Shown here one piece after another: positions 1 to 64,000 of a stretch of 64,000 nucleotides of DNA; within the stretch, counting starts at the first letter, position 1, and each line of letters starts with the position of its first letter. The position numbers and the translations under genes were made by a program. Origin of the DNA: Rathayibacter sp. VKM Ac-2754 (GTDB taxonomy: Bacteria > Actinomycetota > Actinomycetes > Actinomycetales > Microbacteriaceae); assembly GCF_009807095.1 (NCBI RefSeq), contig NZ_WUCC01000002.1, positions 372,001-436,000 on the forward strand, read 5' to 3'. The notes under the pieces were generated by a model that worked only from the letters and a program-made list of their open reading frames with translations, had not been told where the DNA came from and did not search any database.

Positions 1-1581
1 TTCGGCGATGCTCGCGGCCACGAGGGCGCCCGAGTCGTTCGTCGCGAGCGCGACTGTCGGCGAGGTGCCGGCCTTGTTCGAGAACTCGATCGACGCCGTG
101 TCGGGCAGCGCCGCGCGATCCGCATTCTTCTTGTCGATGCCGACCTGGCCGCGCAGCGTGTCCCCGTCGGCCGAGAACGACTCGGCGAAGCTGCTGGTGT
201 CGCCGTTCGCGAGGATGTCGGCGTAGGCCGAGCCGACCTCCTCCGGGGCGAGCTTCATCAGCTTGGAGTCCGGCGCGACGATCGAGGTGCCGACGGTGAC
301 CGGCGCGACGTCGGGGATGCGGGCGTTCGCCTCGAGCGAGATGGCGTAGTCGACCTTGTAGTCGACGCGCGGGCTGGCCTGGCTCATCACCAGCGCGATC
401 GGCGCCTGAGTGGTGTCCGTCGAGTTCTGCACGACGGCGGTGACGAGGCGGGGCCACGCCTCCGTGTCCTGCGGCAGCACGAGGCTCACGGGCGACGCGG
501 GGATCGCCTGCGGCGGGTCGATCGTGCCGCCCTTGACGACGACCTCGTAGTTGGTCGTGCGCTCGGTGAGCGCCTCGCCCTGGAATCGCTCCGCGAGCGC
601 GGTGGCGTCATGGGCCGCATCCGCGGCCGACGCGACGTCGGCGACGGAGGCGACGATCGCCTCCGCCTGCTGCGTCGTGACGACCGGGGTCGCCACCTCG
701 GCGGCGGGCGCCGCCGTGGAGGAGGCGGAGGCGCTCGGGGTCCCCGTGGCACCCGCCGCCAGATCGGGCCAGTAGTCGGAGCTGCAGCCGGCGAGCAGGA
801 CGCTCGTCCCCACGACGACGGGCAGCACGAGGAGGCGGCGACGGCGAGCGGGGCGCGGGGCGGCGACGGACGCCTGGATGCCGGCGCGAGCGCGCGGCCG
901 GCGGGCGCCGCGGGGCACCTTGCCCTGCGGGCCCTTCCGGCGAGGACCGTGCTGCCGGCGCAGGTGCAGGAACGCCCAGATGTAGAGGACGAGGCCGACG
1001 AGGAGGAAGAACGCGCCGCCGAGCAGCAGCGGACCGGCGAGAGGGGTCGCGGTGTCGACCGGCCAGCTGACGCTGACGTCGCTCGCGGCCGGCGCGGTGC
1101 CGTCGGTGGCGATCAGGATCGAGACGTCCTCGGGCACGTCGAGCGCGACGGTGATGCTGCCGGTGCCCTCGAACTGCTCGAGCCACAGGTCGGAGCCGCG
1201 CGGGTCGACGACGGCGGCATCGGCCGTGGCGACGTCGGAGGCCAGCTCGAGGGACGTCCCCGTCTCCTCCGACGCGGTGAGGGCGGCGGGCTCGCTCCGG
1301 TAGCCGATCGCCTCGTACTCGGAGCCGCCGACCCAGCCGAGCACGTCGGAGGTGCGCGCGTAGGCCAGCACCAGATCGCCGTCCCCCTCGACGGTGATCG
1401 TCTGCCGGCCCGGATTCGCGTCGAGCGTGCTGCCGTCGATCACCGCGTACGGGGCGCCCGACTCGAGAGCCGTCTCGGCGGTGAGCGACTCGGGAGGGGC
1501 CCAGACGGTCCTCTGACCGATGCCGAGCGCGATCATCGCGGCGGCGATGACGGTGGCGATGATGGCGAACACGAACCGCAC
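1..1581 (-). CDS. Multi-pass exported membrane protein, partial (C-terminus beyond window)
   Basis: The frame is open from a GTG at 1581 (AGGAGG-type ribosome site about 9 nt upstream) to base 1, so at least 527 residues are present and the C-terminus is missing. A signal/TM segment lies at about residues 2-22 and a presumably extracytoplasmic domain follows to about 185. A second TM (about 190-212) leads into an Arg/Lys-rich stretch, then a third TM ends in a lipobox-like LLAGC near residue 265 and precedes a long exported domain rich in Ala, Thr and Ser. I do not recognise the family. The gene is divergent from a DivIVA-domain gene, which hints at an envelope role but proves nothing. Confidence 0.75.
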   Translation of the reverse strand, partial: MRFVFAIIATVIAAAMIALGIGQRTVWAPPESLTAETALESGAPYAVIDGSTLDANPGRQTITVEGDGDLVLAYARTSDVLGWVGGSEYEAIGYRSEPAALTASEETGTSLELASDVATADAAVVDPRGSDLWLEQFEGTGSITVALDVPEDVSILIATDGTAPAASDVSVSWPVDTATPLAGPLLLGGAFFLLVGLVLYIWAFLHLRRQHGPRRKGPQGKVPRGARRPRARAGIQASVAAPRPARRRRLLVLPVVVGTSVLLAGCSSDYWPDLAAGATGTPSASASSTAAPAAEVATPVVTTQQAEAIVASVADVASAADAAHDATALAERFQGEALTERTTNYEVVVKGGTIDPPQAIPASPVSLVLPQDTEAWPRLVTAVVQNSTDTTQAPIALVMSQASPRVDYKVDYAISLEANARIPDVAPVTVGTSIVAPDSKLMKLAPEEVGSAYADILANGDTSSFAESFSADGDTLRGQVGIDKKNADRAALPDTASIEFSNKAGTSPTVALATNDSGALVAASIAE

Positions 1582-1838
1582 GAAAGAACTCCTCCTGTGT
1601 CGCCGGATCAGGGTGACGACCTCGGCCGGTTCGGGTGACACGGCCGGCCCGCGGCGCGACGGCAACAGACAAAGACAGTCCACGATAGCCGATGGCCTCC
1701 GACGATCCCAGGAGATCCGCCGAGAGAGCCCGCCGGCCGCGCCGGGTGGGGTGTCGCCCCCGGGCCGGGACGCACCCGCTGACTAAACTTCCCGGAGTGC
1801 CGCGGACCCCACGCGGACCTACTTCCGGAGGAGACGAC

Positions 1839-3239
1839 GTGGCAAGCGACGAGGCCGAATTCACCCAGGTGTTCCGTGGCTACGACCGGGACGAGGTCGA
1901 CAAGGCCATCCAGGGTCTGCGGCGCGAGCTCATCCACGCCAACACCCAGGCCGCCGAGGGCGGTCGCGAGGTCAAGCGGCTCACCTCCCGCATCGACGGC
2001 CTCGAGAAGGAGCTGCAGCAGGTCGGCACCCCGACCTACGCGGGCCTCGGCGCCAAGCTCGAGCACACCCTCCGCGTCGCCGAGGAGCAGTCCGAGCGCC
2101 TGATCGCCCAGGCCGAGAACGACGCGTCGGCGCTGCGCCGCTCGACCCGCGACGACGGCGACCGCATCCTCCAGGAGGCGCGCGACGAGGCCGAGCGCCT
2201 CGTGACGGAGGCTCGTCGCCGCGCCGACCGCACGCGCAACGAGTCCGAGGCGCAGGCCGCCGCCACCCTCGGCAAGGCGGCCGACGATCGGGACGTCATG
2301 ACCCAGGACGCGGTCCGCGAGGCCGCCGCGATCCGCGGGACCGTCGCGACCGAGGCCGCCGAGACGCGCGCCACGGCCAAGCGCGAGGCCGCCGCGATCC
2401 GCTCCGAGGCCGAGCGCGAGGCCGCCGAGATGCGCGCCGTCGCCGCTCGCGAGGTCGAGGTAGCCCGCGCCGAGGCCGCCCGCCTGACCCAGAGCACCGA
2501 GCTCCTGCGTGCCGAGGTCGCCTCGGAGGTCGACCGCCTGCGGGCGGCCGTCGCCGCCGAGGTCGCCGAGGCCCGCGCGGCCGTCGAGGCCGAGATCCTC
2601 ACGGCGCGCGCCGACCTCGACGCCGAGCTGGCCGGCGGCCGAGCCGACGCCGCCCGCGAACTGGCCGATCAGCGCACCCGCCTCGCTCAGGAGAGGGCGG
2701 ACGCCGTGGCGCAGCTCGACGCCGAGCTCGCTGGCCTCCGCGCCGCCGCGAACGACGAGGCAGCCGCGCTCTCGCGCGACGTGGAGCAGGCGCGCATCGA
2801 CCTGGTCGTCGAGCTCGCCGCCCGCCGCGAGGAGGCCGACCGCGACTACCTCGTCCGCCACCAGGAGGCCGTCGCCCAGACCCAGCGCTACCTCGACGAG
2901 TCGAACCTGCAGCTCGCCGACGCCATCCGCCGCGCCAACGACAAGCGCCTCGAGGCCGACGAGCTGCGCAGCGACGCTCTCGACGAGACCACCCGGCTCC
3001 GCCGCGACGCGCAGGACGAGTCGGACCGGCTGCTCGACGAGGCCCGCGAGCGCGCCCAGCAGATCGTCGCGGACGCCGAGCGCCGCACCCGCGAGCTCGT
3101 CTCGGCAGCCGAGGGTCGCCTCGACGAGATCCGAACGGAGCGCGACGCGATCGCGGGATACGTCACGGGCCTCCGCGGGCTGATCGGCCACATCGACGGC
3201 CTGTCCGAGGACGACTCGAAGAACGACTCGAAGGACTGA
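1839..3239 (+). CDS. DivIVA-domain coiled-coil protein
   Basis: The 466-residue protein starts at a GTG 6 nt after a GGAGGAG ribosome site. The N-terminus has the DivIVA-type signature (FTQVFRGYDRDEVD, residues about 8-21), which in this family senses curved membrane at poles and septa. The rest is one long Ala/Glu/Arg-rich coiled coil with repeating EAA and EAER blocks up to about residue 440 and an acidic Asp/Ser/Lys tail. It resembles actinobacterial scaffold proteins of the Wag31/SepIVA/FilP kind in design. Which of these it matches in function cannot be decided from sequence alone. Confidence 0.85.
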   Translation: MASDEAEFTQVFRGYDRDEVDKAIQGLRRELIHANTQAAEGGREVKRLTSRIDGLEKELQQVGTPTYAGLGAKLEHTLRVAEEQSERLIAQAENDASALRRSTRDDGDRILQEARDEAERLVTEARRRADRTRNESEAQAAATLGKAADDRDVMTQDAVREAAAIRGTVATEAAETRATAKREAAAIRSEAEREAAEMRAVAAREVEVARAEAARLTQSTELLRAEVASEVDRLRAAVAAEVAEARAAVEAEILTARADLDAELAGGRADAARELADQRTRLAQERADAVAQLDAELAGLRAAANDEAAALSRDVEQARIDLVVELAARREEADRDYLVRHQEAVAQTQRYLDESNLQLADAIRRANDKRLEADELRSDALDETTRLRRDAQDESDRLLDEARERAQQIVADAERRTRELVSAAEGRLDEIRTERDAIAGYVTGLRGLIGHIDGLSEDDSKNDSKD

Positions 3240-3314
3240 CTCCCGAGGAGCCCGGCCCGCCGAGCCCGCTCACCGCAGCCGGGGCCTCAGCGGGTCGGGG
3301 TCCTCGCGTCCGGC

Positions 3315-4040
3315 TCAGGCCGCGTCGCCCGCCCACTCCGTCGGCAGCGGAGCGGAGACGGGGGCGACGACGCGGACGATCTCGTCGAGCACTCGGCGCG
3401 TCTGCGCCTCGCCGACCCACAGGTGCTTGCCCCCGTCCACGGCGACGAGCTCGAGCTGCGGCACCGAGGCGAACCGCTCCGCCGCCTCCCGGGGCCGCAG
3501 GTAGTCGTCGAGCTCCGGGATCAGCGCGACGAGCGGCCGCCCGTCCTCGGCCCACGCGGCGACCTCGTCGGCCGACGCGCGGTGCAGCGGCGGCGAGAGG
3601 AGGATCATTCCCTCGATCGGGTGCTCCCTCCCCCACTTGAGCGCCAGCTCCGTGCCGAACGACCAGCCCACGAGCCACGGATGCGGCAGTCCCCGCTCGG
3701 CGACGAACGCCATCGCCGCCGCGACGTCGGCGCGCTCGTCGTCGCCGTGCCCGAACGCGCCTTCGCTCGTGCCGCGCGGAGAGCTCGTGCCGCGGGTGTT
3801 GAAGCGCAGGACGGCCAGGTCGGCGAGAGCCGGCAACCGCGCCGCGGCCTTCCGCAGGATGTGCGAGTCCATGAAGCCGCCGTGCGTGGGCAGCGGGTGC
3901 AGCGTGACGAGCGTCGCGACCGGCTCGCGGTCGAGCGGCAGTGCCAGCTCGCCGACCAGCGTCAGCCCGTCCGAGGTGTGCAGCTCGATGTCCTCGCGCC
4001 TGGCGGGGAGGACCACTCCGCCGCGGATCTCGGTCGTCAT
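3315..4040 (-). CDS. Alpha/beta hydrolase
   Basis: The 241-residue hydrolase has the nucleophile elbow GWSFG (about residue 122), a downstream acid in ELDDYLRP and a likely catalytic His in GGKHLW, so Ser-Asp-His are all present in order. An oxyanion-region motif LHPLPTHGG lies near residue 47. There is no signal peptide, so it is cytoplasmic. Its ATG overlaps the stop of the upstream small CxxC protein by 4 nt (ATGA), indicating co-translation. The substrate is unknown; the family includes dienelactone-hydrolase-like and esterase-type enzymes. Confidence 0.8.
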   Translation of the reverse strand: MTTEIRGGVVLPARREDIELHTSDGLTLVGELALPLDREPVATLVTLHPLPTHGGFMDSHILRKAAARLPALADLAVLRFNTRGTSSPRGTSEGAFGHGDDERADVAAAMAFVAERGLPHPWLVGWSFGTELALKWGREHPIEGMILLSPPLHRASADEVAAWAEDGRPLVALIPELDDYLRPREAAERFASVPQLELVAVDGGKHLWVGEAQTRRVLDEIVRVVAPVSAPLPTEWAGDAA

Positions 4041-4345
4041 CGGGCTCCTTCGATTCTCCAGCAGTGGGTGTGCCAGTGCCGGCGTCCCGCGAGGTCGGCC
4101 GCGTCGCCGAGCGCTCCGTCGGCGCGCCAGACCACGAGGTGCGCCAGGCCGACGTCGATCGTCAGGCCGCAGCCCGGGCAGAGGTAGTTCTTGACGGCGC
4201 GGGCGGCCGACACGGGCTGCACGTTCCACTCCCGGCCGCGATGCGACTCGGTGCGGCGCCAGCCCGCGAGCATCTGCGAGAGATCCCGCTGCTCCTCGCC
4301 GTCGTCGTCGCGCCTGCTCCCCCGGGGTCTGTTGCTGCGCGGCAT
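4037..4345 (-). CDS. Small conserved protein with CPGCG and HxHC motifs
   Basis: This 102-residue protein has a basic N-terminus (MPRSNRPRGSRR), then CPGCG (about residue 56) and HWHTHCW near the C-terminus. The cysteines and histidines could bind one zinc ion. It is translationally coupled to the following hydrolase gene by a 4-nt overlap. I recall such proteins as conserved hypotheticals in Microbacteriaceae, sometimes labelled ATP/GTP-binding without clear basis. Function unknown. Confidence 0.7.
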   Translation of the reverse strand: MPRSNRPRGSRRDDDGEEQRDLSQMLAGWRRTESHRGREWNVQPVSAARAVKNYLCPGCGLTIDVGLAHLVVWRADGALGDAADLAGRRHWHTHCWRIEGAR

Positions 4346-4389
4346 CGCACCAGTCTAGGAGGCGCCCCTGCGGCGTTCCGGAACGGGTG

Positions 4390-6132
4390 TCAGTGCGAAC
4401 TGTCGTCCATCTCGAGCCGGGTCTCCTCGGCGTCGAGCATCAGCTGGGCCCGGCGGAGGATGCGCGACGAGTAGACGCCGCGGCTGCGCGCCTCCAGCAG
4501 CGCCTCGCGCTCGGCGAGCAGGACCGCGCGCCGCAGGTGCAGGTACTGGCCGTGCGGTCCGAGCGGGGCGTCGCCGTGCCGCTCGACCTGCTCCCAGGCG
4601 ACCTGCGATCGGGTGAGGGTGTCGCGGCGGACGCGCTCGAGCACGCGCGGGCCGACGGTCCCCTCCGGCAGCTCGTCGACCGCCTCCGGGAGCGCCTGGA
4701 TGCCGGTGGACGCCACCTCGTCCAGGAGGGTCGCGAGCTCGCGTCGATCGGCCTCGCCGTCGCTGCCCTGGATCCCGGTGATGCGGATGAGGGCCGGCAG
4801 TGTCGCTCCCTGCAGCAGCAGAGTCACGACCGCGACGGTGAACGCGATCAGGATCAGCTGCGAGCGATAGGGCGTCTCGTCCGGGAGCGACTGCGCCGCG
4901 GCGAGCGTGACCACGCCCCGCATCCCCGACCACGAGAGGATCACGCCGCCGCGCCAGCCGAACGCCTCATTCGCGGTCGCCGCGAGATCGGTCTCGCGGC
5001 GCTGGTAGAGCTTCTCGGCGCGCTGCTGCCGACGACGGAAGCGCTCGTCGGTGGTGGCGCTGTTGCGCAGCCGCATCACCCCGACCTTCAGCCGCCGGTT
5101 GATCCGCTCGGCGCGACGCCCCGATCCGCGGAGCCAGAGCAGCAGCGGCCAGACGAACAGCGTCCGCAGCACGATGAGGAGGACGACGGTCGCCAGCCCG
5201 AGGTACACGGAGGTGTCGACGCCGAGCCCGCCCTCCACCTCGCCGATGATCGCCTTGATCTCGGCGCCCATCAGCAGGAAGACGCCGTTCTCGAGCAGGA
5301 ACTGCGCCGTCCGCCAGTTGATCCGCTCGCTGAGCCGCGACTGCGGGCTGAGGTAGCGCGCGCTGTTGTGCCCCGTGTAGATGCCGGTGACCACGACCGC
5401 GAGCACGCCCGAGGCGCCCAGCTCCTCCGCGGGGATGTAGGCGAGGAACGGGACGGCGAACGAGACCGCCGTGTCGAGGACCGGGTCGCTGAGCTTCGAG
5501 CGGATGAAGACGGTCAGCACGCCCATCACCATCCCGAGCGCGATCGCCATCAGCACGGAGTAGACGAAGAGCACTCCCACCTCGCCGACGTCGATGGCGT
5601 CGGTCGTCACGGAGGCGCCGACCACCGCGGCCGCGGCCGTCGCCGCCCGCAGCAGTACGAGGGCCGAGGCGTCGTTGACCAGGCTCTCGCCCTCGAGGAC
5701 GGTGACGAGCCGCGGAGGCAGCCCGAGCTTCTTGCCGATCGAGGTCGCGGCGACCGCATCGGTCGGGCTGACGACCGCACCCAGGGCGATGGCCGCAGGG
5801 AGGCTGAGGTCGGGCAGGACGATGTAGAGGAAGAGGCCCACGACGATCGCGGTGACGAACACCAGCAGGACCGAGAGCCCGAAGATCGAGCGGAGGTTGC
5901 GGCGGAAGTCGGTCAGCGGGACCTGGATCGCCGCTGAGTACAGCAGGGGCGGGAGCACACCGGCGAGGATCAGCTCCGGCTCGACGTGGATGTCCGGGAC
6001 GCCGGGCACGTAGGACGCGCCGATGCCGACGACGACCAGGATCAGGGGCGCCGCGATGCCGAGTCTGCTGGAGAAGCGCGCGACCGTGACGACGGTGATG
6101 ATGCCGGCGATCCCGAGCAGCGCGTAGTCCAC
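4390..6132 (-). CDS. CPA1-family Na+/H+ antiporter
   Basis: The 580-residue protein has about 12 hydrophobic segments in its first 420 residues and a cytoplasmic C-terminal domain of about 160. It carries the conserved SPTDAVA motif and the ion-binding pair VNDASAL, both typical of NhaP/YjcE-type CPA1 exchangers. It should swap cytoplasmic Na+ or K+ for protons at the membrane to control pH and salt. Length and topology match the family. The cation preference is not readable from sequence. Confidence 0.9.
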   Translation of the reverse strand: MDYALLGIAGIITVVTVARFSSRLGIAAPLILVVVGIGASYVPGVPDIHVEPELILAGVLPPLLYSAAIQVPLTDFRRNLRSIFGLSVLLVFVTAIVVGLFLYIVLPDLSLPAAIALGAVVSPTDAVAATSIGKKLGLPPRLVTVLEGESLVNDASALVLLRAATAAAAVVGASVTTDAIDVGEVGVLFVYSVLMAIALGMVMGVLTVFIRSKLSDPVLDTAVSFAVPFLAYIPAEELGASGVLAVVVTGIYTGHNSARYLSPQSRLSERINWRTAQFLLENGVFLLMGAEIKAIIGEVEGGLGVDTSVYLGLATVVLLIVLRTLFVWPLLLWLRGSGRRAERINRRLKVGVMRLRNSATTDERFRRRQQRAEKLYQRRETDLAATANEAFGWRGGVILSWSGMRGVVTLAAAQSLPDETPYRSQLILIAFTVAVVTLLLQGATLPALIRITGIQGSDGEADRRELATLLDEVASTGIQALPEAVDELPEGTVGPRVLERVRRDTLTRSQVAWEQVERHGDAPLGPHGQYLHLRRAVLLAEREALLEARSRGVYSSRILRRAQLMLDAEETRLEMDDSSH

Positions 6133-6193
6133 GGCACCAGGGTACCGACGCGATCAGCGCCGACCGGTCACCGGCCTCGACGCCGCCGGAGGA

Positions 6194-6925
6194 TCAGTAC
6201 CAGCCGACGTCCTCGGAGTGCGCCCAGGCGCCGCACGGCGAGCCGTAGCGACCCGAGATGTAGCCGAGGCCCCAGGTGATCTGGGTGCTGGCGCTGGTCG
6301 CCCAGTCGCCGCCCGCGCTGGCCATCTTGTTGCCGGGCAGGGCCTGCGGGATGCCGTAGGCGCCACTGGACTTGTTCTCGGCGTAGACGTTCCAGCCGGA
6401 CTCGCGGTTCCAGAGCAGGACGAGGCAGTCGTACTCGCTGTCGGCCCAGCCGCGCTGCACGATCATGTCGTACGCGATGGCCTTGGCGGACCCGGGATCG
6501 GGAGCGGCGGCACGGGCCACAGGTGCTGCTGCCTCCTCCGACTCCTCCTCGTCCTCCTGGACGGCCTCGGCCGTCTCGGTGGGGGTCGGCGTCGGCGTGG
6601 GGGTCGGAGTGGGCTTCGCCTGCGCGTCGAAGGTGTCGCGCTGGATCGTCCGCTCGACGGCACCGGCGACGACGAGACGCTGCGCGGGGTCTCCGTCGAA
6701 GCGGGCGGGGGCCTGGTAGTAAGGCGACGCGACGGCTCCGCTGGAGGGATCGACAACGTTCACCATCACGAACCCGATCGACGCGGCGAAGGCGAGGAAG
6801 GCGAGCGGGATGCGGGTGCGCGACCTGCGAACGGGGGGCCGCTTCGGGGCGGCCGGCGCTGCGGCCGAGTGCCGCGAGACCGGTGCCTGGGAGACGGAAC
6901 GTTCTTGATGCATAGCCACGATCAC
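6194..6925 (-). CDS. Transglycosylase-like cell-wall protein with Pro-Thr linker
   Basis: The protein is 243 residues if the GTG at 6925 is used; an ATG at 6913 is equally plausible because neither has a clear ribosome site. A basic N-terminus and one TM/signal anchor (about residues 40-58) are followed by a (PT)n linker and an acidic stretch. A C-terminal lysozyme-like domain starts near residue 150, with a likely catalytic Glu in NRESGWN and the motif GAYGIPQALPG. This is the small transglycosylase/aggregation-promoting-factor fold common in actinobacteria and should act on peptidoglycan outside the membrane. A shorter relative occurs in the island near 24.4-24.9 kb. Confidence 0.8.
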   Translation of the reverse strand: MIVAMHQERSVSQAPVSRHSAAAPAAPKRPPVRRSRTRIPLAFLAFAASIGFVMVNVVDPSSGAVASPYYQAPARFDGDPAQRLVVAGAVERTIQRDTFDAQAKPTPTPTPTPTPTETAEAVQEDEEESEEAAAPVARAAAPDPGSAKAIAYDMIVQRGWADSEYDCLVLLWNRESGWNVYAENKSSGAYGIPQALPGNKMASAGGDWATSASTQITWGLGYISGRYGSPCGAWAHSEDVGWY

Positions 6926-6943
6926 GAAAGCATAACGGGTTAT

Positions 6944-6958
6944 GGCCTGATCGGCCAG
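6944..6958. repeat. Short inverted repeat upstream of the transglycosylase gene
   Basis: TGGCC and GGCCA arms flank a 5-bp centre between two minus-strand genes, 19 bp before the transglycosylase GTG start. It could be an operator. There is no further support. Confidence 0.3.
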
Positions 6959-6974
6959 GTGATCCGGAGGCGCG

Positions 6975-7526
6975 TCAGCGGACGGCCAGCATCACGTCGA
7001 CCACCGTGTCGAGGACGAAGTCGACCTGGGGCTCCGAGTACCCGCCGCGCTGGGGGGCGAACGAGACCGTGCGGACGTCGTCCACCGTCAGGACGGAGCC
7101 GTCGCGGAAGTAGCCCGAGATCCGGTCGGCGAAGGCGTCGACCTGGCGGATGTTGTAGCCGGTGGTCAGGGCGCCGGCGTGGTCGAAGCGCTCGTGGGCG
7201 GGGCGGGCGAGCCGGTTGACGATCTCCTGTGCGGTCGCGCGCGCCTCCCGCAGCCACTGCTCCTCGCCCTTCGCGGCGATCGCGAACTGGCGCTCGCGCA
7301 GGGCGAACGCGTCCTCGAGGCGCTCGAGCGCGGCGTCGACGTGCGGCGCCGAGTAGCCGCCCTTCTTGAGCGTGAACGCGGTGTGGCGGAGGTCGGCGGC
7401 GCGCAGATCCGCGGCTCCACCGGAGAGCTGCGCGTAGGCCTCGCGCGCGGAGGCCAGGAACGTGTCGACCTCGACGGTGTCGTAGCCGGGCCGGGACTCG
7501 CGCGCGTAGGGGAAGGGAGCGTCCAT
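6975..7526 (-). CDS. Small protein with repeated DivIVA-like motifs
   Basis: The 183-residue protein contains two or more copies of the short DivIVA-type pattern: F-(P/S)-x-RGGYS-x-PQVD near the C-terminus, KKGGYSAPHVD in the middle and RPGYDTVEVD at the N-terminus. These match the DivIVA-domain repeat found in small actinobacterial proteins. No membrane segment or long coiled coil is visible. A role at the growing or dividing cell envelope is inferred from the domain only. Confidence 0.75.
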   Translation of the reverse strand: MDAPFPYARESRPGYDTVEVDTFLASAREAYAQLSGGAADLRAADLRHTAFTLKKGGYSAPHVDAALERLEDAFALRERQFAIAAKGEEQWLREARATAQEIVNRLARPAHERFDHAGALTTGYNIRQVDAFADRISGYFRDGSVLTVDDVRTVSFAPQRGGYSEPQVDFVLDTVVDVMLAVR

Positions 7527-7640
7527 CCCGTCATTCTGCCAAGACCCGAGAGCTGCGGCGGACAGCGGCGAGTCGGCGCTCAGCGGGCTCGAACCGCTCC
7601 GAGCGCTCAGCGGCCCAGTGCGCTCAGCGGCTCGATGGGC

Positions 7641-8657
7641 TCAGTGCGCGAAGACGAAGTAGAGCACGTAGGCCGCGGCGGCCGACGGGAGGATCGAGTC
7701 GAGTCGGTCGAGCAGTCCCCCGTGCCCCGGCAGCCACGTGCTCATGTCCTTGATGCCGATGTCGCGCTTGATCAGCGACTCGGCGAGGTCTCCGACGGTC
7801 GCGGTCAGGAGGATGACGGCACCGAACACGGCGCCCACCCACCACGGCTGACCGAGCAGGAGGACGGCGAGCAGGATGCCCGCCACGACTCCCGCGACTC
7901 CGGCTCCCGCGAAGCCCTCCCAGGTCTTCTTCGGGCTGATGCGCGGCGCCATCGGGTGCTTGCCCCAGGTGAGGCCGCTCGCATACGCCCCGGTGTCGAC
8001 GACGATCGCGAGGGCGAGGAACGAGAGCGCCCACAGCTGGCCGCCCGGCTCGGCGACGAGGCGGATCGCGAACGCGCCGAGGAAGGTGACGTAGGCCTGA
8101 ACGAAGGCGCCGAGGCCCAGATCGAGCAGCAGATCGCGCCGGCTCGACGAGGTGCGCTTGACGAGCTGCTCGCCCAGACGCCAGAGGCCGATGAAGACCG
8201 AGCCCAGGACAACCGCGAGGAATCCGCCGGAGATGCCGCCGTAGTAGGCGGCCGGCACGGCGACGACCGCCACGATCCCCGTGGGGATGCGGGGGATGTC
8301 GCGACCCGCGTGGCGGAGTGCCATCGAGAGCTCGAGAGCGGCGAAGAGCACCAGCACGCCGGCCAGCACCATGAAGAGCTCTTTGATCACCAGCAGGCTG
8401 ACGAGCATCACGCCGACGCCCACGAGTCCGATGAGCGTCGCCGAGACGAGGTTGCGTCCCGAACGCGCCGTCAGCCGCTCGTTGGTGGCCTCCAGCTGCG
8501 CCCGCGTCGCCTCGAGCTGACGCTCGACGTCGGCGCGACCCTGCTGGGCCCGCGCGCGGAGAGCGTCGCGCGTGACCATGCGCGACCCCCGGGCGCCCGG
8601 GACGTGCGGACCGGGCCGCTCCTCGCCGCCTTCGGGTTCCACGGGGTGCTCTGCCAC
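7641..8657 (-). CDS. cdsA: Phosphatidate cytidylyltransferase
   Basis: The 338-residue integral membrane enzyme makes CDP-diacylglycerol from CTP and phosphatidic acid for phospholipid synthesis. The C-terminus carries the CTP_transf_1 signature (GDLAESLIKRDIGIKD, then GHGGLLDRLDS). About eight hydrophobic segments follow a charged, partly helical N-terminal extension of about 75 residues, typical of actinobacterial CdsA. It begins 6 nt after the frr stop codon and so belongs to the pyrH-frr-cdsA unit. Confidence 0.93.
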   Translation of the reverse strand: MAEHPVEPEGGEERPGPHVPGARGSRMVTRDALRARAQQGRADVERQLEATRAQLEATNERLTARSGRNLVSATLIGLVGVGVMLVSLLVIKELFMVLAGVLVLFAALELSMALRHAGRDIPRIPTGIVAVVAVPAAYYGGISGGFLAVVLGSVFIGLWRLGEQLVKRTSSSRRDLLLDLGLGAFVQAYVTFLGAFAIRLVAEPGGQLWALSFLALAIVVDTGAYASGLTWGKHPMAPRISPKKTWEGFAGAGVAGVVAGILLAVLLLGQPWWVGAVFGAVILLTATVGDLAESLIKRDIGIKDMSTWLPGHGGLLDRLDSILPSAAAAYVLYFVFAH

Positions 8658-8663
8658 GGCCGA

Positions 8664-9218
8664 CTACACCTCGAGGAGTTCGGATTCCTTGCGCTTGAGC
8701 GCCTCGTCGATCGCGTCGACGTGCTGCTTCGTGAGCGCCTCGAGCTCCTTCTCACCGCGCGAGAGCTCGTCGTCGCCGATATCGCCCTTCAGCGCGTCGA
8801 GGTCGTCCTTCGCCTTGCGGCGGATGTTGCGGACCGCGATCTTCGCGTCCTCGGCCTTGGTGCGCACGACCTTGACGAACTCCTTGCGGCGCTCGGTGGT
8901 GAGCTCGGGGAGGGTGACGCGGATGAGCGAGCCGTCGTTGGTCGGGTTGGCGCCGAGGTTGGGCATGTCCCGGATGGCCTGCTCGATGTCGCGCAGCGAG
9001 CCCTTGTCGTAGGGCGTCACGAGGAGCGTGCGCGCCTCCTGGTTCTGCATCGACGCGAGCTGCGAGAGCGGCGTCGGCGTGCCGTAGTAGCTCACCAGCA
9101 CCTTCTGGAACATGCCGGGGTTCGCCCGGCCGGTGCGCACCGACGAGAAGTCCTCCTTGGCGACCTCGACGGCCTTGCCCATCTTGGTCTTCGCGTCGGC
9201 CAGTACATCCGAGATCAC
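8664..9218 (-). CDS. frr: Ribosome recycling factor
   Basis: At 184 residues it has the normal length for RRF, which with EF-G splits post-termination ribosomes. Family motifs seen include [24 protein letters not shown] and [13 protein letters not shown], followed by a long helical C-terminus. It starts at a GTG with an AAGGAG site upstream, 33 nt after pyrH, in the conserved order tsf-pyrH-frr-cdsA. Confidence 0.97.
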
Positions 9219-9251
9219 AGGGGACTCCTTAGGAAGGGGGAAGTGGTCAGT

Positions 9252-9983
9252 CTAGTTCGACACGAGGGTGCCGAGCTGGGCCCCCCGGATGGCCTTGGCG
9301 ACGTTGCCGGCGGGCTCCATCCCGAAGACCTGCATCGGCATGCCGTTGTCCATGCAGAGGCTGAAGGCGGTCGAGTCGACGACCTTGAGGCCGCGCTGCA
9401 GCGCCTCCTGGTAGGTGAGGGTGTCGAGCTTCTTCGCGTCGGGGTTCGTCCGCGGGTCGGCGTCGTAGACGCCGTCGACACCGTTCTTGGCGACGAGCAC
9501 GACATCGGCGTGCGTCTCGAGAGCGCGCTGCGCGGCGACCGTGTCGGTCGAGAAGTACGGCAGGCCGGCTCCGGCGCCGAAGATGACGACGCGGCCCTTC
9601 TCCATGTGGCGGATCGCGCGGCGGGGGATGTAGGGCTCGGCGACCTGCGTCATCGCGATGGCCGACTGGACCCGCGTCTCCGCTCCGGCCTGCTCGAGGA
9701 AGTCCTGCAGGGCGAGGGCGTTCATCACGGTGCCCAGCATTCCCATGTAGTCGGCGCGGCCGCGGTCCATGCCGCGCTGCGAGAGCTCGGCACCGCGGAA
9801 GAAGTTGCCGCCGCCGACCACGACCGAGATCTCGACCTCGGTCGCCGCATCCGCGATCTCCCGCGCGAGAGCGCTGATGACATCCGGGTTGACACCCAGC
9901 GTCCCGGCTCCGAACGCCTCCCCCGACAGCTTCAGAAGCACCCTGCGGCGCTTGCCCGTCGTCATCGCATCCGTCTGCGTCAT
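9252..9983 (-). CDS. pyrH: UMP kinase
   Basis: The 243-residue amino-acid-kinase-fold enzyme phosphorylates UMP to UDP. Signature motifs are KLSGEAFG (phosphate loop), GGGNFFRG (UMP site) and [17 protein letters not shown] (nucleotide-binding region). The ATG has a GGAGG site 9 nt upstream. It lies between tsf and frr, the common bacterial arrangement, and is separated from tsf by a terminator. Confidence 0.97.
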
Positions 9984-10043
9984 GGACGTTTCCTCCCGTA
10001 GACCCGTACAAACCTATCCCGCGCGGGACGCACCCGCGACCAC

Positions 10044-10108
10044 GCCCGGAGCACCCGACTCCGGGCAGAGCGAAGGGAGTCCGGGTCGACTGAACGACCC
10101 GGACTCCC
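10044..10108 (-). terminator. Tandem hairpins after tsf
   Basis: Directly after the tsf stop, a perfect 14-bp stem (10075-10108) is followed by a second 8-bp stem (10044-10066). They read as a rho-independent type stop for tsf without a long U tract, as is usual in high-GC actinobacteria. Confidence 0.75.
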
Positions 10109-10120
10109 CTCTTCAGCGTG

Positions 10121-10948
10121 TTAGGCGCCGACCTTGAAACGGGCGAAGCCCGAGACGGTCAGGCCCGCGTCGCTCAGCACCTTCGCGACGGACAGCTTGT
10201 TGTCCTTCGCGTAGTCCTGGTCGAGCAGGGCGACCTGCTTGAAGTACGCGTTGACGCGACCCTCGATGATCTTCGGGAGGGCGGCCTCGGGCTTGCCCTC
10301 GCCGCGCGAGATCTCCTCGACGATGCGACGCTCGTTGTCGACCTCGGCCTGCGGCACGTCCTCGCGCGACAGGTAGGTCGGGTTGGCGAACGAGATGTGC
10401 TGCGCCACGGAGCGAGCGGTCTCGGCGTCGTCACCCGAGTAGCCCACGACCACGCCGACCTGCGGGGGCAGGTCCTTGTTGGTCTTGTGCAGGTAGACGG
10501 CGAAGTGCTCACCGGTGACGCTGGCGACGCGGCGGAGCTCCACCTTCTCGCCGAGGATGGCGGCCTCGTCGTTGATGATGTCGGCGACGGTCTTGCCGCC
10601 GGCGGGGGCCGCGAGGGCCTCCTCGACGGTGGTCGCGCCGGCGGCGACGACCGCGGCGAGCACGGCGTCGGCGAGGGCGATGAACTTGGTGCCCTTGGCG
10701 ACGAAGTCGGTCTCGCACGCGAGCTCGATCATGGTCGCGACTCCGCCGTTCTCCGCGGCGGCGACGAGGCCCTCGCTGGTGGAGCGGTCGGCGCGCTTCG
10801 CGTTGCCCTTGGCGCCCTTGAGGCGGAGGATCTCCACTGCCTTGTCCAGGTCGCCGTCGGCCTCGACGAGAGCGTTCTTCGTGTCGACCATTCCGGTACC
10901 TAGCTGCTCGCGCAGCGTCTTGACGTCAGCGAGGCTGAAAGTAGCCAT
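10121..10948 (-). CDS. tsf: Translation elongation factor Ts
   Basis: The 275-residue EF-Ts recycles EF-Tu by exchanging GDP for GTP. The N-terminal UBA-like helices carry LREQLGTGMVDTKNAL, and the EF-Tu contact motif TDFVAKG follows. Length is normal. The gene follows rpsB, the usual order, and the two are separated by a strong hairpin, so tsf may be made partly by read-through or from its own promoter. Confidence 0.97.
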   Translation of the reverse strand: MATFSLADVKTLREQLGTGMVDTKNALVEADGDLDKAVEILRLKGAKGNAKRADRSTSEGLVAAAENGGVATMIELACETDFVAKGTKFIALADAVLAAVVAAGATTVEEALAAPAGGKTVADIINDEAAILGEKVELRRVASVTGEHFAVYLHKTNKDLPPQVGVVVGYSGDDAETARSVAQHISFANPTYLSREDVPQAEVDNERRIVEEISRGEGKPEAALPKIIEGRVNAYFKQVALLDQDYAKDNKLSVAKVLSDAGLTVSGFARFKVGA

Positions 10949-11048
10949 AGTTCTGCGAACTCCTTCGTGTTCTGCGGACCCCGGTCGCCGTCTCGGCGTG
11001 TCGGGCCCGCAGCGATTCTGTTACGGGGATGTCGTGCTGCTACCGAAC

Positions 11049-11088
11049 GGGGGCCGAACGTTCTGCATCCGCAGAACGTCCGACCCCC
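11049..11088 (-). terminator. Hairpin between rpsB and tsf
   Basis: A long stem of about 16 paired bases with a 4-nt loop (GGGGG...CCCCC ends, ACGTTCTGC core) lies 17 nt after the rpsB stop. It is likely a terminator or attenuator that sets the rpsB:tsf ratio. Confidence 0.7.
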
Positions 11089-11104
11089 GACTCAGGAGGT
11101 GGTG

Positions 11105-12094
11105 TCAGGCCTTGGCGGACTCGTCGGTCGAGGCCTCGGCGGGGGCGTCCTCGGTCGAGGTCTCCTCGGCGGCGGGCGCCTCGACGGACTCCTCGACGAC
11201 GAGCTCGTCGGCGGGGGTCTCGGCGTCGGCGACGGCCTCGTCGGCGGTCTCGGCCTCGGCGTCGGCGACCTTCTCGGTCTCGGCGCCGGCCTGCTCGTTC
11301 GGCTCCTCGACGGCGGCATCGGGGGTGCCCGACGTGAGCAGCTCCTTCTCCCACTCGGCGAGGGGCTCGACGGCGGAGACGTTGCCCTCGGCCTCGGGCT
11401 TCTGGTGACGCTGGATGAGGCCCTCGGCCGCGGCGTCGGCGATGATGCGGGTGAGCAGGCTCACCGAGCGGATCGCGTCGTCGTTGCCCGGGATCGGGTA
11501 CTGGACCTCGTCGGGGTCGCAGTTCGTGTCGAGGATGCCGATGACCGGGATGCCCAGCTTCTTGGCCTCGTCGATCGCGAGGTGCTCCTTCTTGGTGTCG
11601 ACGACCCAGAGGGCCGACGGCGTCTTCGAGAGGTTGCGGATTCCGCCGAGCGACTTGTGCAGCTTGTCGAGCTCGCGCTTCTTGATGAGGAGTTCCTTCT
11701 TCGTGAAGCCGCTCTTGGCGGTGTCGTCGAAGTCGAGCTCCTCGAGCTCCTTCATGCGCGCGAGGCGCTTGGAGACGGTCTGGAAGTTGGTCAGCAGACC
11801 ACCGAGCCAGCGCTGGTTGACGTAGGGCTGGCCGACGCGGGTCGCCTGCTCCGAGATCGCGTTCTGCGCCTGCTTCTTGGTGCCGACGAAGAGGATGGTG
11901 CCGCCGTGGGCGACCGTCTCCTTGACGAAGTCGTAGCTCTTGTCGATGTAGGCCAGCGACTGCTGGAGGTCGATGATGTAGCTGCCCGAGCGCTCGGTCA
12001 GGATGAAGCGCTTCATCTTCGGGTTCCAGCGACGGGTCTGGTGACCGAAGTGGACGCCGCTGTCGAGCAGCTGGCGCATGGTGACGACTGCCAT
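11105..12094 (-). CDS. rpsB: 30S ribosomal protein S2 with acidic C-terminal tail
   Basis: The start is the ATG of [18 protein letters not shown] at 12094. The S2 core ([17 protein letters not shown]-equivalent regions, [16 protein letters not shown]) spans about 260 residues. The remaining 70 or so form an Ala/Glu/Thr-rich acidic tail absent from most S2 proteins but common in Microbacteriaceae. Total length is 329. It binds near the head-body junction of the 30S subunit and helps S1 or mRNA docking. Confidence 0.96.
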
Positions 12095-12430
12095 GAGTCG
12101 TTCTCCTTGTCTCGGGGCTCGGGCGCACGACGGCGCCGAACTCCCGTTCGGTTGTCTGTGACGGCCGGTCGGCGCGTCACCCTGGCGCCCGGCGCGCTCC
12201 CGCCCGTCCGCGTGAGCGGAGGGACCGTGGGGAGCGGAGGCCGAATGGGCGCGCGTAGTCACCCCGACGAGCGAGGTGCTCCGGAGATTCTAGCACCTGC
12301 GCGGGTTCAGGCCGGGCTGCCGCTCGACCTGTGCATGTCCGGCTCGTGGAAACACGTTCGGCTCGCAGGAATCGAGGATTCCGACGAGCCGAACGTGATC
12401 TCGCGAGCCGGAGGTCGGCCCGCAGGTGAG
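12095..12430. other. 336-bp non-coding region upstream of rpsB, with a repeat
   Basis: No convincing gene is seen. The region should hold the rpsB promoter on its left side and a palindromic intergenic repeat (12338-12415) near the end of the transporter gene. Confidence 0.5.
12338..12415. repeat. GTTCGGCTCGCAGGAATC palindromic intergenic repeat, copy 1
   Basis: The arms GTTCGGCTCG and CGAGCCGAAC enclose GAATC...GATTC, and the unit is flanked on both sides by GGCTCG/GAGCCGG half-sites. The same unit recurs twice near 36.7-36.9 kb. It lies just past the 3' end of the MFS gene and could act as a terminator or nucleoid-binding repeat. Confidence 0.7.
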
Positions 12431-13894
12431 CTACTTGCGCGCGGACTTCATGACGGTGCGGATGTGCAGCGTGTCCATCTCCTCGAGCGAGCGGCCCTTC
12501 GTCTCGGGCACGAACATGAAGACGAAGACGAACGAGAGCGCCGCGAACGTCGCGTACAGGCCGTAGGCGAGAGTCAGTGAGACGTCCTGAGAGAGGATCG
12601 GGAACGTCACGGTGATCGCGAAGTTGGCGATCCACTGAGCCGAGGCGGCCAGGCCGAGAGCGGCGGCGCGGATGCGGTTCGGGAAGATCTCGCCGAGGAG
12701 CACCCAGACCAGCGGTCCCCAGGTCGCCCCGAAGAAGACGACGAAGGCGTTGGCCGAGACGAGGGCGATCGGGCCCCATGCGCCGGGCAGCGAGACGTCC
12801 TCGCCGCTGATCGTGGACTGGCTGAACGCGATCGCCATCAGCGCGAGCGAGATCGCCATGCCCGCGGAGCCGACCAGCAGCAGCGGCTTCCGGCCGACCT
12901 TGTCCACCAGGAAGATGGCGACGAAGGTGACGACGACGTTCACGACCGAGGTGAACACCGAGATCGCGAAGGAGTTGGACTCGTCGAAGCCGACCGCGCT
13001 CCAGAGCGAGGTCGAGTAGTAGAAGATCACGTTGATGCCGACGAACTGCTGGAACACCGACAGCAGGATGCCCACCCAGACGACCGGCAGGAGGCCCAGC
13101 GCCGGGCCGCGGAGGCTCGACTTCTGAGCGTTCTCGGCGTCCTCGTCGATCTTCTTCTGGATGTCGTTCAGGGCGTCATCGACCTCGTCACGCGGAGTGA
13201 CGGTCGCGAGCACCTTGCGCGCCTCCTCCTTCTTGCCGCGGGTCGCGAGGTAGCGCGGCGACTCCGGGAGCGTGAGCGCGAGCAGACCGTAGATCACCGC
13301 GGGGACGGCGCAGGCGATGAACATCCAGCGCCAGGCGGCCACGCCGAACCAGTACGGCTCGGAGGCGCCGTCGGCACCGTTCGCGATCAGGGTGTCCGAG
13401 AGCAGCGCGGCGAAGATGCCGAGCGTGATCGCGAGCTGCTGGAGCGAGGCGAGGGCCCCGCGGATCGCCTTCGGGGCGATCTCGGAGATGTAGGTCGGCG
13501 CGATGACCGAGGCGATGCCGATGCCCAGGCCGCCGACGACGCGCCACAGCACGAGGTCCCAGACGGCGAAGGCGGCGCCCGCTCCGATCGAGGAGACGAG
13601 GAAGAGGACCGCGCCGAGCAGCATCACCTTGATGCGGCCCCAGCGGTCGGCCAGACGCCCGGCCAGGTAGGCGCCGAGCGCGCAGCCGAGCAGGGCGGAC
13701 GCGACCGCGAAGCCGATCAGGGCGGCCGACAGCTCGAACTCGCCCTGCACCGCCTCGACCGCGCCGTTGACGACGGAGGAGTCGAAGCCGAAGAGGAATC
13801 CGCCGACCGCCGCCGCGATGGCGAGGCCGATCACCTTCCTCCGGAGTTTCGCCGCCGAGGGGTTCGGGGTGGTGTCAGATCGTCCGCTGGTCAT
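12431..13894 (-). CDS. Sugar-porter family MFS transporter
   Basis: The 487-residue protein has 12 predicted TM segments. Sugar-porter signatures are clear: GRLADRWGR between TM2 and TM3, PESPRYL after TM6, FQQFVGIN in TM7, DKVGRKPLL between TM8 and TM9, and PETKG at the C-terminus. It should import a sugar or polyol by proton symport. The exact substrate is unknown and no sugar-catabolic neighbour helps. The longer upstream open frame lacks support, so the ATG at 13894 is chosen. Confidence 0.9.
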   Translation of the reverse strand: MTSGRSDTTPNPSAAKLRRKVIGLAIAAAVGGFLFGFDSSVVNGAVEAVQGEFELSAALIGFAVASALLGCALGAYLAGRLADRWGRIKVMLLGAVLFLVSSIGAGAAFAVWDLVLWRVVGGLGIGIASVIAPTYISEIAPKAIRGALASLQQLAITLGIFAALLSDTLIANGADGASEPYWFGVAAWRWMFIACAVPAVIYGLLALTLPESPRYLATRGKKEEARKVLATVTPRDEVDDALNDIQKKIDEDAENAQKSSLRGPALGLLPVVWVGILLSVFQQFVGINVIFYYSTSLWSAVGFDESNSFAISVFTSVVNVVVTFVAIFLVDKVGRKPLLLVGSAGMAISLALMAIAFSQSTISGEDVSLPGAWGPIALVSANAFVVFFGATWGPLVWVLLGEIFPNRIRAAALGLAASAQWIANFAITVTFPILSQDVSLTLAYGLYATFAALSFVFVFMFVPETKGRSLEEMDTLHIRTVMKSARK

Positions 13895-14101
13895 GGTCGT
13901 CTCCGATTCTCGCCGCCGGTCGGGCGCTGGTCTCGCCCCGCTCCGGATCACAGGCACGTTACTCCCGGCTCGGAATCCACCGGGACGGGGTTGTGCTCCG
14001 CGCGATCCTCTTTCTCCTCCACAGTCCCCCGCCCAGCCGTCTTCTCCCCCGGTCGGGCCGCAGGTCGGTCGCGGCGCGGCTCGCACGGCCAGGGTGGGCG
14101 C

Positions 14102-15424
14102 ATGACCCCACCCCTCCTCCTCCGCCCGGGCGTGTTCCTGGTGCTCGCGCTGCTCGCTCCGATGCTCTGGACGCCGCCCGTCGCGGGGTTCTCGGTCGTC
14201 GCACCGTGGTCGGCGCCCGCTCACCGCTATGCGGCCGGGCACCGCGGGATCGATCTCGCGGCGCCGCCCGGAACCGCTGTCGCCGCGGTGGCGGCGGGGG
14301 TCGTGTCGTTCGCCGGTCCGGTGGTGGATCGCCCGGTGGTGAGCATCGAGCACGCTGACGGACTGGTGTCGAGCATCGAGCCGGTTCTCGCGACGGTGAC
14401 GAAGGGACAGGCGGTCGCCGCAGGCGAGGCGATCGGAGTCGTCGGGGCCGGCGGGCACTGCGACGGGTCGTGCGTGCATCTCGGCGTGCGCGAGAACGGG
14501 GAGTACGTCTCGCCGATGCGGTTCTTCGGCGGCATTCCGAGGGCGGTGCTGCTGCCGATGGACGACCTCGCGTCAGGCGCGCGGGTGCGCGAGCCGGTAG
14601 GCCTCGCGGATGCGCTCGGTCGAGACGTGCGTGTAGATCTGCGTGGTGCCGAGGCTGGCGTGACCGAGCATCTCCTGCACGGCACGGAGGTCGGCGCCGC
14701 CGTCGAGGAGGTGGGTGGCGGCGGTGTGCCGGAGGGTGTGCGGGCCGGAGGGCCCGGAGCCCTGGCCGCCGTCCAGGAGCCGGGAGACGACTCCGTAGAC
14801 GGTGCGCGGCGTCAGGCGGGCGCCGCGTCGTCCGAGGAGGAGGGCATCGGTGCGCTCGGCCCCCGCGGTGGCGAGGGTGGGGCGGGCGTTCTCGAGGTAG
14901 GCGACGAGCGCCTCCTTCGCGGGCACTCCGAAGGGGACGACGCGCTGCTTCGAGCCCTTTCCGGTGACGAGCACGGTGAGCCTGCTCAGGTCGAGGTCGG
15001 CGACGTCGATGGCGACCAGCTCCGAGACCCGGATCGCGGAGGCGTACAGCAGCTCGATGATCGCCAGATCGCGGATCGCGATCGGGTCGTCGGTAGCCCC
15101 CTGCGACGCGACGATGTCGATGACCTGCTCGGTCTGCGGCTGCGTGAGCACCCGCGGCAGCGACCGCCCACCCTTCGGTGTGCGCAGCCGTGCCGCGACG
15201 TCGGTGGCGAGGCGCTCGGAGCGGAGCACCCAGGAGGAGAAGGAGCGGACCGCGGCCGTGCGTCGGGCGAGCGTTGCCCTCGCCACTCCGGTCTGCGACT
15301 CGTGCCACAGCCAGTCGCGCAGCAGCTCGAGGTCGAGCTGCTGCAGGCGGTCGGCGTTCCTGGTCCTCGCGAACTCGACGAGCGTGGTGAGGTCGCCGCG
15401 ATAGCCCTTCGCAGTGGCGGGTGA
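14102..15424 (+). CDS. M23-type peptidase; frame reads on antisense to xerC
   Basis: A signal peptide (about residues 1-28, ending near VAGF) precedes a compact LytM/M23 domain: [15 protein letters not shown] with metal-ligand His and Asp, then [12 protein letters not shown] with the second His pair, ending around RAVLLP near residue 150 (base about 14555). Relatives I recall end there. Here no stop follows, and the frame continues 290 codons opposite xerC with composition typical of an antisense shadow. The real product may be about 440 residues, or the stop codon has been lost. Expected role: peptidoglycan endopeptidase or a degenerate relative outside the membrane. Confidence 0.55.
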
Positions 15425-15493
15425 GAGCGAGCGCTCGTCGAGCACGTAGCGGAGGAAGTCGTCGACCGCCGCGGCGAGCGAATCGTCAGGCAT
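14573..15493 (-). CDS. xerC: Tyrosine recombinase XerC
   Basis: The 306-residue recombinase, with XerD, resolves chromosome dimers at dif. It has a SAM-like N-terminal domain (residues 1-90) and a catalytic domain with Arg in ASAIRVSE, Lys in GKGSKQR, HTLRH (H-x-x-R), and [13 protein letters not shown] containing the second His and nucleophile Tyr. Length and the dprA-adjacent position fit XerC rather than a phage integrase. Its start overlaps the phosphoesterase stop by 8 nt. Confidence 0.92.
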
Positions 15494-16418
15494 CGGGCAT
15501 CCGCGACCAGAGGTCGATGCGGCCCTGCTCGTCGAGCGCCTCGAGCTTCTCGATCAGGTCGGTGCCGAAGCGGGTCGCGATCGGAGCCGTCGCGGTCGGG
15601 ACGAGGGAGGTCGCGATCGTCTCGGGGTGGACGTGGACCAGCGAGAAGCTCTGGGCGCCGTCGATCCCGCGGAGCTCGCGCTCCGGAGCGCTGAGATCCA
15701 TCGTGTAGCTGGTCGCGCCGGCCACGAAGACGGGGATACCGGCGAAGGTCGCGGCCGTCGGGTAGTGCAGGTGCCCGCCGAGGATCGCGCGGACGTCGGT
15801 GCCGCGGATCACCTCCTCGAGGCGGTCCATCCCGCGGAGCTCGAGCACGGTCATCGCGCCGAGCGGAGTCGGCAGCGGCGGGTGGTGCAGGGCGAGGATC
15901 GTACCGAGCGGAGCCGGGGTCGCGAGCTCGTCGGCGAGCCTCTCGAGCTGGGCGTCGGTGAGCTCGCCGTGGTGGAAGCCGGGGACGGCGCTGTCGAGCG
16001 CGATGAGCCGGAGCCCGCCGAGGTCGACGACCTGGTCGATCGGGGCGTCGACTGCGCTGTCGCGCTCCTCGAGCAGGATGCGGCGGAAGGCGCGGCGCTC
16101 GTCGTGGTTGCCCATCACCCAGACGATCGGGCAATCGAAGCGGTCGCCCAGCGGGTCGAGGGCGGTACGGACGCGGCGGTACGCGTCCTCCTCCCCGCGG
16201 TCGGCGACATCGCCGGTCACGACGATCGCGTCGAGGGCTCCCCCGCGCTCCTCCAGCCGCTCGACGGCCTGCGCCAGGCGGGCGACGGTGTCGACCCGCC
16301 CGTACAGAGGTGCACCCTCCGCGAGGAAGTGCGTGTCGCTGAGGTGTGCGATGACGCGGTCGGCCGCCCTGAAGTGACCGAGCTGCGGCCTCGCCGTCCG
16401 TGCACTCTCGTCGCCCAT
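15486..16418 (-). CDS. Metallophosphoesterase (CpdA/GpdQ-like)
   Basis: The 310-residue protein carries the full dimetal phosphoesterase signature: HLSDTHF, GDVADRG, GNHDE, HHPP and GGHLH. It is cytoplasmic with no signal peptide. This set is shared by cAMP phosphodiesterases and glycerophosphodiesterases (class III), and the substrate cannot be chosen from sequence. The ATG at 16418 is preferred to longer frames because the phosphoesterase domain starts 25 residues later. It overlaps xerC by 8 nt. Confidence 0.85.
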
Positions 16419-16525
16419 GCCGCTCCCCTTCGCCGATGCGTCTTCAGCGTAGGGCGGACGACCGACACGGCCGGCGGGGCGCACGGTGCACGGACCACGA
16501 GCACGCCCGACCGACGCGCCTCCAC

Positions 16526-17728
16526 TCACCGCGGCACTGCCCGCCACCCTCCGTCGTCGCCGCGCTCGACGAAGCCGTCGGCGAGGAGCGCCCCGAGCAC
16601 GGAGAGCGCGTCGGCCACCGAGCAGCCCGCCTCGCGCGCGACCGACTCGGTGTCGTGCGCACCTCGCCCGCGCAGGGCGTCCATCAGCCGTGTCCCGGGC
16701 CCCGAGGGTTCTGCCGCTTCGACGCCCTGGTCTCGCACGCCCAGCAGTTCGAGGACGTCGGCCGTCGAGGTCACGCACGTCGCCGCGTACTCGCGGAGGA
16801 GACGGTGACAGCCCGCGGACGACGCACTCGTGACCGGTCCGGGAACCGTTCCCAGGGGGCGACCGAGCGCGGCCGCGTGCCCCGCGGTGTTCAGCGAACC
16901 GGAGCGAGCGCCGGCCTCGACGACCACCGTCGCGGCCGTCGACGCCGCGATCAGCCTGTTGCGCTGGAGGAATCGCCATCTCGTAGGTGTGGTGCCGGGC
17001 GGCACCTCCGTCACGACGGCGCTGCCCGGTGTCGCGATGATGCGGTGCAGCAGATCGGAGTGGGCGGTCGGATAGAGGCGATCGGCGCCGCCTGCGAGGA
17101 ACGCGACAGTATGGCCGCCCGTTCCCAGGGCGGCGCGGTGCGCGACCGCATCGATCCCGAAGGCGCCGCCCGAGACGACGAGCACCCCGCGGTCGGCGGT
17201 TCCCGCGGCGAGCTCGGCGGCGACGTGCTCGCCGTAGCCGGTCGCAGCCCTCGCTCCGACGAGTGCGAGCCGGCGGGGCGTCACGAGGGCGGCGGAGTCG
17301 CCGCGAATCCAGAGGACGAGCGGTGCATGGGGACCGAGGTCGTCCAGTGCCTCAGGCCATCCACTGGAACCCGGCACCAGCAGGTGCGCATCGAGCCGGT
17401 GGGCGATCTCGAGTCGTCGGCGGAGGAGCGCGCGGTCCACGCGGGGCCGCCACCGTCCGAGACCAGCGGAGAGTGCACTCAGCTCGAGTGGCGGCTCCTC
17501 GCTCGTCGCCAGGATGTCGGCGGCGGACGATGTGGTGATCACGTGGGCGAGGGCCGCGGCAGCCCCGATGCCGTCGATCAGCGTCGCGGCGACCGCGTCT
17601 CCCGGCTCGGCGAGCGAGCTCCAGGCGGCACGGGCCAGCGCCACGATCGGATCCACCTCGGATCCCTCAGTGAGCAGCGGACGGACCGCGCGGATCTCGG
17701 TCCGGTCGAAGAGCTCGGTGGTGCGCAT
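16526..17728 (-). CDS. dprA: DNA processing protein DprA
   Basis: At 400 residues, the protein has a Rossmann-like DprA core (ALVGARAATGYGEHVAAELA, VVSGGAFGIDAVAHRAAL, FLAGGADRLYP, RNRLIAASTAATVVVEAGARSG, GTVPGPV), preceded by a helical N-terminus and followed by a winged-helix DprA_WH domain (about residues 340-400). It loads RecA on incoming single-stranded DNA during transformation. Its ATG shares 1 nt with the comM stop. Confidence 0.93.
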   Translation of the reverse strand: MRTTELFDRTEIRAVRPLLTEGSEVDPIVALARAAWSSLAEPGDAVAATLIDGIGAAAALAHVITTSSAADILATSEEPPLELSALSAGLGRWRPRVDRALLRRRLEIAHRLDAHLLVPGSSGWPEALDDLGPHAPLVLWIRGDSAALVTPRRLALVGARAATGYGEHVAAELAAGTADRGVLVVSGGAFGIDAVAHRAALGTGGHTVAFLAGGADRLYPTAHSDLLHRIIATPGSAVVTEVPPGTTPTRWRFLQRNRLIAASTAATVVVEAGARSGSLNTAGHAAALGRPLGTVPGPVTSASSAGCHRLLREYAATCVTSTADVLELLGVRDQGVEAAEPSGPGTRLMDALRGRGAHDTESVAREAGCSVADALSVLGALLADGFVERGDDGGWRAVPR

Positions 17729-19263
17729 CACGCCGCACCTCCCCGCAGCACCAGGGCCCGGCCGAGGTGCGACGCCGTCGGTCGATCGACGTCGTCGAGG
17801 TCGGCGAGCGTCCAGCCCAGGCGGAGGACGCGGTCGTAGCCGCGCATCGTCACGAGCCCTCGCTCGAGTGCGCGGTCGAGCACGCGCGACTCGGAGGCGG
17901 ACGGGCGGTGCTCGCCCGAGCGGAGCCAGCTGCCGGCGACCTCGGCGTTGGTCGACCAGGGCGTCCTGCGCAGCCGCTCGGCGGCGCGACCGCGGGCCGC
18001 GACGACGCGGGCTCGCGCCTCGGCGGTCGTGAGGCCGGGCTCGTCGCGACGGGCCGCCAGCTGGGCGGCTCCGATCCTCCGGACCGTGAGCCGGATGTCG
18101 ACCCGGTCGAGCAGCGGACCGCTCAGCCGGGCGAGGTACCGACGACGCAGCGCGGGAGCGCAGGTGCAGGTCTCCCCCGGGATGCCGTGCCGCCCGCAGG
18201 GGCACGGGTTCGCCGCGAGCACGAGCTGCACCCGGGCCGGGAACTCCGCGACGGCGTTCGCGCGGTGGATGCGGATGACCCCGGACTCGAGCGGCTGACG
18301 GAGCGCATCGAGCGCCACCGCCGAGAACTCCGGAGCCTCGTCGAGGAAGAGGATGCCCCTGGTGGCGCGCGCGACGGCGCCCGGACGGATGCGTCCGCTG
18401 CCGCCTCCCACGATCGCCGCGGGCGACGCGGAGTGGTGCGGGCTCTCGAACGGCGGCCGCCGAACGAGGTCCCCGCCGGTCGGTTCGCCGGTCAGCGAGC
18501 GCATGCACGTCGCCTCCAGCGCCGCCTCGTCGTCGAGGTCGGGCAGGATGCCGGGCAGCCGTGACGCGAGCATCGTCTTGCCCGCGCCGGGCGGCCCGAG
18601 CAGGAACACGTGGTGACCGCCCGCCGCCGCGGCGATCATCGCCTCCGCCGCCTCCTCGTTGCCGATCACATCGGAGAAGTCGAGCCGCGACTCAGCCCGG
18701 ATCGGCGGCGCCGATACTGACGCCTCTTCGGGCAACACCGGCACCTCCCACTCCGCGCCGTGCCAGACCGCGGCCGCCGCGAGCGAGGACACCGCGATCA
18801 CCTCCACGCCGTCGACGAGCTCGGCCTCGAGCCGGTCGTCGGAGGGGACCATCACCCGTCGCCGCCCCTCGCGCGCCGCCGCGAGCACCGCGGGCAGCAC
18901 CCCCGGCACCGACCGCAGCCGGCCGTCGAGACCCAGCTCGCCCATGTGCACGACCGACGCGACCGACTCCGCGTTCACCTCCCCCAGCGCCGCCAGCGCC
19001 GCGAGCCCGATCGCGAGATCGAACGCCGACCCGTGCTTCGGCATCGCCGCCGGCGACAGGTTCACGGTGATCTTGTACTCCGAGATCACTGAACCGGAGT
19101 TGATCGCCGCCGACCGCACCCGCTCCTTCGCCTGCGACAGCGCCGCATCCGGCAGCCCGATGATCACCATCCCCGGCGTCCCGTCGGCCGAGTGCGCCTC
19201 CACCCCGACCACCGCGCCCGTGAAGCCCACGAGCCCGACCGACGACGTCCTCCCGATGCCCAT
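17728..19263 (-). CDS. comM: YifB/ComM Mg-chelatase-like AAA+ protein, probably mosaic
   Basis: The 511-residue protein has an N-terminal Lon-like fold domain, then an AAA+ domain with Walker A GPPGAGKT (about residue 220) and Walker B ILFLDEA (about 306-312), and a C-terminal Mg_chelatase_C domain. ComM helicase promotes branch migration in transformation. The start at 19263 overlaps the yraN stop by 1 nt. Bases 18335-18828 are duplicated with clear divergence at 32230-32723, and the copies part exactly at the Walker-B codons. The 5' half of this gene may therefore have come with the adjacent island. Confidence 0.93.
   Translation of the reverse strand: MGIGRTSSVGLVGFTGAVVGVEAHSADGTPGMVIIGLPDAALSQAKERVRSAAINSGSVISEYKITVNLSPAAMPKHGSAFDLAIGLAALAALGEVNAESVASVVHMGELGLDGRLRSVPGVLPAVLAAAREGRRRVMVPSDDRLEAELVDGVEVIAVSSLAAAAVWHGAEWEVPVLPEEASVSAPPIRAESRLDFSDVIGNEEAAEAMIAAAAGGHHVFLLGPPGAGKTMLASRLPGILPDLDDEAALEATCMRSLTGEPTGGDLVRRPPFESPHHSASPAAIVGGGSGRIRPGAVARATRGILFLDEAPEFSAVALDALRQPLESGVIRIHRANAVAEFPARVQLVLAANPCPCGRHGIPGETCTCAPALRRRYLARLSGPLLDRVDIRLTVRRIGAAQLAARRDEPGLTTAEARARVVAARGRAAERLRRTPWSTNAEVAGSWLRSGEHRPSASESRVLDRALERGLVTMRGYDRVLRLGWTLADLDDVDRPTASHLGRALVLRGGAA
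18335..18828 (-). repeat. Left copy of the comM duplication flanking the island
   Basis: This stretch (ComM residues about 146-310) matches 32230-32723 with scattered, mostly synonymous differences. A 20-bp block at its 3' end (18335-18354) is identical to 32230-32249 and beyond it similarity ends. Together the copies look like attachment-site flanks. Confidence 0.85.
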
Positions 19264-19616
19264 CACGCCACCGCACGCAGATGACGCACCTGCGTCGGCA
19301 CACCCTCGGGCGCGATGATTCCCACGGCGTCGATCCGCAGGTGCCGCGACCGCTCGTGATGCTCGTGCGCCCACGCGTACGCCAGCCGCCGCAGCCTCTG
19401 CGCCTTCGCCCGCGTGATCGCCTCGACCGGCAACCCGAATCGGCTCGAGGACCGCGTCTTCACCTCGACCACCACCAGCGCCGCACCCTCACGCGCCACG
19501 ATGTCGAGCTCACCCTCCCGAACCCGCCAGTTGCGATCCAGGATCTCGAACCCGTGCGCCTTCAAGTGCTCCGCCGCGATCTCCTCGCCACGCCGCCCCA
19601 ACTCGTCCTTGTCCAT
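19263..19616 (-). CDS. YraN/UPF0102 family endonuclease-fold protein
   Basis: The 117-residue protein starts at MDKDELGRRGEEIAAEHL, which is the family N-terminus, so the longer upstream frame is rejected. Family motifs LDRNWRVREGELDIVAREG and VVVEVKTRSS give the PD-(D/E)xK-like core (Glu, Asp, ExK). It is coupled to comM by a 1-nt overlap. YraN usually sits beside comM and rnhB. Here it is separated from rnhB by the 13-kb island. Confidence 0.92.
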   Translation of the reverse strand: MDKDELGRRGEEIAAEHLKAHGFEILDRNWRVREGELDIVAREGAALVVVEVKTRSSSRFGLPVEAITRAKAQRLRRLAYAWAHEHHERSRHLRIDAVGIIAPEGVPTQVRHLRAVA

Positions 19617-19782
19617 GCAGAACCTCCCGCACGAACCGTCCCGCAACGGAGGAGTACTGAGGAGGGGACACCCTCCAACCTGTGGAGAGTTCCACCGGAG
19701 GGTCCGTGGGGAGGACAACTAGACGCCCGCCGCCCGGCTCCGCTAGCCGGTCGCCAGGCGGCTACGAAGCGCCTTAGTCGTG

Positions 19783-20366
19783 TTAGGGGCTAGTTGGGGC
19801 CGAACCGGTCGCGCTGACCTGGTACTCCCCGACAGACGAAGACTGACCACTCACGGTGTTCCAGAGGATGGTGCCGCTAGAGACATCCGGTGTTGAGTCG
19901 AAGCGCACCGTCCTCTGCGTCCATGGACTGGACACGTCAGCAGCCTGAATCGAGCTGCGTGCGAGTACAGCCCCTTGGACGCCAGCGGAGTCGTCACAGA
20001 TCTTCACCAGCACGGTGCCCCGGGTGGCCCGCGTCGAGCGCATGCGTACGTCCGCGCGGGTGATCTGATCGTTTTCGGTGCTTGTGAGCTTCTGAGAGAT
20101 CGCCTGCGAGCCGGGAACCGTCAGGATGGATGCTGAAGCGGTCGATGAGACGGACGCGTTCTGTGCCTCTCCTATGGGCACTGTGTAGTGGCCGAGCCCG
20201 CGGCGGGTATGGTGGCGACCGATCTTGACGAACCGAGCGTCGAACGCTGCGGAAAGCTCGGCGATTGAGATGTCGTCGTTGTCCTCGTGAGTGTTGACGC
20301 CGTCCTTGAAGCTGATCGCCTTCGTCTGCCCCTTGGCAGAGGTGAGTGCGGTGCCCGAAGCGGGAC
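19783..20366 (-). pseudogene. Phage structural protein remnant without usable start
   Basis: The frame is open from before 20366 to a TAA at 19783. Reading starts sensibly just after the adaptor gene stop (motifs KAISFKDGVNTHEDNDD, ELSAAFDARFVKIGRHHTRRG), but no ATG, GTG or TTG occurs before an internal GTG at 20181, deep in the protein. The C-terminal half is Ser/Thr/Val-rich and beta-like, as in tail or virion surface proteins. I read it as a virion gene that lost its start or was frameshifted from its upstream neighbour. No family recognised. Confidence 0.5.
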
Positions 20367-21008
20367 CTAACCACGTCGGCCTCGAAGCGATGACTTGCCG
20401 ACGCGGAACTGGCGTAGGCCGTAGCGCTGGAGCATGTCCTCGGCGAGGTCCTCCACCTTGCGCTCGTGGAGCGAGGCGATGTCGAAGTTCTCGCGATGGC
20501 GCTCGACGCCAGCAAGGCCACCCTCGACGAGGACGTTGCTGAACTCCTCAGGGATGAGCGGAGCTGCGTCGTCTTCCAGGCGCGGTGCTGCCACGCGGTA
20601 GCGAAGACCGATCGTGTAGTCGAGATCGAGTGGACGGTCCCAGTAAAGCTCGCCTGCGTAGTCCGTGTAGGTCGACGGCATGCCGGCTGCGTTGGTGTCG
20701 GGGACTGCGTTGCGCTCGAAGAACGCGCTCGGCTCGACGACCTCTGGCTGACCGTGCGTCGCGGGTGAAGCGACGCTGCTCAGGACGACCTGCAAGATCT
20801 CTTGGTGGCCGATGTCGTACGCGAAGGTCGTGGAGTCGGCGTAGAGCGTCTCGACCAGGCGTGCCTCGGTAAGCGGGAAGCGGTGTCGCCCCAGCACTTC
20901 GTCCTGGGTGCCCTGGAGGTAGCCCCGGACCAGGTCGCGGCTGAACGAAGAGTCTTTCGCCCGTGCGATTACTTTGTCGATGAGTGTGGACACGTTGTAG
21001 TCGGCCAT
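20367..21008 (-). CDS. Phage head-tail adaptor-like protein
   Basis: The 213-residue protein begins MADYNVSTLIDKVIARAKD and is helical and charged throughout. The N-terminal pattern (short helix, L-x-x-A-x-x-D, then RGYLQGTQDEVL) and size fit the phage adaptor proteins that connect the portal to the tail. It lies in the virion module on the same strand as terS and terL. The genes expected between terL and an adaptor (portal, scaffold, capsid) are absent, so the module is broken. Family assignment rests on pattern memory. Confidence 0.55.
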   Translation of the reverse strand: MADYNVSTLIDKVIARAKDSSFSRDLVRGYLQGTQDEVLGRHRFPLTEARLVETLYADSTTFAYDIGHQEILQVVLSSVASPATHGQPEVVEPSAFFERNAVPDTNAAGMPSTYTDYAGELYWDRPLDLDYTIGLRYRVAAPRLEDDAAPLIPEEFSNVLVEGGLAGVERHRENFDIASLHERKVEDLAEDMLQRYGLRQFRVGKSSLRGRRG

Positions 21009-21091
21009 GTTGTTCCCGCGCGACTCGTCCTAGTTGTTTCTAGGATAACAAATCCGATTGCAGCTGCCTAGATCTCGTGTACGATGCGGCC

Positions 21092-21754
21092 ATGCCGTGG
21101 CCCTTCAAGCGTAAACCACCCTTGCCGAAGTACATGCAACGACAGCCGCGTCAGGCTCCTACTTGGCTCAAGTCCGGACTAACGCTCGCGCTTGGAGCAA
21201 TTCTTGCCATCGCTGCCGGCGGCGTGCAGTCTTATATAAGCGGCGATCTCGAATCGGACCGCAATCGAGAGGAGTTTGTCAGAGAGCAACGGGTCCTCGC
21301 ATACTCAGATTTCCGCGCCGCACTACAGCAGCAAGACTCGCTCGTGAGGCAGCTACTACAAAAGGCGAGCAGAAGCTCGGCTTACTCCCTAAACGACTAT
21401 GAAACCGATCTCGTACAACTACAAGAGGCTTCGGATAACCTCGATTCTACTGCTGCGCAGATCGGAATGATTGGAAGCGATGAGACTTCTCAAGCTACCA
21501 ATAGCGCTGTGTTTGCTCACGCAATTTCCTTTGACTCGGTTCGAGATGTATTACTCGACGCAACCACCGAATCTCCTCGGATTAAGGATAGGACGTTCTT
21601 TTCAGACGTAACCTACGCACTGGCTTGCTATTCTGAAAGCTCAGCAACGTTCAACGCGCACGCCCGCGCCGACCTCACCGGCGAAGACTACCAAGGCTCC
21701 TGGTCCGTTACAGACTGTCCGGAAATCTATTTAGCGGACGTGAGTTCGGATTAA
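21092..21754 (+). CDS. Single-pass membrane protein, orphan, on opposite strand in phage module
   Basis: The 220-residue product (ATG at 21092; a GTG at 21077 is possible) has a basic N-terminus (about 30 residues), one TM at about residues 32-50 and a helical domain that is probably extracytoplasmic, with two Cys near the end (ALACYS, TDCPE). Codon use is markedly AT-richer than neighbouring core genes. It lies opposite to, and exactly between, the truncated terL and the adaptor gene, a typical position for an accessory (moron) gene. No family recognised. Confidence 0.6.
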   Translation: MPWPFKRKPPLPKYMQRQPRQAPTWLKSGLTLALGAILAIAAGGVQSYISGDLESDRNREEFVREQRVLAYSDFRAALQQQDSLVRQLLQKASRSSAYSLNDYETDLVQLQEASDNLDSTAAQIGMIGSDETSQATNSAVFAHAISFDSVRDVLLDATTESPRIKDRTFFSDVTYALACYSESSATFNAHARADLTGEDYQGSWSVTDCPEIYLADVSSD

Positions 21755-21769
21755 TACAAGAAAAGGCAC

Positions 21770-22621
21770 TCAGTTGTGCACGGGCATCGTTGCCTCGTAC
21801 GGCACCTTCGCGATGCGCTTGTCCTCCTGCGCCCGCCGCATGGCTGAGCCGAAGTATGCACCAGCGACGGGGCTGTCCCACGAGCAGTAGTACTCCTGGT
21901 CGACGAAGGCATTGGCCTCCTCCTCGCTCTGACCACGCGCCAGGAAGCGTGCCACCGCACCAGCACGGATGCGTTCCATCTGCTCGGGCTTGAAGACGTT
22001 CGTCTCAGTTACGGGCAGGATCGACACGTAGACGGTCGGGTCCTTCTTCCACGCCTCGAGCATGCCCTTGGCGGCGCTGTCGCCGTTGCTGGTCATGTTG
22101 ACGATGAGGATCCCGCCGTTGGCCTCCAGGATCGGCTCGATGATGTCGATGACGCTGGGGTCCATCGCCTGGAACTCGGACAGCACGAAGAGCTTAGAGT
22201 TGCCACCGCGGAGGCGACCCGGCTTGTGCGCTGAGATGATGCGGATCGAGCCGCCTGTGATCAGTTCGATGCGCTTGAGCGAGTCGTTCAGCCCGTCATC
22301 GTTGGCGTGCCGGCGGACGCGTAGGTCCTCGGGCACGAAGTCGGTGAAGCGCAGGCCGTCGTTGGTGTAGCTCTCCCAGAGGTTGTCGCGGCTCATGTCG
22401 CTCGTCGGGAACGCGTACTTGGTGGTCATCGGCTGCTCGGCAGTACGCTCGATCGCCATGTTCCAGTTGGTCATGTCCTTGCCAGCACGGCGGTGCCAGT
22501 TGAAGACGAAGTTGCGGTAGCTCTTGCCCTTGTGCGCACCCGTGCCGTGGAACGCATCCCAGGCGTCCTCCTGGTAGTAGCGCTTCTTGTAGATGTGCGG
22601 GAGCTTGATCTCTACCGCCAC
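21770..22621 (-). pseudogene. Terminase large subunit, truncated after the ATPase domain
   Basis: The 283-residue frame holds the packaging ATPase: HRRAGKD (Walker-A-like, about residue 45), LFVLSEFQAMD (Walker-B region) and a coupling motif IVNMTSNGD. TerL proteins of this type are normally 450 or more residues with a C-terminal RNase-H-like nuclease. Here translation ends PVHN at the point where the nuclease domain should begin. DNA packaging by this protein is therefore unlikely. It is 3 nt after terS. Confidence 0.75.
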
Positions 22622-22624
22622 GAG

Positions 22625-22978
22625 CTAGTCCTCGCTGCGTGTGATGACAGTAACCGTCTGGTCGCTCTTCTCGGCAACCTCGGCGCGGTCCACGTAGTCG
22701 TGCTTCGCGAGCATCAGCTTGGTGATCGTCGCGTTGAAGCGGCCGTAGAGGCCACCGTTGATGAGGCGGTGCGCTTGGATCTGCATTACACGGTCAAAGA
22801 TGTGGGAAAACTCCTTGCCCATCGGAGTGTCAATCTCAGCCCACGCGTAAAGCGTAGTGCGATCGATGTCGAGGTAGAGACCAGGACCCTCACGAGTAGG
22901 TAGCTCCGCAATGCATTGATCAGCGTAGCGTGCGGCGCGGTCTAGCATTTTTTGCGTCAGTTTAGTGGGTCTTGCCAT
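22625..22978 (-). CDS. Terminase small subunit-like DNA-packaging protein
   Basis: The 117-residue protein reads MARPTKLTQKMLDRAARYAD, then LYLDIDRTTLYAWAE, a helix-turn-helix-like stretch, and FNATITKLMLAKHDYVDR. These are characteristic of phage small terminase subunits that bind the packaging site and dock TerL. It lies immediately before terL on the same strand, as expected. With TerL truncated it probably no longer packages DNA. Confidence 0.7.
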   Translation of the reverse strand: MARPTKLTQKMLDRAARYADQCIAELPTREGPGLYLDIDRTTLYAWAEIDTPMGKEFSHIFDRVMQIQAHRLINGGLYGRFNATITKLMLAKHDYVDRAEVAEKSDQTVTVITRSED

Positions 22979-22987
22979 ATGCCTTTG

Positions 22988-23530
22988 TTATAACACATCA
23001 TCATACTTTGGTATGGACGAAGCATGGCGGTGCGTCTTGCGATGCACGCGCTCCGGCATGTACTTCAGGGTGTCAAGATGACGCACCCAATGCACACCAT
23101 GACTGTCGGCAAACTCTAGAAAAAACTCGGATAGCTCGTGCTCTTCTTTGTATATCAGTTCAACACTGCGAGACGAGTCCTTGAGAATGGGGCCATCTTC
23201 CCCGCGCACGGTGTACGGATTCTGATGGCTGTCGCGTCGAGCGTGCACAGGAATGTAGGAGGTCTCTGAGATGTCTTCCGGTCCGGCCACGCTCGCCCAG
23301 ATAATCGGTTCTGTCCCGGAGTTGTGGACGTTGACCGTCAGCTTCCACTCAAGAACTCCGATGTTCGTCAGGTGCCTCGTGATGTTGATTTGAGTCCACG
23401 AAGCGAAGGCATCCGCGGGTCTTCTTCTCGACCTCGTCCGATCGTCAAACAAGAGTTTCAGACCGAGGCCGAATGCGGCGAGAGTTCCAACCCCGCTCAC
23501 CCAGTCAGCAACGCTTCCCCATTCAATCAC
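22988..23530 (-). CDS. Single-pass membrane protein with beta-rich domain (architecture family member 1)
   Basis: This is a 180-residue protein. The short N-terminus MIEWGSVADWVSGVGTLAAF leads into one TM (about residues 12-29), a basic stop-transfer stretch (RTRSRRR) and a beta-rich cytoplasmic domain with NVHNSGTEPIIWASVAG. The C-terminus is basic with several His. It follows the next gene with a 4-nt overlap, and the two share the same layout. Function unknown; such anchors are frequent in actinophage and prophage accessory genes. Confidence 0.65.
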   Translation of the reverse strand: MIEWGSVADWVSGVGTLAAFGLGLKLLFDDRTRSRRRPADAFASWTQINITRHLTNIGVLEWKLTVNVHNSGTEPIIWASVAGPEDISETSYIPVHARRDSHQNPYTVRGEDGPILKDSSRSVELIYKEEHELSEFFLEFADSHGVHWVRHLDTLKYMPERVHRKTHRHASSIPKYDDVL

Positions 23531-24102
23531 AGCTCACCCGTCCGCTTCTGCTCTCGCATGTTTGCGACAACCCTCTGTCGGTGGAGTTCCATCCTCACAT
23601 CGAAGAGCTTCGCCTCCAGCCAGCTCATCTGCCGCTGCTTTGTTCTCCACGCCTCTAGCCACCGTCGCGAATGGTACGAACCATCCTTCAGACGGCGGTG
23701 CCACCTACGACCGTTCCCGTCTGAAAAGCTGATGACGGGGTCGTACTTCTCGGGATGAATTGATTCGTCAATAGAAGTCATCTTGGACTCCCCTGGCTCG
23801 AGCACGAGATCCATCACAGGAAGGCTAACTGGCGCAATGCTCTCGTACCGATATTGATCCTGGTCGTCGAAATAGCCGACTGAGGCAGAGTAGATAGGTG
23901 AGTCGCCAGTGTTGTGCGCGATAATCTCGAAGGTTGTAATCTCCGTATCGACATCCTGTGCAAGATGAGAGACGACGCGGAACCGCTCAGCGAGGGCTCT
24001 CTTCTTCTCGGCAACATCGCGCCTCCAGAGGTAGGCACCGCCGATGAAAGTGGCAGCTGTGGCGGTCGAACCGACCCACTCTGCCCATGACCCAAGTTCC
24101 AT
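23527..24102 (-). CDS. Single-pass membrane protein with beta-rich domain (architecture family member 2)
   Basis: This is a 191-residue protein. MELGSWAEWVGSTATAATF starts a TM (about residues 8-26) followed by WRRDVAEKKR and a beta-rich domain containing EIIAHNTGDSPIYSASVGYFD, parallel to NVHNSGTEPIIWASVAG in its partner. A Trp/Arg-rich segment and a basic helical tail follow. It is the first gene of a translationally coupled pair (4-nt overlap). A duplication with strong divergence is likely. No function known. Confidence 0.65.
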   Translation of the reverse strand: MELGSWAEWVGSTATAATFIGGAYLWRRDVAEKKRALAERFRVVSHLAQDVDTEITTFEIIAHNTGDSPIYSASVGYFDDQDQYRYESIAPVSLPVMDLVLEPGESKMTSIDESIHPEKYDPVISFSDGNGRRWHRRLKDGSYHSRRWLEAWRTKQRQMSWLEAKLFDVRMELHRQRVVANMREQKRTGEL

Positions 24103-24111
24103 GCCCGGAGC

Positions 24112-24366
24112 CTAGCGTTGACCTCCGACGACGTAGTCCAGCAGCTCCTTGGCATGGCAGCGCGTGCACCCTCGCACCACGAAGTGAGCCGAGCCGTGGA
24201 ACCGAGCGTTCTCGACCACTACCGTCTGCTTGAACGAGGCCCACGTGTGCATGCATCCGTTGGCCTTGGTACGAGACGCCACCCGAGCCTGCGACGCAGC
24301 CCTGACCCGAGCGTGCAGCTCAGCGCGGAGGGTGTCGAGGTCCCTGGGGCTCTGACCTACCACCAC
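24112..24366 (-). CDS. Small Cys/His-containing phage protein
   Basis: The product is about 84 residues from a GTG that overlaps the end of the lysozyme-like gene. A helical N-terminus (LRAELHARVRAASQARV) is followed by CMHTWASFK and CTRCHAKEL, which could form a zinc site, around a beta-rich middle. It resembles small actinophage proteins of unknown role. The start is uncertain because there are several GTGs in a row. Confidence 0.5.
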   Translation of the reverse strand: MVVGQSPRDLDTLRAELHARVRAASQARVASRTKANGCMHTWASFKQTVVVENARFHGSAHFVVRGCTRCHAKELLDYVVGGQR

Positions 24367-24955
24367 GTGTTCTCCTTGAACACCGTGCCGTAGTTGTTGG
24401 TGCAGTGTCCGGTGCAGGACCAGTACGCGGCGGCAGCCACCCATGAGCCGTAGCGCTCACGCATGTAACCCGTGAACCAGTCGTCCTGGCAGGCGTAGTC
24501 GGTCAATGAACACGGGAGCTTGCTGCACGGGAGGGCCTGGCCGATCCCGCACGCACCAGACGACGGGTTGATCGCGTCTGGACGGTTGCCGCTCTCGTGC
24601 TGGTAGACGAACGCCTTGGCCTCCGCTTCAGCGTCGATGGCCGGCGCTGCTGTTGAGACAGAGGCTGTGAGCTCGTCTGAGGCCTGCTGGGGCTCGGTGA
24701 GCGCTTCAGGTGGTTCTGGTGCCGTCTGGATGATGGGCGCGGTAGAGACGGCTTCTACTAGCGTTGCTCTAAAGACCCTGCGGCGACCGCTTGCTCGATC
24801 TGGCTCACGTTGTGTGAACGGAGGGTCCAGCCGGTGATGATGCCAGCGAGGGCGAAGGTCATGATGGCGACGATGAACCATGGGAGCGAGACGCTCAACG
24901 CAATGGTTCGAGGCTTTTTTGGTAGGGATGGTTCTTGTGTGTTGGTAGTGCTCAT
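24357..24955 (-). pseudogene. Membrane-anchored transglycosylase-like protein, frameshifted
   Basis: An N-terminal frame (MSTTNTQEPSLPKKPR, then one TM, SQIEQAVAAGS) starts at 24955 with an AAGGA site and stops at about 24761. A second frame begins within the same stretch (RATLVEAVSTAPIIQ), continues through a Pro/Glu linker and ends in a lysozyme-like domain (YQHESGNRPDAINPSSGACGIGQALPCSKL). Joining them needs a single-base shift near GGGTCTTTAGAG. The result would match the chromosomal transglycosylase-like protein at 6.2-6.9 kb in design. Either a mutation inactivated it or a ribosomal slip occurs. Confidence 0.65.
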
Positions 24956-24975
24956 ATTCAATTTTCCTTGCTTAT

Positions 24976-25003
24976 CCATAGTCCGGGAATTTCCGGACTA
25001 TGG
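24976..25003. promoter_or_regulatory. Perfect 11-bp palindrome before the lysozyme-like gene
   Basis: CCATAGTCCGG and CCGGACTATGG flank a 6-nt AT-rich loop, just after a 22-codon open frame and 21 bp before the downstream ATG. It could be a terminator/attenuator hairpin or a dyad operator. No U tract follows it on the minus strand. Confidence 0.5.
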
Positions 25004-25024
25004 ATTTTATTACTTTAGTTGTGC

Positions 25025-25093
25025 TTACTTGACTATTACGAACGTGATCTTATTGGGTGCTCGGTAGTCTGTGATTGCTATTAGGTTAGTCAT
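25025..25093 (-). CDS. 22-residue leader-type peptide
   Basis: ATG at 25093 with AGGAAA 7 nt upstream, encoding MTNLIAITDYRAPNKITFVIVK and ending TAA at 25025. It sits directly between a good promoter and the palindrome before the lysozyme-like gene. The arrangement looks like a leader peptide plus hairpin. There is no run of one amino acid to suggest classical attenuation. Confidence 0.4.
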   Translation of the reverse strand: MTNLIAITDYRAPNKITFVIVK

Positions 25094-25124
25094 GTTGGTG
25101 TTTCCTGTTTATTTGACTGTCTTT

Positions 25125-25153
25125 AGTTAAACACAAGCGTTACATAAAGTCAA
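25125..25153 (-). promoter_or_regulatory. Predicted sigma-70-type promoter
   Basis: On the minus strand TTGACT (25153-25148), a 17-nt spacer and TTAACT (25130-25125) precede the leader peptide and lysozyme-like gene. The surrounding AT-rich stretch (about 25000-25160) contrasts with the rest of the window. Confidence 0.6.
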
Positions 25154-25159
25154 TACTAT

Positions 25160-25993
25160 TTATGTGCGATATGGTGCTTCGCTGGCATATACCTTCACAA
25201 ACCTCTTGAAGCCCAAATCGTTATCGAGCGCCATTCTGATTCCAAACACGGTTTCACTGGTTGCTCCGGGACCGAGAATTACTTCTCGGAGAGGATAGAA
25301 TCCGTCCGCATCAACAGGCCAAGCCAATGACTTGTATCCCATGATTCCTCGCCGACCGTTGCGTACCTCCATCCGCTCACTCTCGACCGAGCCAATTAGC
25401 CGGATCTCTCGCTCTTCTGCAAACGCCTTATGCTTCAAGACGGGAGACTCCCATCCAACCTCGCTTCCGATGGCGTCATACACACGGAGCCAGTGCGGGT
25501 CCTCGTTGTAAGCTCCAGTTCGAATTCTTGCAAGAGCCCGACTAATAATGCCATTCATCAAATCGCTGGCAGTACCAGCATCGTAGATACACTCGCGGAG
25601 CTTCCACTGGTATATGTCCTCAAACATGGACCGGTCAAATCCGAGGGCATAGCCTTGGCCGGGACCGGTGTATCCACGCCACTGACTCAGGGAGTCAGGG
25701 TCTGAGGAGAACGAGACGATGCAGTTGCCGTGGTAAGGCATGTTGTCCAAGTACTCGGCTGCGTGTAGCATCCCGATAACGACGTCATCATTCTCAGGTT
25801 TCTGAGCTTCAAGCTGAAGCGCCGTAGACATGAGTCGGTGAAACTGAAGCAGCTCTTCCGTGTCATTCAAATGAAAAGTGTGCGAAGCCCAAAACTCGCG
25901 ACTCTTGAGCATCCCAAGGGCACCAGCCGCATCGGTGTAGTGCCACATGAGGTCCGAGGGGACAGGACCGGTCCGCGTCTCCAGCTCGTACAT
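25160..25993 (-). CDS. DUF2971 family protein
   Basis: The 277-residue protein starts MYELETRTGPVPSD. DUF2971 hallmarks are visible: WHYTDAAGALGML near the start, SREFWASHTFHLNDTEEL, and SFSSDPDSLSQWRGYTGPGQGYALGFD in the middle. The family's biochemical role is not established to my knowledge. It lies beside a small conserved actinobacterial gene on the minus strand and is AT-richer than the core genome. It is cytoplasmic by composition. The longer upstream frame overlaps the neighbouring gene and is rejected. Confidence 0.8.
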   Translation of the reverse strand: MYELETRTGPVPSDLMWHYTDAAGALGMLKSREFWASHTFHLNDTEELLQFHRLMSTALQLEAQKPENDDVVIGMLHAAEYLDNMPYHGNCIVSFSSDPDSLSQWRGYTGPGQGYALGFDRSMFEDIYQWKLRECIYDAGTASDLMNGIISRALARIRTGAYNEDPHWLRVYDAIGSEVGWESPVLKHKAFAEEREIRLIGSVESERMEVRNGRRGIMGYKSLAWPVDADGFYPLREVILGPGATSETVFGIRMALDNDLGFKRFVKVYASEAPYRT

Positions 25994-26010
25994 GCGCTCG
26001 ACGCTACATG

Positions 26011-26313
26011 TCAGACCCGTCGCACCGCATTTGCCCACACCCACGCATCGAGCTTCGTGCCGTTCGACATGCTCCACTCGATGTGCACCGCTCGGTCGGT
26101 CCACTCCACCGCGAACGCGTCGGTGATGACGGGCTGCTCCTGGAAGCGCACCCAAGCCCGCACGGGAACAGCCGGCCCTCGACGGATCGGATGGTTGGCT
26201 TCGTCGAGCTCAGCGGGCGTGAGGGACACGGGCTCAGGCCTGACCGCCGCCTCCGACACGCGCTGCTGCGTCATACGGTCGTAGTGGTCCTCGTAGCGTC
26301 GGTTCGATCCCAT
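26011..26313 (-). CDS. Small conserved actinobacterial protein
   Basis: The 100-residue protein starts MGSNRRYEDHYDRMTQQRV. The pattern SLTPAELDEANHPIRRGPAVPVRAWVRF, then VEWTDRAVHIEWS and VWANAVRR, is one I recall from many actinobacterial chromosomes and prophages. It is beta-rich, small and basic. Function unknown. It is 17 nt upstream of the DUF2971 gene and probably in the same transcript. Confidence 0.65.
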   Translation of the reverse strand: MGSNRRYEDHYDRMTQQRVSEAAVRPEPVSLTPAELDEANHPIRRGPAVPVRAWVRFQEQPVITDAFAVEWTDRAVHIEWSMSNGTKLDAWVWANAVRRV

Positions 26314-26379
26314 GGCGTCAGACGGTAGTCGAACGTATGTTCGAACGCGAGCGAATGCGGCGTGTCCTACGGTGGTGCC

Positions 26380-26964
26380 ATGACAACGGCAGAGACGGTC
26401 AACGCGTTCCTTCCCCTGCTGTCGATCCCGCTCTTCACAGCAGCCGTTGTCGCCCTCGTACCAATTGCGATACCGACGATCCGTTGGAACCGACGCCTCA
26501 AGAACGAGCTTGCGGTGCTGAAGGATCTCCCGGACGGCGAGCAAAAGGATCGCTTTGAAAGACGCATCGTGGCACAGGCCAAGCGGCTCAACGATTACCA
26601 CGAGCTGATTCCAATCCACGAGAAGGTTCTCACTTGGGTCTCAGTACCCGTGTTTGTCGGACTCACAACTATTACCGCCTTGCAGTGGGACGCGTTTGGC
26701 GAATTCTCGATCCTCGATAATCTTCTGACGGCTCTTGTGATACTCATCGGTTTTGCGGCCACTTTGGGAGCGTTCACCGGACGTACTTCTGGGCTTATGA
26801 ATGGAGAAGCGTACCGCGCTTACATGCGAAACGAAATAAAGGGCATGAAACGTCAGACTGCCAGAAGAACCGCGCGTCGTAGGCTCAGGGGCATGAAGAA
26901 AGCAGAAAAGCGTGCCAACGCAAACAGACCCACTGTCGAGCGCGTAACAGGCTCGGGGAGTTAG
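26380..26964 (+). CDS. Two-region integral membrane protein with basic tail
   Basis: About 194 residues from the ATG at 26380 (a GTG at 26362 is the alternative). TM1 is at about residues 9-33, a charged helical stretch (about 35-85) follows, then TM2 and TM3 at about 92-150, and a strongly basic helical tail (KRQTARRTARRRLRGMKKAEKR). It points away from the DUF2971 block. No family recognised. A phage membrane accessory protein is possible. Confidence 0.6.
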   Translation: MTTAETVNAFLPLLSIPLFTAAVVALVPIAIPTIRWNRRLKNELAVLKDLPDGEQKDRFERRIVAQAKRLNDYHELIPIHEKVLTWVSVPVFVGLTTITALQWDAFGEFSILDNLLTALVILIGFAATLGAFTGRTSGLMNGEAYRAYMRNEIKGMKRQTARRTARRRLRGMKKAEKRANANRPTVERVTGSGS

Positions 26965-27360
26965 TACTGAAGCATTCCCTTAGTGGGGTGCAGTCGGTCG
27001 GTTCTTCAAGGATAGCTTGAGTAGCAACTCCCTCATGATCAGTTGAGCACATGTTGCGCACGTTCTGAGCATGTTCTGAACCAGGTTGTGAAGGTGCGCG
27101 GGTTGTTTCCCTTTGATCCCATCAGTACAAAGCAGGCTTTACGATAGCCGAAACACACGCTCCAACTAACGACTGGATTGCGACTTTGAGTCAGTTCTTC
27201 TCTGTACCGACTATTTCGTCGAAGAATGGTATTGACTATTTAGAACATAAGCGCATAATGAGAAGCAGGTAAGACGCGGGACACCAAATAGGTCCGACAG
27301 CGATCCGCCAGAACTCATCAACTTAAATACCGAAGGGGGACGCATAAAGGATATTCACAC
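26965..27360. other. Non-coding AT-rich region upstream of the recombination operon
   Basis: 396 bp without a supportable gene. It contains one good promoter close to its right end and otherwise no recognised site. Confidence 0.5.
27232..27260 (+). promoter_or_regulatory. Predicted promoter of the ERF operon
   Basis: TTGACT at 27232-27237, a 17-nt spacer, then ATAATG at 27255-27260. It lies 100 bp before the first gene of the plus-strand operon. Confidence 0.55.
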
Positions 27361-27645
27361 ATGGAAGAGCAGAACAACTGGCGCATATACAAGAAGCAGC
27401 ACGGACGCCAGCAGATCAAGGCTAGCGACAAATGGGAACCAGCACTCCGCCAGGCGTTGCAGGACCTCGCAGACAGCGAGACACAGCGCTTAGGTAGGAA
27501 GATCTCGGTCTCAACCGTCGTCAGCAACCTCATGACACGCAACGGTGCGTTCGCGATCGAGAAGCGCAAGGAGCTTCGCAAGAACTATTTACAACTGAAG
27601 AAGGAGAACACCAATGACAGCAGAAGGGAGCATCGAGGGCAGTAA
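27361..27645 (+). CDS. Small basic protein before the ERF gene
   Basis: The 94-residue protein is very rich in Lys, Arg and Gln. The middle (ALRQALQDLADSETQRLGRKISVSTVVSNLMTRNG) looks like a ribbon-helix-helix or short helical DNA-binding module. Its 3' end overlaps the ERF gene by 32 nt, so translation is coupled. As first gene after the promoter it may be a regulator of the early operon. This is inference. Confidence 0.6.
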   Translation: MEEQNNWRIYKKQHGRQQIKASDKWEPALRQALQDLADSETQRLGRKISVSTVVSNLMTRNGAFAIEKRKELRKNYLQLKKENTNDSRREHRGQ

Positions 27646-28222
27646 GCTCGCCGCCGCACTAGTCGGCTTCCGAGCGGACGTGCCCGTAGTCAAGCGCAAC
27701 GCCACTGGTCAGGCTGGCTCACGCACGTACAAGTACGCCGACCTGGCCACAGTAGAAGAGACGGCTCAGCCGCACTTGGCGAAGCACAGGCTCGCAGTAA
27801 CGCAGCCGATCGACACCGGTGAGGACGGCTTCAACTACCTCCGCACCGTGATCCGACACGAGTCTGGTGAGCGAGAGGAATCGAGGATTCGCATCCCGCT
27901 GGAAGGCGTAACGCCTCAGCAAGCAGGGTCGGTCATCACCTACTACCGTCGCTACGCGTTCACCACGAACCTTGGCATTGCCGTGGAGGGTGAGGACGAC
28001 GACGGGGACGCAGGCAATGACGCAAAGCTACCGGCCGTTCGAACACCCGCAGCATCATCGAACAAACCAGCGACGGAGAAGCAGCTCAACCTCATCGGGA
28101 CCCTAGCCATGCGAAAGGGCAAAGACGAGGAGTGGTATCTGGCCGCGCTTGAGAAGGTTCGAAACAGTGCCGACGCCTCAGCAATAATCAACAAGCTGAG
28201 CGAGCTTGAGGACGCACAGTAA
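27614..28222 (+). CDS. ERF-family single-strand DNA annealing protein
   Basis: The 202-residue protein shows the ERF core: RNATGQAGSRTYKYADLATVEE, HLAKHRLAVTQPI, and SVITYYRRYAFTTNLGIAVEGEDDDGD, with the last acidic motif typical of the family. The C-terminal 60 residues are a separate helical region. ERF proteins anneal complementary single strands in phage recombination, like RecT or Red-beta. No partner exonuclease is adjacent, though a VRR-NUC nuclease lies 1.1 kb downstream. Confidence 0.85.
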   Translation: MTAEGSIEGSKLAAALVGFRADVPVVKRNATGQAGSRTYKYADLATVEETAQPHLAKHRLAVTQPIDTGEDGFNYLRTVIRHESGEREESRIRIPLEGVTPQQAGSVITYYRRYAFTTNLGIAVEGEDDDGDAGNDAKLPAVRTPAASSNKPATEKQLNLIGTLAMRKGKDEEWYLAALEKVRNSADASAIINKLSELEDAQ

Positions 28223-28822
28223 TGCAGGTCTTCGAGTACTACAGCGACCGCGAAGGGTGAAGAGGGCGAGGCCGCGCCAGCACCCGATGCCGAGCCCGAG
28301 CAGCCGATGGTGGTGCGCCGATTCAAGGTGGTGCGAGCGCTGTTCCACTACGCCCAGGTGGCCGGCGAGGGTGGTCTACCACCGTACGTGCCGCCCAACT
28401 GGGACGAGACACGAGCCCTCGAGACACTCGACATCACTGAGGAGCCGTTCGCGCTCTACAACGGCAACATCATGGGCTACTCGTACGACCGGACCATCGC
28501 CGTCTCCCCCGTTGCGCCGTACCCGTTCAAAACGAAGATCCACGAGCTCGGCCACGTTGAGCTTGGGCACACCGGGGACGCTCCCGACGAGGAAGAAGAG
28601 CCGGGAACCATGCACCAGGGCATCGGTGAGTTTCAAGCGGAGTCCACCGCGTACCTGACGTTGCATCAGCTAGGTGCCGAGGACCAGATGAACGCGAGCG
28701 AGAGCCGCGCCTACGTGCAGCACTGGCTACGCGGAGGTGAACCGTCCGAGGTTGATGTCCGCCAGGTCTTCAGCGCTACGGATCGGATCGTTAGAGCCGG
28801 GCAAGAGCCAAGGGAAGAATAG
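28223..28822 (+). pseudogene. ArdC-like antirestriction protein, N-terminus lost
   Basis: From 28307 the frame encodes 171 residues with a zinc-metallopeptidase motif HELGHVELGHT and EFQAESTAYL, plus the linker and KVVRALF-type strand that in ArdC proteins precede them. ArdC's N-terminal single-strand-DNA-binding domain is missing. Upstream, the frame stays open without a start to 28223, while an ATG at 28223 opens a different frame that stops after 12 codons. This looks like a deletion joining the start of one gene to the 3' part of ardC. A shortened product from 28307 is possible. Confidence 0.65.
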
Positions 28823-29258
28823 CATTGACCGACTTAAGCAGAAATGCGAATATCAGAGTGTCCCGCAAGACAAACGGCGGTGAGCGTCAATATCGTGGCA
28901 GACGTTTCATGTGCTCAACGTAACAAGCACAGCCGCCTCGCACCTTTCACAACCGGATCAACGACAGACATGCACGCAACAAGCGTGAGAGAAGTACGCT
29001 AGGTCAAAGTTTAGGCCGATGACGGCGGAGTACCGAGAGGTCCCGCACGGGCGATCCTTCGTCCGATAACCGTCCCCACTGTGAGGTGCAAGTCCTCACC
29101 TCGCGAGGCAGTCGTTGAGCCGTCTGGCTCGTTCGCCGTCGCCGCCCATGTTGAGAGGCGGGGACAGGACGGTCCAGACGGGCGCGCGATTTCAGGCGTC
29201 CCCCTGATCGTGCGCTTCAGCCAGTGGTCGACCAGGCAACTACCCACCGTCTCGTCGA
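28823..29258. other. Non-coding GC-rich stretch with local hairpins
   Basis: About 436 bp between the ArdC fragment and the nuclease gene. It holds a short hairpin (GTGAGG/CCTCAC with a 7-nt loop at about 29081-29099) that resembles a tRNA T-arm, but no complete tRNA can be folded around it. A 78-codon minus frame (29011-29247) has a good ribosome site yet no recognisable protein features. Confidence 0.4.
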
Positions 29259-29303
29259 CCTCCTAGTTCCGCGCATACCTCGCAGGTGCGTGGAACTAGG
29301 AGG
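29259..29303. repeat. Perfect inverted repeat carrying AGGAGG on both strands
   Basis: Arms CCTCCTAGTTCC (29259-29270) and GGAACTAGGAGG (29292-29303) pair perfectly over 12 bp and extend inward by about 5 further pairs. Each arm carries a Shine-Dalgarno core on its own strand. If transcribed rightward the hairpin would hide the ribosome site of the downstream nuclease gene. Confidence 0.7.
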
Positions 29304-29360
29304 ACACAGCAATACCAATCCACTCCCCCATCCTCAGAGCCGGCCGTCGTGCGTAGGGCG

Positions 29361-29744
29361 ATGCTGCCCAACAGCGAGTCTGTGATCCAGCAGCGCGTCT
29401 GCCTCTATCTGGCCACGCACTACCCGGACGTCATCTTCCGCTCCGACTTCGCGTCGGGCCTGAAGCTGTCGATCGCGCAGGCGTCGCTCCACAAGAGGCT
29501 CCAGTCAAGCAGGGCGTGGCCAGACCTGCACATCGTCGAGCCGCGCGGTGAACACGCTGGCCTCTTCATCGAGCTCAAGCGCGAGGGTGTCGTCGTCTTC
29601 AAGCAAGACGGAACGCTGCGCGCTGACGAGCACCTCAAGGAGCAGGCGGCGATGCTCGCTTCACTACGGGCGCGTGGGTACCGAGCTGAGTTCGCGATCG
29701 GCTACGACGCGGCCGTGGCGTTGATCGAGTCGTACCTCTCTTAA
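29361..29744 (+). CDS. VRR-NUC domain nuclease
   Basis: The 127-residue protein (ATG at 29361; a GTG at 29286 or 29349 is possible) carries the VRR-NUC signature: SVIQQRVCLYLATHYPDVIFRSD, WPDLHIVEP with catalytic Asp, GLFIELKREG with the ExK pair, and HLKEQAAMLASLRARGYRAEFAIGYD. Stand-alone VRR-NUC proteins are common phage nucleases in replication and recombination modules, probably cutting branched DNA. The strong AGGAGG at 29298 is 57 nt from this ATG, so the true start may be further upstream. Confidence 0.8.
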   Translation: MLPNSESVIQQRVCLYLATHYPDVIFRSDFASGLKLSIAQASLHKRLQSSRAWPDLHIVEPRGEHAGLFIELKREGVVVFKQDGTLRADEHLKEQAAMLASLRARGYRAEFAIGYDAAVALIESYLS

Positions 29745-29805
29745 TGCGGCTGGAACTGCACGCCCAACCGGACGTGCTGACCACCCACGATCACTAGGAG
29801 ACCTC

Positions 29806-30285
29806 GTGACCAAGGCCATCGTCCTGCCCGCAACGGACGCCCCGTACCTCGTCGACCTCAACAGCGCAGCGGACATCCACGCACTCGTCGAAGGCTGGTT
29901 CGAGATCCTCGATCTCGCCACACCGGACGCGACGCTCTGGATCAACGACGAAGCAGCGATCGACGGCAAGAGCTGGAACAAGCACGCGATGTGGCTGCTC
30001 GTCGTTCACTCCGTACACCCGACCACGAACCCGTTCCTTCGCGGAACCATGGTGCTCACCGGACCCATGAGCACCAACGAGGACGGACTGTCAGATGTTG
30101 ACGACTACTACGTCGATCTGATGTTCCCGTCGAAACGGCTGACGGTGCACGTGCAGCGAGCGAACAGCGACGAGTGGATCGACATGCGCATGCCGTTCGA
30201 CACGTGGCGTTCTGCGTACAACGCTGCGCTGAATGTGCAAGGCGCGCACGAAGACATCACGAAATTTAAAGTTGTACCAAAATGA
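29806..30285 (+). CDS. DUF3846-like phage protein
   Basis: The 159-residue protein starts MTKAIVLPATDAPYLVDL with an AGGAG site upstream. The N-terminal half (ALVEGWFEILDL, ATLWINDEAAIDG, NKHAMWLLV, GTMVLTGP) matches the pattern of DUF3846 proteins seen in actinophage early regions. A second half of about 60 residues follows without an assigned domain. Function unknown. A strong terminator follows immediately. Confidence 0.7.
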   Translation: MTKAIVLPATDAPYLVDLNSAADIHALVEGWFEILDLATPDATLWINDEAAIDGKSWNKHAMWLLVVHSVHPTTNPFLRGTMVLTGPMSTNEDGLSDVDDYYVDLMFPSKRLTVHVQRANSDEWIDMRMPFDTWRSAYNAALNVQGAHEDITKFKVVPK

Positions 30286-30295
30286 TCGTGGGGAG

Positions 30296-30324
30296 CCCCG
30301 CAGCGTATTTTGCTGCGGGGTTTT
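30296..30324 (+). terminator. Rho-independent terminator of the early operon
   Basis: CCCCGCAGC and GCTGCGGGG flank a 7-nt loop followed by TTTT, 11 nt after the DUF3846 stop. This is a textbook intrinsic terminator. Confidence 0.9.
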
Positions 30325-30620
30325 CTAACTGTAGAACTTATTCACTGTAAAACGTTGAGCTCGTAATCAACCTTGATTTGTATCCAGCGATCTCGTTTTA
30401 CACCGCCTACGTAAACTAATCGCGACACTTAGTCAAGACTCAGCTCGAACTCGCCTTGGATTGGCCTTCCATAAGCGGGGCATAGGTGCTAGAGTCCTAC
30501 TTGTCTCTTCGAACAGAAGGGCCGGCCATCCTCTCGGACGGCCGGCCCTTTTTGTGACCGCAAGTTCCCGCTTGCGACCCACCTTGCAATATCTACGCAA
30601 AATCCCTAGGAGGACTTCAC
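30325..30620. other. Intergenic region with a short possible transcript
   Basis: About 300 bp of mixed composition between two terminators and the 47-residue membrane peptide gene. No protein gene is supported. A short RNA could be made between about 30490 (GTGCTAGAGT, a possible -10 region) and the GC-rich terminator at 30517-30553. Confidence 0.35.
30517..30553 (+). terminator. GC-rich terminator or attenuator upstream of a membrane peptide gene
   Basis: An 11-bp stem AAGGGCCGGCC/GGCCGGCCCTT with a 12-nt loop is followed by T residues. It lies about 68 bp before the next start codon, so it may attenuate that gene. Confidence 0.85.
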
Positions 30621-30764
30621 ATGCTGAAGTTTACACGAAAAATTAAAAACTCGCAGGGCGAGTCTACAACGACGAAGTTCTCGATTACAACCTCGTTCGT
30701 CGTTCAAGGCCTGGCTGCATTCGGTACGTTCCTCGTGATCGTGATGCAGTACTGGCCGTTCTAA
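30621..30764 (+). CDS. 47-residue single-pass membrane peptide
   Basis: ATG with a perfect AGGAGG 7 nt upstream. A basic Lys/Thr-rich N-terminus (MLKFTRKIKNSQGESTTTKF) is followed by one hydrophobic segment of about 20 residues ending MQYWPF at the very C-terminus. It is framed by an upstream terminator and a downstream hairpin, so it is an isolated single-gene unit. Size and topology resemble holin-like or toxin-like small membrane peptides. No family recognised. Confidence 0.55.
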   Translation: MLKFTRKIKNSQGESTTTKFSITTSFVVQGLAAFGTFLVIVMQYWPF

Positions 30765-30772
30765 ATGAAGGG

Positions 30773-30821
30773 GCCCCTACCACCGGCGAGCCTTCGGGTC
30801 GCTCAAGCTGGTAGTAGGGGC
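30773..30821. terminator. Convergent hairpin terminator
   Basis: GCCCCTACCACC pairs with GGTAGTAGGGGC across a 25-nt loop that itself holds GCCTTCGGGTC. It lies between the convergent membrane peptide gene and the minus-strand gene ending at 30835. Confidence 0.75.
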
Positions 30822-30834
30822 GTCGGTGGACCGT

Positions 30835-31143
30835 TCAGGAGCCAGGCTTGTAGCCCTTGCGACGACCCTTGAGGCCGTCAGCGTTCTCCAGGACGGCGCT
30901 GATGTTCGGAGCGAGCTTGTTGAACTCGGCCACGGAGACGACCATCTCGGTCGTCTCGCCGTTGCGGATCTCCAGCGCCACCAAGTTGCTGGCGGGCTTC
31001 AGATCCTTGACCTCAGACGGAAGCGCGTCGAACTGCTTCGGCTCGTCGAGGTCGGGGTGGCTGCGGACGACAATCGTTACGATCTCGTCCTCGGTCGCTT
31101 CGGCCCCGGTGAGGTCCGAGACCCTGATCTGGCGGAACCCCAT
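30835..31143 (-). CDS. Small phage protein of unknown function
   Basis: The 102-residue protein starts MGFRQIRVSDLTGAEATEDEIV with an AAGGAG site 11 nt upstream. The middle (VVRSHPDLDEPKQFDALPSEVKDL) and VALEIRNGETTEMVVSVAEFNKLAP are beta-rich, and the tail is basic (LKGRRKGYKPGS). It reads like actinophage small proteins placed near lysogeny regions. No domain recognised. Confidence 0.65.
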   Translation of the reverse strand: MGFRQIRVSDLTGAEATEDEIVTIVVRSHPDLDEPKQFDALPSEVKDLKPASNLVALEIRNGETTEMVVSVAEFNKLAPNISAVLENADGLKGRRKGYKPGS

Positions 31144-31281
31144 GGGGATCGCACTCCTTTTTGTCGGTGGTCTTCACGGGATGTGTCGACCTGCCACTAG
31201 TAAGAAGCATGCGCGCTAGATCGTAAACCGTAGAAATTACAACAGACTTAAGGATCTCTGTTTGAGACAATAGATGTACAC

Positions 31282-31428
31282 ATGCAAGACCAGTTCGACC
31301 TCACCACTTACGTCAGCGAATCCACTCAAGCGAGCGCTGTTCCGTTGATGGTCGAAAACCGCGACGTACTTGCCTCGATCGCGACGATGGTTTCGAAGCG
31401 TCGAAATCAGACCCCCGCGTCTAACTAG
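31282..31428 (+). CDS. Possible 48-residue protein
   Basis: The frame MQDQFDLTTYVSESTQASAV ends TAG at 31428, overlapping the convergent gene's stop by 4 nt. No ribosome site precedes it. It could be a real small protein, because the frame fills a gap exactly, or chance. Confidence 0.3.
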   Translation: MQDQFDLTTYVSESTQASAVPLMVENRDVLASIATMVSKRRNQTPASN

Positions 31429-32156
31429 CCCTCGTCAGGGGTGCTCTGCTCTTCGGCTTTCGCCCTTCGAGCATCACGCTTCTTTCTGTACGTCAGCATC
31501 GTGGTGGCATCGGCCTGGGCGCCGTCGTGCCCAAAAGTACGCAGACCGTGGTGAAGCGGGTCGGTCCACTTGTCGGTGTTCTTCTTAATTGCAACTACAG
31601 CTTCAGCTAGCTCATTCAGTCCCTTGCGGGTTATCCAACTCTGGTGCATGTAGACGTGCCAGTCCAGAACGACTTCGGTCGTCAATTTCTCGTTGTCGAT
31701 CCCGTCGTAGGTGATCGTGCCCGTGTGGCGGTGCGGCAGACCTGCCTGATGGCGCTCAAGGTGCGCATCCCAGAACGTCCGATACTCCTGACCCGGCGCG
31801 AGCGCCGGAATGAAGTGCGGGAACATGAGGAACTCGGGCTCGCCATTGTTGCTCGTCTTCAGGTCAGAGTCCGTCTCGAAGCTGACGTTGCGCGCTATCG
31901 TCTGCCCGTAGTTACGGATAACGAGGTCCATGAATCCTTGAAGGTACGGCACCGGCTCCATGGAAACGACCACGTACGGCTGAGACCGAGCACGGTCAAG
32001 ATCCGCGGTCAGTCTTCGCGCCTCGCGGGCTTCCTTCACCTGCCGCGCTCCAAAGATCCACGCAACGACGAAGGCTGCTGCTGCCACGAGGCCAGTGCCG
32101 AGTGTCGACCATGCGGACAGCGCGTCGAGGGCGGCTGAAGTCTGGTCGGGTGTCAT
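31425..32156 (-). CDS. Single-pass membrane protein with beta-rich domain (architecture family member 3)
   Basis: The 243-residue protein begins MTPDQTSAALDALSAWSTLG. One TM (about residues 17-38) is followed by a charged linker helix (RQVKEAREARRLTADLDRARS) and a beta-rich domain (PYVVVSMEPVPYL, VIRNYGQTIARNVSF, PALAPGQEYRTFWD), with a basic C-terminus (RKKRDARRAKAEEQ). The same frame is open upstream into the comM fragment, so a longer in-frame fusion exists on paper. The layout matches the pair at 22988-24102. Function unknown. Confidence 0.65.
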   Translation of the reverse strand: MTPDQTSAALDALSAWSTLGTGLVAAAAFVVAWIFGARQVKEAREARRLTADLDRARSQPYVVVSMEPVPYLQGFMDLVIRNYGQTIARNVSFETDSDLKTSNNGEPEFLMFPHFIPALAPGQEYRTFWDAHLERHQAGLPHRHTGTITYDGIDNEKLTTEVVLDWHVYMHQSWITRKGLNELAEAVVAIKKNTDKWTDPLHHGLRTFGHDGAQADATTMLTYRKKRDARRAKAEEQSTPDEG

Positions 32157-32229
32157 AGGTGCATCCTGCCAGGGACCTCCGACACAGCTCTCGCAGGAGC
32201 GGACAGCGTGGTGTACTTTGCAGCTCCAC

Positions 32230-32723
32230 GCCTCGTCGAGGAAGAGGATCCCCCTGGTGGCGCGCGCGACGGCGCCGGGCCGGATGCGTCCGCTACCGCC
32301 TCCGACGATCGCCGCGGGCGACGCGGAGTGGTGCGGGCTCTCGAACGGCGGCCGCCGCACGAGGTCACCGCCGGTCGGTTCGCCGGTCAGCGAACGCATG
32401 CACGTCGCCTCCAGCGCCGCCTCGTCGTCGAGGTCGGGCAGGATGCCGGGCAGCCGCGACGCGAGCATCGTCTTGCCCGCGCCGGGCGGCCCGAGCAGGA
32501 ACACGTGATGCCCACCCGCGGCCGCAGCGATCATCGCCTCCGCCGCCTCCTCATTGCCGACCACGTCGGAGAAGTCGAGCCGCGACTCCGCCCGGACCGG
32601 CGGCCCCGGCACCGCCGCCTCCGCGGGAAGCACCGGCACCTCCCACTCCGCTCCGCGCCAGACCGCGACCGCCGCGAGCGAGGACACCGCGATCACCTCC
32701 ACCCCATCGACGAGCTCGGCCTC
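32230..32723 (-). pseudogene. comM: comM fragment at the right end of the island
   Basis: Encodes ComM residues about 146-310, including Walker A GPPGAGKT and ending at Walker B LFLDEA, where it switches into island sequence (LDEAWSCKVHH). It lacks the first 145 codons and everything after Walker B. It differs from the intact comM at many third positions, so it is not a recent copy of it. It lies where yraN-comM would follow DUF2469 in an uninterrupted locus, so it is most likely the native remnant. Confidence 0.85.
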
Positions 32724-32734
32724 ACAGGGAGATG

Positions 32735-32774
32735 GATCTCGATATGCCGCCTGCGGCGGCTACTCGACCAGCAG
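32735..32774. repeat. TCTCGATA-GCC...CTACTCGACCAGCA intergenic repeat, copy 1
   Basis: GATCTCGATATGCC, a short GC palindrome (GCCTGCGGCGGC) and TACTCGACCAGCAG. The same unit occurs near 44054-44202. This copy abuts the broken 5' end of the comM fragment (32723), so it may mark the deletion breakpoint. Confidence 0.7.
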
Positions 32775-32832
32775 ACAGCTATTCGATCAGCCCGGATAGT
32801 GCACGCCGTGGCTCAGGAGCGACGAAGTCGTC

Positions 32833-33156
32833 CTACTCGTCGAGCGCCAGCTCCTTGGGCAGCTCGAACTCCTTGCGGGAGAGCTCCTCGACGTTGACGT
32901 CCTTGAAGGTCAGCACGCGGACGGACTTCACGAAGCGGTCGGAGCGGTAGACGTCCCAGACCCACACGTCGCGCATGGTCAGCTCGAAGTAGAAGTCGTG
33001 CTCGGTGTCGCGGCGGACCAGCTCGACCTCGTTCGCCAGGTAGAACCGGCGCTCGGTCTCGACGACGTACGAGAACTGCGAGACGACGTCGCGGTACTCC
33101 CGGTACAGTGCCAGCTCGACCTCGCGGTCGTAGTCCTCGAATTCGTCCTCATCCAT
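32833..33156 (-). CDS. DUF2469 family protein
   Basis: This 107-residue acidic protein begins MDEDEFEDYDREVELALYREYRD and contains SYVVETERRFYLANEVEL and DVWVWDVYRSDRFV, the actinobacterial DUF2469 pattern. It is found almost always between rnhB and yraN or comM in this phylum. Function unknown. Here its downstream partners are displaced by the island. Confidence 0.88.
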   Translation of the reverse strand: MDEDEFEDYDREVELALYREYRDVVSQFSYVVETERRFYLANEVELVRRDTEHDFYFELTMRDVWVWDVYRSDRFVKSVRVLTFKDVNVEELSRKEFELPKELALDE

Positions 33157-33168
33157 CGTCCGACAATC

Positions 33169-33858
33169 CTACGCCGGTGCGGAGGCGGCCTCCGCCGCGA
33201 CGGCCTCGCGCGACTTCGACAGCCAGGTGACGCGGTGCAGCGGGGACGGGCCGACGCGCTCGAGGCCCGCCCAGTGCGCGGCGCTGCCGTACCCCTTGTT
33301 GCTGTCCCACGCGTAGTCGGCGAAGTCGTCGTGGTGGCGCACCATCTGGCCGTCGCGGCCGACCTTCGCGAGCACGGAGGCGGCCGAGACCGACGCGCAG
33401 TCGCGGTCGGCCTTGATCCGGGTCACGATCGTGAGCTCCGACGCCCAGGGGCCGAGAGCGGGGCTCAGCCAGTCGTGCTTGCCGTCCAGCAGCACGACGG
33501 CGGTGGCGAGATCCACGCCCTGGTCGACCAGGCGCTCGATGCCGCGCGAGGCGGCGCGGGCGAGTCCGGCGATGATCCCGGTCTCGTCGATCTCGTCGGC
33601 GGAGGACTCGCCGATGGCCCAGCCCGAGACCCACTTCACGACGCCCGGGAGCAGCGCCTCGCGGCGCGCGGGGGCCAGCAGCTTGGAGTCGCGCAGTCCC
33701 TCCGGGAACCTGCCGCAGCGGCGGCCGATGGAGACGACTCCCACCGAGACGGGACCTGCGATCGCGCCGCGGCCGACCTCGTCGCAGCCGATGACGCTCT
33801 CGTAGCCCTGGCGGAACAGCCGGCGCTCGATCGTGAGGGTGGGGTCGGCGACGACCAC
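33169..33858 (-). CDS. rnhB: Ribonuclease HII
   Basis: The 229-residue enzyme removes ribonucleotides and RNA-DNA hybrids. The catalytic signature GCDEVGRGAIAGPV carries the Asp-Glu pair near residue 25, with ASVSAASVLAKVGRDG and DSNKGYGSAAHWAGL further on. It starts at a GTG immediately after the lepB stop codon. The C-terminal 15 residues (Ala/Glu-rich) extend slightly past the core. Confidence 0.94.
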   Translation of the reverse strand: MVVADPTLTIERRLFRQGYESVIGCDEVGRGAIAGPVSVGVVSIGRRCGRFPEGLRDSKLLAPARREALLPGVVKWVSGWAIGESSADEIDETGIIAGLARAASRGIERLVDQGVDLATAVVLLDGKHDWLSPALGPWASELTIVTRIKADRDCASVSAASVLAKVGRDGQMVRHHDDFADYAWDSNKGYGSAAHWAGLERVGPSPLHRVTWLSKSREAVAAEAASAPA

Positions 33859-34674
33859 CTAGCCCTCGCTGCTCTCGGTGTCGTCGGAGCTCTCCTCCGA
33901 GGCCTCGCTGTCGACGCCCTGGAACACGGACGGGTAGTCGTCGAGCCAGGCCCACTGCTCGATGGGCCAGGTGACGAGGATGGCGCGGCCGACGACGTTG
34001 TCGATCGGCACGAAGCCGCCACCGGGCTTGTCGGTGTTGTAGCGGGAGTCGGCGGAGTTGTAGCGGTTGTCGCCCATGACCCAGAGCGAGCCCTCGGGCA
34101 CGGTGACGTCGAAGGGCGTCGCCGAGACGGCCTGCACGCCGTCGGGGAGCTTCACGTAGGGCTCGTCGATCGGGTTGCCGTTGATCTCGATCTGGCCGAG
34201 CGGGGTGCAGCAGGTGACGTGGTCGCCCGGCAGGCCGATCACGCGCTTGATGAGGTGGTCGTTGCTGTCGGGGGCCGTGAGGCCGACGATCGCGAGGGCG
34301 GAGTCGACGGCCGCCTGGAACGCGGGGACCTGCGGCTCGATGGTCGGCGAGAGCCAGCCGCCCGGATCCCGGAAGACGACGACGTCCCCGCGGGAGATCG
34401 GGACGACTCCGGGCACCAGCTCGTTGACGAGGATGCGGTCGTTCTCGATCAGCGTCTGCTCCATCGACGACGACGGGATGTAGAACGAGCGGATCAGGAA
34501 CGTCTTCACGAGGAAGGAGACGAGCACGGCGACGACGACGATGATCAGCACATCGCGGAGGAAGAGCAGGATGCCCCGGCGTCGGCGCGGGCGGCGGGAC
34601 TCCCCCGGCTCGGCGGAGTGGCGGGCGTGCTCACCGTCACCGGGGAGGCGGACCGGGGTCGTGCTGTCTGTCAT
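33859..34674 (-). CDS. lepB: Signal peptidase I
   Basis: The 271-residue protein has a basic N-terminus, one TM (about residues 33-55), the catalytic Ser motif SSSMEQTL (about residue 74) and the Lys-bearing motif LIKRVIGLPGD, then GDNRYNSADSR near the C-terminus. It cuts signal peptides outside the membrane. An acidic Ser-rich tail follows. It is adjacent to rnhB without a gap, and rplS lies upstream across a terminator. Confidence 0.94.
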   Translation of the reverse strand: MTDSTTPVRLPGDGEHARHSAEPGESRRPRRRRGILLFLRDVLIIVVVAVLVSFLVKTFLIRSFYIPSSSMEQTLIENDRILVNELVPGVVPISRGDVVVFRDPGGWLSPTIEPQVPAFQAAVDSALAIVGLTAPDSNDHLIKRVIGLPGDHVTCCTPLGQIEINGNPIDEPYVKLPDGVQAVSATPFDVTVPEGSLWVMGDNRYNSADSRYNTDKPGGGFVPIDNVVGRAILVTWPIEQWAWLDDYPSVFQGVDSEASEESSDDTESSEG

Positions 34675-34830
34675 CGCTGGCGTGGCCCCTCAGGTGCTTC
34701 TGGCTGCTGGGCCTCTCGGCGCGGTGTTGCTCAGCACCGTGCCTCTCAGCACGGCACGTTCCGGCGAGCGGCCGGTTGAGGTGCGACACCGGGCCGGAAT
34801 CCCGAGCGGGATCGACCCCGGAAACGAGTC

Positions 34831-34864
34831 GAACCCCGGTCCCATTGTAGAGGGACCGGGGTTC
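34831..34864 (-). terminator. Hairpin after rplS
   Basis: A perfect 13-bp stem GAACCCCGGTCCC/GGGACCGGGGTTC with an 8-nt loop, 24 bp past the rplS stop. Confidence 0.8.
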
Positions 34865-34887
34865 GGGACGTCCTGTGCGGAGACCGC

Positions 34888-35232
34888 CTAGGAGCGCTTC
34901 TCCTTGATCTTGGCCTTCTTGCCGCGGAGGTTGCGCAGGTAGTACAGCTTCGCGCGACGCACGTCACCGCGGGTGACGACCTCGATGTGGTCGATCACCG
35001 GGGAGTGCACCGGGAAGGTGCGCTCGACGCCGACCTGGAAGCTGACCTTGCGGACCGTGAAGGTCTCGCGGACGCCCTCGTTGGAGCGGCCGATGACGAC
35101 GCCCTGGAAGACCTGGATGCGCGAGCGCGAGCCCTCGACGATGTTGACGTGGACCTTGACGGTGTCGCCGGCGCGGAAGTCGGGGATGTCGGTCCGGAGG
35201 GACGCCGCATCGACGGAATCGAGGATGTGCAT
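34888..35232 (-). CDS. rplS: 50S ribosomal protein L19
   Basis: This 114-residue protein of the 30S-50S interface shows [49 protein letters not shown] and [18 protein letters not shown], the L19 family pattern over full length. It follows trmD in many bacteria, but here it lies beside lepB, the other common actinobacterial arrangement. Confidence 0.97.
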
Positions 35233-35398
35233 GGTGTATCGCTCTCCGTGCCCGCCACAGGTCGAGCACCGTTTCGTTGAATGGGAGTCGGTGCGTGCCC
35301 GCGTCTAGACGGCTCCCCTGTGGCAGAGCCTGCGCGAGGCACAAGCGCTTATTCTGTCACGCCGCGAGAGTCGGCGTCAAAGCCGGAGGCGCACCGCG

Positions 35399-35878
35399 TC
35401 AGAGGACGAGGGTCTGCCCGTCCTGCGGGCGCTCCGGGTCGAAGCCGTCGCCGACGACGGCCGGGTGTGCGGCCTGGGCCGACGTCGCCTCCGCGAACGC
35501 CAGGAGGGTGGCTCGCGCGTCGTGGAGGAAGCGCCACGTCGAGTGCCAGAAGGCGATGACCCCGAGCAGGACCGAGAGCAGGCCGATCGCCCAGGCTCCG
35601 GGAGGGAAGAACCCGAACGCGATCAGGGACGCGTGCCAGGCGCCGAGAGCGGCGACGTCGCCCCACGCCGGGGTCCGCGTCGGCCGCACAGTCACCCGGA
35701 AAGAGACGATGCCGGCCACGACCGCCAGGCTGACCGCCAGAATGGGGAGGGCGATGACGAGACCGAGGACGGTCCACCCGCTCGATCCCCCGAAGAGTCC
35801 GTACCCGAGGAGGATCCACAGGGGCAGGACGATCGCGGCCGGATACTGCCAGGAACCGAAAGCCCGTCGCGTGCGCAT
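35399..35878 (-). CDS. Small four-TM membrane protein
   Basis: The 159-residue protein starts MRTRRAFGSWQYPAAIVLPLW and has four hydrophobic segments (about residues 12-32, 36-58, 72-95, 98-120), then a helical tail containing WRFLHDARATLLAFAEATSAQ. No family recognised. The longer open frame upstream runs into the divergent map gene and is not used. Confidence 0.65.
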   Translation of the reverse strand: MRTRRAFGSWQYPAAIVLPLWILLGYGLFGGSSGWTVLGLVIALPILAVSLAVVAGIVSFRVTVRPTRTPAWGDVAALGAWHASLIAFGFFPPGAWAIGLLSVLLGVIAFWHSTWRFLHDARATLLAFAEATSAQAAHPAVVGDGFDPERPQDGQTLVL

Positions 35879-35936
35879 GCACCGACCGTACCCACGACCG
35901 CTGAACAACGCCTCAGCGACTCCCGAGAGGATCAGG

Positions 35937-36704
35937 ATGATCGAGCTACGCACCCCCGCCGAGATCGAGGAGATGCGCCCCGCCGGCCGTTTCGTCGCCG
36001 AGGTCCTCCGGGCGACGGCTGCCGCCGCCGGAGTGGGTGTGAACCTCCTCGAGCTCGACCGCCTCGCCCACGACATGATCCGCAGCGCCGGCGCCGAGTC
36101 GTGCTACATCGACTACCACCCCTCGTTCGGCGCCAGCCCGTTCGGCAAGGTGCTCTGCACCTCGGTCAACGACGCCGTGCTGCACGGCCTGCCGTTCGAC
36201 TACCGGCTGCGCGACGGCGACCTGCTGACCCTCGACTTCGCGGCGTCCGTCGACGGCTGGGTCGCCGACTCCGCCCTGAGCATCGTCGTCGGCACTCCGC
36301 GCGCCGAGGACCTCGCCCTGATCGACACGACGACCCGCGCGCTCGACGCCGGCATCGCCGCCGCACGTCCGGGCGGCAAGATCGGCGACATCTCGGCCGC
36401 GATCGCCGCCGTGGCCCGCGCCGAGGGTCTCTCGATCAACACCGACTTCGGCGGGCACGGCGTCGGACGGACGATGCACGGCGACCCGCACATCGCGAAC
36501 GACGGACGCGCCGGCCGCGGCTACCCGCTGCGCCCGGGCCTCGTGGTCGCCATCGAGCCGTGGTTCCTGCAGTCGACCGACAAGATCTTCACCGACAAGG
36601 ACGGCTGGACCCTCCGCAGCCGCGACGGCTCGCGCGGGGCTCACATGGAGCACACGATCGCGATCACCGAGACGGGCGTCGAGGTGCTGACGGCGCGCAG
36701 CTGA
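35937..36704 (+). CDS. map: Methionine aminopeptidase type I
   Basis: The 255-residue enzyme removes initiator Met. Metal ligands are visible in order: TLDFAASVDGWVADSA (two Asp), GGHGVGRTMH (His), AIEPWF (Glu) and HMEHTIAI (Glu). The substrate His is in AVLHGLPFDY. No SH3-type N-terminal extension is present. The gene stands alone, followed by a cluster of intergenic repeats, so it may be a second MetAP copy rather than the one of the secY-adk locus. Confidence 0.92.
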   Translation: MIELRTPAEIEEMRPAGRFVAEVLRATAAAAGVGVNLLELDRLAHDMIRSAGAESCYIDYHPSFGASPFGKVLCTSVNDAVLHGLPFDYRLRDGDLLTLDFAASVDGWVADSALSIVVGTPRAEDLALIDTTTRALDAGIAAARPGGKIGDISAAIAAVARAEGLSINTDFGGHGVGRTMHGDPHIANDGRAGRGYPLRPGLVVAIEPWFLQSTDKIFTDKDGWTLRSRDGSRGAHMEHTIAITETGVEVLTARS

Positions 36705-36880
36705 CCGTTCGGCTCGCAGGAACCGCTTCGGCTCGCAGGAATCCGCAGTTCCTGCGAGCCGAACGTGCTTCTGCGACCCGGAGGTCGTCGGGCCCGCATC
36801 CCGGGCTCGTCGGATCGAGTTCGGCTCGTCAGAATCGGCGGTTTCTGCGAGCCGAACGGGATTCCGCGAGCCGGAGGTGC
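36705..36880. repeat. GTTCGGCTCGCAGGAA palindromic repeats, copies 2 and 3
   Basis: A half copy at 36707-36725 is followed by two full copies (about 36726-36790 and 36819-36877). Each has a left arm GTTCGGCTCG(CA)GAATC, an inverted right arm TCTGCGAGCCGAAC, and a tail GCGAGCCGGAGGT. They share the unit at 12338-12415. They fill the map-merR gap and may act as terminator or protein-binding sites. Confidence 0.75.
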
Positions 36881-36897
36881 GCGTGGTGGACAGCGGC

Positions 36898-36910
36898 ACT
36901 ATCGGATAGT
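36898..36910. promoter_or_regulatory. Dyad upstream of the MerR-type gene
   Basis: ACTATC-G-GATAGT, a perfect 6-bp dyad 12 bp before the regulator's ATG. It suits an autoregulatory operator or part of the promoter. Confidence 0.45.
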
Positions 36911-36922
36911 CATACTCTCTGT

Positions 36923-37543
36923 ATGCGCATCTCCGAGCTCAGCGAGGCCAGCGGCATCAGCGTGGCGACGATCAAGTACTACATCCGCGAGGGGATCCTC
37001 GCCCCCGGCCTCCCCTCCGGTCCGCAACGGGCCGACTACGGCGACGGGCACCTCGCGCGGCTGCGGCTCCTGCGGGCGCTGATCGAGAGCGGCGGAGTCG
37101 GCATCGCCGGCGCCAAGCGCATCACCACCGTGCTCGACCGCGGGGATCCGCCCTCGGTCGCGTTCGAGGTCGCGCAGGACGTCGTCTCGGCGAACGCCGA
37201 CTCGGCGACACCTGCGTCGGCGGAGGCGGTGGACCGCGTCCGCTCGCTGGTCGGCGAGGACGTCTGCGGACACCCCGCGGTCGCCACGGCGGCGCGCGCG
37301 CTCGACGCTCTCGAGGTGTCGGGCGGCGCGATGACCCCGGCGTGGCTCGAGAGCTACGCGGAGGCGGCCCGGATCGTCGCCCGCGCCGATCTCGACGAGC
37401 TCGAGGCCCGGACGAGCGTCAGCGAGCAGGCGTCGATCGCCGCCGTCGGCACGGCGATGGGCGACGTGGTGCTGCAGTCGCTGCGCCGGATCGCGCAGGC
37501 GACCGAGACGAAGGCCCGCTTCGGCGCGGGAGCCGGACGGTGA
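36923..37543 (+). CDS. MerR family transcriptional regulator
   Basis: The 206-residue protein has a winged-helix N-terminus typical of MerR: MRISELSEASGISVATIKYYIREGIL (with the strongly conserved YYIREGLL-like segment) and GHLARLRLLRALIESGGVGI. The C-terminal effector region (about 130 residues) is Ala-rich and helical. Unlike metal-sensing MerR, it has no Cys cluster beyond one CGHP. It overlaps the next gene by 4 nt (GTGA), so it likely controls its own operon of membrane proteins. Confidence 0.88.
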   Translation: MRISELSEASGISVATIKYYIREGILAPGLPSGPQRADYGDGHLARLRLLRALIESGGVGIAGAKRITTVLDRGDPPSVAFEVAQDVVSANADSATPASAEAVDRVRSLVGEDVCGHPAVATAARALDALEVSGGAMTPAWLESYAEAARIVARADLDELEARTSVSEQASIAAVGTAMGDVVLQSLRRIAQATETKARFGAGAGR

Positions 37544-38496
37544 GCGTCGCGACCACGCGGCTCGCAGCGAGCAGCGCCTCCGGACGACCCGCACCGCACC
37601 GGCCGCTGCTCGCTCTGGCGATCGTGACGGCGATCGGCGCCGCTCTCTGCGTCGTCGCCCTGGTCGTCGACCCTCGCGAGCTCGGCGGGCAGCCGCTCTG
37701 GGCGAAGCCGCTCAAGTTCTGCCTCTCGATCGCGGTGTACTCGGTGACCCTCGCCTGGCTGATCGGCCTCCTCCCCCGCCGCCGGCGACTCGCCTCCGCG
37801 CTCGGGACCGTCGCCGTGGTCGGACTGGTGATCGAGATGGTGATCATCGCAGGTGCGGCCGCCGTCGGGGAGACCAGCCACTTCAACGTCTCGACTCCGC
37901 TGCACACGGCGCTGTGGAGCGCGATGGCCGTCTCGATCGTGGTCGTCTGGCTGGTGACCGTCGTGCTCGCGGCGCTGCTCGTGCGGGTGCCGCTGCCGAA
38001 TCCGGCCCTCACGCTGGCCGTCCGCGCGGGCCTCGTGATCGGCCTCGTCGGCATGGCGCTCGCGTTCCTGATGACGGGTCCGACGGCGTCGCAGCTCTCG
38101 GACTACCAGGGGATCGCCGGTGCCCACGCGGTCGGCGTCGACGACGGCGGAGCGGGCCTCCCCCTGCTCGGCTGGAGCACCACCGGGGGCGACCTGCGGA
38201 TCCCGCACTTCGTCGGCATGCACGCCCTGCAGGGGCTGCCGCTGCTGGCGATCGGTCTCGACCGCCTCGCGCCGCGGGTGCGGAGGCTGCGGAGCGCGAC
38301 GACGCGCCTCCGCCTGGTCGCGATCGCCTCGATCGCGTGGGCCGCCGTGGTCGCACTGACCTGCTGGCAGGCCCTGCGCGGCCAGTCCATAGCGACTCCC
38401 GATGCCCTCACCCTCGCCGTCGGCGGAGTGGTCGCCGCGCTGCTCGTCGGGAGCACCGTCGCGGCACTGGTTCAGCGACAGGAGGCGGCTCGATGA
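37540..38496 (+). CDS. Eight-TM membrane protein of the MerR operon
   Basis: The 318-residue protein has about eight hydrophobic segments and short loops. The motifs LWAKPLKFCLSIAVY and LRIPHFVGMHALQGLPL are recognisable as a conserved actinobacterial family whose function I do not know. It is coupled to the regulator before it and to the DUF2834-like gene after it (both 4-nt overlaps), giving a three-gene unit. Confidence 0.75.
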   Translation: MSVATTRLAASSASGRPAPHRPLLALAIVTAIGAALCVVALVVDPRELGGQPLWAKPLKFCLSIAVYSVTLAWLIGLLPRRRRLASALGTVAVVGLVIEMVIIAGAAAVGETSHFNVSTPLHTALWSAMAVSIVVVWLVTVVLAALLVRVPLPNPALTLAVRAGLVIGLVGMALAFLMTGPTASQLSDYQGIAGAHAVGVDDGGAGLPLLGWSTTGGDLRIPHFVGMHALQGLPLLAIGLDRLAPRVRRLRSATTRLRLVAIASIAWAAVVALTCWQALRGQSIATPDALTLAVGGVVAALLVGSTVAALVQRQEAAR

Positions 38497-38843
38497 GTGC
38501 GCTCCGTCGCGGCTGGACGCCGCTCGCCCTGATCTACCTGGTGCTGGCGACCGCCGGCCTCGTCGGCACGTGGACGTGGAACATCCGCGCCGTGCTCGAG
38601 AGCGTCGACTTCCTCGGCGATCTCACCCGAGGCGGCCCCGCGGTGTCGTCGATCACGACCGACCTGCTCATCGTGGCCATCGCGGCCGTCGCGTTCATGG
38701 TCGTCGAGGGGCGCCGCGTCGGGATGCGCCGCGTGTGGGTCCTGGTGCTGCTCGCACCGCTGGTCGCGCTGGCGTTCGCTTTCCCGCTGTTCCTCGCGCT
38801 GCGAGAGCGCCACCTGGCGCTGAGGGCGGGGCCGGAGGACTAG
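38493..38843 (+). CDS. DUF2834-like small membrane protein
   Basis: The 116-residue protein has three hydrophobic segments (about 10-28, 50-66, 80-100). [30 protein letters not shown] and [10 protein letters not shown] fit the DUF2834 pattern. It is the last gene of the merR operon, and its stop overlaps the convergent trmD stop by 4 nt. Confidence 0.75.
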
Positions 38844-39523
38844 GGCAGCAGCTCGGGACGGACGCGGCGGGTCCGCTCGACGCTCTGCTCGTGGCGCCAC
38901 GCGGCGATGGCTCCGTGGTTGCCGCTGAGCAGCACCGGAGGGACGTCGAGTCCGCGCCACGACGCCGGCTTGGTGTAGCTCGGGTACTCGAGCAGGCCGT
39001 CGGAGTGGCTCTCCTCGACGAGGCTCGCGGGATTGCCGACGACGCCCGGGACGAGCCGTCCGAGGGCCTCGATCATCGCCATCACGGCGACCTCGCCGCC
39101 GTTGAGCACGTAGTCGCCGAGGCTGATCAGCCGCACGCGCGCTCGCGAGGCGGTGTGGTCGACGACGCGCTGGTCGATGCCCTCGTAGCGGCCGCAGCCG
39201 AAGACGATCGACGACTCCAGGGCGAGCTCGCGGGCGGTCGCCTGGGTGAAGAGCTCACCGGCGGGCGACGGGAACACGACGACCGGGTCGACCGCAGGGT
39301 CGACGAGGGCGTCGAGCGCCTCACCCCACGGCTCGGGCCGCATGACCATGCCGGCGCCGCCTCCGTAGGGCGTGTCGTCGACGGTGCGGTGCCGGTCGTG
39401 GGTGAAGGAGCGCAGGTCGTGCACGCCGAGCTCGATCAGCCCGCTCTGACGCGCACGCCCGAGCAGGCTGATGTCGAGCACTCCGAAGAACTCGGGGAAG
39501 ATCGTGACGATGTCGATCCTCAC
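38840..39523 (-). CDS. trmD: tRNA (guanine-N1)-methyltransferase
   Basis: The 227-residue SPOUT enzyme modifies G37 next to the anticodon. It begins at a GTG with [12 protein letters not shown], the family N-terminus. The SAM-binding trefoil-knot motifs [13 protein letters not shown] and [12 protein letters not shown] are intact, as is the flexible-linker [14 protein letters not shown]. It overlaps rimM by 4 nt, in the usual rpsP-khpA-rimM-trmD order. Confidence 0.96.
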
Positions 39524-40224
39524 GACCGGGGCTCCTCCTGAGCGGTGCCGTCGACGGTCCCGGTCTCCTCGATCGGAGCGGTCTCCTCCGCGGCGGCCTC
39601 GTCGGCCGGCTCCTGCGCGGTGAGCGCCGGATCGGCGAGGTCCACGCCGGAGAGATCGATCTCGGCAGGCTCCTCCTCGGGCGCCTCCTCGAAGAGGCCG
39701 ATCGGAGGGGTGACGGTGACGACGCCGGCGACGGGATCGATGGACGGCACGATCGCGTTCACGAACGGCACCATCACCTCGCCCGCGGGGGTCGCGACGA
39801 TCAGCAGATCCTGCGCCGGGAAGTGGTCGACGCGGCGGACCGTGCCCACCTCGACTCCGTCGCGGACGACCTTCAGGCCGACGAGCTGGTAGTCGTACCA
39901 GCTGTCGTCGTCGCCCGGCTCGGTCTGCAGGTCCTCGTCGATCCAGAGGATCGCCTTGAGGAGGGTCTCGGCCGCACTGCGGTCCTCGATGCCCTTGAAG
40001 AAGGCGACGGCGTGGCTGTTGTACCAGCGGAGCTCGACGAGCTCGAGCTTCTTGCCGTGCCACTCGGAGGTGCGGGGCACCTGGAGCGTGAAGGAGGCGC
40101 CGGGCGTGAAGCGCTTGCCGGGCTCGTCCGTGTAGAGCTCGAGCTTGATCGCGCCCTTGAGCCCGTGGGCCTTGGTCAATCGGGCGACGCGGAGCTGCGT
40201 CGTGCCCGTCTCGGGGATCGACAC
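39520..40224 (-). CDS. rimM: Ribosome maturation factor RimM with acidic tail
   Basis: The core (about residues 1-172) has the N-terminal RimM barrel ([22 protein letters not shown]) and the PRC-barrel part ([38 protein letters not shown]). It assists 16S processing by binding S19. The last 60 residues are an acidic Ala/Glu/Thr-rich extension not found in most RimM proteins, similar in style to the tails on the S2 and S16 proteins here. Confidence 0.95.
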
Positions 40225-40226
40225 CT

Positions 40227-40463
40227 CTACTTGTCGGTGTCGACGACGTCGACGCGCACGCGACGCCCGTCGGCGAGAGCGGCGACCAGGGTGCGGACGG
40301 CCTTGGCGGTGCGGCCGGAACGTCCGATCACGCGGCCGAGGTCCTCGGGGTGCACGCGCACCTCGAGGACCTCTCCGCGTGGGGAGCTCGCAGCCACGAC
40401 ACGGACCTCATCGGGGTTCTCGACGATCCCCTTGACGAGGTGTTCGACGGCAGGAGCGAGCAT
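40227..40463 (-). CDS. khpA: KH-domain RNA-binding protein KhpA
   Basis: The 78-residue single KH domain contains [18 protein letters not shown], the GxxG RNA-binding loop. It is encoded between rpsP and rimM with gaps of 2-3 nt, as in most actinobacteria. KhpA often pairs with a Jag/KhpB protein, not seen in this window. Confidence 0.93.
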
Positions 40464-40466
40464 CGA

Positions 40467-40880
40467 CTACGCCTCGGTGGAGGTCTCGTCGGCGGCGTCG
40501 GCCTCGGGCGCGGCGACCTTGGCCGGAGCCTCGGACTTCGGCTTGAGGACGGGCTTCTTCTTGGCGTCGATGACGTAGGGAGCCTTGGGCTCCTTGACCT
40601 TGACGGTGCTGACGGCGTCGGCGTCGCCCTTGAAGCGGCCCCAATCGCCGGTCAGCTTGAGGATCGCGGCGACCTGCTCGGTCGGCTGCGCGCCGACTCC
40701 GAGCCAGTACTGCGCGCGCTCCGAGTCGACCTGGATGAACGAGGGCTCCTCGGTCGGGTGGTACTTGCCGATCTCCTCGATCACGCGGCCGTCGCGCTTG
40801 GTGCGCGAGTCGGCGACGACGATGCGGTAGTAGGGCGCCCGGATCTTGCCGAGGCGCTTCAGACGAATCTTGACAGCCAC
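40467..40880 (-). CDS. rpsP: 30S ribosomal protein S16 with extended tail
   Basis: The start is the GTG of [24 protein letters not shown] at 40880, the normal S16 N-terminus. The S16 core covers about 85 residues ([28 protein letters not shown]). The remaining 50 form a Lys/Pro then Glu/Asp-rich tail, common in actinobacteria. Total length is 137. It is the first gene of the rpsP-khpA-rimM-trmD operon. Confidence 0.96.
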
Positions 40881-41188
40881 AATTCTCCTGTGTGGTCGTT
40901 GACCAGATGATGGTCGGTGATGGATGAACTGAGCCGTGAGCGTGGGGGCACACCCGGCCGGAAGCTCGAGGGGGTTTCGTCGGCGGTGAGTAGAGGGTCG
41001 ACCGCCTCGGACCCGACGGATCATTCTGCCAGAAAAACGCCCGGTCTGCGGGCCCGACACCCGGGCACATGCTGCGGGAGCCGCTGAGCGCCGCCGGGAG
41101 CGCGTCGGAGGCGGCGCTCGGGCGCCGGATGCGAGGATGTCCACGCGCGCCCCGACCCTGCGGGCGCCGGATCGACGAGGACGCCGTC
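40881..41188. other. 308-bp divergent intergenic region
   Basis: Between rpsP and the YbdK-type ligase gene. It must hold both promoters. No specific site is clear. Confidence 0.4.
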
Positions 41189-42334
41189 ATGGAGATCAGC
41201 TTCGCCCCCTCCGCCCGCTCGACCCTCGGGATCGAGTGGGAGGTCGCCATCGTCGACCGCGAGACCGGCGACCTCGCCAACGTCGCGGATGTCGTGCTCG
41301 AGGCTCTCCGCGGCGACGACGGCGAACCGCATCCGCAGATCACCGGCGAGCTCCTGCGCAACACGGTCGAGCTCGTGTCCGGAGTCCACGACACGGTGCG
41401 CGATGCCGTCGCCGACCTGCAGGACCAGCTGCGGCAGGTGCGCGAGATCACCGACCCGATGGGGCTCGACCTCGTCTGCTCGGGGACGCATCCGTTCGCG
41501 CAGTGGTACGACCAGAGCATCACCGACAAGGAGCGCTACCACCGGCTCATCGACCGGACCCAGTGGTGGGGCCGCAACATGATGATCTGGGGCATCCACG
41601 TGCACGTCGGCATCGAGGATCGCGACAAGGTCCTCGCCATCCTCAACTCGCTGCTCGACTACTACCCGCACCTGCAGGCGCTCTCGGCGTCGAGCCCGTT
41701 CTGGGGCGGGGTCGACACGGGCTACGCGTCGAACCGCGCGCTGATGTTCCAGCAGCTGCCGACCGCCGGGCTGCCTCCGCAGTTCGGCGCCTGGGCGAAC
41801 TACGAGGAGTACGTCGACGACATGATGCGCACCGGCGTCATCGACGACCACACGGAGGTGCGCTGGGACATCCGCCCGTCGCCGCAGTGGGGCACGCTCG
41901 AGATGCGGGCCTGCGACGGCCTGTCGTCGGCGGAGGAGATCGGAGCGGTCGCCGCGCTCATCCAGTGCCTGGTCGAGCATCTCTCGACGCGGCTCGACGC
42001 CGGCGAGGACCTGCCGACGATGCAGCCCTGGTACGTGCGCGAGAACAAGTGGCGGGCGGCCAGGTACGGACTCGACGCCGAGATCATCCTGGACGCGGCA
42101 GGAGCCGAGCGGCTCGTCACCGACGACATCCGCGATCTGCTGCAGACCCTCGCGCCCGTCGCCGAGCGGCTCGACTGCGCGACGGAGCTCGCCGACGTCG
42201 AGCTGATCCTCGTCGCGGGCGCGAGCTACCAGCGGCAGCTGCGGACCGCCGCCGAGAACGACGGCGACCTCAGGGCCGTCGTCCGGGCGCTGGCGGGCGA
42301 GCTGCGCGACGGACTCCGGGACCCTCGGGCATGA
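41189..42334 (+). CDS. YbdK-type carboxylate-amine ligase (glutamate-cysteine ligase family 2)
   Basis: The 381-residue protein begins MEISFAPSARSTLGIEWEVAIVD, typical of the YbdK/GCS2 family. Other family motifs are GELLRNTVELVSGVH, WWGRNMMIWGIHVHVGIED and WGTLEMRACDGL. Members ligate Glu and Cys weakly, or other amine and carboxylate pairs. It is coupled to the next gene (4-nt overlap). A precise substrate cannot be claimed. Confidence 0.88.
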   Translation: MEISFAPSARSTLGIEWEVAIVDRETGDLANVADVVLEALRGDDGEPHPQITGELLRNTVELVSGVHDTVRDAVADLQDQLRQVREITDPMGLDLVCSGTHPFAQWYDQSITDKERYHRLIDRTQWWGRNMMIWGIHVHVGIEDRDKVLAILNSLLDYYPHLQALSASSPFWGGVDTGYASNRALMFQQLPTAGLPPQFGAWANYEEYVDDMMRTGVIDDHTEVRWDIRPSPQWGTLEMRACDGLSSAEEIGAVAALIQCLVEHLSTRLDAGEDLPTMQPWYVRENKWRAARYGLDAEIILDAAGAERLVTDDIRDLLQTLAPVAERLDCATELADVELILVAGASYQRQLRTAAENDGDLRAVVRALAGELRDGLRDPRA

Positions 42335-43098
42335 GGCGCGCGGGCGTGCCGTCGGCGGTGGCGCTGCTCGGGGTGCTCGCTCTCGCGGGATGCTCGGCGG
42401 CGCTCCCGGCGGCGACCGCCGATGCGACCACCACGGCTCGTCCGAGCGAGAGCACGAGTACGGGCGCCGATCCGGAGCGGCTCCTGCCGGGCACGCCGAT
42501 CCCGGCCGGATCGCGCATCACGGTCGTCGGCGACAGCATCGTGCGGGGCTACGGGCTCGAGCCCGAGGCGGCCTGGCCGATCCTCGCGGGCGACGCGTTC
42601 GGCTGGAGCGTCACCAACCTCGGCTGCGACGGCGGCGGATTCGTGCAGCCCGGCGCGTGCGGCGAGCCGATCGGCGACCGCGGCGAGGAGATCGCCGCGA
42701 CGGGTCCCGATGTGGTCATCGTCATCGCGAGCAGCAACGACCTCGGCTCCCCGAGCGACCAGGTGACCGACGCGATCCCTCCGGCCGTCGCGGCGATCGC
42801 GGACGCGGTGCCCTCGGCCCGGCTGATCGCGCTCGACTCGGTCTGGGGGCCCGATCCGCGCCCCGCCGACCTCGACGCGTACGACGCGGCCCTCGTCGCG
42901 GCCGTGACCGCGGCGGGGGGCACCGCCCTGGAGTACCCGGACCCGCTGCGGGCGGACGGGCTCCTCGCGGCGGACGGGGTGCACCCCACCGAGGCCGGTC
43001 AGCTCGCCCTCGCCGAGGCGTTCGCGCTGGCGATCGAGAAGGCCGGGCTCTCGGAGGCTGCGCCCACCGACGTGCGGGCGACGGACGCGCCGGACTGA
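42331..43098 (+). CDS. SGNH-hydrolase lipoprotein
   Basis: The 255-residue protein has a lipobox LALAGCS at about residues 15-21 and a Ser/Thr-rich linker. The SGNH/GDSL blocks are VVGDSIVRG (nucleophile Ser), SVTNLGCDGGGF, ASSNDLGSP (Asn) and DGVHPTEAG (Asp-x-x-His). It should be an esterase or acyl hydrolase anchored outside the membrane. It overlaps the ligase gene by 4 nt. Confidence 0.85.
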   Translation: MRRAGVPSAVALLGVLALAGCSAALPAATADATTTARPSESTSTGADPERLLPGTPIPAGSRITVVGDSIVRGYGLEPEAAWPILAGDAFGWSVTNLGCDGGGFVQPGACGEPIGDRGEEIAATGPDVVIVIASSNDLGSPSDQVTDAIPPAVAAIADAVPSARLIALDSVWGPDPRPADLDAYDAALVAAVTAAGGTALEYPDPLRADGLLAADGVHPTEAGQLALAEAFALAIEKAGLSEAAPTDVRATDAPD

Positions 43099-43124
43099 GC
43101 CCGCTCCGACAGCGGAGGGGGCTC
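43097..43124. terminator. Bidirectional hairpin between convergent genes
   Basis: GAGCCCGCTCCG pairs with CGGAGGGGGCTC (one mismatch) across a short loop, at the end of the SGNH gene and facing the LLM oxidoreductase gene. Confidence 0.65.
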
Positions 43125-43163
43125 GCACGCCCTCGGCGCACGGCCCCCTCAGCCGGCGACGCG

Positions 43164-43982
43164 TCAGGCGTTCTTGCCGTCGCGCCAGGACAGGAGCTCG
43201 CGCACCGGCGCGAGATCGATGTCCGGACCGGTGATGCCGAGGGTGAAGAGGCGCGCGCCGAGCTCGAACTGCTCGTCGAGCACACCGAAGGAGGCGTCGC
43301 CGACTCCGCCGCGCACGCTCGCGCCGGTCGAGATCTCGATGGCGGCCATGTCGCGGTCGACGCGGCCGCACCACTCCGACAGCACGCCGAGCTTGCGCTC
43401 GAGCGTCGGGACGTCGGAGAAGCTGTGCCAGATGTCGGCGTGCTCGGCGACGATGCGCAGCGTCTTCTTCTCGCCGCCTCCGCCGATCATCACGGGGATG
43501 TCGCGGGTGGGAGCCGGGTTGAGCTTCTCCCAGCGGCTGCGGATGCGCGGCATCGCCTCGGACAGCTCGTCGAGGCGAGAGCCGGCCGTGCCGAACTCGT
43601 AGCCGTACTCCTGGTAGTCGCGCTCGAACCAGCCGGAGCCGATGCCGAAGATCAGGCGACCCTCCGCGCCCTTGGCGCTGATGTGGTCGACGGTGCGGGC
43701 CATGTCGGCGAGCAGATCGGGGTTGCGGTAGCTGTTGCAGGTCACGAGCGGGCCGAACTCGATCCTGCTGGTCTGCTCGGCCCAGGCGGCGAGCATGCTC
43801 CAGCCCTCGAAGTGCAGGCCGTCGGGCTCGCCCGACAGGGGGAAGAAGTGATCCCAGTTGAAGGCGATGTCCACGCCCATGTCCTCGATCTCGGCGAGCG
43901 TGTCGCGGATGACCTCGTAGGGGACGTGCTGGGGGGCGATCTGGACGCCGATGCGGACGGGGCGCGCGGGTGCGGTTGTCAT
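43164..43982 (-). CDS. LLM-class F420-dependent oxidoreductase
   Basis: The 272-residue TIM-barrel protein carries the luciferase-like monooxygenase pattern: FNWDHFFPL, EFGPLVTCNSYRNPDLLADMARTVDHIS and FGIGSGWFERDYQEYGYEF, then VMIGGGGEKKTLRIVAEHADIWH. These features are shared by actinobacterial F420-dependent LLM enzymes (TIGR03560 style). Substrate unknown. It is monocistronic. Confidence 0.88.
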   Translation of the reverse strand: MTTAPARPVRIGVQIAPQHVPYEVIRDTLAEIEDMGVDIAFNWDHFFPLSGEPDGLHFEGWSMLAAWAEQTSRIEFGPLVTCNSYRNPDLLADMARTVDHISAKGAEGRLIFGIGSGWFERDYQEYGYEFGTAGSRLDELSEAMPRIRSRWEKLNPAPTRDIPVMIGGGGEKKTLRIVAEHADIWHSFSDVPTLERKLGVLSEWCGRVDRDMAAIEISTGASVRGGVGDASFGVLDEQFELGARLFTLGITGPDIDLAPVRELLSWRDGKNA

Positions 43983-44053
43983 GCCTTCACGCTAGACCTC
44001 GAGGGTGACGGGGAAGGGGTGCACTTCATCTCTCGGGCGGAGCCTTTTCCTCG

Positions 44054-44202
44054 CTGATCGAGTAGCCCGCGCAGCGGGCGTATCGAGATCCACGTCCGTC
44101 AGAAGGTGAGGGCGGACGCCTCACCTGCTGAAGTCGGTGGGTCTCGATACGCCCCTGCGGGGCTACTCGACCAGCATGGTGGCGGGGCTACTCGACCAGC
44201 AT
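44054..44202. repeat. TCTCGATACGCC...CTACTCGACCAGCA intergenic repeat cluster, copies 2-4
   Basis: An inverted copy (44054-44093), a direct copy (44141-44179) and a direct half copy (44184-44202). Each full copy has GTCTCGATACGCC, a small GC hairpin and GCTACTCGACCAGCA. The opposed copies could fold into a large cruciform. Matches the unit at 32735-32774. Confidence 0.8.
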
Positions 44203-44212
44203 GCAGTGCGCA

Positions 44213-44665
44213 CTACTCGCCCGCCGGGTCGGGGGCCGTCGTCGGGCTCTCGTCGGTGGTCGAGCGCGCGAGCTTCACGGTGGTCGCTCCGGCGTCGTCG
44301 AAGAGGCGGAGGCGTCCGCCGTCGATCGAGGCCATCGCCGACGAGCTGAAGATCGTGGGCAGGGCGACGCCGTCGCAGGCGATCTGAGTGCTCATGCCGG
44401 CCTCGACCGAGAGTGCGCCCTCGCCGTCGATCGACCACTCCCCCTGCGCACCGTTGCAGCCGTCGGATCCCGTCCAGGTGCCGTCGTCGGCGATCAGGAG
44501 GAAGGGCACCTCCGGCGAGTCGTACGACACACCGGTCACCCAGCGTCCGACGAGGTCCTCCGGCGCCGGAGCCGCCATCGCGTCGACTCCCGACCCTTCG
44601 GCGCAGCCGGCGAGGCCGAGCGCGACCGCGAGCACCGCGGAGGCGCCGAGCACTCGGCGGATCAT
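44213..44665 (-). CDS. META-like lipoprotein
   Basis: The 150-residue protein has a lipobox LGLAGCAEG at about residue 20. The mature part (LVGRWVTGVSYDSPEVPFLLIADDGTWTGSDGCNGAQGEWSI and so on) follows the META/HslJ-like pattern with the conserved GxDGCNG. Likely attached to the outer face of the membrane. Its start overlaps the ffh stop by 4 nt, an unusual partner. Confidence 0.75.
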   Translation of the reverse strand: MIRRVLGASAVLAVALGLAGCAEGSGVDAMAAPAPEDLVGRWVTGVSYDSPEVPFLLIADDGTWTGSDGCNGAQGEWSIDGEGALSVEAGMSTQIACDGVALPTIFSSSAMASIDGGRLRLFDDAGATTVKLARSTTDESPTTAPDPAGE

Positions 44666-46224
44666 CGACCGAGGAGCTTCTGCAGCTGCTCCAGCTCCTC
44701 CGGCGTCGGCTGCGCCGCGCCCTTGCCGGCGCCGCCGCCGAGCCCGAAGCCCGAGCCTCCGGCGTCCGAGGGACGGGGCCCCGCGGCCAGCGCCGCGTTC
44801 TCGGCCGCGCGCTTGGCAGGGTTTCCCGACTTCGAGCCGGCCTTCTTCTTCTGCGGCTTCGGCTTGCCGCCGTAGCCGGCGCCGGGCACTGGACCCATGC
44901 CGGGGACGTTGGGCATCCCGCCCTTCGCGACCGTCTTCATCATCTTCGCGGCCTGCTCGAAGCGGATCACGAGCTGGTTGACGTCGGTGACGGTCATGCC
45001 CGAGCCGCGCGCGATGCGCAGGCGGCGCGAGCCGTTGAGCAGCTTGGGGTTCAGGCGCTCGGCCTTCGTCATCGACTGGATGATCGCCTCGGTGCGCACG
45101 ATCTCGCGCTCGTCGAACTGGTCGAGCTGCTCGCGCATGCCCTTCGCGCCCGGGAGCATGCCGATCATCTTCTTGATCGAGCCCATGTTGCGCAGCTGCT
45201 GCATCTGGCTGAGGAAGTCGTCGAGCGTGAACGAGTCGCTCATGATCTTCTCGGCGACCTTGCGCGCCTCGTCCTCGTCGAACGCGGACTGCGCCTGCTC
45301 GATGAGGGTCAGCACGTCGCCGAGGTCGAGGATGCGGCTCGCCATGCGGTCGGGGTGGAACTGCTCGAAGTCGTCGAGCGACTCACCCGTCGAGGCGAAC
45401 AGGATCGGACGGCCGGTGAGCGACGCGACCGACAGGGCCGCGCCTCCGCGGGCGTCGCCGTCGAGCTTCGACAGGACGACGCCGGTGAAGTCGACGCCCT
45501 CCTGGAACGCCTTCGCGGTCGCGACCGCGTCCTGGCCGATCATCGCGTCGATGACGAAGAGCACCTCGTCGGGGTTCGTCACCCGGCGGATGTCGGAGGC
45601 CTGCTTCATCATGTCGGCGTCGACGCCGAGACGGCCGGCGGTGTCGATGATGACGGTGTCGTACTGCTTGTCGGTGGCGTAGCGGATCGCCTCCTGGGCG
45701 ACCTTGACCGGGTTGCCGACTCCGTTGCCGGGCTGCGGGGCGAAGACCGCGACTCCAGCCTGCTCGCCGACGACCTGCAGCTGCTGCACCGCGTTGGGTC
45801 GCTGGAGGTCTGCCGCGACGAGGAGCGGGGTGTGGCCGTCCTTGCCGAGGTACTTGCCGAGCTTGCCCGCGAGGGTCGTCTTGCCCGCGCCCTGGAGGCC
45901 GGCGAGCATGATGACGGTCGGCGGCCTCTTCGCGAACTCGAGACGGCGCGACCGGCCGCCGAGGATCGCGACGAGCTCCTCGTTGACGATCTGCACGACC
46001 TGCTGCGCCGGGTTGAGCGCCTTGTTGACCTCGTCGCCGAGCGCCCGATCGCGCACCTTGCCGGTGAACTCCTTGACCACCTCGAGCGCTACGTCGGCGT
46101 CGAGCAGGGCGCGCCGAATCTCGCGGACGGTGCCGTCGACGTCGGAGGCCGAGAGCTTGCCCTTGGTGCGGAGGTTCTTGAACGTCTCGACGAGTCGATC
46201 GGAGAGGGTGCCGAAAGTAGCCAT
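44662..46224 (-). CDS. ffh: Signal recognition particle protein Ffh
   Basis: The 520-residue protein has an N domain (1-85), a GTPase G domain with GLQGAGKTTLAGKL, DTAGRLGVD and TKLDG-equivalent SKLDGDARGG, and an M domain (about 300-430, Met-rich, RNA-binding GSGMTVTDVNQLV). A Gly/Ala/Pro-rich C-terminal tail of about 70 residues extends past the M domain. It targets nascent membrane proteins to FtsY, which is encoded 2.6 kb away. Confidence 0.96.
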   Translation of the reverse strand: MATFGTLSDRLVETFKNLRTKGKLSASDVDGTVREIRRALLDADVALEVVKEFTGKVRDRALGDEVNKALNPAQQVVQIVNEELVAILGGRSRRLEFAKRPPTVIMLAGLQGAGKTTLAGKLGKYLGKDGHTPLLVAADLQRPNAVQQLQVVGEQAGVAVFAPQPGNGVGNPVKVAQEAIRYATDKQYDTVIIDTAGRLGVDADMMKQASDIRRVTNPDEVLFVIDAMIGQDAVATAKAFQEGVDFTGVVLSKLDGDARGGAALSVASLTGRPILFASTGESLDDFEQFHPDRMASRILDLGDVLTLIEQAQSAFDEDEARKVAEKIMSDSFTLDDFLSQMQQLRNMGSIKKMIGMLPGAKGMREQLDQFDEREIVRTEAIIQSMTKAERLNPKLLNGSRRLRIARGSGMTVTDVNQLVIRFEQAAKMMKTVAKGGMPNVPGMGPVPGAGYGGKPKPQKKKAGSKSGNPAKRAAENAALAAGPRPSDAGGSGFGLGGGAGKGAAQPTPEELEQLQKLLGR

Positions 46225-46323
46225 GATGCCCGGAATTCTACCGGAGCCGCGGAGAGGGTCGGTCGGGACGCGGTGACCGGCGATTAACTGGGTCCAGTGC
46301 AAGAAACCGAATAGGGTGGCGGC

Positions 46324-46992
46324 GTGATCGAGACACTCGTGGCGGGCGACTCCGCCGATCCCCTGGACTACCGCGACGGCTGGGAGCTGCAGCGCCGCCT
46401 CCACGCCGAGATCGTGGCCGGTGAGCGGCCGAGCACCCTGGTGCTCTGCGAGCACGCCTCCGTCTACACGGCGGGCAAGCGCACCGAGGCGCACGAGCGG
46501 CCCGACGACGGCTCCCCCGTCGTCGACGTCGACCGGGGCGGACGCATCACCTGGCACGGGCCCGGCCAGCTCGTCGGCTATCCGATCGTGCGGCTGCGCG
46601 AGCCGGTCGACGTGGTCGCCTACGTCCGCTCGCTCGAGGGTGCGCTGATCGCGGTGCTCTCCGACCTGGGCGTCGAGGGCGTGCGGGTCGACGGACGCTC
46701 GGGCGTCTGGATCCGGCGCGCGACGGGTGCCGACAAGATCGCGGCGATCGGCATCCGCGTCGCCGGCGGCGTGACGATGCACGGCTTCGCCCTCAACGTC
46801 TCGAACAGCCTCGAGCCCTACTCGCGCATCGTGGCGTGCGGCATCGCCGACGCGGGGGTCACCACGATCGAGCGCGAGCGGGGCAGCGCGCCGTCGATGG
46901 CGGTCGTGCGCGCGAGGGTGCTGGCGAGGTTCTCGGAGGCGGCACCCGCCTTCGCAGCGCCGGCCATCGCCTCCGAGGGGGTCGCGGCGTGA
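46324..46992 (+). CDS. lipB: Octanoyltransferase LipB
   Basis: The 222-residue enzyme transfers octanoyl from ACP to lipoyl domains. Motifs: [42 protein letters not shown] with the catalytic Lys, HGFALNV and RIVACGI with the catalytic Cys. It starts at a GTG and overlaps lipA by 4 nt. Confidence 0.95.
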
Positions 46993-47975
46993 GCGCCGAG
47001 ATCGGCGGCCGCAAGCTGCTGCGGCTCGAGGTGCGCAACGCCGAGACGCCGATCGAGCGGAAGCCGCCGTGGATCCGCACGAAGGCGACGATGGGCCCGG
47101 AGTACCGGCAGCTCCAGTCGCTCGTGAAGAGCGAGGAGCTGCACACGGTCTGCCAGGAGGCGGGCTGCCCGAACATCTTCGAGTGCTGGGAGGACCGCGA
47201 GGCGACGTTCCTCATCGGCGGCGCGCAGTGCACCAGGCGCTGCGACTTCTGCCAGATCGACACCGGGAAGCCGGCCGACTACGACGCCGACGAGCCGCGA
47301 CGCGTCGGCGAGTCGGTGGCACGGATGAACCTCCGCTACGCCACCGTCACCGGGGTCGCGCGCGACGACCTGCCCGACGAGGGCTCGTGGCTCTACGCCG
47401 AGACGATCCGGCAGATCCACGCGCAGTCGCCGGGGACGGGCGTCGAGATCCTGGTGCCCGACTTCACCGGGCGCGCCGAGCACCTCCAGCGCGTGTTCGA
47501 CGCGCGGCCCGAGGTGTTCGCGCACAACGTCGAGACGGTGCCGCGGATCTTCAAGCGGATCCGGCCCGCCTTCCGCTACGAGCGCTCGCTCGACGTGCTC
47601 ACCCAAGGCCGCGAGGCGGGGCTGATCACCAAGTCGAACCTCATCCTCGGCATGGGCGAGGAGCGCGAGGAGATCTCGCAGGCGCTCCAGGACCTGCACG
47701 ACGCCGGCACCGACATCGTCACGATCACGCAGTACCTGCGGCCGACCGCGCGCCACCTGCCGGTCGACCGCTGGGTGCACCCGGAGGAGTTCGTGGCGAT
47801 CAAGGAGGAGGCGGAGGACATCGGGTTCCTCGGCGTGCTCTCGGGTCCGCTGGTGCGCTCGTCCTACCGCGCAGGGCGGCTCTGGGCGCGGTCGATGGAG
47901 TCGAAGGGGCTGCCGGTGCCGGAGCACCTGCGGCACCTGGCCGACGCGGCTCTCGGCTTCTCGCAGGCGGTCTGA
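46989..47975 (+). CDS. lipA: Lipoyl synthase
   Basis: The 328-residue radical-SAM enzyme inserts sulfur into octanoyl groups. Both iron-sulfur cluster sets are present: [12 protein letters not shown] (auxiliary) and CTRRCDFC (CxxxCxxC), and the C-terminal RSSYRAG supplies the Ser ligand. Start and spacing follow lipB by a 4-nt overlap. Together they form the de novo lipoate pathway. Confidence 0.96.
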
Positions 47976-47983
47976 CGCGGCTC

Positions 47984-48044
47984 CGCGAGATGCCACTTCG
48001 GTACGCCTCCCGCGGCGTGTCGCGTACCGGAGTGGCATCTCGCG
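47984..48044. repeat. Long palindrome after lipA
   Basis: CGCGAGATGCCACT-tc-GGTACGC pairs with GCGTACC-gg-AGTGGCATCTCGCG around a 15-nt loop: 21 paired bases with one small internal bulge. It may terminate lipA or be an intergenic repeat. No other copy was seen in this window. Confidence 0.75.
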
Positions 48045-48111
48045 GTGGGGTTGCACCCGTGGGGGCCGGGGAGCAACACCGGAGGAGAGACGCCCCGCGT
48101 ATTCTGACGTC

Positions 48112-48432
48112 ATGTCGACGGTCACGGAGCGAGCGAGCGCCCTGCGCGCGGCGGTCGACGCGCACCGTGGTGCTCTGTCCGACGTGCTCGCCCGCTACGG
48201 CGCGAGCAATCCGCGACTCTTCGGCTCCGTCGCGCGGGGTGACGCGCATACCGAGAGCGACGTCGATCTGTTCGTCGATCTCGACGCGGCCGCGGGCAAC
48301 CCGCTGCTGCGCGTCGCGGGGATCGGGGAGGAGCTCAGCCGGATCCTGGGTGTGCGAGTCGATGTGGTGGCGGAGTCGCTGCTCCGCGAGGCCGTGTCCG
48401 TCACCGCCCATCGCGACATGGTCGCCCTGTGA
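48112..48432 (+). CDS. MntA-like nucleotidyltransferase antitoxin
   Basis: This 106-residue minimal nucleotidyltransferase contains LFGSVARGD and SDVDLFVDLD, the GS-x10-DxD active-site pattern. Proteins of this kind (MntA) silence a partner HEPN toxin by adding AMP to a Tyr. Its stop overlaps the HepT start by 4 nt, as is usual for the pair. Confidence 0.88.
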   Translation: MSTVTERASALRAAVDAHRGALSDVLARYGASNPRLFGSVARGDAHTESDVDLFVDLDAAAGNPLLRVAGIGEELSRILGVRVDVVAESLLREAVSVTAHRDMVAL

Positions 48433-48761
48433 GCAGGTCGTCGGACGACCGCTTCTCCGACATGCTCGCGGCGATCGAGCGCGGCCTCGAGTACCGCGCC
48501 TACCTCGAAGAGGAAAATGCTCTTCTCTCGGGGATGGCGCTCGACGCGGTACTCCGAAATCTGGCAGTGATCGGAGAAGCGGTGCGCACGCTCCCTGAAG
48601 CCGAGCTCCGGTCTTTCGCCGATGTTCCCTGGGCGTCGATCGCCGGTCTCCGGAATGTCATCGTGCACGAGTACTTCCGAATTCAGCCGGCACTGATCGT
48701 CGAGATCGTCGACGACGAACTCGTCCCTCTGGCCGCCGCGCTGCGCGGGAGACGGTCGTAG
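48429..48761 (+). CDS. HepT-like HEPN ribonuclease toxin
   Basis: The 110-residue helical protein carries the HEPN motif R-N-x3-H-x-Y in LRNVIVHEYF (about residue 75-84), containing the catalytic Arg and His plus the Tyr that the antitoxin AMPylates. DAVLRNLAVIGEA is also typical of HepT. The second half of the gene is AT-richer than core neighbours. It sits between lipA and ftsY, an otherwise core interval. Confidence 0.88.
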   Translation: MSRSSDDRFSDMLAAIERGLEYRAYLEEENALLSGMALDAVLRNLAVIGEAVRTLPEAELRSFADVPWASIAGLRNVIVHEYFRIQPALIVEIVDDELVPLAAALRGRRS

Positions 48762-48807
48762 CGGTAGCCGACGGCGCTCTCGTCGGGTGGCTCTCCCAGC
48801 GCCAGGG

Positions 48808-49683
48808 TCAGCCGACGAGCTGCTGGGCGAAGACGTGGGGGGTGAAGCCGGTCAGGTCGCCGATCTTCTCGCCCTGGCCGACGAGCTTGATCGGGATGCC
48901 GGTCCGCTCCTGGACGGCGAGGACGAAGCCGCCCTTGGCGGAGCCGTCGAGCTTGGTGATCACCAGACCGGTGACGCCCGCGTGCTCGATGAACGCCTCC
49001 GCCTGGCTGAGGCCGTTCTGACCGGTCGTCGCGTCGAGGACGAGCAGGATCTCGGAGATGGGCGCCTGCTTCTCGATCACGCGCTTGATCTTGGTCAGCT
49101 CGTCCATCAGACCGCCCTTGGTGTGCAGGCGGCCGGCGGTGTCGATGATGACCATCTCGATGCCGTTGTCCTTCGCGAACTGCACGGTCTGGAAGGCGAC
49201 GGACGCGGGATCCTGACGCTCCTGCTGCGGGCGGACGATCTGCGCGTCGGCGCGCTGAGCCCACGTGGCGAGCTGGTCGACGGCGGCGGCGCGGAAGGTG
49301 TCGGCCGCGCCGACGACGACGCTGCGGTCGAAGTTGCGGAGGAACTTGGCGAACTTGCCGATGGTGGTGGTCTTGCCGACGCCGTTCACTCCGACGACCA
49401 GGATCACGGCGGGGCGCTCGCTGAGCTTGAGCGTCGTGTCGTACTTCGACAGCCGCTCCTCGAGCGACTCGCGGAGCATGCGCTGCAGGTCGCGCGGGTC
49501 GGTCGTGCTGTAGCGCTCGACCTTCGCGCGGAGGTCGGCGACCATCTCCTCGGTGATGTCCGGACCGAAGTCGGCGGTGATCAGAGCCGTCTCGAGGTCG
49601 TCCCACGTCTGGTCGTCGATCGTGCGCTTCTCGAACAGGCCGCGCAGTGCGCGACCGAGCGACCAGGAGGTGCGTTCAGCCAT
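48808..49683 (-). CDS. ftsY: Signal recognition particle receptor FtsY
   Basis: The 291-residue protein has a short N domain and GTPase motifs GVNGVGKTTTIGK, DTFRAAAVDQL, DTAGRLH, TKLDG and GQGEKIGDL. It lacks the acidic A domain of enterobacterial FtsY, as in most actinobacteria. It receives the SRP-ribosome complex at the membrane and works with ffh in this window. The start ATG at 49683 is chosen because the N-domain begins there. Confidence 0.95.
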   Translation of the reverse strand: MAERTSWSLGRALRGLFEKRTIDDQTWDDLETALITADFGPDITEEMVADLRAKVERYSTTDPRDLQRMLRESLEERLSKYDTTLKLSERPAVILVVGVNGVGKTTTIGKFAKFLRNFDRSVVVGAADTFRAAAVDQLATWAQRADAQIVRPQQERQDPASVAFQTVQFAKDNGIEMVIIDTAGRLHTKGGLMDELTKIKRVIEKQAPISEILLVLDATTGQNGLSQAEAFIEHAGVTGLVITKLDGSAKGGFVLAVQERTGIPIKLVGQGEKIGDLTGFTPHVFAQQLVG

Positions 49684-49731
49684 GGGTCCAGGGTACCGGG
49701 GCGCGGGGGTGGGGCACTCTGGCGCGGATAG

Positions 49732-49854
49732 GTGCGTTCTGCAGGTGATGGCGGTGTCGCGAGAGGATCCGTGCGGCTGAGCGCGCTCTCTCACGCCGGA
49801 GTCCTGCAGATCGCACCGGCTCCTGCAGATCGCACGGGAGCCTGCAGACCGCAC
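49732..49854. repeat. CCTGCAGATCGCAC repeats between ftsY and smc
   Basis: Three direct copies with 19-bp spacing (49803-49816, 49822-49835, 49841-49854) and one inverted copy with a single mismatch (49732-49745). Their period of about two helical turns and the opposed copy suggest a protein-binding array or a fold-back structure. Confidence 0.65.
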
Positions 49855-49867
49855 GCGAGCCGCGGCG

Positions 49868-52800
49868 TCAGACCGCCGGCGCCTCCACGCGCTGGCCCAC
49901 CACGGCCGACACGCCGTCCTGGCGCATCGAGACGCCGTAGAGGGCGTCCGCGATCTCCATCGTGCGCTTCTGGTGCGTGATCACGATCAGCTGGCTCGAG
50001 GTCCGCAGGTCCTGGAAGATGCTCAAGAGTCGACCCAGGTTGGCGTCGTCGAGCGCCGCCTCGACCTCGTCCATGATGTAGAACGGGCTCGGCCGCGACT
50101 TGAAGATCGCGACCATGAAGGCGACCGCTGCGAGCGAGCGCTCGCCTCCCGAGAGCAGCGAGAGCCGCTCGATCTTCTTGCCGGCCGGGCGCACCGCGAC
50201 CTCGATGCCGGTCGTCAGCAGGTTCTCGGGGTCGGTCAGGCGGATGCTGCCGGTGCCGCCCGGGAAGAGCACCGGGAAGACGTCGGCGAAGGCGGCCTGC
50301 GTGTCGTCGAACGCCGAGGCGAAGACCGTCTGCATGGTCTCGTCGAGCTCCTCGATGATCGTGAGGAGGTCGCGGCGGGTGTTGGTGAGGTCGGTCAGCT
50401 GCTCGGTGAGGAAGACGTGCCTCTGCTCGAGCGCGGCGAACTCCTCGAGAGCGAGCGGGTTCACCCGGCCGAGCTGGCCGAGCTGCTTCTCGGCCTTGTC
50501 GAGGCGCCGGCGCTGCTCGTCGCGGACGAACGGGCGATCGGGGGCCTCGGAGCCGGTCTCGTCGGGCACGCCGACCTCGGGTCCGTACTCGGCGACCAGC
50601 ACGTCCTCGACGAGGCCGAGCTCGGAACCCGCTCGCTCGAGCAGGCCGGAGAGCTGCAGCCGCTTCTCGTAGATCTGCAGCTCGAGTCCGTGCACGCTCT
50701 CGGTCACCGACTGGAGGCGATCGCGCAGCGCGGCCTCCTCGCGCCGCAGCGTCTGCAGCTCGGCGTTCTGCTGCGAGCGCGCGGTCTCGGCCTGCACCAG
50801 CTCGGCGCGCGCCTGCTGCACCGAACGGTCGACGGAGGCGAGCACCGCGGGGATCGCGCCGGTCACGTCGGCCGCGGCGTCGTGCTGGCGCCGACGGAGG
50901 ACTGCGCGGCGCGCGGCCTCGTCGGCGGCCGCACGATCGGCGGCGAGCTGGCGGGCGAGGGCCTCGCCGCGGGACTGCTCGGCGCGCACGCGCTCCTTCG
51001 CGGTCTCGACTCCGAGCCGCGCCTCGATCTCGCGCTCGCGCGCCGCGTCGACCTCGGCCTGCAGACCGTCGCGGCCGCTCACGTCGAGGATCGGCCGTGG
51101 GCGGGAGCGGGCGGTGTCGAGCTCGCTCTTGGCCCGGTGCGCCGCCTGCTCCGCGTCGCCGACGCGCTCGGACGCGATGGCGAGCGCCTTCTCGCCGCGG
51201 CCGTGCTCGGCGACGGCGGCCTCGAGCTGCGCGCGGACCCGGCCCAGGCGCTCGGTGTGAGCGGCTCGGGCGGCGTCGTGCTCGCGCAGCGCGGAGAGGG
51301 CGAGCCTCGACTGCTCCTTGGCCGCCTTCAGCGCGCCGGTCTGCTCGGCGAGCTCGAAGCGGAGGCGGTCGATGCTCCCCTCGATCTCGTCCAACCGGCT
51401 CGCGGCCGAGTCGCGCTCGGAGACGAGCTCGAGGCGGCTGCGCTGCCCGCCGGAGCCGCCGCTGAGGACGACGTCGGAGACGGCCGCTCCGTCGCGGGTG
51501 ACCACGGTGACGGGGTGCGCGCCGCCTGAGAACGCCGGCCAGAGCCTCCGCGCCACGGCGAGGTCGTCGACGACGACGACCTGCTCGAGGAGCGCCAGGA
51601 CACCGGCGGGCCCGGTGACGAGGTCGCCCGCGCGGATCGCCCCCTCCGGGACGCCGATGGCGATCGGGGGCCGTGCCGCGTCGGCGACGAGCAGCTCGAC
51701 CCGACCGAGATCACGGCGGACCGCCTCGTCGAGCGCCGCCTCCGCGTGCTCGACGGTGTCGGCGAGGACCGCGTCGGCGGCGACCCCGAGAGCGGCGGCG
51801 ATCGCGGCCTCGTAGCCGGGGCGCACCCGGATCCGCTCGGCGACCCTGCCGCGGATGCCGTCCAGGCGCATGGCGATCAGCTCGGCAGAGCCGTCGGAGA
51901 CGTCGAGGGCGAGCGAGAGGGCGCTGGTGCGCGCGGCGAGTCCGTCGCGCTCGCGCTCGAGGGCGTGCAGCTCCTCGCGGAGGCGCTCGATCTCGCCCTC
52001 CGCCTCGAAGACGGAGGACTGCGCGAGCTCGTAGCCCTCGTCGAGCGTGCCGTCGGTGCCTCCGCCCGCCTCGCCGATCTCGTCCTCGAGGGCGTCGAGC
52101 TGACGCTGGGCCGCCTCGCGCCGCTGCACCGCGGAGTCGAGGGTGTTCTGGGCGCGCAGGACCTCGCCCCGCACGGCGGCCAGGCGGGAGGCGGCGCTGT
52201 CGGCCTGGCCGGTGAGCTTCGAGATCTCGAGATCGTGCCGCGAGACGAGCGCCGACTGCGCCGCGATCTCGTCGTCGACGGCGTCGAGCGCGCGCCGGGC
52301 GGCGAGCGTCGCCTGCTGTGCCGCGGCCCACGCCGCCTCGGAGTCGAGCACGGCCTGCCGCAGCCGCTCCAGCTCCTCCCCCGCCTCCTCGATCAGCTGC
52401 GGAGTGACCCGCGGCTGCGCGGCCGGCTGCTCCGCCTCGAGCTCGAGCATCGCGAGTCGCTGCCCGGCGAGCGCAGACAGGTTGCGCAGCCGCTCCTGCA
52501 CCGACTCGAGCTCGAAGGTCGTGCGCCGGGCGTCGTCGACCGCGTCGCCGACCATCTCGGACTCGATGCGCGCCATCCGCAGAGTCGACTGCTCGAGCTT
52601 CTCCTGCAGCACGATGCGCTCGCTGTGGCGCTCGCTCTCGGAGCGGGCGAAGCCGTCGAGGGCGGTGCGGAGGGTCACCACGTCGTCCGCGAGCAGGCGC
52701 GCCCGCGCGTCGCGCACGACCGCCGCGATCATCTGCGCCTGCCGTGCCACCTCCGCCTGCCGGCCGAGCGGCTTGAGCTGGCGCCGGATCTCGCCCGCGA

Positions 52801-53380
52801 GGTCGGAGAGACGCGTCAGGTTGGCCTGCATCGCGTCGAGCTTGCGCAGGGTCTTCTCCTTGCGGCGGCGGTGCTTGAGGATCCCGGCGGCCTCCTCGAT
52901 GAAGCCGCGGCGCTCCTCCGCAGTCGCGTGGAGCACCGCGTCGAGCTGACCCTGTCCGACGATGACGTGCATCTCGCGACCGAGACCGGAGTCGCTCAGC
53001 AGCTCCTGCACATCGAGCAGCCGGCAGGAGCGGCCGTTGATCGCGTACTCGCTGCCGCCGTTGCGGAACAGCGTGCGGGTGATCGTCACCTCGGTGTACT
53101 CGATCGGCAGAGCGCCGTCGGTGTTGTCGATGGTGAGGGCGACCTCGGCGCGGCCGAGGGGACCGCGGGTCGAGGTGCCCGCGAAGATGACGTCCTCCAT
53201 CTTGCCGCCGCGGAGGGTCTTGGCGCCCTGCTCCCCCATCACCCAGGCGAGCGCGTCGACGACGTTGCTCTTGCCCGAGCCGTTGGGGCCGACGACGCAG
53301 GTGACGCCGGGCTCGAAGGCGAACGTGGTCGGCTGAGCGAAGGACTTGAACCCCTTGAGGGTCAGGCTCTTCAGATACAC
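49868..53380 (-). CDS. smc: Chromosome partition protein SMC
   Basis: The 1170-residue protein has an N-terminal half-ATPase (LKGFKSF, Walker A GPNGSGKSN), two long coiled coils with a hinge around residues 510-640 (GYEAAIAAALGVAADAV, GGAHPVTVVTRDG), and a C-terminal half-ATPase with signature LSGGERSLAAVAF and Walker B FYIMDEVEAALDD. It compacts and segregates the chromosome with ScpA and ScpB. The start is the GTG of YLKSLTLKGFKSF; longer frames lack support. Confidence 0.96.
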   Translation of the reverse strand: MYLKSLTLKGFKSFAQPTTFAFEPGVTCVVGPNGSGKSNVVDALAWVMGEQGAKTLRGGKMEDVIFAGTSTRGPLGRAEVALTIDNTDGALPIEYTEVTITRTLFRNGGSEYAINGRSCRLLDVQELLSDSGLGREMHVIVGQGQLDAVLHATAEERRGFIEEAAGILKHRRRKEKTLRKLDAMQANLTRLSDLAGEIRRQLKPLGRQAEVARQAQMIAAVVRDARARLLADDVVTLRTALDGFARSESERHSERIVLQEKLEQSTLRMARIESEMVGDAVDDARRTTFELESVQERLRNLSALAGQRLAMLELEAEQPAAQPRVTPQLIEEAGEELERLRQAVLDSEAAWAAAQQATLAARRALDAVDDEIAAQSALVSRHDLEISKLTGQADSAASRLAAVRGEVLRAQNTLDSAVQRREAAQRQLDALEDEIGEAGGGTDGTLDEGYELAQSSVFEAEGEIERLREELHALERERDGLAARTSALSLALDVSDGSAELIAMRLDGIRGRVAERIRVRPGYEAAIAAALGVAADAVLADTVEHAEAALDEAVRRDLGRVELLVADAARPPIAIGVPEGAIRAGDLVTGPAGVLALLEQVVVVDDLAVARRLWPAFSGGAHPVTVVTRDGAAVSDVVLSGGSGGQRSRLELVSERDSAASRLDEIEGSIDRLRFELAEQTGALKAAKEQSRLALSALREHDAARAAHTERLGRVRAQLEAAVAEHGRGEKALAIASERVGDAEQAAHRAKSELDTARSRPRPILDVSGRDGLQAEVDAAREREIEARLGVETAKERVRAEQSRGEALARQLAADRAAADEAARRAVLRRRQHDAAADVTGAIPAVLASVDRSVQQARAELVQAETARSQQNAELQTLRREEAALRDRLQSVTESVHGLELQIYEKRLQLSGLLERAGSELGLVEDVLVAEYGPEVGVPDETGSEAPDRPFVRDEQRRRLDKAEKQLGQLGRVNPLALEEFAALEQRHVFLTEQLTDLTNTRRDLLTIIEELDETMQTVFASAFDDTQAAFADVFPVLFPGGTGSIRLTDPENLLTTGIEVAVRPAGKKIERLSLLSGGERSLAAVAFMVAIFKSRPSPFYIMDEVEAALDDANLGRLLSIFQDLRTSSQLIVITHQKRTMEIADALYGVSMRQDGVSAVVGQRVEAPAV

Positions 53381-53497
53381 CCGCGCCCGCCTCGCTCCCG
53401 GTCGAAAACGCTCCCCACGGTACTCGATGGGGTCGCTCCGGCCCGGGAGGCGGGCGCGGCCGGATCTCCGAGGCCTGCGACCGTGCACACTGGGGAG

Positions 53498-54556
53498 GTG
53501 ACCCGCACCGCCGTCCGCGCTCTCGCGATACCGGAGCGCCCCGGCGCCGACGGCTGGAAGGACTTCGTCGCCCTGACCGCGATCGGCAACGCGATCGAGG
53601 CCGAGGGCACGGGGACCGACGACCTCGGCTACTCCCCCGAGACGAACCTCGGGGAGTGGCGGCAGCAGGAGTTCTCGCCCCGGCGGGCCTACCTCGCCGA
53701 GCGGGACGGCCGCGTCGTCGGCGGCGGGGAGCTGCACTGGAGCGCCGAGCCCGGGGACGACGCCGCGTGGCTGTCGATCGCGGTGCTCCCCGACGAGCGC
53801 GGACAGGGTGCGGGGACGGCCCTGCTCGAGCGGCTGAGCGCGGACGCGGTCGACCTCGGCAGGCGCGTGCTGCAGACCTGGACGGCGCACCGGGCGGACG
53901 CCGGCGGCGAGCGCACGGAGCCGCTCTCGGGCGCGGGCTCGGTCCCCTCCGCCGACACCGGATCGCGCTGGCTCGCTGAGCGGGGCTGGAGTCTCGAGCA
54001 GGTCGAGCGCGTCAGCGTCGCGCGGCTCCCGATCGCGTCGCTCGAGGAGCGCCGTCGCGTCGCCCTCGAGCACAGCGCGGGCTACGAGGTGCTGCACTGG
54101 CGCGGGGCGACACCGGAGGAGTGGATCGACGACCTGCTCCTCCTCCGCACCGCGATGTCGACGCAGGCGCCGTCGGCCGGCCTGTCGGTGCCCGAGGAGA
54201 CCTGGACCCGCGATCGGCTCGCGGCCCACGAGCGCGGGGCAGCGGCCGGCGGACGGGTCGAGCTCGCCTCCGCCGCGCTGCACCGCTCGAGCGGGCGGCT
54301 CGTCGGCTACTGCACGACCGATCTGCTGCCCGACCGCCCCGCGCTGTGGGGCGACACGCTCGTGCTGCCGGAGCACCGCGGCCACCGCCTGGGCATGCTG
54401 CTGAAGCTCGACGCCCTCGAGCAGCTCGCCGCGACGGGCTGCTCGGCCGTCTACACCTGGAACGCCGAGGAGAACCGCCCGATGCTCACCGTGAACGAGG
54501 CCGTGGGCTTCACCGCCGTCGCCGTCGAGGGCCAGTGGAAGAAGGTGCTCGCGTGA
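53498..54556 (+). CDS. Two-domain GNAT acetyltransferase
   Basis: The 352-residue protein appears to carry two GNAT folds. Copy 1 (about 1-190) has motif A in LSIAVLPDERGQGAGTALLERL. Copy 2 (about 200-352) has VLPEHRGHRLGMLLKLDALEQL and a C-terminal NAEENRPMLTVNEAVGF typical of GNATs that hold acetyl-CoA. Tandem GNATs of this type are common in actinobacteria. The substrate is unknown. The start is a GTG with a GGGGAGG site. Confidence 0.85.
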   Translation: MTRTAVRALAIPERPGADGWKDFVALTAIGNAIEAEGTGTDDLGYSPETNLGEWRQQEFSPRRAYLAERDGRVVGGGELHWSAEPGDDAAWLSIAVLPDERGQGAGTALLERLSADAVDLGRRVLQTWTAHRADAGGERTEPLSGAGSVPSADTGSRWLAERGWSLEQVERVSVARLPIASLEERRRVALEHSAGYEVLHWRGATPEEWIDDLLLLRTAMSTQAPSAGLSVPEETWTRDRLAAHERGAAAGGRVELASAALHRSSGRLVGYCTTDLLPDRPALWGDTLVLPEHRGHRLGMLLKLDALEQLAATGCSAVYTWNAEENRPMLTVNEAVGFTAVAVEGQWKKVLA

Positions 54557-55581
54557 GCGGGCTCAGCGCAGGCGAACGGGAGCGCTTCGCCCGCCAGATC
54601 CGCCTGTTCGGCGAGGAGGGGCAGCGGAGGCTCCTGGACGCACGCGTCCTGGTGCTCGGCGCCGGCGGCATCGGCTCGCCGGTGATCACGGCGCTCGCCG
54701 CAGCCGGCATCGGGCGGCTCGGGATCGTCGACTCCGACGTCGTCGAGCCGTCGAACCTCTCGCGCCAGACCGCGCACGACGGCGACTCGGTGGGGCGGTC
54801 GAAGGCGGAGTCGGCGGCCGCGACCGCGCGCCGCCTCTCGCCGGGGATCGACGCGCGCGCCTTCTCCGTCGCGTTCACCTCGGTGAACGCCGACGCGCTC
54901 GTCGCGGACTGGGACGTGGTCGTCGACGGCTTCGACACCTTCGGGTCGCGCTACCTGGCCTCTGACGCGACCACCCGCGCCGGCATCCCGCACGTCTGGG
55001 GCTCGGCCCTCGGCTTCGACGGCCAGCTCTCGACGTTCTGGGCCGAGGCGCCGGGCGGAGGCGTCACGCTGCGGGCCCTGCACCCGGAGGCGGAGGACTC
55101 GGCCGACAGCTGCGCCACGGTCGGCGTCCTGGGGACGCTCTGCGCGACGATCGGCTCGGCGATGGCGAGCGAGGTCGTGAAGCTGGTGACGGGAGTCGGT
55201 GCACCGCTGTTCGGGCGGGTGCTGGTGCACGACGCGCTCGACGGGTCGTGGACCGAGTTGCCGCTCGCGCGCGCGGTGCCGACCGTTCCTCCGCCGCTCG
55301 TGGGTGCGGGGGCGGTGACGGCCGCCGAGCTGCGTGCGCGGCTGGCGGGATCGCGCCCGCCGACGGTGATCGACCTCCGCGAGGACTCCGAGGACCGCTC
55401 GATCGCGGTGCCGGGGGCGGTGCGGATGCCGATGTCCCGCTTCGACCCGGGGGCGCTGCCCGCGGGACCGCTGGTGCTGTACTGCGCGTCGGGGGTCCGC
55501 TCGCGGCTGGCGGCGGAGCGCGCGGCGGCGGCGGGGATCGCCTCGGACTCGCTGGTGGGCGGGGCGGCGGGCTGGGGCTGA
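54553..55581 (+). CDS. ThiF/MoeB-type adenylyltransferase with rhodanese domain
   Basis: Residues about 5-240 form an E1-like adenylating domain: RQIRLFGEEGQRRL, LGAGGIGSPVITALAAAGIGRLGIVD, DSDVVEPSNLSRQ and VGVLGTLCATIGSAMASEVVKL. Residues about 255-342 are a rhodanese-like domain with PTVIDLREDSE, MPMSRFD and an active-site Cys in VLYCASGVRS. MoeZR-type proteins activate sulfur carriers such as MoaD or ThiS. No zinc-binding CxxC pair is seen. Its position 3 kb from moaD suggests, but does not show, a role in molybdopterin synthesis. It overlaps the GNAT gene by 4 nt. Confidence 0.88.
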   Translation: MSGLSAGERERFARQIRLFGEEGQRRLLDARVLVLGAGGIGSPVITALAAAGIGRLGIVDSDVVEPSNLSRQTAHDGDSVGRSKAESAAATARRLSPGIDARAFSVAFTSVNADALVADWDVVVDGFDTFGSRYLASDATTRAGIPHVWGSALGFDGQLSTFWAEAPGGGVTLRALHPEAEDSADSCATVGVLGTLCATIGSAMASEVVKLVTGVGAPLFGRVLVHDALDGSWTELPLARAVPTVPPPLVGAGAVTAAELRARLAGSRPPTVIDLREDSEDRSIAVPGAVRMPMSRFDPGALPAGPLVLYCASGVRSRLAAERAAAAGIASDSLVGGAAGWG

Positions 55582-55593
55582 CGCCCTGAAGCG

Positions 55594-56235
55594 CTAGACG
55601 AGTCCGTGCCGGTGCGCGAAGGCGACGAGCTGCAGTCGGGACGCGAGACCGAGCTTGCCGAGGATGCTGGAGACGTGGCTCTTGACGGTCGACTCACTCA
55701 AGTGGGCCTGACCCGCGATCTCGGCGATGCTCCGACCCTGGGCGGCGGAGGCGAAGATCTCCCGCTCCTTGGCGGAGAGAGCGGCGAGCGCCTCCGGAGT
55801 CGCGGGCGCGACGGTGGACACGTAGTCGCGCAGCGGGGAGCGGTGGCCCGCGCCGGCGATGATCGTGCGGCCGGCGGCGACGGCGCGGACCGTGCCGAGC
55901 AGCAGCTCGGTGGAGGCGTCCTTCATGAGGAAGCCGACGGCGCCGGCGGCGAGAGCCTCGGCTATCGCACTGTCGTGCTGATGGGTCGTGAGGATGATCA
56001 CCCGGGTGCGGTTGGCCGGCTCCTGCGTGATCCGGCGGGCGGCCGAGATGCCGTCGAGGACCGGCATCCGCACATCGAGGAGGAGGACGTCGGGTCTCGC
56101 GCCGAGCGCCAGGGCGACCGCGGCGGAGCCGGTGTAGGCCGCGCCTGCGAACTCCAGATCGGTCTCGGCGTCGATCAGCATCTGCAGCCCGGAGCAGAAC
56201 AGCAGGTGGTCATCGGCGACCGCCACGCGGATCAC
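55594..56235 (-). CDS. NarL/LuxR-family response regulator
   Basis: The 213-residue protein has a receiver domain with the acidic pair VADDHLL, phosphoacceptor Asp in LLLDVRMP and Lys in FLMKDAS, then a LuxR helix-turn-helix near the C-terminus (LSAKEREIFASAAQGRSIAEIAGQAHLSESTVKSHVSSIL). The start is a GTG overlapping the kinase stop by 4 nt. It is the output of the adjacent sensor kinase; target genes are unknown. Confidence 0.93.
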   Translation of the reverse strand: MIRVAVADDHLLFCSGLQMLIDAETDLEFAGAAYTGSAAVALALGARPDVLLLDVRMPVLDGISAARRITQEPANRTRVIILTTHQHDSAIAEALAAGAVGFLMKDASTELLLGTVRAVAAGRTIIAGAGHRSPLRDYVSTVAPATPEALAALSAKEREIFASAAQGRSIAEIAGQAHLSESTVKSHVSSILGKLGLASRLQLVAFAHRHGLV

Positions 56236-57383
56236 GGCGCCACCTCGACGGGAGGCGCCGGCACCGAGGCGGTGACGACGAAGCTCTCGCCGTCCTGCGA
56301 CTCCTCGGCGGTCAACCACCCGCCCGCGAGCTCGGCACGCTCCTTCATCCCCACGACTCCCCGACCCGACCCGATCGACGGCTCGCGGCCCGGCCGCCCG
56401 CGCGAGGTGACCTCGAGCAGGAGCGCGGAACCGCTCCAGAGCAGCCGGACGAGGGCGTTCGGCCGGTCGCCGCTGTGCCGCAGCGCATTGGTCAGCGCCT
56501 CCTGGACGATGCGGTAGACCGCCAGCTGCTGGCCGCCGGTGAGCGGGACTCGTGCCCCGGACTCCTCGATGTCGACGGCGAGACCGGCGGAGCGGAACCG
56601 CTCACCGAGCGCGGGGAGGCTCTCGAGCGTCGGCTGGTCGAGGACGACGGCGCCGGGCCCGATGGACTCGAGGAGCATCCGCACCTCCACGAGTGACGCG
56701 CGAGCGACGTCGGAGATCACTCCGAGGGACGTCTCGGCTCGCCCGGGGTCGACCCGGACGAGCGAAGCGGCTCCGTTCGCCTGGGCGAGGACGATCGACA
56801 GCGACTGCGCCATGATGTCGTGAACGTCGCGGGCGATGCGGGAGCGCTCGGAGATGAGGGTCAGCTCGCGGCCAGCGTCGTCGAGGCTCTGCTCGAGCGC
56901 GCGCCGCTCGACGAGCAGCTGCGCGCGCCCGCGGATCAGGCGGTGGAGGTGCCCTCCGGCCAGTCCGAGCACGACCAGGCCGACCGGCACTCCGGCCGCG
57001 AAGGGACCCTCCGCTCGGTAGGCGAGAGCGCCGGAGCCGACGAGGAGCAGAGCGGAGAGCACGACTCCGGCCCGCGACGGAGGACGGGCGCCCGTGCGGA
57101 CGGCGGCGTAGACGAGGCCGGTGACGAGCGATCCCATGCCGCTGGAAGCCGTGTCCGGCAGGAGGACCGCGCACACGGCCAGGGCTGCGGACGCCCCGAC
57201 GGCGACCCACGGTGCTGAGGAACAGGCGGCCACGACTGCGGTGACGAGCAGGACGAGCGCGGCGCGGCCCGATCCGCCGTCGCCACCGATGCGCCCCGCC
57301 TCCGCCGACAGCCAGAACCCGCCGAAGGCCGCCGCGACGAGGAGGTCGAGCCAGGGGCGGGCACGACGGAGGAGAGCGGGCAT
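56232..57383 (-). CDS. Sensor histidine kinase (HisKA_3 type)
   Basis: The 383-residue protein has four or five N-terminal TM segments (about 10-150) without a sizeable external sensor domain. The dimerisation/phosphoacceptor helix is ERSRIARDVHDIMAQSL (His about 195), and the HATPase contains EALTNALRHSG and GRGVVGMKERAEL. This is the intramembrane-sensing NarX/DesK-like class seen in actinobacteria. It partners the regulator that overlaps its stop codon. Confidence 0.92.
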   Translation of the reverse strand: MPALLRRARPWLDLLVAAAFGGFWLSAEAGRIGGDGGSGRAALVLLVTAVVAACSSAPWVAVGASAALAVCAVLLPDTASSGMGSLVTGLVYAAVRTGARPPSRAGVVLSALLLVGSGALAYRAEGPFAAGVPVGLVVLGLAGGHLHRLIRGRAQLLVERRALEQSLDDAGRELTLISERSRIARDVHDIMAQSLSIVLAQANGAASLVRVDPGRAETSLGVISDVARASLVEVRMLLESIGPGAVVLDQPTLESLPALGERFRSAGLAVDIEESGARVPLTGGQQLAVYRIVQEALTNALRHSGDRPNALVRLLWSGSALLLEVTSRGRPGREPSIGSGRGVVGMKERAELAGGWLTAEESQDGESFVVTASVPAPPVEVAP

Positions 57384-57546
57384 GCCCCGACGCTAACGGC
57401 TGCCCCGAGCCGCCCGTCGTGCGCACGGAGCCTTTTCGTCCGAACGGACGAGAGGGAGTGGCTGTTCGTCCGGCGCCCGCGATCGGTGCAGGGAATTCAC
57501 TGGAGAGGCGCCGCAGTCGAGCGCCCCGACTCTGGAGGTCACCACC

Positions 57547-58494
57547 ATGACGCACGTTCCGCCGTCACCGTCCCGACGCCCGCAGCAGCCGACCGGAGGG
57601 CGACCCGCTCGTCATCAGGGTCGCGTGCCCGCCGCGTGGTCGGCACTCCTCCTCGTCCTCCTGGCGGGGTGCTCCCAGAGCGCCTTCGGCGCATCCGCCC
57701 CCCGGGACCCGTCAGCGCACGCGGTGCTCGACCGGGACACCGGTGAGATCGTCTTGCCGCTGGGCGAGTACGACTTCTACGACTCCGAGTCGACGATGGA
57801 TCTGGCGAACCACGCCACCGACATCGCCCTCGCGACCTGCATGACCGCCGCGGGATCCGTCTACTCCGCGGTCTCGATCGAGGAGACGCCCGAGTCGAGG
57901 ATCGGGGACAGGACCTACGGCCTCTGGAACGAGGACCAGGCGCTCCTGCACGGATTCGGATCGGCGCCCTCGCCGGTCGATGCGGCGATCGATGCCGACC
58001 GCGCGGCGGGGGGCGAGGCGTGGGACGCGGCGTACGAGGACTGCGCGACGCGGCCGGACGCGGAGCTCACCGCGCTCCTCCCCGACAACGGCGAGCTCAC
58101 CGAGTCGCTCGTGCCCCGACTCCGGACGGCCGCCTACAACTCGGCCTCCGCCGACCCGGCCTGGCAGGCCGCTCGCGAGTCGTGGTGGCAGTGCCTCCGC
58201 GAGGCCGGACTCGACCCGCGCACCGGTTCGGGCGACTGGACGTCGCGCCAGGGAGTCGAGGTCGCCGAGGCCCGCAGTCCGGCGGGCGGTTCCGCGAGCG
58301 AGGAGGAGATCCGCGTCGCGTCGACTGAGGCGCGGTGCAACAGCGAGACCGGGCTGGCACAGACCCTCGGCGATCTGGAGGCCTCGTACCAGGCCCCGCT
58401 GATCACCGCGAACCGGGCGGCGCTGGACGAGCTGAAGGCCGAGAACGCCGAGCGCCTCGCCGGCCTCCGCGACTACCTCGCCCGCAGGGGCTGA
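57547..58494 (+). CDS. Lipoprotein of unknown function
   Basis: The 315-residue protein has a basic N-terminus and a lipobox LLAGCSQS at about residue 41. The mature part is acidic, with two Cys-containing stretches (ATCMTAAGS, YEDCATRP) and WWQCLREAG, which resemble paired-Cys lipoproteins of actinobacteria. It is divergent from the two-component system at 57383, so it may be that system's target. No domain recognised. Confidence 0.75.
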   Translation: MTHVPPSPSRRPQQPTGGRPARHQGRVPAAWSALLLVLLAGCSQSAFGASAPRDPSAHAVLDRDTGEIVLPLGEYDFYDSESTMDLANHATDIALATCMTAAGSVYSAVSIEETPESRIGDRTYGLWNEDQALLHGFGSAPSPVDAAIDADRAAGGEAWDAAYEDCATRPDAELTALLPDNGELTESLVPRLRTAAYNSASADPAWQAARESWWQCLREAGLDPRTGSGDWTSRQGVEVAEARSPAGGSASEEEIRVASTEARCNSETGLAQTLGDLEASYQAPLITANRAALDELKAENAERLAGLRDYLARRG

Positions 58495-58548
58495 GCCGCG
58501 GCCCGGAGTCGCGTCGCCGCCTCCGCACGAGCAGGTGGCGGCGCGGCG

Positions 58549-58791
58549 TCAGCCGCCGGCGAACGGCGGCAGCACGTCGACCGCCGCGCCGTCGGTGAGC
58601 GGAGTCGCGCGATCGGTCGTCGACACACCTCCGACGAGGTAGGTGCACCGCGCCAGCACCTCGGCCGCACTCGGCGCGGATTCGACCAGCCGCGCCTCGA
58701 GCGCACCCAGATCAGCCACGCCGTCGAACTCGTCGCCGGCGCGCCCCAGAGCGGCCTTCGCCGCGGCGAAGTAGCGGACGCGCACGCTCAT
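58549..58791 (-). CDS. moaD: Molybdopterin synthase sulfur carrier subunit MoaD
   Basis: The 80-residue ubiquitin-like protein ends in the required Gly-Gly (FAGG), which is thiocarboxylated and gives sulfur to the pterin. VRYFAAAKAALG at the start matches MoaD. It overlaps moaA by 4 nt on the minus strand. The partner moaE is encoded at 62.2 kb on the opposite strand. Confidence 0.92.
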   Translation of the reverse strand: MSVRVRYFAAAKAALGRAGDEFDGVADLGALEARLVESAPSAAEVLARCTYLVGGVSTTDRATPLTDGAAVDVLPPFAGG

Positions 58792-59876
58792 CCGCCGATC
58801 GCGCTCATCGTGCGCTCGGGCTGCACGAAGCCCACGCGGTTCATCTCGTGGCCGGCCGGCTTGCCCCACATCGCGCCGCGCCAGAGCTGGGCGACCTCGT
58901 GGTCGTCGGCACCCGCGCGCATCGGGGAGAGCAGGTCGGTCTCGTCGTTCGAGAACAGGCAGCTGCGCACTCCGCCCTCCGCCGTCAGGCGCGTGCGACG
59001 GCAGTCTCCGCAGAACGGCTCGGTGACGGAGGCGATGATGCCCACCTGACCGAGGACCGGCCCTTCGAGGACACCGGTCTCGTGCACGTCGAACAGCTCG
59101 GCGGGGGCTCCGTCGCGCGGGGCGGCGTGCGGGGTGAGGGTGAAGCGCTCCGAGAGGATCTCGCGGATCCCGGCGGCGGTGATCATCGTCTCGCGGTCCC
59201 AGCCGTGGTCGGCGTCGAGGGCCATCTGCTCGATGAAGCGCAGCTGGTGACCGCCGGCGAGCGCCCACGCGAGCAGCTCGGGCGCCTCCTTGTCGTTGAT
59301 GCCGGGGAGGAGCACGGCGTTGATCTTCGTCTGGGCGAGTCCCGCGGGGCCCAGGGCGTCGATGCCGGCGAGCACGCGGTCGAGGAACGGGCGCCGGGTG
59401 ACCTTCGCGAAGGTCTCGGCGCAGATGGAGTCGAGCGAGACGTTGACGCGGTTCAGGCCGGCCGCGGCGAGCGCCTCCGCTCGACCCGAGAGGCCGATCG
59501 CGTTGGTGGTCAGCGAGATCTCGGGGCGGGGCTCGAGCGCGGCGACGTCGCGGATGATGTCGACGAGATCCTTCCGCAGCAGCGGCTCCCCGCCGGTGAA
59601 GCGGATCTGCCGCACGCCGAACTGCTCGACCGCGATGCGCGCGAGCCGCACGATCTCGTCGCGGGTGAGCAGTGACGCGGGCGGGAGGAAGGGCAGCCCC
59701 TCGGCCGGCATGCAGTAGGTGCAGCGCAGATTGCACTTGTCGGTGAGGGAGATGCGCAGGTCGTCGGCGACCCGTCCGTAGGTGTCGAGGAGGAGCGGAG
59801 TCGCGGGGCGCTCGGCCGGGAGCACGGAGCTCTGCTGCCGGGGCCGGATGCCGGGAATCCCGAGTGCTGTGCTCAT
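58788..59876 (-). CDS. moaA: GTP 3',8-cyclase MoaA
   Basis: The 362-residue radical-SAM protein starts Moco synthesis from GTP. The N-terminal cluster motif is CNLRCTYCMPAEG. The C-terminal cluster has FCGDCRRTRLTAEGGVRSCLF, and the essential C-terminal Gly-Gly is present (SAIGG). Length is normal for actinobacteria. It is coupled with moaD and divergent from moeA. Confidence 0.95.
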   Translation of the reverse strand: MSTALGIPGIRPRQQSSVLPAERPATPLLLDTYGRVADDLRISLTDKCNLRCTYCMPAEGLPFLPPASLLTRDEIVRLARIAVEQFGVRQIRFTGGEPLLRKDLVDIIRDVAALEPRPEISLTTNAIGLSGRAEALAAAGLNRVNVSLDSICAETFAKVTRRPFLDRVLAGIDALGPAGLAQTKINAVLLPGINDKEAPELLAWALAGGHQLRFIEQMALDADHGWDRETMITAAGIREILSERFTLTPHAAPRDGAPAELFDVHETGVLEGPVLGQVGIIASVTEPFCGDCRRTRLTAEGGVRSCLFSNDETDLLSPMRAGADDHEVAQLWRGAMWGKPAGHEMNRVGFVQPERTMSAIGG

Positions 59877-59966
59877 CCGGACAGACTACGCGCCGGATCT
59901 GCGCGCGACCCGGCAGGATGGACTCCTCCCCGCCACTCGGCGCGGGCGAGCGACGGAGAGGACGCG

Positions 59967-61238
59967 ATGACGTCGATCGACCTGCACGCCGCCCGGGTGC
60001 GCGCTCTGCTCTCCCCCCTCGCCGAGCGCGGTGCCCACGAGACGCTGCCGCTCGATCCCGCCGCCGTCGCCGCCGATCCCGGCGCCTACGACCGCCGCGT
60101 GCTCGCGCGCTCGGTCACCGCTCCCCTCGACCTGCCGCGCTTCGACAATTCGCAGATGGACGGCTACGCCGTGCACGCCACCGATCTCGACGCGGCCACC
60201 ACCGGCAGTCCGGTCGTCCTGCCGGTCGTGGCCGCCATTCCCGCGGGCGACCGGGCGCCGCGCCTCGCGCCGGGCACCGCCGCTCCGATCATGACCGGCT
60301 CGCCTCTGCCCGTCGGCGCCGACGCCGTGGTGCCGATCGAGCGGGTCGACCCGCCGCGCTTCCCCGCGACCGGCTCCGAGGACGCGCGCGTCGCCTTCTC
60401 GGCACCCGTCATCGCCTCGACCTTCGTGCGCGCGCGTGGGAGCGATACCCGGAGCGGCGACCTGGCGCTGCCCGCCGGCACGACCCTCCGCGCCGCGCAC
60501 TACGGCCTGCTCGCCTCCCTCGGCCTCACCGAGATCGAGGTGCTCCCCCGGATCCGCGTCCTCGTCGTGCCGACCGGGCACGAGATCCGCCCGGCCGGTG
60601 CACTGCTCGAGGACGCGCAGATCTACGACGCGAACGGCTCGCTGCTCGCCGAGGCCGTCCGCGAGGCGGGCGCGCTGCCGATCGTCGCGCCGTGCGGCAG
60701 CGACCGAGCGGAGGATCTCCTGGCGCTCCTGCACGAGCACGCGGCCCAGGCGGATCTCGCGATCACGGTCGGCGGAGTGAGCGCCGGCGCCTACGAGGTC
60801 GTGCGCGACGCGCTCGGGCCGGCCGGCTCCGAGTTCGGGCACGTCGCGATGCAGCCCGGCGGGCCGCAGGGACTCGGACTCGTGCGGATGACGGACGGCA
60901 CCCACCTGCCGATCGTGTCGCTGCCCGGCAACCCGGTGAGCGCGCTGGTGTCGTTCGAGGTCTTCCTCCGCCCCGTGCTGCGCTCGCTCGCCGGGCGGTA
61001 CCCGGCGGAGCGGCCCCGGCTGCGGGCCCGGCTCGGCACCCCGCTCGACTCCCCCGCGCACCTGCACCAGATCCGGCGCGGAACCCTCGACGACGAGGGC
61101 CTCGTGCACGCGGTCGGCGGGCCGAGCTCGCACCTGCTCGCGTCCTACGCGCGCTCCAACGTGCTCATCCACGTCCCCGTCGGGACGGAACGCGCAGCGA
61201 CCGGCGACACGGTCGAGATCTGGAGGATCGATGACTGA
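59967..61238 (+). CDS. moeA: Molybdopterin molybdenumtransferase MoeA/Glp
   Basis: The 423-residue protein inserts molybdate into adenylylated molybdopterin. Family motifs: FDNSQMDGYAVHA, GTAAPIMTGSPLPVGADAVVPIE, VVPTGHEI, DANGSLLAEAV, VGGVSAGAYEVV and GNPVSALVSFEVF. All four MoeA domains are represented. Its stop overlaps moaC by 8 nt, opening the moeA-moaC-mog-moaE operon. Confidence 0.94.
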   Translation: MTSIDLHAARVRALLSPLAERGAHETLPLDPAAVAADPGAYDRRVLARSVTAPLDLPRFDNSQMDGYAVHATDLDAATTGSPVVLPVVAAIPAGDRAPRLAPGTAAPIMTGSPLPVGADAVVPIERVDPPRFPATGSEDARVAFSAPVIASTFVRARGSDTRSGDLALPAGTTLRAAHYGLLASLGLTEIEVLPRIRVLVVPTGHEIRPAGALLEDAQIYDANGSLLAEAVREAGALPIVAPCGSDRAEDLLALLHEHAAQADLAITVGGVSAGAYEVVRDALGPAGSEFGHVAMQPGGPQGLGLVRMTDGTHLPIVSLPGNPVSALVSFEVFLRPVLRSLAGRYPAERPRLRARLGTPLDSPAHLHQIRRGTLDDEGLVHAVGGPSSHLLASYARSNVLIHVPVGTERAATGDTVEIWRIDD

Positions 61239-61713
61239 GGTCTCAGACCACCTGACCCATGTCCGCGCCGACGGCGCCGTGCACATGGTCGATGTCGGCG
61301 GCAAGGAGGTGACCTCGCGCACCGCGGTCGCCGAGGGCTTCGTCGTCACGACGCCCGAGGTCGTGCGGCTGCTCGAGCAGGGCGAGCTGCCCAAGGGCGA
61401 GGCGCTGACAGTGGCGCGGATCGCCGGGATCATGGGCGCGAAGGCCACCTCGACGCTGATCCCGCTCTGCCACCCGCTCGCGCTGGACGGGGTCGACGTC
61501 GACCTCGAGCCGGGCGGTGACCGGGTGCGGATCGAGGCGCGCGTGCGCACCAGCGGGCGCACCGGGGTCGAGATGGAGGCGCTCACCGCCGTCACCGTCG
61601 CGGCGCTGACCGTCTACGACATGCTCAAGGCCGTCGATCGGAGCGCCGTCATCACCGACATCCGCGTGCTCGCCAAGGCTGGCGGGCGCACCGGCTCGTG
61701 GAGCGCGCAGTGA
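61231..61713 (+). CDS. moaC: Cyclic pyranopterin monophosphate synthase MoaC
   Basis: The 160-residue enzyme has the full MoaC pattern: MVDVGGKEVTSRTAVAEG, GIMGAKATSTLIPLCHPLALDGVDVD and MEALTAVTVAALTVYDMLKAVDR. It converts the MoaA product to cyclic pyranopterin monophosphate. Both ends overlap neighbours, so it is co-translated. Confidence 0.96.
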   Translation: MTEVSDHLTHVRADGAVHMVDVGGKEVTSRTAVAEGFVVTTPEVVRLLEQGELPKGEALTVARIAGIMGAKATSTLIPLCHPLALDGVDVDLEPGGDRVRIEARVRTSGRTGVEMEALTAVTVAALTVYDMLKAVDRSAVITDIRVLAKAGGRTGSWSAQ

Positions 61714-62186
61714 CGCGGCGGGCGGTCGCGGTCGTCGCGTCGACGCGCGCCGCCTCCGGCGTGTACGAGGACCGCACGGGGCCGGCGCTGCTCGCCTGGT
61801 TCGAGAGCCGGGGCTGGGAGGGGCGCGTGGTCGTGGTCGCCGACGGCGACGCGGTCGGCGAGGCGATCTCGGACGCGATCGGAGCGGGAGTCGACATCGT
61901 GGTCACGACCGGAGGCACGGGGGTCGCCCCGAGCGACGTCACACCCGAGCAGACCGCGCCGCTGATCGAGCGCGAGCTGCCCGGTCTCGCCGAGGCGATC
62001 CGCGCCCGGGGAGCCGCGCACGTCCCCACGGCGATCCTCAGCCGCGGCACGGCGGGAGTCGCGGGCACGAGCGTCGTCGTCAATCTGCCCGGCTCGCCCG
62101 GCGGTGTCCGCGACGGCATCGGCGTGCTCGACCCGGTCATCGGCCACCTGCTCGACCAGCTCGGAGGCGGCGATCATGCCCGCTGA
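61710..62186 (+). CDS. mog: Molybdopterin adenylyltransferase Mog/MoaB
   Basis: The 158-residue protein starts at a GTG overlapping moaC by 4 nt. The MoCF signatures are VASTRAASGVYEDRTGP, TTGGTGVAPSDVTPE and NLPGSPGGVRDGI. It adenylylates molybdopterin before MoeA acts. Mog and MoaB cannot be told apart with confidence; the operon position is the usual actinobacterial one. Confidence 0.93.
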   Translation: MTRRAVAVVASTRAASGVYEDRTGPALLAWFESRGWEGRVVVVADGDAVGEAISDAIGAGVDIVVTTGGTGVAPSDVTPEQTAPLIERELPGLAEAIRARGAAHVPTAILSRGTAGVAGTSVVVNLPGSPGGVRDGIGVLDPVIGHLLDQLGGGDHAR

Positions 62187-62607
62187 GGCCGTCGCGCTCG
62201 CGCGCATCGCCCACGAGACCGTCACGGTCGACGAGTGCGAGCACGCCGTCGACTCCCCCGCGCACGGCGCGGTGGTCACCTTCGCCGGCATCGTCCGCGA
62301 TCACGACGAGGGTCGCGGTGTGCTGCGCCTGCACTACGAGGCGCATCCGGAGGCGTCGGCGGCGCTGCTCGCGTCGGCGCAGCGGATCGCGGAGCGCTTC
62401 CCCGACGTGCGGATCGCGGCGGTGCACCGGGTCGGCGACCTGGTCGTCGGCGACCTGGCCCTGGCGTGCGCGGTCGCGTCCGCCCACCGGGCCGCGGCCT
62501 TCGAGGCGTGCGCGGCCCTGGTCGACGACATCAAGGCGTCCGTGCCGATCTGGAAGGAGCAGTCGTTCGTGGACGGCAGCTCGGAGTGGGTCGCGTCGCT
62601 CGGCTGA
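62176..62607 (+). CDS. moaE: Molybdopterin synthase catalytic subunit MoaE
   Basis: The 143-residue protein joins MoaD to make the dithiolene. GAVVTFAGIVRDHDEGRGVLRLHYEAHPE, HRVGDLVVGDLAL and VDDIKASVPIWKEQSF (with the active-site Lys) are diagnostic. It overlaps mog by 11 nt and ends the cofactor operon. Confidence 0.95.
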   Translation: MPAEAVALARIAHETVTVDECEHAVDSPAHGAVVTFAGIVRDHDEGRGVLRLHYEAHPEASAALLASAQRIAERFPDVRIAAVHRVGDLVVGDLALACAVASAHRAAAFEACAALVDDIKASVPIWKEQSFVDGSSEWVASLG

Positions 62608-62738
62608 GCCGACTGGCGGATCCGCCAAGGCGGTACCGCGCGCGGACTCGGCGGGACAGCGCGGGGTAACACGGGTGTCACACGTCTGAGGTTGACTGGA
62701 CGGGCACGCATCCGGCGGGCGCGGTCGAGAGGTGCGGC

Positions 62739-63539
62739 ATGGACCTGAACACGATCCAGCGCGTCCGCGTCGTGCGCGACCGCGCCGATCTCGCGGCGAT
62801 GGGGCCGCGCACCGCGGTCATCGGAGGCGGCTCCTGGGTCTTCTCCCTCCCCCACGATCACCTCGACGAGCTCCTCGACCTGCAGGGCTTCGGCTGGGAG
62901 CCGCTCCGCGCGACTCCCGAGGGCCTGTCGGTCGCCGCGACCTGCACCTTCACCGAGCTGGCCGCCGTGCCCGATCGCGGTCCGCTGTTCTTCCAGTGCT
63001 GCACGGCGCTTCTCGGCTCGTTCAAGATCTGGAACACGGCGACGGTCGGCGGCAACATCGCCAACGCCCTGCCCGCGGGGCCGATGATCGGCCTCGCCGC
63101 GGCCCTCGACGCCGAGGCGCTGATCTGGCGGGCCGACGGCTCCGACGCGCTGGTCCCCGTCGGCGAGCTGGTCACCGGGAACATGACGACGACGCTCGGG
63201 CACGGCGACGTGATCCGCTCGATCGAGTTCCCCGCTCGGGCCCTCGAGGCGCGCACCGCGTTCCGGAAGATCGCCCTGTCGCCGCTCGGGCGCAGCGGCG
63301 CCGTCGTCATCGGTCGGCTCGACCTCGACGGGGCGTTCCTCCTCTGCGTGACCGGTGCGACCGTGCGGCCCGAGGTGCTGCGGTTCGCCGCGATCCCCTC
63401 GGCCGACGAGCTCGCCGCGGGCGTCGACGCGATCGCGACCTGGTTCACGGATCCGCACGGCGCCGCCGACTGGCGGCACGCCGTCGTGCGGGTGCTGGCC
63501 GACGAGATCCGGCACGAGCTCGGAGGGAGCGGCGCATGA
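62739..63539 (+). CDS. FAD-binding subunit of a molybdenum hydroxylase
   Basis: The 266-residue protein has the xanthine-dehydrogenase-family medium-subunit pattern: [10 protein letters not shown] (FAD phosphate contact), [20 protein letters not shown] (the TxGGN motif) and [18 protein letters not shown]. It overlaps the 2Fe-2S subunit gene by 4 nt. It follows the cofactor operon by about 130 bp, suggesting that the cofactor genes serve this enzyme. Confidence 0.92.
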
Positions 63540-64000
63540 GGTTCACCGTCAACGGCGAGGCGGTCGACGCGACCCCGCAGCCCGGCCAGGTGCTGCGGAC
63601 GCTGCTCCGCGACCACGAGCACTTCGAGGTCAAGAAGGGCTGCGACGCGGGCGACTGCGGCGCCTGCTCGGTGCTCGTCGACGGCACACCGTTCCACTCC
63701 TGCATCTACCCCGCCCACCGGGTCGAGGGCCGCGAGGTCACGACCGCCGCCGGGCTCGGCACCGCCCAGGAGCCGAGCGCCGTCCAGCAGGCGTTCGTCG
63801 ATCTCGGCGCGTTCCAGTGCGGCTTCTGCACGGCGGGCATGGTCGTGACGGCCACGGCGATCGAGGGGGCGCGTGCTGAAGACGTGCCGCGCCTGATGAA
63901 GGGCAACCTCTGCCGCTGCACGGGCTACCGCGCCATCCGCGAGGCGGTGACCGGTGGGCACTCCTGCGGAGACTCCTGCGAGCACCCGAGCGGTCTCAGC
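63536..64000 (+). CDS. 2Fe-2S subunit of a molybdenum hydroxylase, partial
   Basis: At least 155 residues, open at the window edge. Both cluster sets of the family are present: [15 protein letters not shown] with a later Cys in FHSCIYP (plant-type), and CGFCTAGM with CRCTGY (helical). After the second cluster the chain continues with [11 protein letters not shown], so it may be fused to the molybdopterin subunit. The substrate class (xanthine, aldehyde or CO-type) cannot be decided. Confidence 0.92.

What the first reader, a model, noticed from the sequence alone, without database searches (positions are those of the whole stretch)
18335..32723. A phage-derived island is flanked by two diverged copies of the same comM segment
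Bases 18335-18828 and 32230-32723 encode the same part of ComM (about residues 146-310) and are clearly related but differ at many third positions, so they are not a recent duplication. They share a 20-bp identical block (18335-18354 and 32230-32249) at the Walker-B codons, beyond which similarity ends. The likely reading is integration at that conserved DNA by an element bringing its own comM 5' part, leaving an intact but mosaic comM on the left and a remnant on the right. comM is a known island target elsewhere (AbaR islands in Acinetobacter and some Tn7-like elements). A Walker-B crossover with a long replacement segment would be unusual.
Basis: partly seen in the sequence, partly recalled or inferred. 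Interest (0 to 1): 0.85.

Follow-up and report, generated by a model that had tools for sequence, protein, structure and literature searches.

The report
Phage scar beside a rescued comM
A virus once cut a bacterial DNA-recombination gene in two, and what we see now is a crippled part of that virus lying between a dead piece of the gene and a complete copy, the two versions of which seem to come from different but closely related strains.

Summary
Bases 18335-18828 and 32230-32723 are 461/494 identical, differ mostly at third positions, and stop exactly at the Walker-B codons. The right edge is the attachment scar of a phage large serine recombinase (LSR): the 23 bp outside comM match, but for one base, the end of a 43-kb viral contig (G274) that is patchily collinear with the island and splits comM at the same codons, with an LSR at its other end. 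comM is split at these codons in 13 of 249 sampled Microbacteriaceae genomes; an LSR-like gene lies near one end at 9 of the 9 fetched. Best reading: the prophage split comM; recombination with a close relative's DNA, one homologous and one illegitimate join, left a whole yraN-comM beside the LSR-less prophage. LSR attack on comM is known; the rescued-gene-plus-scar anatomy is the less expected part.

The parts
17728..19263 (-). complete comM (511 aa; ChlI, Mg_chelatase and Mg_chelatase_C domains), 3' part joined without interruption to the left 5' copy
18335..18342 (-). crossover core (codons D309-E310-A311, GACGAGGC on the coding strand) inside intact comM; no phage half-site here
18335..18828 (-). 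left copy of comM codons 146-310
19263..19616 (-). yraN (UPF0102), overlapping the comM start; about 85-90 bp of upstream DNA alignable with relatives follows, then the island
19690..19715 (.). left join (exact base ambiguous): yraN upstream DNA to prophage DNA; the prophage-side position differs between G003 and G008
20367..21008 (-). SU10-like head adaptor protein
   Evidence: PF24175 E 6.8e-10
21770..22621 (-). terminase-large-like ORF by position and look only
   Evidence: no family match; inference
22625..22978 (-). terminase small subunit (GP3_package)
   Evidence: E 1.3e-15, E 1.2e-5
24357..24881 (-). phage transglycosylase-like protein
   Evidence: E 2.4e-8
27614..28222 (+). Erf-like single-strand annealing protein
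29286..29744 (+). phage nuclease-like protein (phrog_824; weaker Holliday-junction-resolvase match)
24100..32229 (.). stretch patchily collinear (69-85% identical pieces) with G274 positions about 13.65 kb down to 0.2 kb
32207..32229 (-). phage half-site of the LSR attachment site, one base different from that of G274; close matches in G005 and G008
32230..32723 (-). right copy: comM codons 146-310, remnant
32727..33156 (-). native flank resumes (intergenic DNA, DUF2469 gene)

Best explanation
A temperate phage of the G274 kind integrated by its large serine recombinase into the Walker-B codons of comM, splitting it; the right junction is the surviving half of that event. Recombination with DNA of a closely related strain then placed a complete yraN-comM on the dprA side: one end by homology, the other by an illegitimate join between the DNA just upstream of yraN and the inside of the prophage. 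This restored comM, removed the LSR end of the prophage (the island is 12.5 kb, G274 42.6 kb) and left the old 5' part of comM as a decaying remnant beyond the island. Shown: the right scar, the missing left half-site, the absence of an LSR, copies that diverged mostly under selection. Inferred: the order of events, the illegitimate join, and which copy is the newcomer; the reverse (part of a prophage plus a relative's comM 5' part recombined in beside an intact comM) fits equally well. The route of the DNA (transformation, transduction, conjugation) is open.
For: Same attachment half-site and collinearity with the full-length LSR prophage G274, which splits comM. At the 10 Walker-B splits whose two ends I fetched (9 family genomes and G010) an LSR-like gene is near one end in 10 of 10 by tblastn (several matches are distant, 23-26% identity; Pfam domains were checked only for G010 and G274); the cut in codons 309-311 was read on both sides at 9 of them. 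Searched with one LSR (G010's), the window's genome gives only two weak matches, E 2.2e-5 and 2.9e-5. Left junction is continuous comM. L/R: dS 0.205, dN/dS 0.12; polarised by G003, L has 10 synonymous and 1 nonsynonymous change, R 10 and 8, 4 unassigned; 8 or fewer of 18 is unlikely for a copy dead throughout (P 0.01). L and R are sisters (98/99). Island genes are on the whole less diverged than comM/yraN between window and G005. Same anatomy in G005 (R copy complete with yraN) and G008; G003 has related island DNA upstream of yraN without a comM remnant. Mirror case in another genus: G223 has an arm resembling other LSR arms by eye, a frameshifted comM 312-402 remnant, then yraN and intact comM, the copies 84% identical.
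Against: No donor and no intermediate (split comM in the same species, or the join without the scar) was found. The yraN-side end of the left join falls in the same short region in four genomes, which independent illegitimate joins need not do, though a need to keep the yraN promoter would force it. In G005 the tree cannot say which copy is native (G005_R with G014 90/90; L with R p-AU 0.124, L with G014 p-AU 0.051), nor do distance ratios. Gene conversion between L and R could blur dates. The polarisation rests on one outgroup and 29 assigned changes. Natural transformation of Rathayibacter was neither tested nor searched for.
Confidence: 0.7

Rival explanations
1. Element-borne 5' replacement: the phage carries its own comM 5' part plus yraN and rebuilds comM on integration.
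For: Gives the same gene order; in G005 the element-side copy is the one outside the G014 pair (weak).
Against: G274: comM matches only at its two edges, LSR directly beside comM 3'; yraN was not searched in the middle of that record. Left half-site missing in the window. comM/yraN dS larger than most island dS. The comM scan of IMG/VR gave 5 loci of 47-55% identity and the phage collection 30 records, all under 60%: no Rathayibacter-like comM 5' part in a phage was found by these scans; G274's edge piece was found only by its half-site.
Confidence: 0.08
2. Defective-transducing form: aberrant excision took comM 5'-yraN with the LSR-less part of the prophage, and the circle re-entered other cells by one homologous crossover in comM-yraN (Campbell type).
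For: Explains in one illegitimate step the missing LSR, the missing left half-site and two full-length copies as in G005.
Against: Predicts an L/R mosaic with a switch point; sliding identities in G005 show no clean one; differing prophage-side joins (G003 against G008) need several such events or later deletions.
Confidence: 0.12
3. Old vertically inherited insertion, with copies kept similar by gene conversion and lost in relatives by recombination between the direct repeats.
For: Island present in several species at the same place; 1.3-kb direct repeats in G005 could recombine.
Against: Most island genes are less diverged between window and G005 than comM/yraN, and island contents differ between G003/G008 and G000/G005.
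Confidence: 0.08
4. Plain tandem duplication in the window's own lineage followed by decay of the right copy.
For: L and R are sisters.
Against: dS 0.205 with dN/dS 0.12 and an open frame in the remnant.
Confidence: 0.02

Closest known systems
Large serine recombinase elements in the magnesium chelatase/ATP-dependent protease (comM/yifB) gene (Durrant et al. 2022, PMC10083194; passages seen)
   Same: Target gene and enzyme class; the passage says homologs of this gene are significantly enriched among targets and hit by 12.4% of predicted site-specific integrases
   Different: In the window no LSR is left and comM is whole again. That the paper's gene is comM/yifB is my reading of its annotation
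Phage WO sr1WO in the Wolbachia magnesium chelatase gene (PMC9203015; passages seen)
   Same: Serine-recombinase prophage with portions of the gene on either side
   Different: No second, intact copy of the gene is described in the passages seen
AbaR and other elements in comM as blockers of transformation-mediated curing (PMC4774983, PMC11472951; passages seen)
   Same: comM interrupted by mobile DNA; PMC11472951 raises recovery of comM by recombination and reports it no more often than chance
   Different: Other site (Acinetobacter phage records split at residues 285-288) and Tn7-like elements; here the scar and the rescued gene stand side by side
SXT-type elements that supply a new 5' end of prfC (recalled, from no call)
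   Same: Outcome: intact gene plus displaced 5' part
   Different: Here the full-length relative shows no comM 5' part of its own

Membership tests
LSR prophage integrated in comM | LSR gene at one end of the element | tested here: not met
   none among the island ORFs scanned; window genome searched with one LSR gives only E 2e-5 matches; present in collinear G274
LSR prophage integrated in comM | phage half-site next to comM 5' part | tested here: met
   32207-32229, one base from G274
LSR prophage integrated in comM | phage half-site next to comM 3' part | tested here: not met
   comM continuous at 18335
LSR prophage integrated in comM | phage gene content collinear with a full-length relative | tested here: met
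   window 24100-32229 against the 17.5 kb of G274 held
Target-gene-rebuilding integrative element (SXT/prfC type, recalled) | full-length element carries the replacement gene part | tested here: not met
   G274: comM only at the edges, LSR then comM 3'; yraN not searched in its middle
Target-gene-rebuilding integrative element (SXT/prfC type, recalled) | replacement part shares the element's phylogeny | tested here: not met
   support rather than proof
AbaR/Tn7-like island in comM | transposition genes | tested here: not met
   no transposase among the 15 island ORFs scanned
AbaR/Tn7-like island in comM | same insertion point in comM | tested here: not met
   285-288 in Acinetobacter records against 309-311 here
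Gene rescue by homology-facilitated illegitimate recombination | one homologous and one illegitimate join | tested here: inconclusive
   left join has no shared core and varies on the prophage side; donor not found

The most novel reading that the evidence does not exclude
These loci are fossils of repeated comM rescue: phages that break the gene are answered, in separate lineages, by import of a second intact yraN-comM that also cripples the prophage. Three Rathayibacter genomes (G000, G005, G008), probably a fourth (G003), and one of another genus (G223) would then show selection for comM written in the genome itself.
Probability: 0.3. Interest if true: 0.7.

Novelty: new variant of a known kind. 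Interest (0 to 1): 0.5.

Why it matters
A gene of this kind is hit by 12.4% of predicted site-specific LSRs (PMC10083194, passage). Whether broken comM is regained by recombination is an open point raised in print (PMC11472951, passage). A split-gene scar next to an intact copy from another strain can date and orient such a regain, which a clean repair cannot. It also warns against calling a duplicated target-gene part 'element-borne' without the full-length element.

Tried and rejected
Phage-borne comM 5' part: I first took L129 (IMG/VR 3300036819_000183) as proof, since comM codons 13-323 stand beside an LSR inside the contig; the whole record also holds codons 321-510 about 17 kb away, so it looks like an ordinary split gene and I dropped it. 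Two Evtepia phage records carry a 299-aa ORF like ComM 5-304; no LSR hit in the stretches held, not followed further.

Distant-species origin of the left copy: rejected by tree and distances. Mosaic switch point in G005: no clean one. Deciding the native copy by distance ratios: undecided. The second and third trees were lost to a script error and not rerun. Rescued against split, Rathayibacter 3:1 and other genera 1:13, Fisher p 0.019, is not used as evidence: the groups were drawn after seeing the data, and G003 and G007 were left out. The half-site pattern search in 249 genomes gave 4 hits: G000 and G008 without mismatch, G018 and G062 with 3 mismatches and no link to comM known; the reversed control pattern gave 2. 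In IMG/VR the shorter pattern gave 12 stretches, 1 of them (L182) with a comM match. LSR relatives in IMG/VR: 9 loci for the G010 LSR (not examined), only itself for the L129 LSR. Of 13 family splits 9 had their ends fetched; G094, G173, G197, G235 have their halves on different contigs and were not fetched, so their cut points were not read. re-searched 30 handles (24 family genomes with more than one match besides G000 and G008, 5 more family genomes, and G032 of another family); splits with one half missing would be undercounted. G115, G260 (cut near residue 349) gave no LSR hit.

Literature: searches listed no paper on comM in Rathayibacter or on a rescued comM beside a prophage scar as far as titles and abstract starts show; the library is open-access only. 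Curtobacterium prophage paper PMC9862828: term search gave no chelatase, serine, integration-site or attachment hit, and its 8 'comm' hits are other words.
Full report
Observation. The two segments are real: 461 of 494 identical, ungapped, similarity ending at the 20-bp block on one side and at 18828/32723 on the other. Differences fall 5, 4 and 24 on codon positions 1, 2 and 3; dS 0.205, dN 0.026. The left comM is complete (511 aa, three Mg-chelatase-type domains); the right piece is a remnant.

Where it lies. The genome is a Rathayibacter: contigs of same-genus genomes have the same lengths as named records (G001 C2 and L047 R. iranicus, 356,070; G010 C31 and L118 Rathayibacter sp. VKM Ac-2630, 47,245). 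In the empty site (G011) the order is dprA-comM-yraN-DUF2469-rnhB. In the window it is dprA-comM-yraN-island-comM(146-310)-DUF2469. DUF2469 was found in 15 of 15 genus genomes and comM in 14 of 15. Elements at this locus: G000, G005, G008, G003 with intact comM; G010 with comM split at codons 308-311 by a 12-kb element carrying an LSR; G007 with comM cut at residue 222 beside related DNA. No match to the window island at this locus in G001, G002, G004, G006, G009, G011, G012, G014, although G004, G001, G014, G006 and G002 hold roughly 1.5-4.7 kb of other DNA between yraN and DUF2469 that I did not study; G013's contig begins 1.3 kb from DUF2469 and its assembly gave no comM match.

A hot spot. 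In 249 Microbacteriaceae genomes (a sample, window genome included) 230 had a comM match; in 13 it is split at about the Walker-B codons: G070, G083, G085, G094, G108, G154, G165, G173, G197, G217, G220, G235, G253 (a lower bound). I fetched both ends of 9 of these 13 and of G010. An LSR-like protein is encoded near one end at 10 of 10 (in G085 1.6 kb away, several matches only 23-26% identical). The cut could be read on both sides at 9 (G165 on one side), always in codons 309-311, GACGAGGC in the window with variants elsewhere. Published work reports this kind of gene as an enriched LSR target, 12.4% of predicted site-specific integrases (PMC10083194, passage).

The parent prophage. The DNA just outside the right remnant, 32207-32229, recurs with small changes in G005 and G008 and, in IMG/VR, at the edge of a 42,997-bp contig (L182/G274). 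That contig runs from comM codons 242-311 (90% identical to the window's protein) through about 42.6 kb to an LSR (Resolvase, Recombinase and zinc-ribbon domains) and comM codons 306-367 (94%). Its first 13.6 kb are patchily collinear with window 24100-32229, pieces 69-85% identical (I hold its first 17.5 and last 1.7 kb). So the island is the comM-5' end of such a prophage with the LSR end missing. Searched with the G010 LSR, the window's genome gives only matches of E 2e-5 or weaker.

Why the left edge is not a phage product. Integration leaves a phage half-site at both ends. G274 has one at each; the window has only the right one. At 18335 comM runs on unbroken.

Origin of the copies. L and R are sisters (98/99); pairing either with G003 is rejected (p-AU 0.005 and 0.002). 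dS between them is about half that of L to G003 over the same codons (0.205 against 0.38). Polarised by G003: L 10 synonymous and 1 nonsynonymous, R 10 and 8, 4 unassigned; a copy dead since the split would show 8 or fewer nonsynonymous of 18 with probability 0.01 (one outgroup, small counts; the L/R contrast itself is not significant, Fisher p 0.096). So one copy most likely came from another, closely related lineage. Which one is undecided: in G005 the tree puts R with G014 (90/90) but alternatives stand (p-AU 0.124, 0.051), and distance ratios do not settle it.

Did comM travel with the element? Window against G005, 14 island genes tried: 8 kept with dS 0.25, 0.51, 0.16, 0.54, 0.44, 0.30, 0.16, 0.07 (median 0.28; the 0.54 gene, g26011, aligns only in part, median 0.25 without it); two badly aligned ones (g23527, g31425; 2.41 and 1.46) set aside; four without a counterpart. 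comM5' L 0.59, comM3' 0.67, yraN L 0.56; against the R side comM5' 0.53, yraN 0.41, DUF2469 0.21, rnhB 0.38. The comM 5' part follows the host more than the element. Host genes themselves span 0.21-0.67, so this is support, not proof.

A mirror case. G223, another genus: DUF2469, 5.3 kb not searched for families, an arm that by eye resembles those of G085/G217/G070/G165, a frameshifted comM 312-402 remnant, then yraN and intact comM, 84% identical to the remnant over 302 bases. Again a scar beside an intact yraN-comM, but with the other part of the gene left.

Mechanism. The most economical account is LSR splitting and recombination with a relative's DNA, one join by homology and one illegitimate. 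Illegitimate joining helped by homology at one end is described for natural transformation and conjugation (PMC3240628, abstract start in the listing only). The alternatives and their weights are in the rivals list.

Verdict. A remnant of a known kind of element at a known target, with an uncommon and informative outcome: comM whole, prophage without its recombinase. Interest is moderate because LSR attack on such genes is established; it would rise if more strains showed repeated, directional rescue.

Noticed in passing
L132 6389-7288; L133 4205-5104: Two Evtepia phage genomes (PV036427, PV036445) encode a 299-aa ORF like ComM 5-304, ending just before the Walker-B codons, inside the phage genome: a possible true phage-borne comM 5' part.
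   Followed up: partly
L134 7941-8501 and 8461-10101: Acetoanaerobium phage ANDSL2_ph1 has a 186-aa ORF like ComM 191-356 converging on its LSR gene.
   Followed up: partly
L129 (record G275): comM split near residue 323 with an LSR beside the 5' part, but what look like phage tail genes lie directly upstream of the truncated comM 5' part; unexplained.
   Followed up: partly
L039, L038, L171: Other comM insertion points with an LSR-like gene beside them: near residues 80 (G032), 480 (G018) and 215-226 (G148); near residue 349 (G115, G260) no LSR hit.
   Followed up: no
window about 19675-19715 and the same place in 8 other genomes: A conserved TGTGGAGG box (plus strand) about 85-90 bp upstream of yraN, its place in the window ambiguous; the other strand resembles a DnaA box from memory only.
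   Followed up: no
L142: G007 keeps comM codons 1-222 and yraN, but no comM 3' part or dprA was found in the 18.5 kb held.
   Followed up: no
window 21077-21754, 22988-24102: Several small ORFs of no known family, membrane-protein-like by eye, sit among the packaging genes, one on the opposite strand; similar-looking ones are in G005 and G008.
   Followed up: no
window 32734-32769: REP-like repeat just beyond the remnant; similar repeats seen by eye between yraN and DUF2469 in G005, G006, G007, G010, G011.
   Followed up: no
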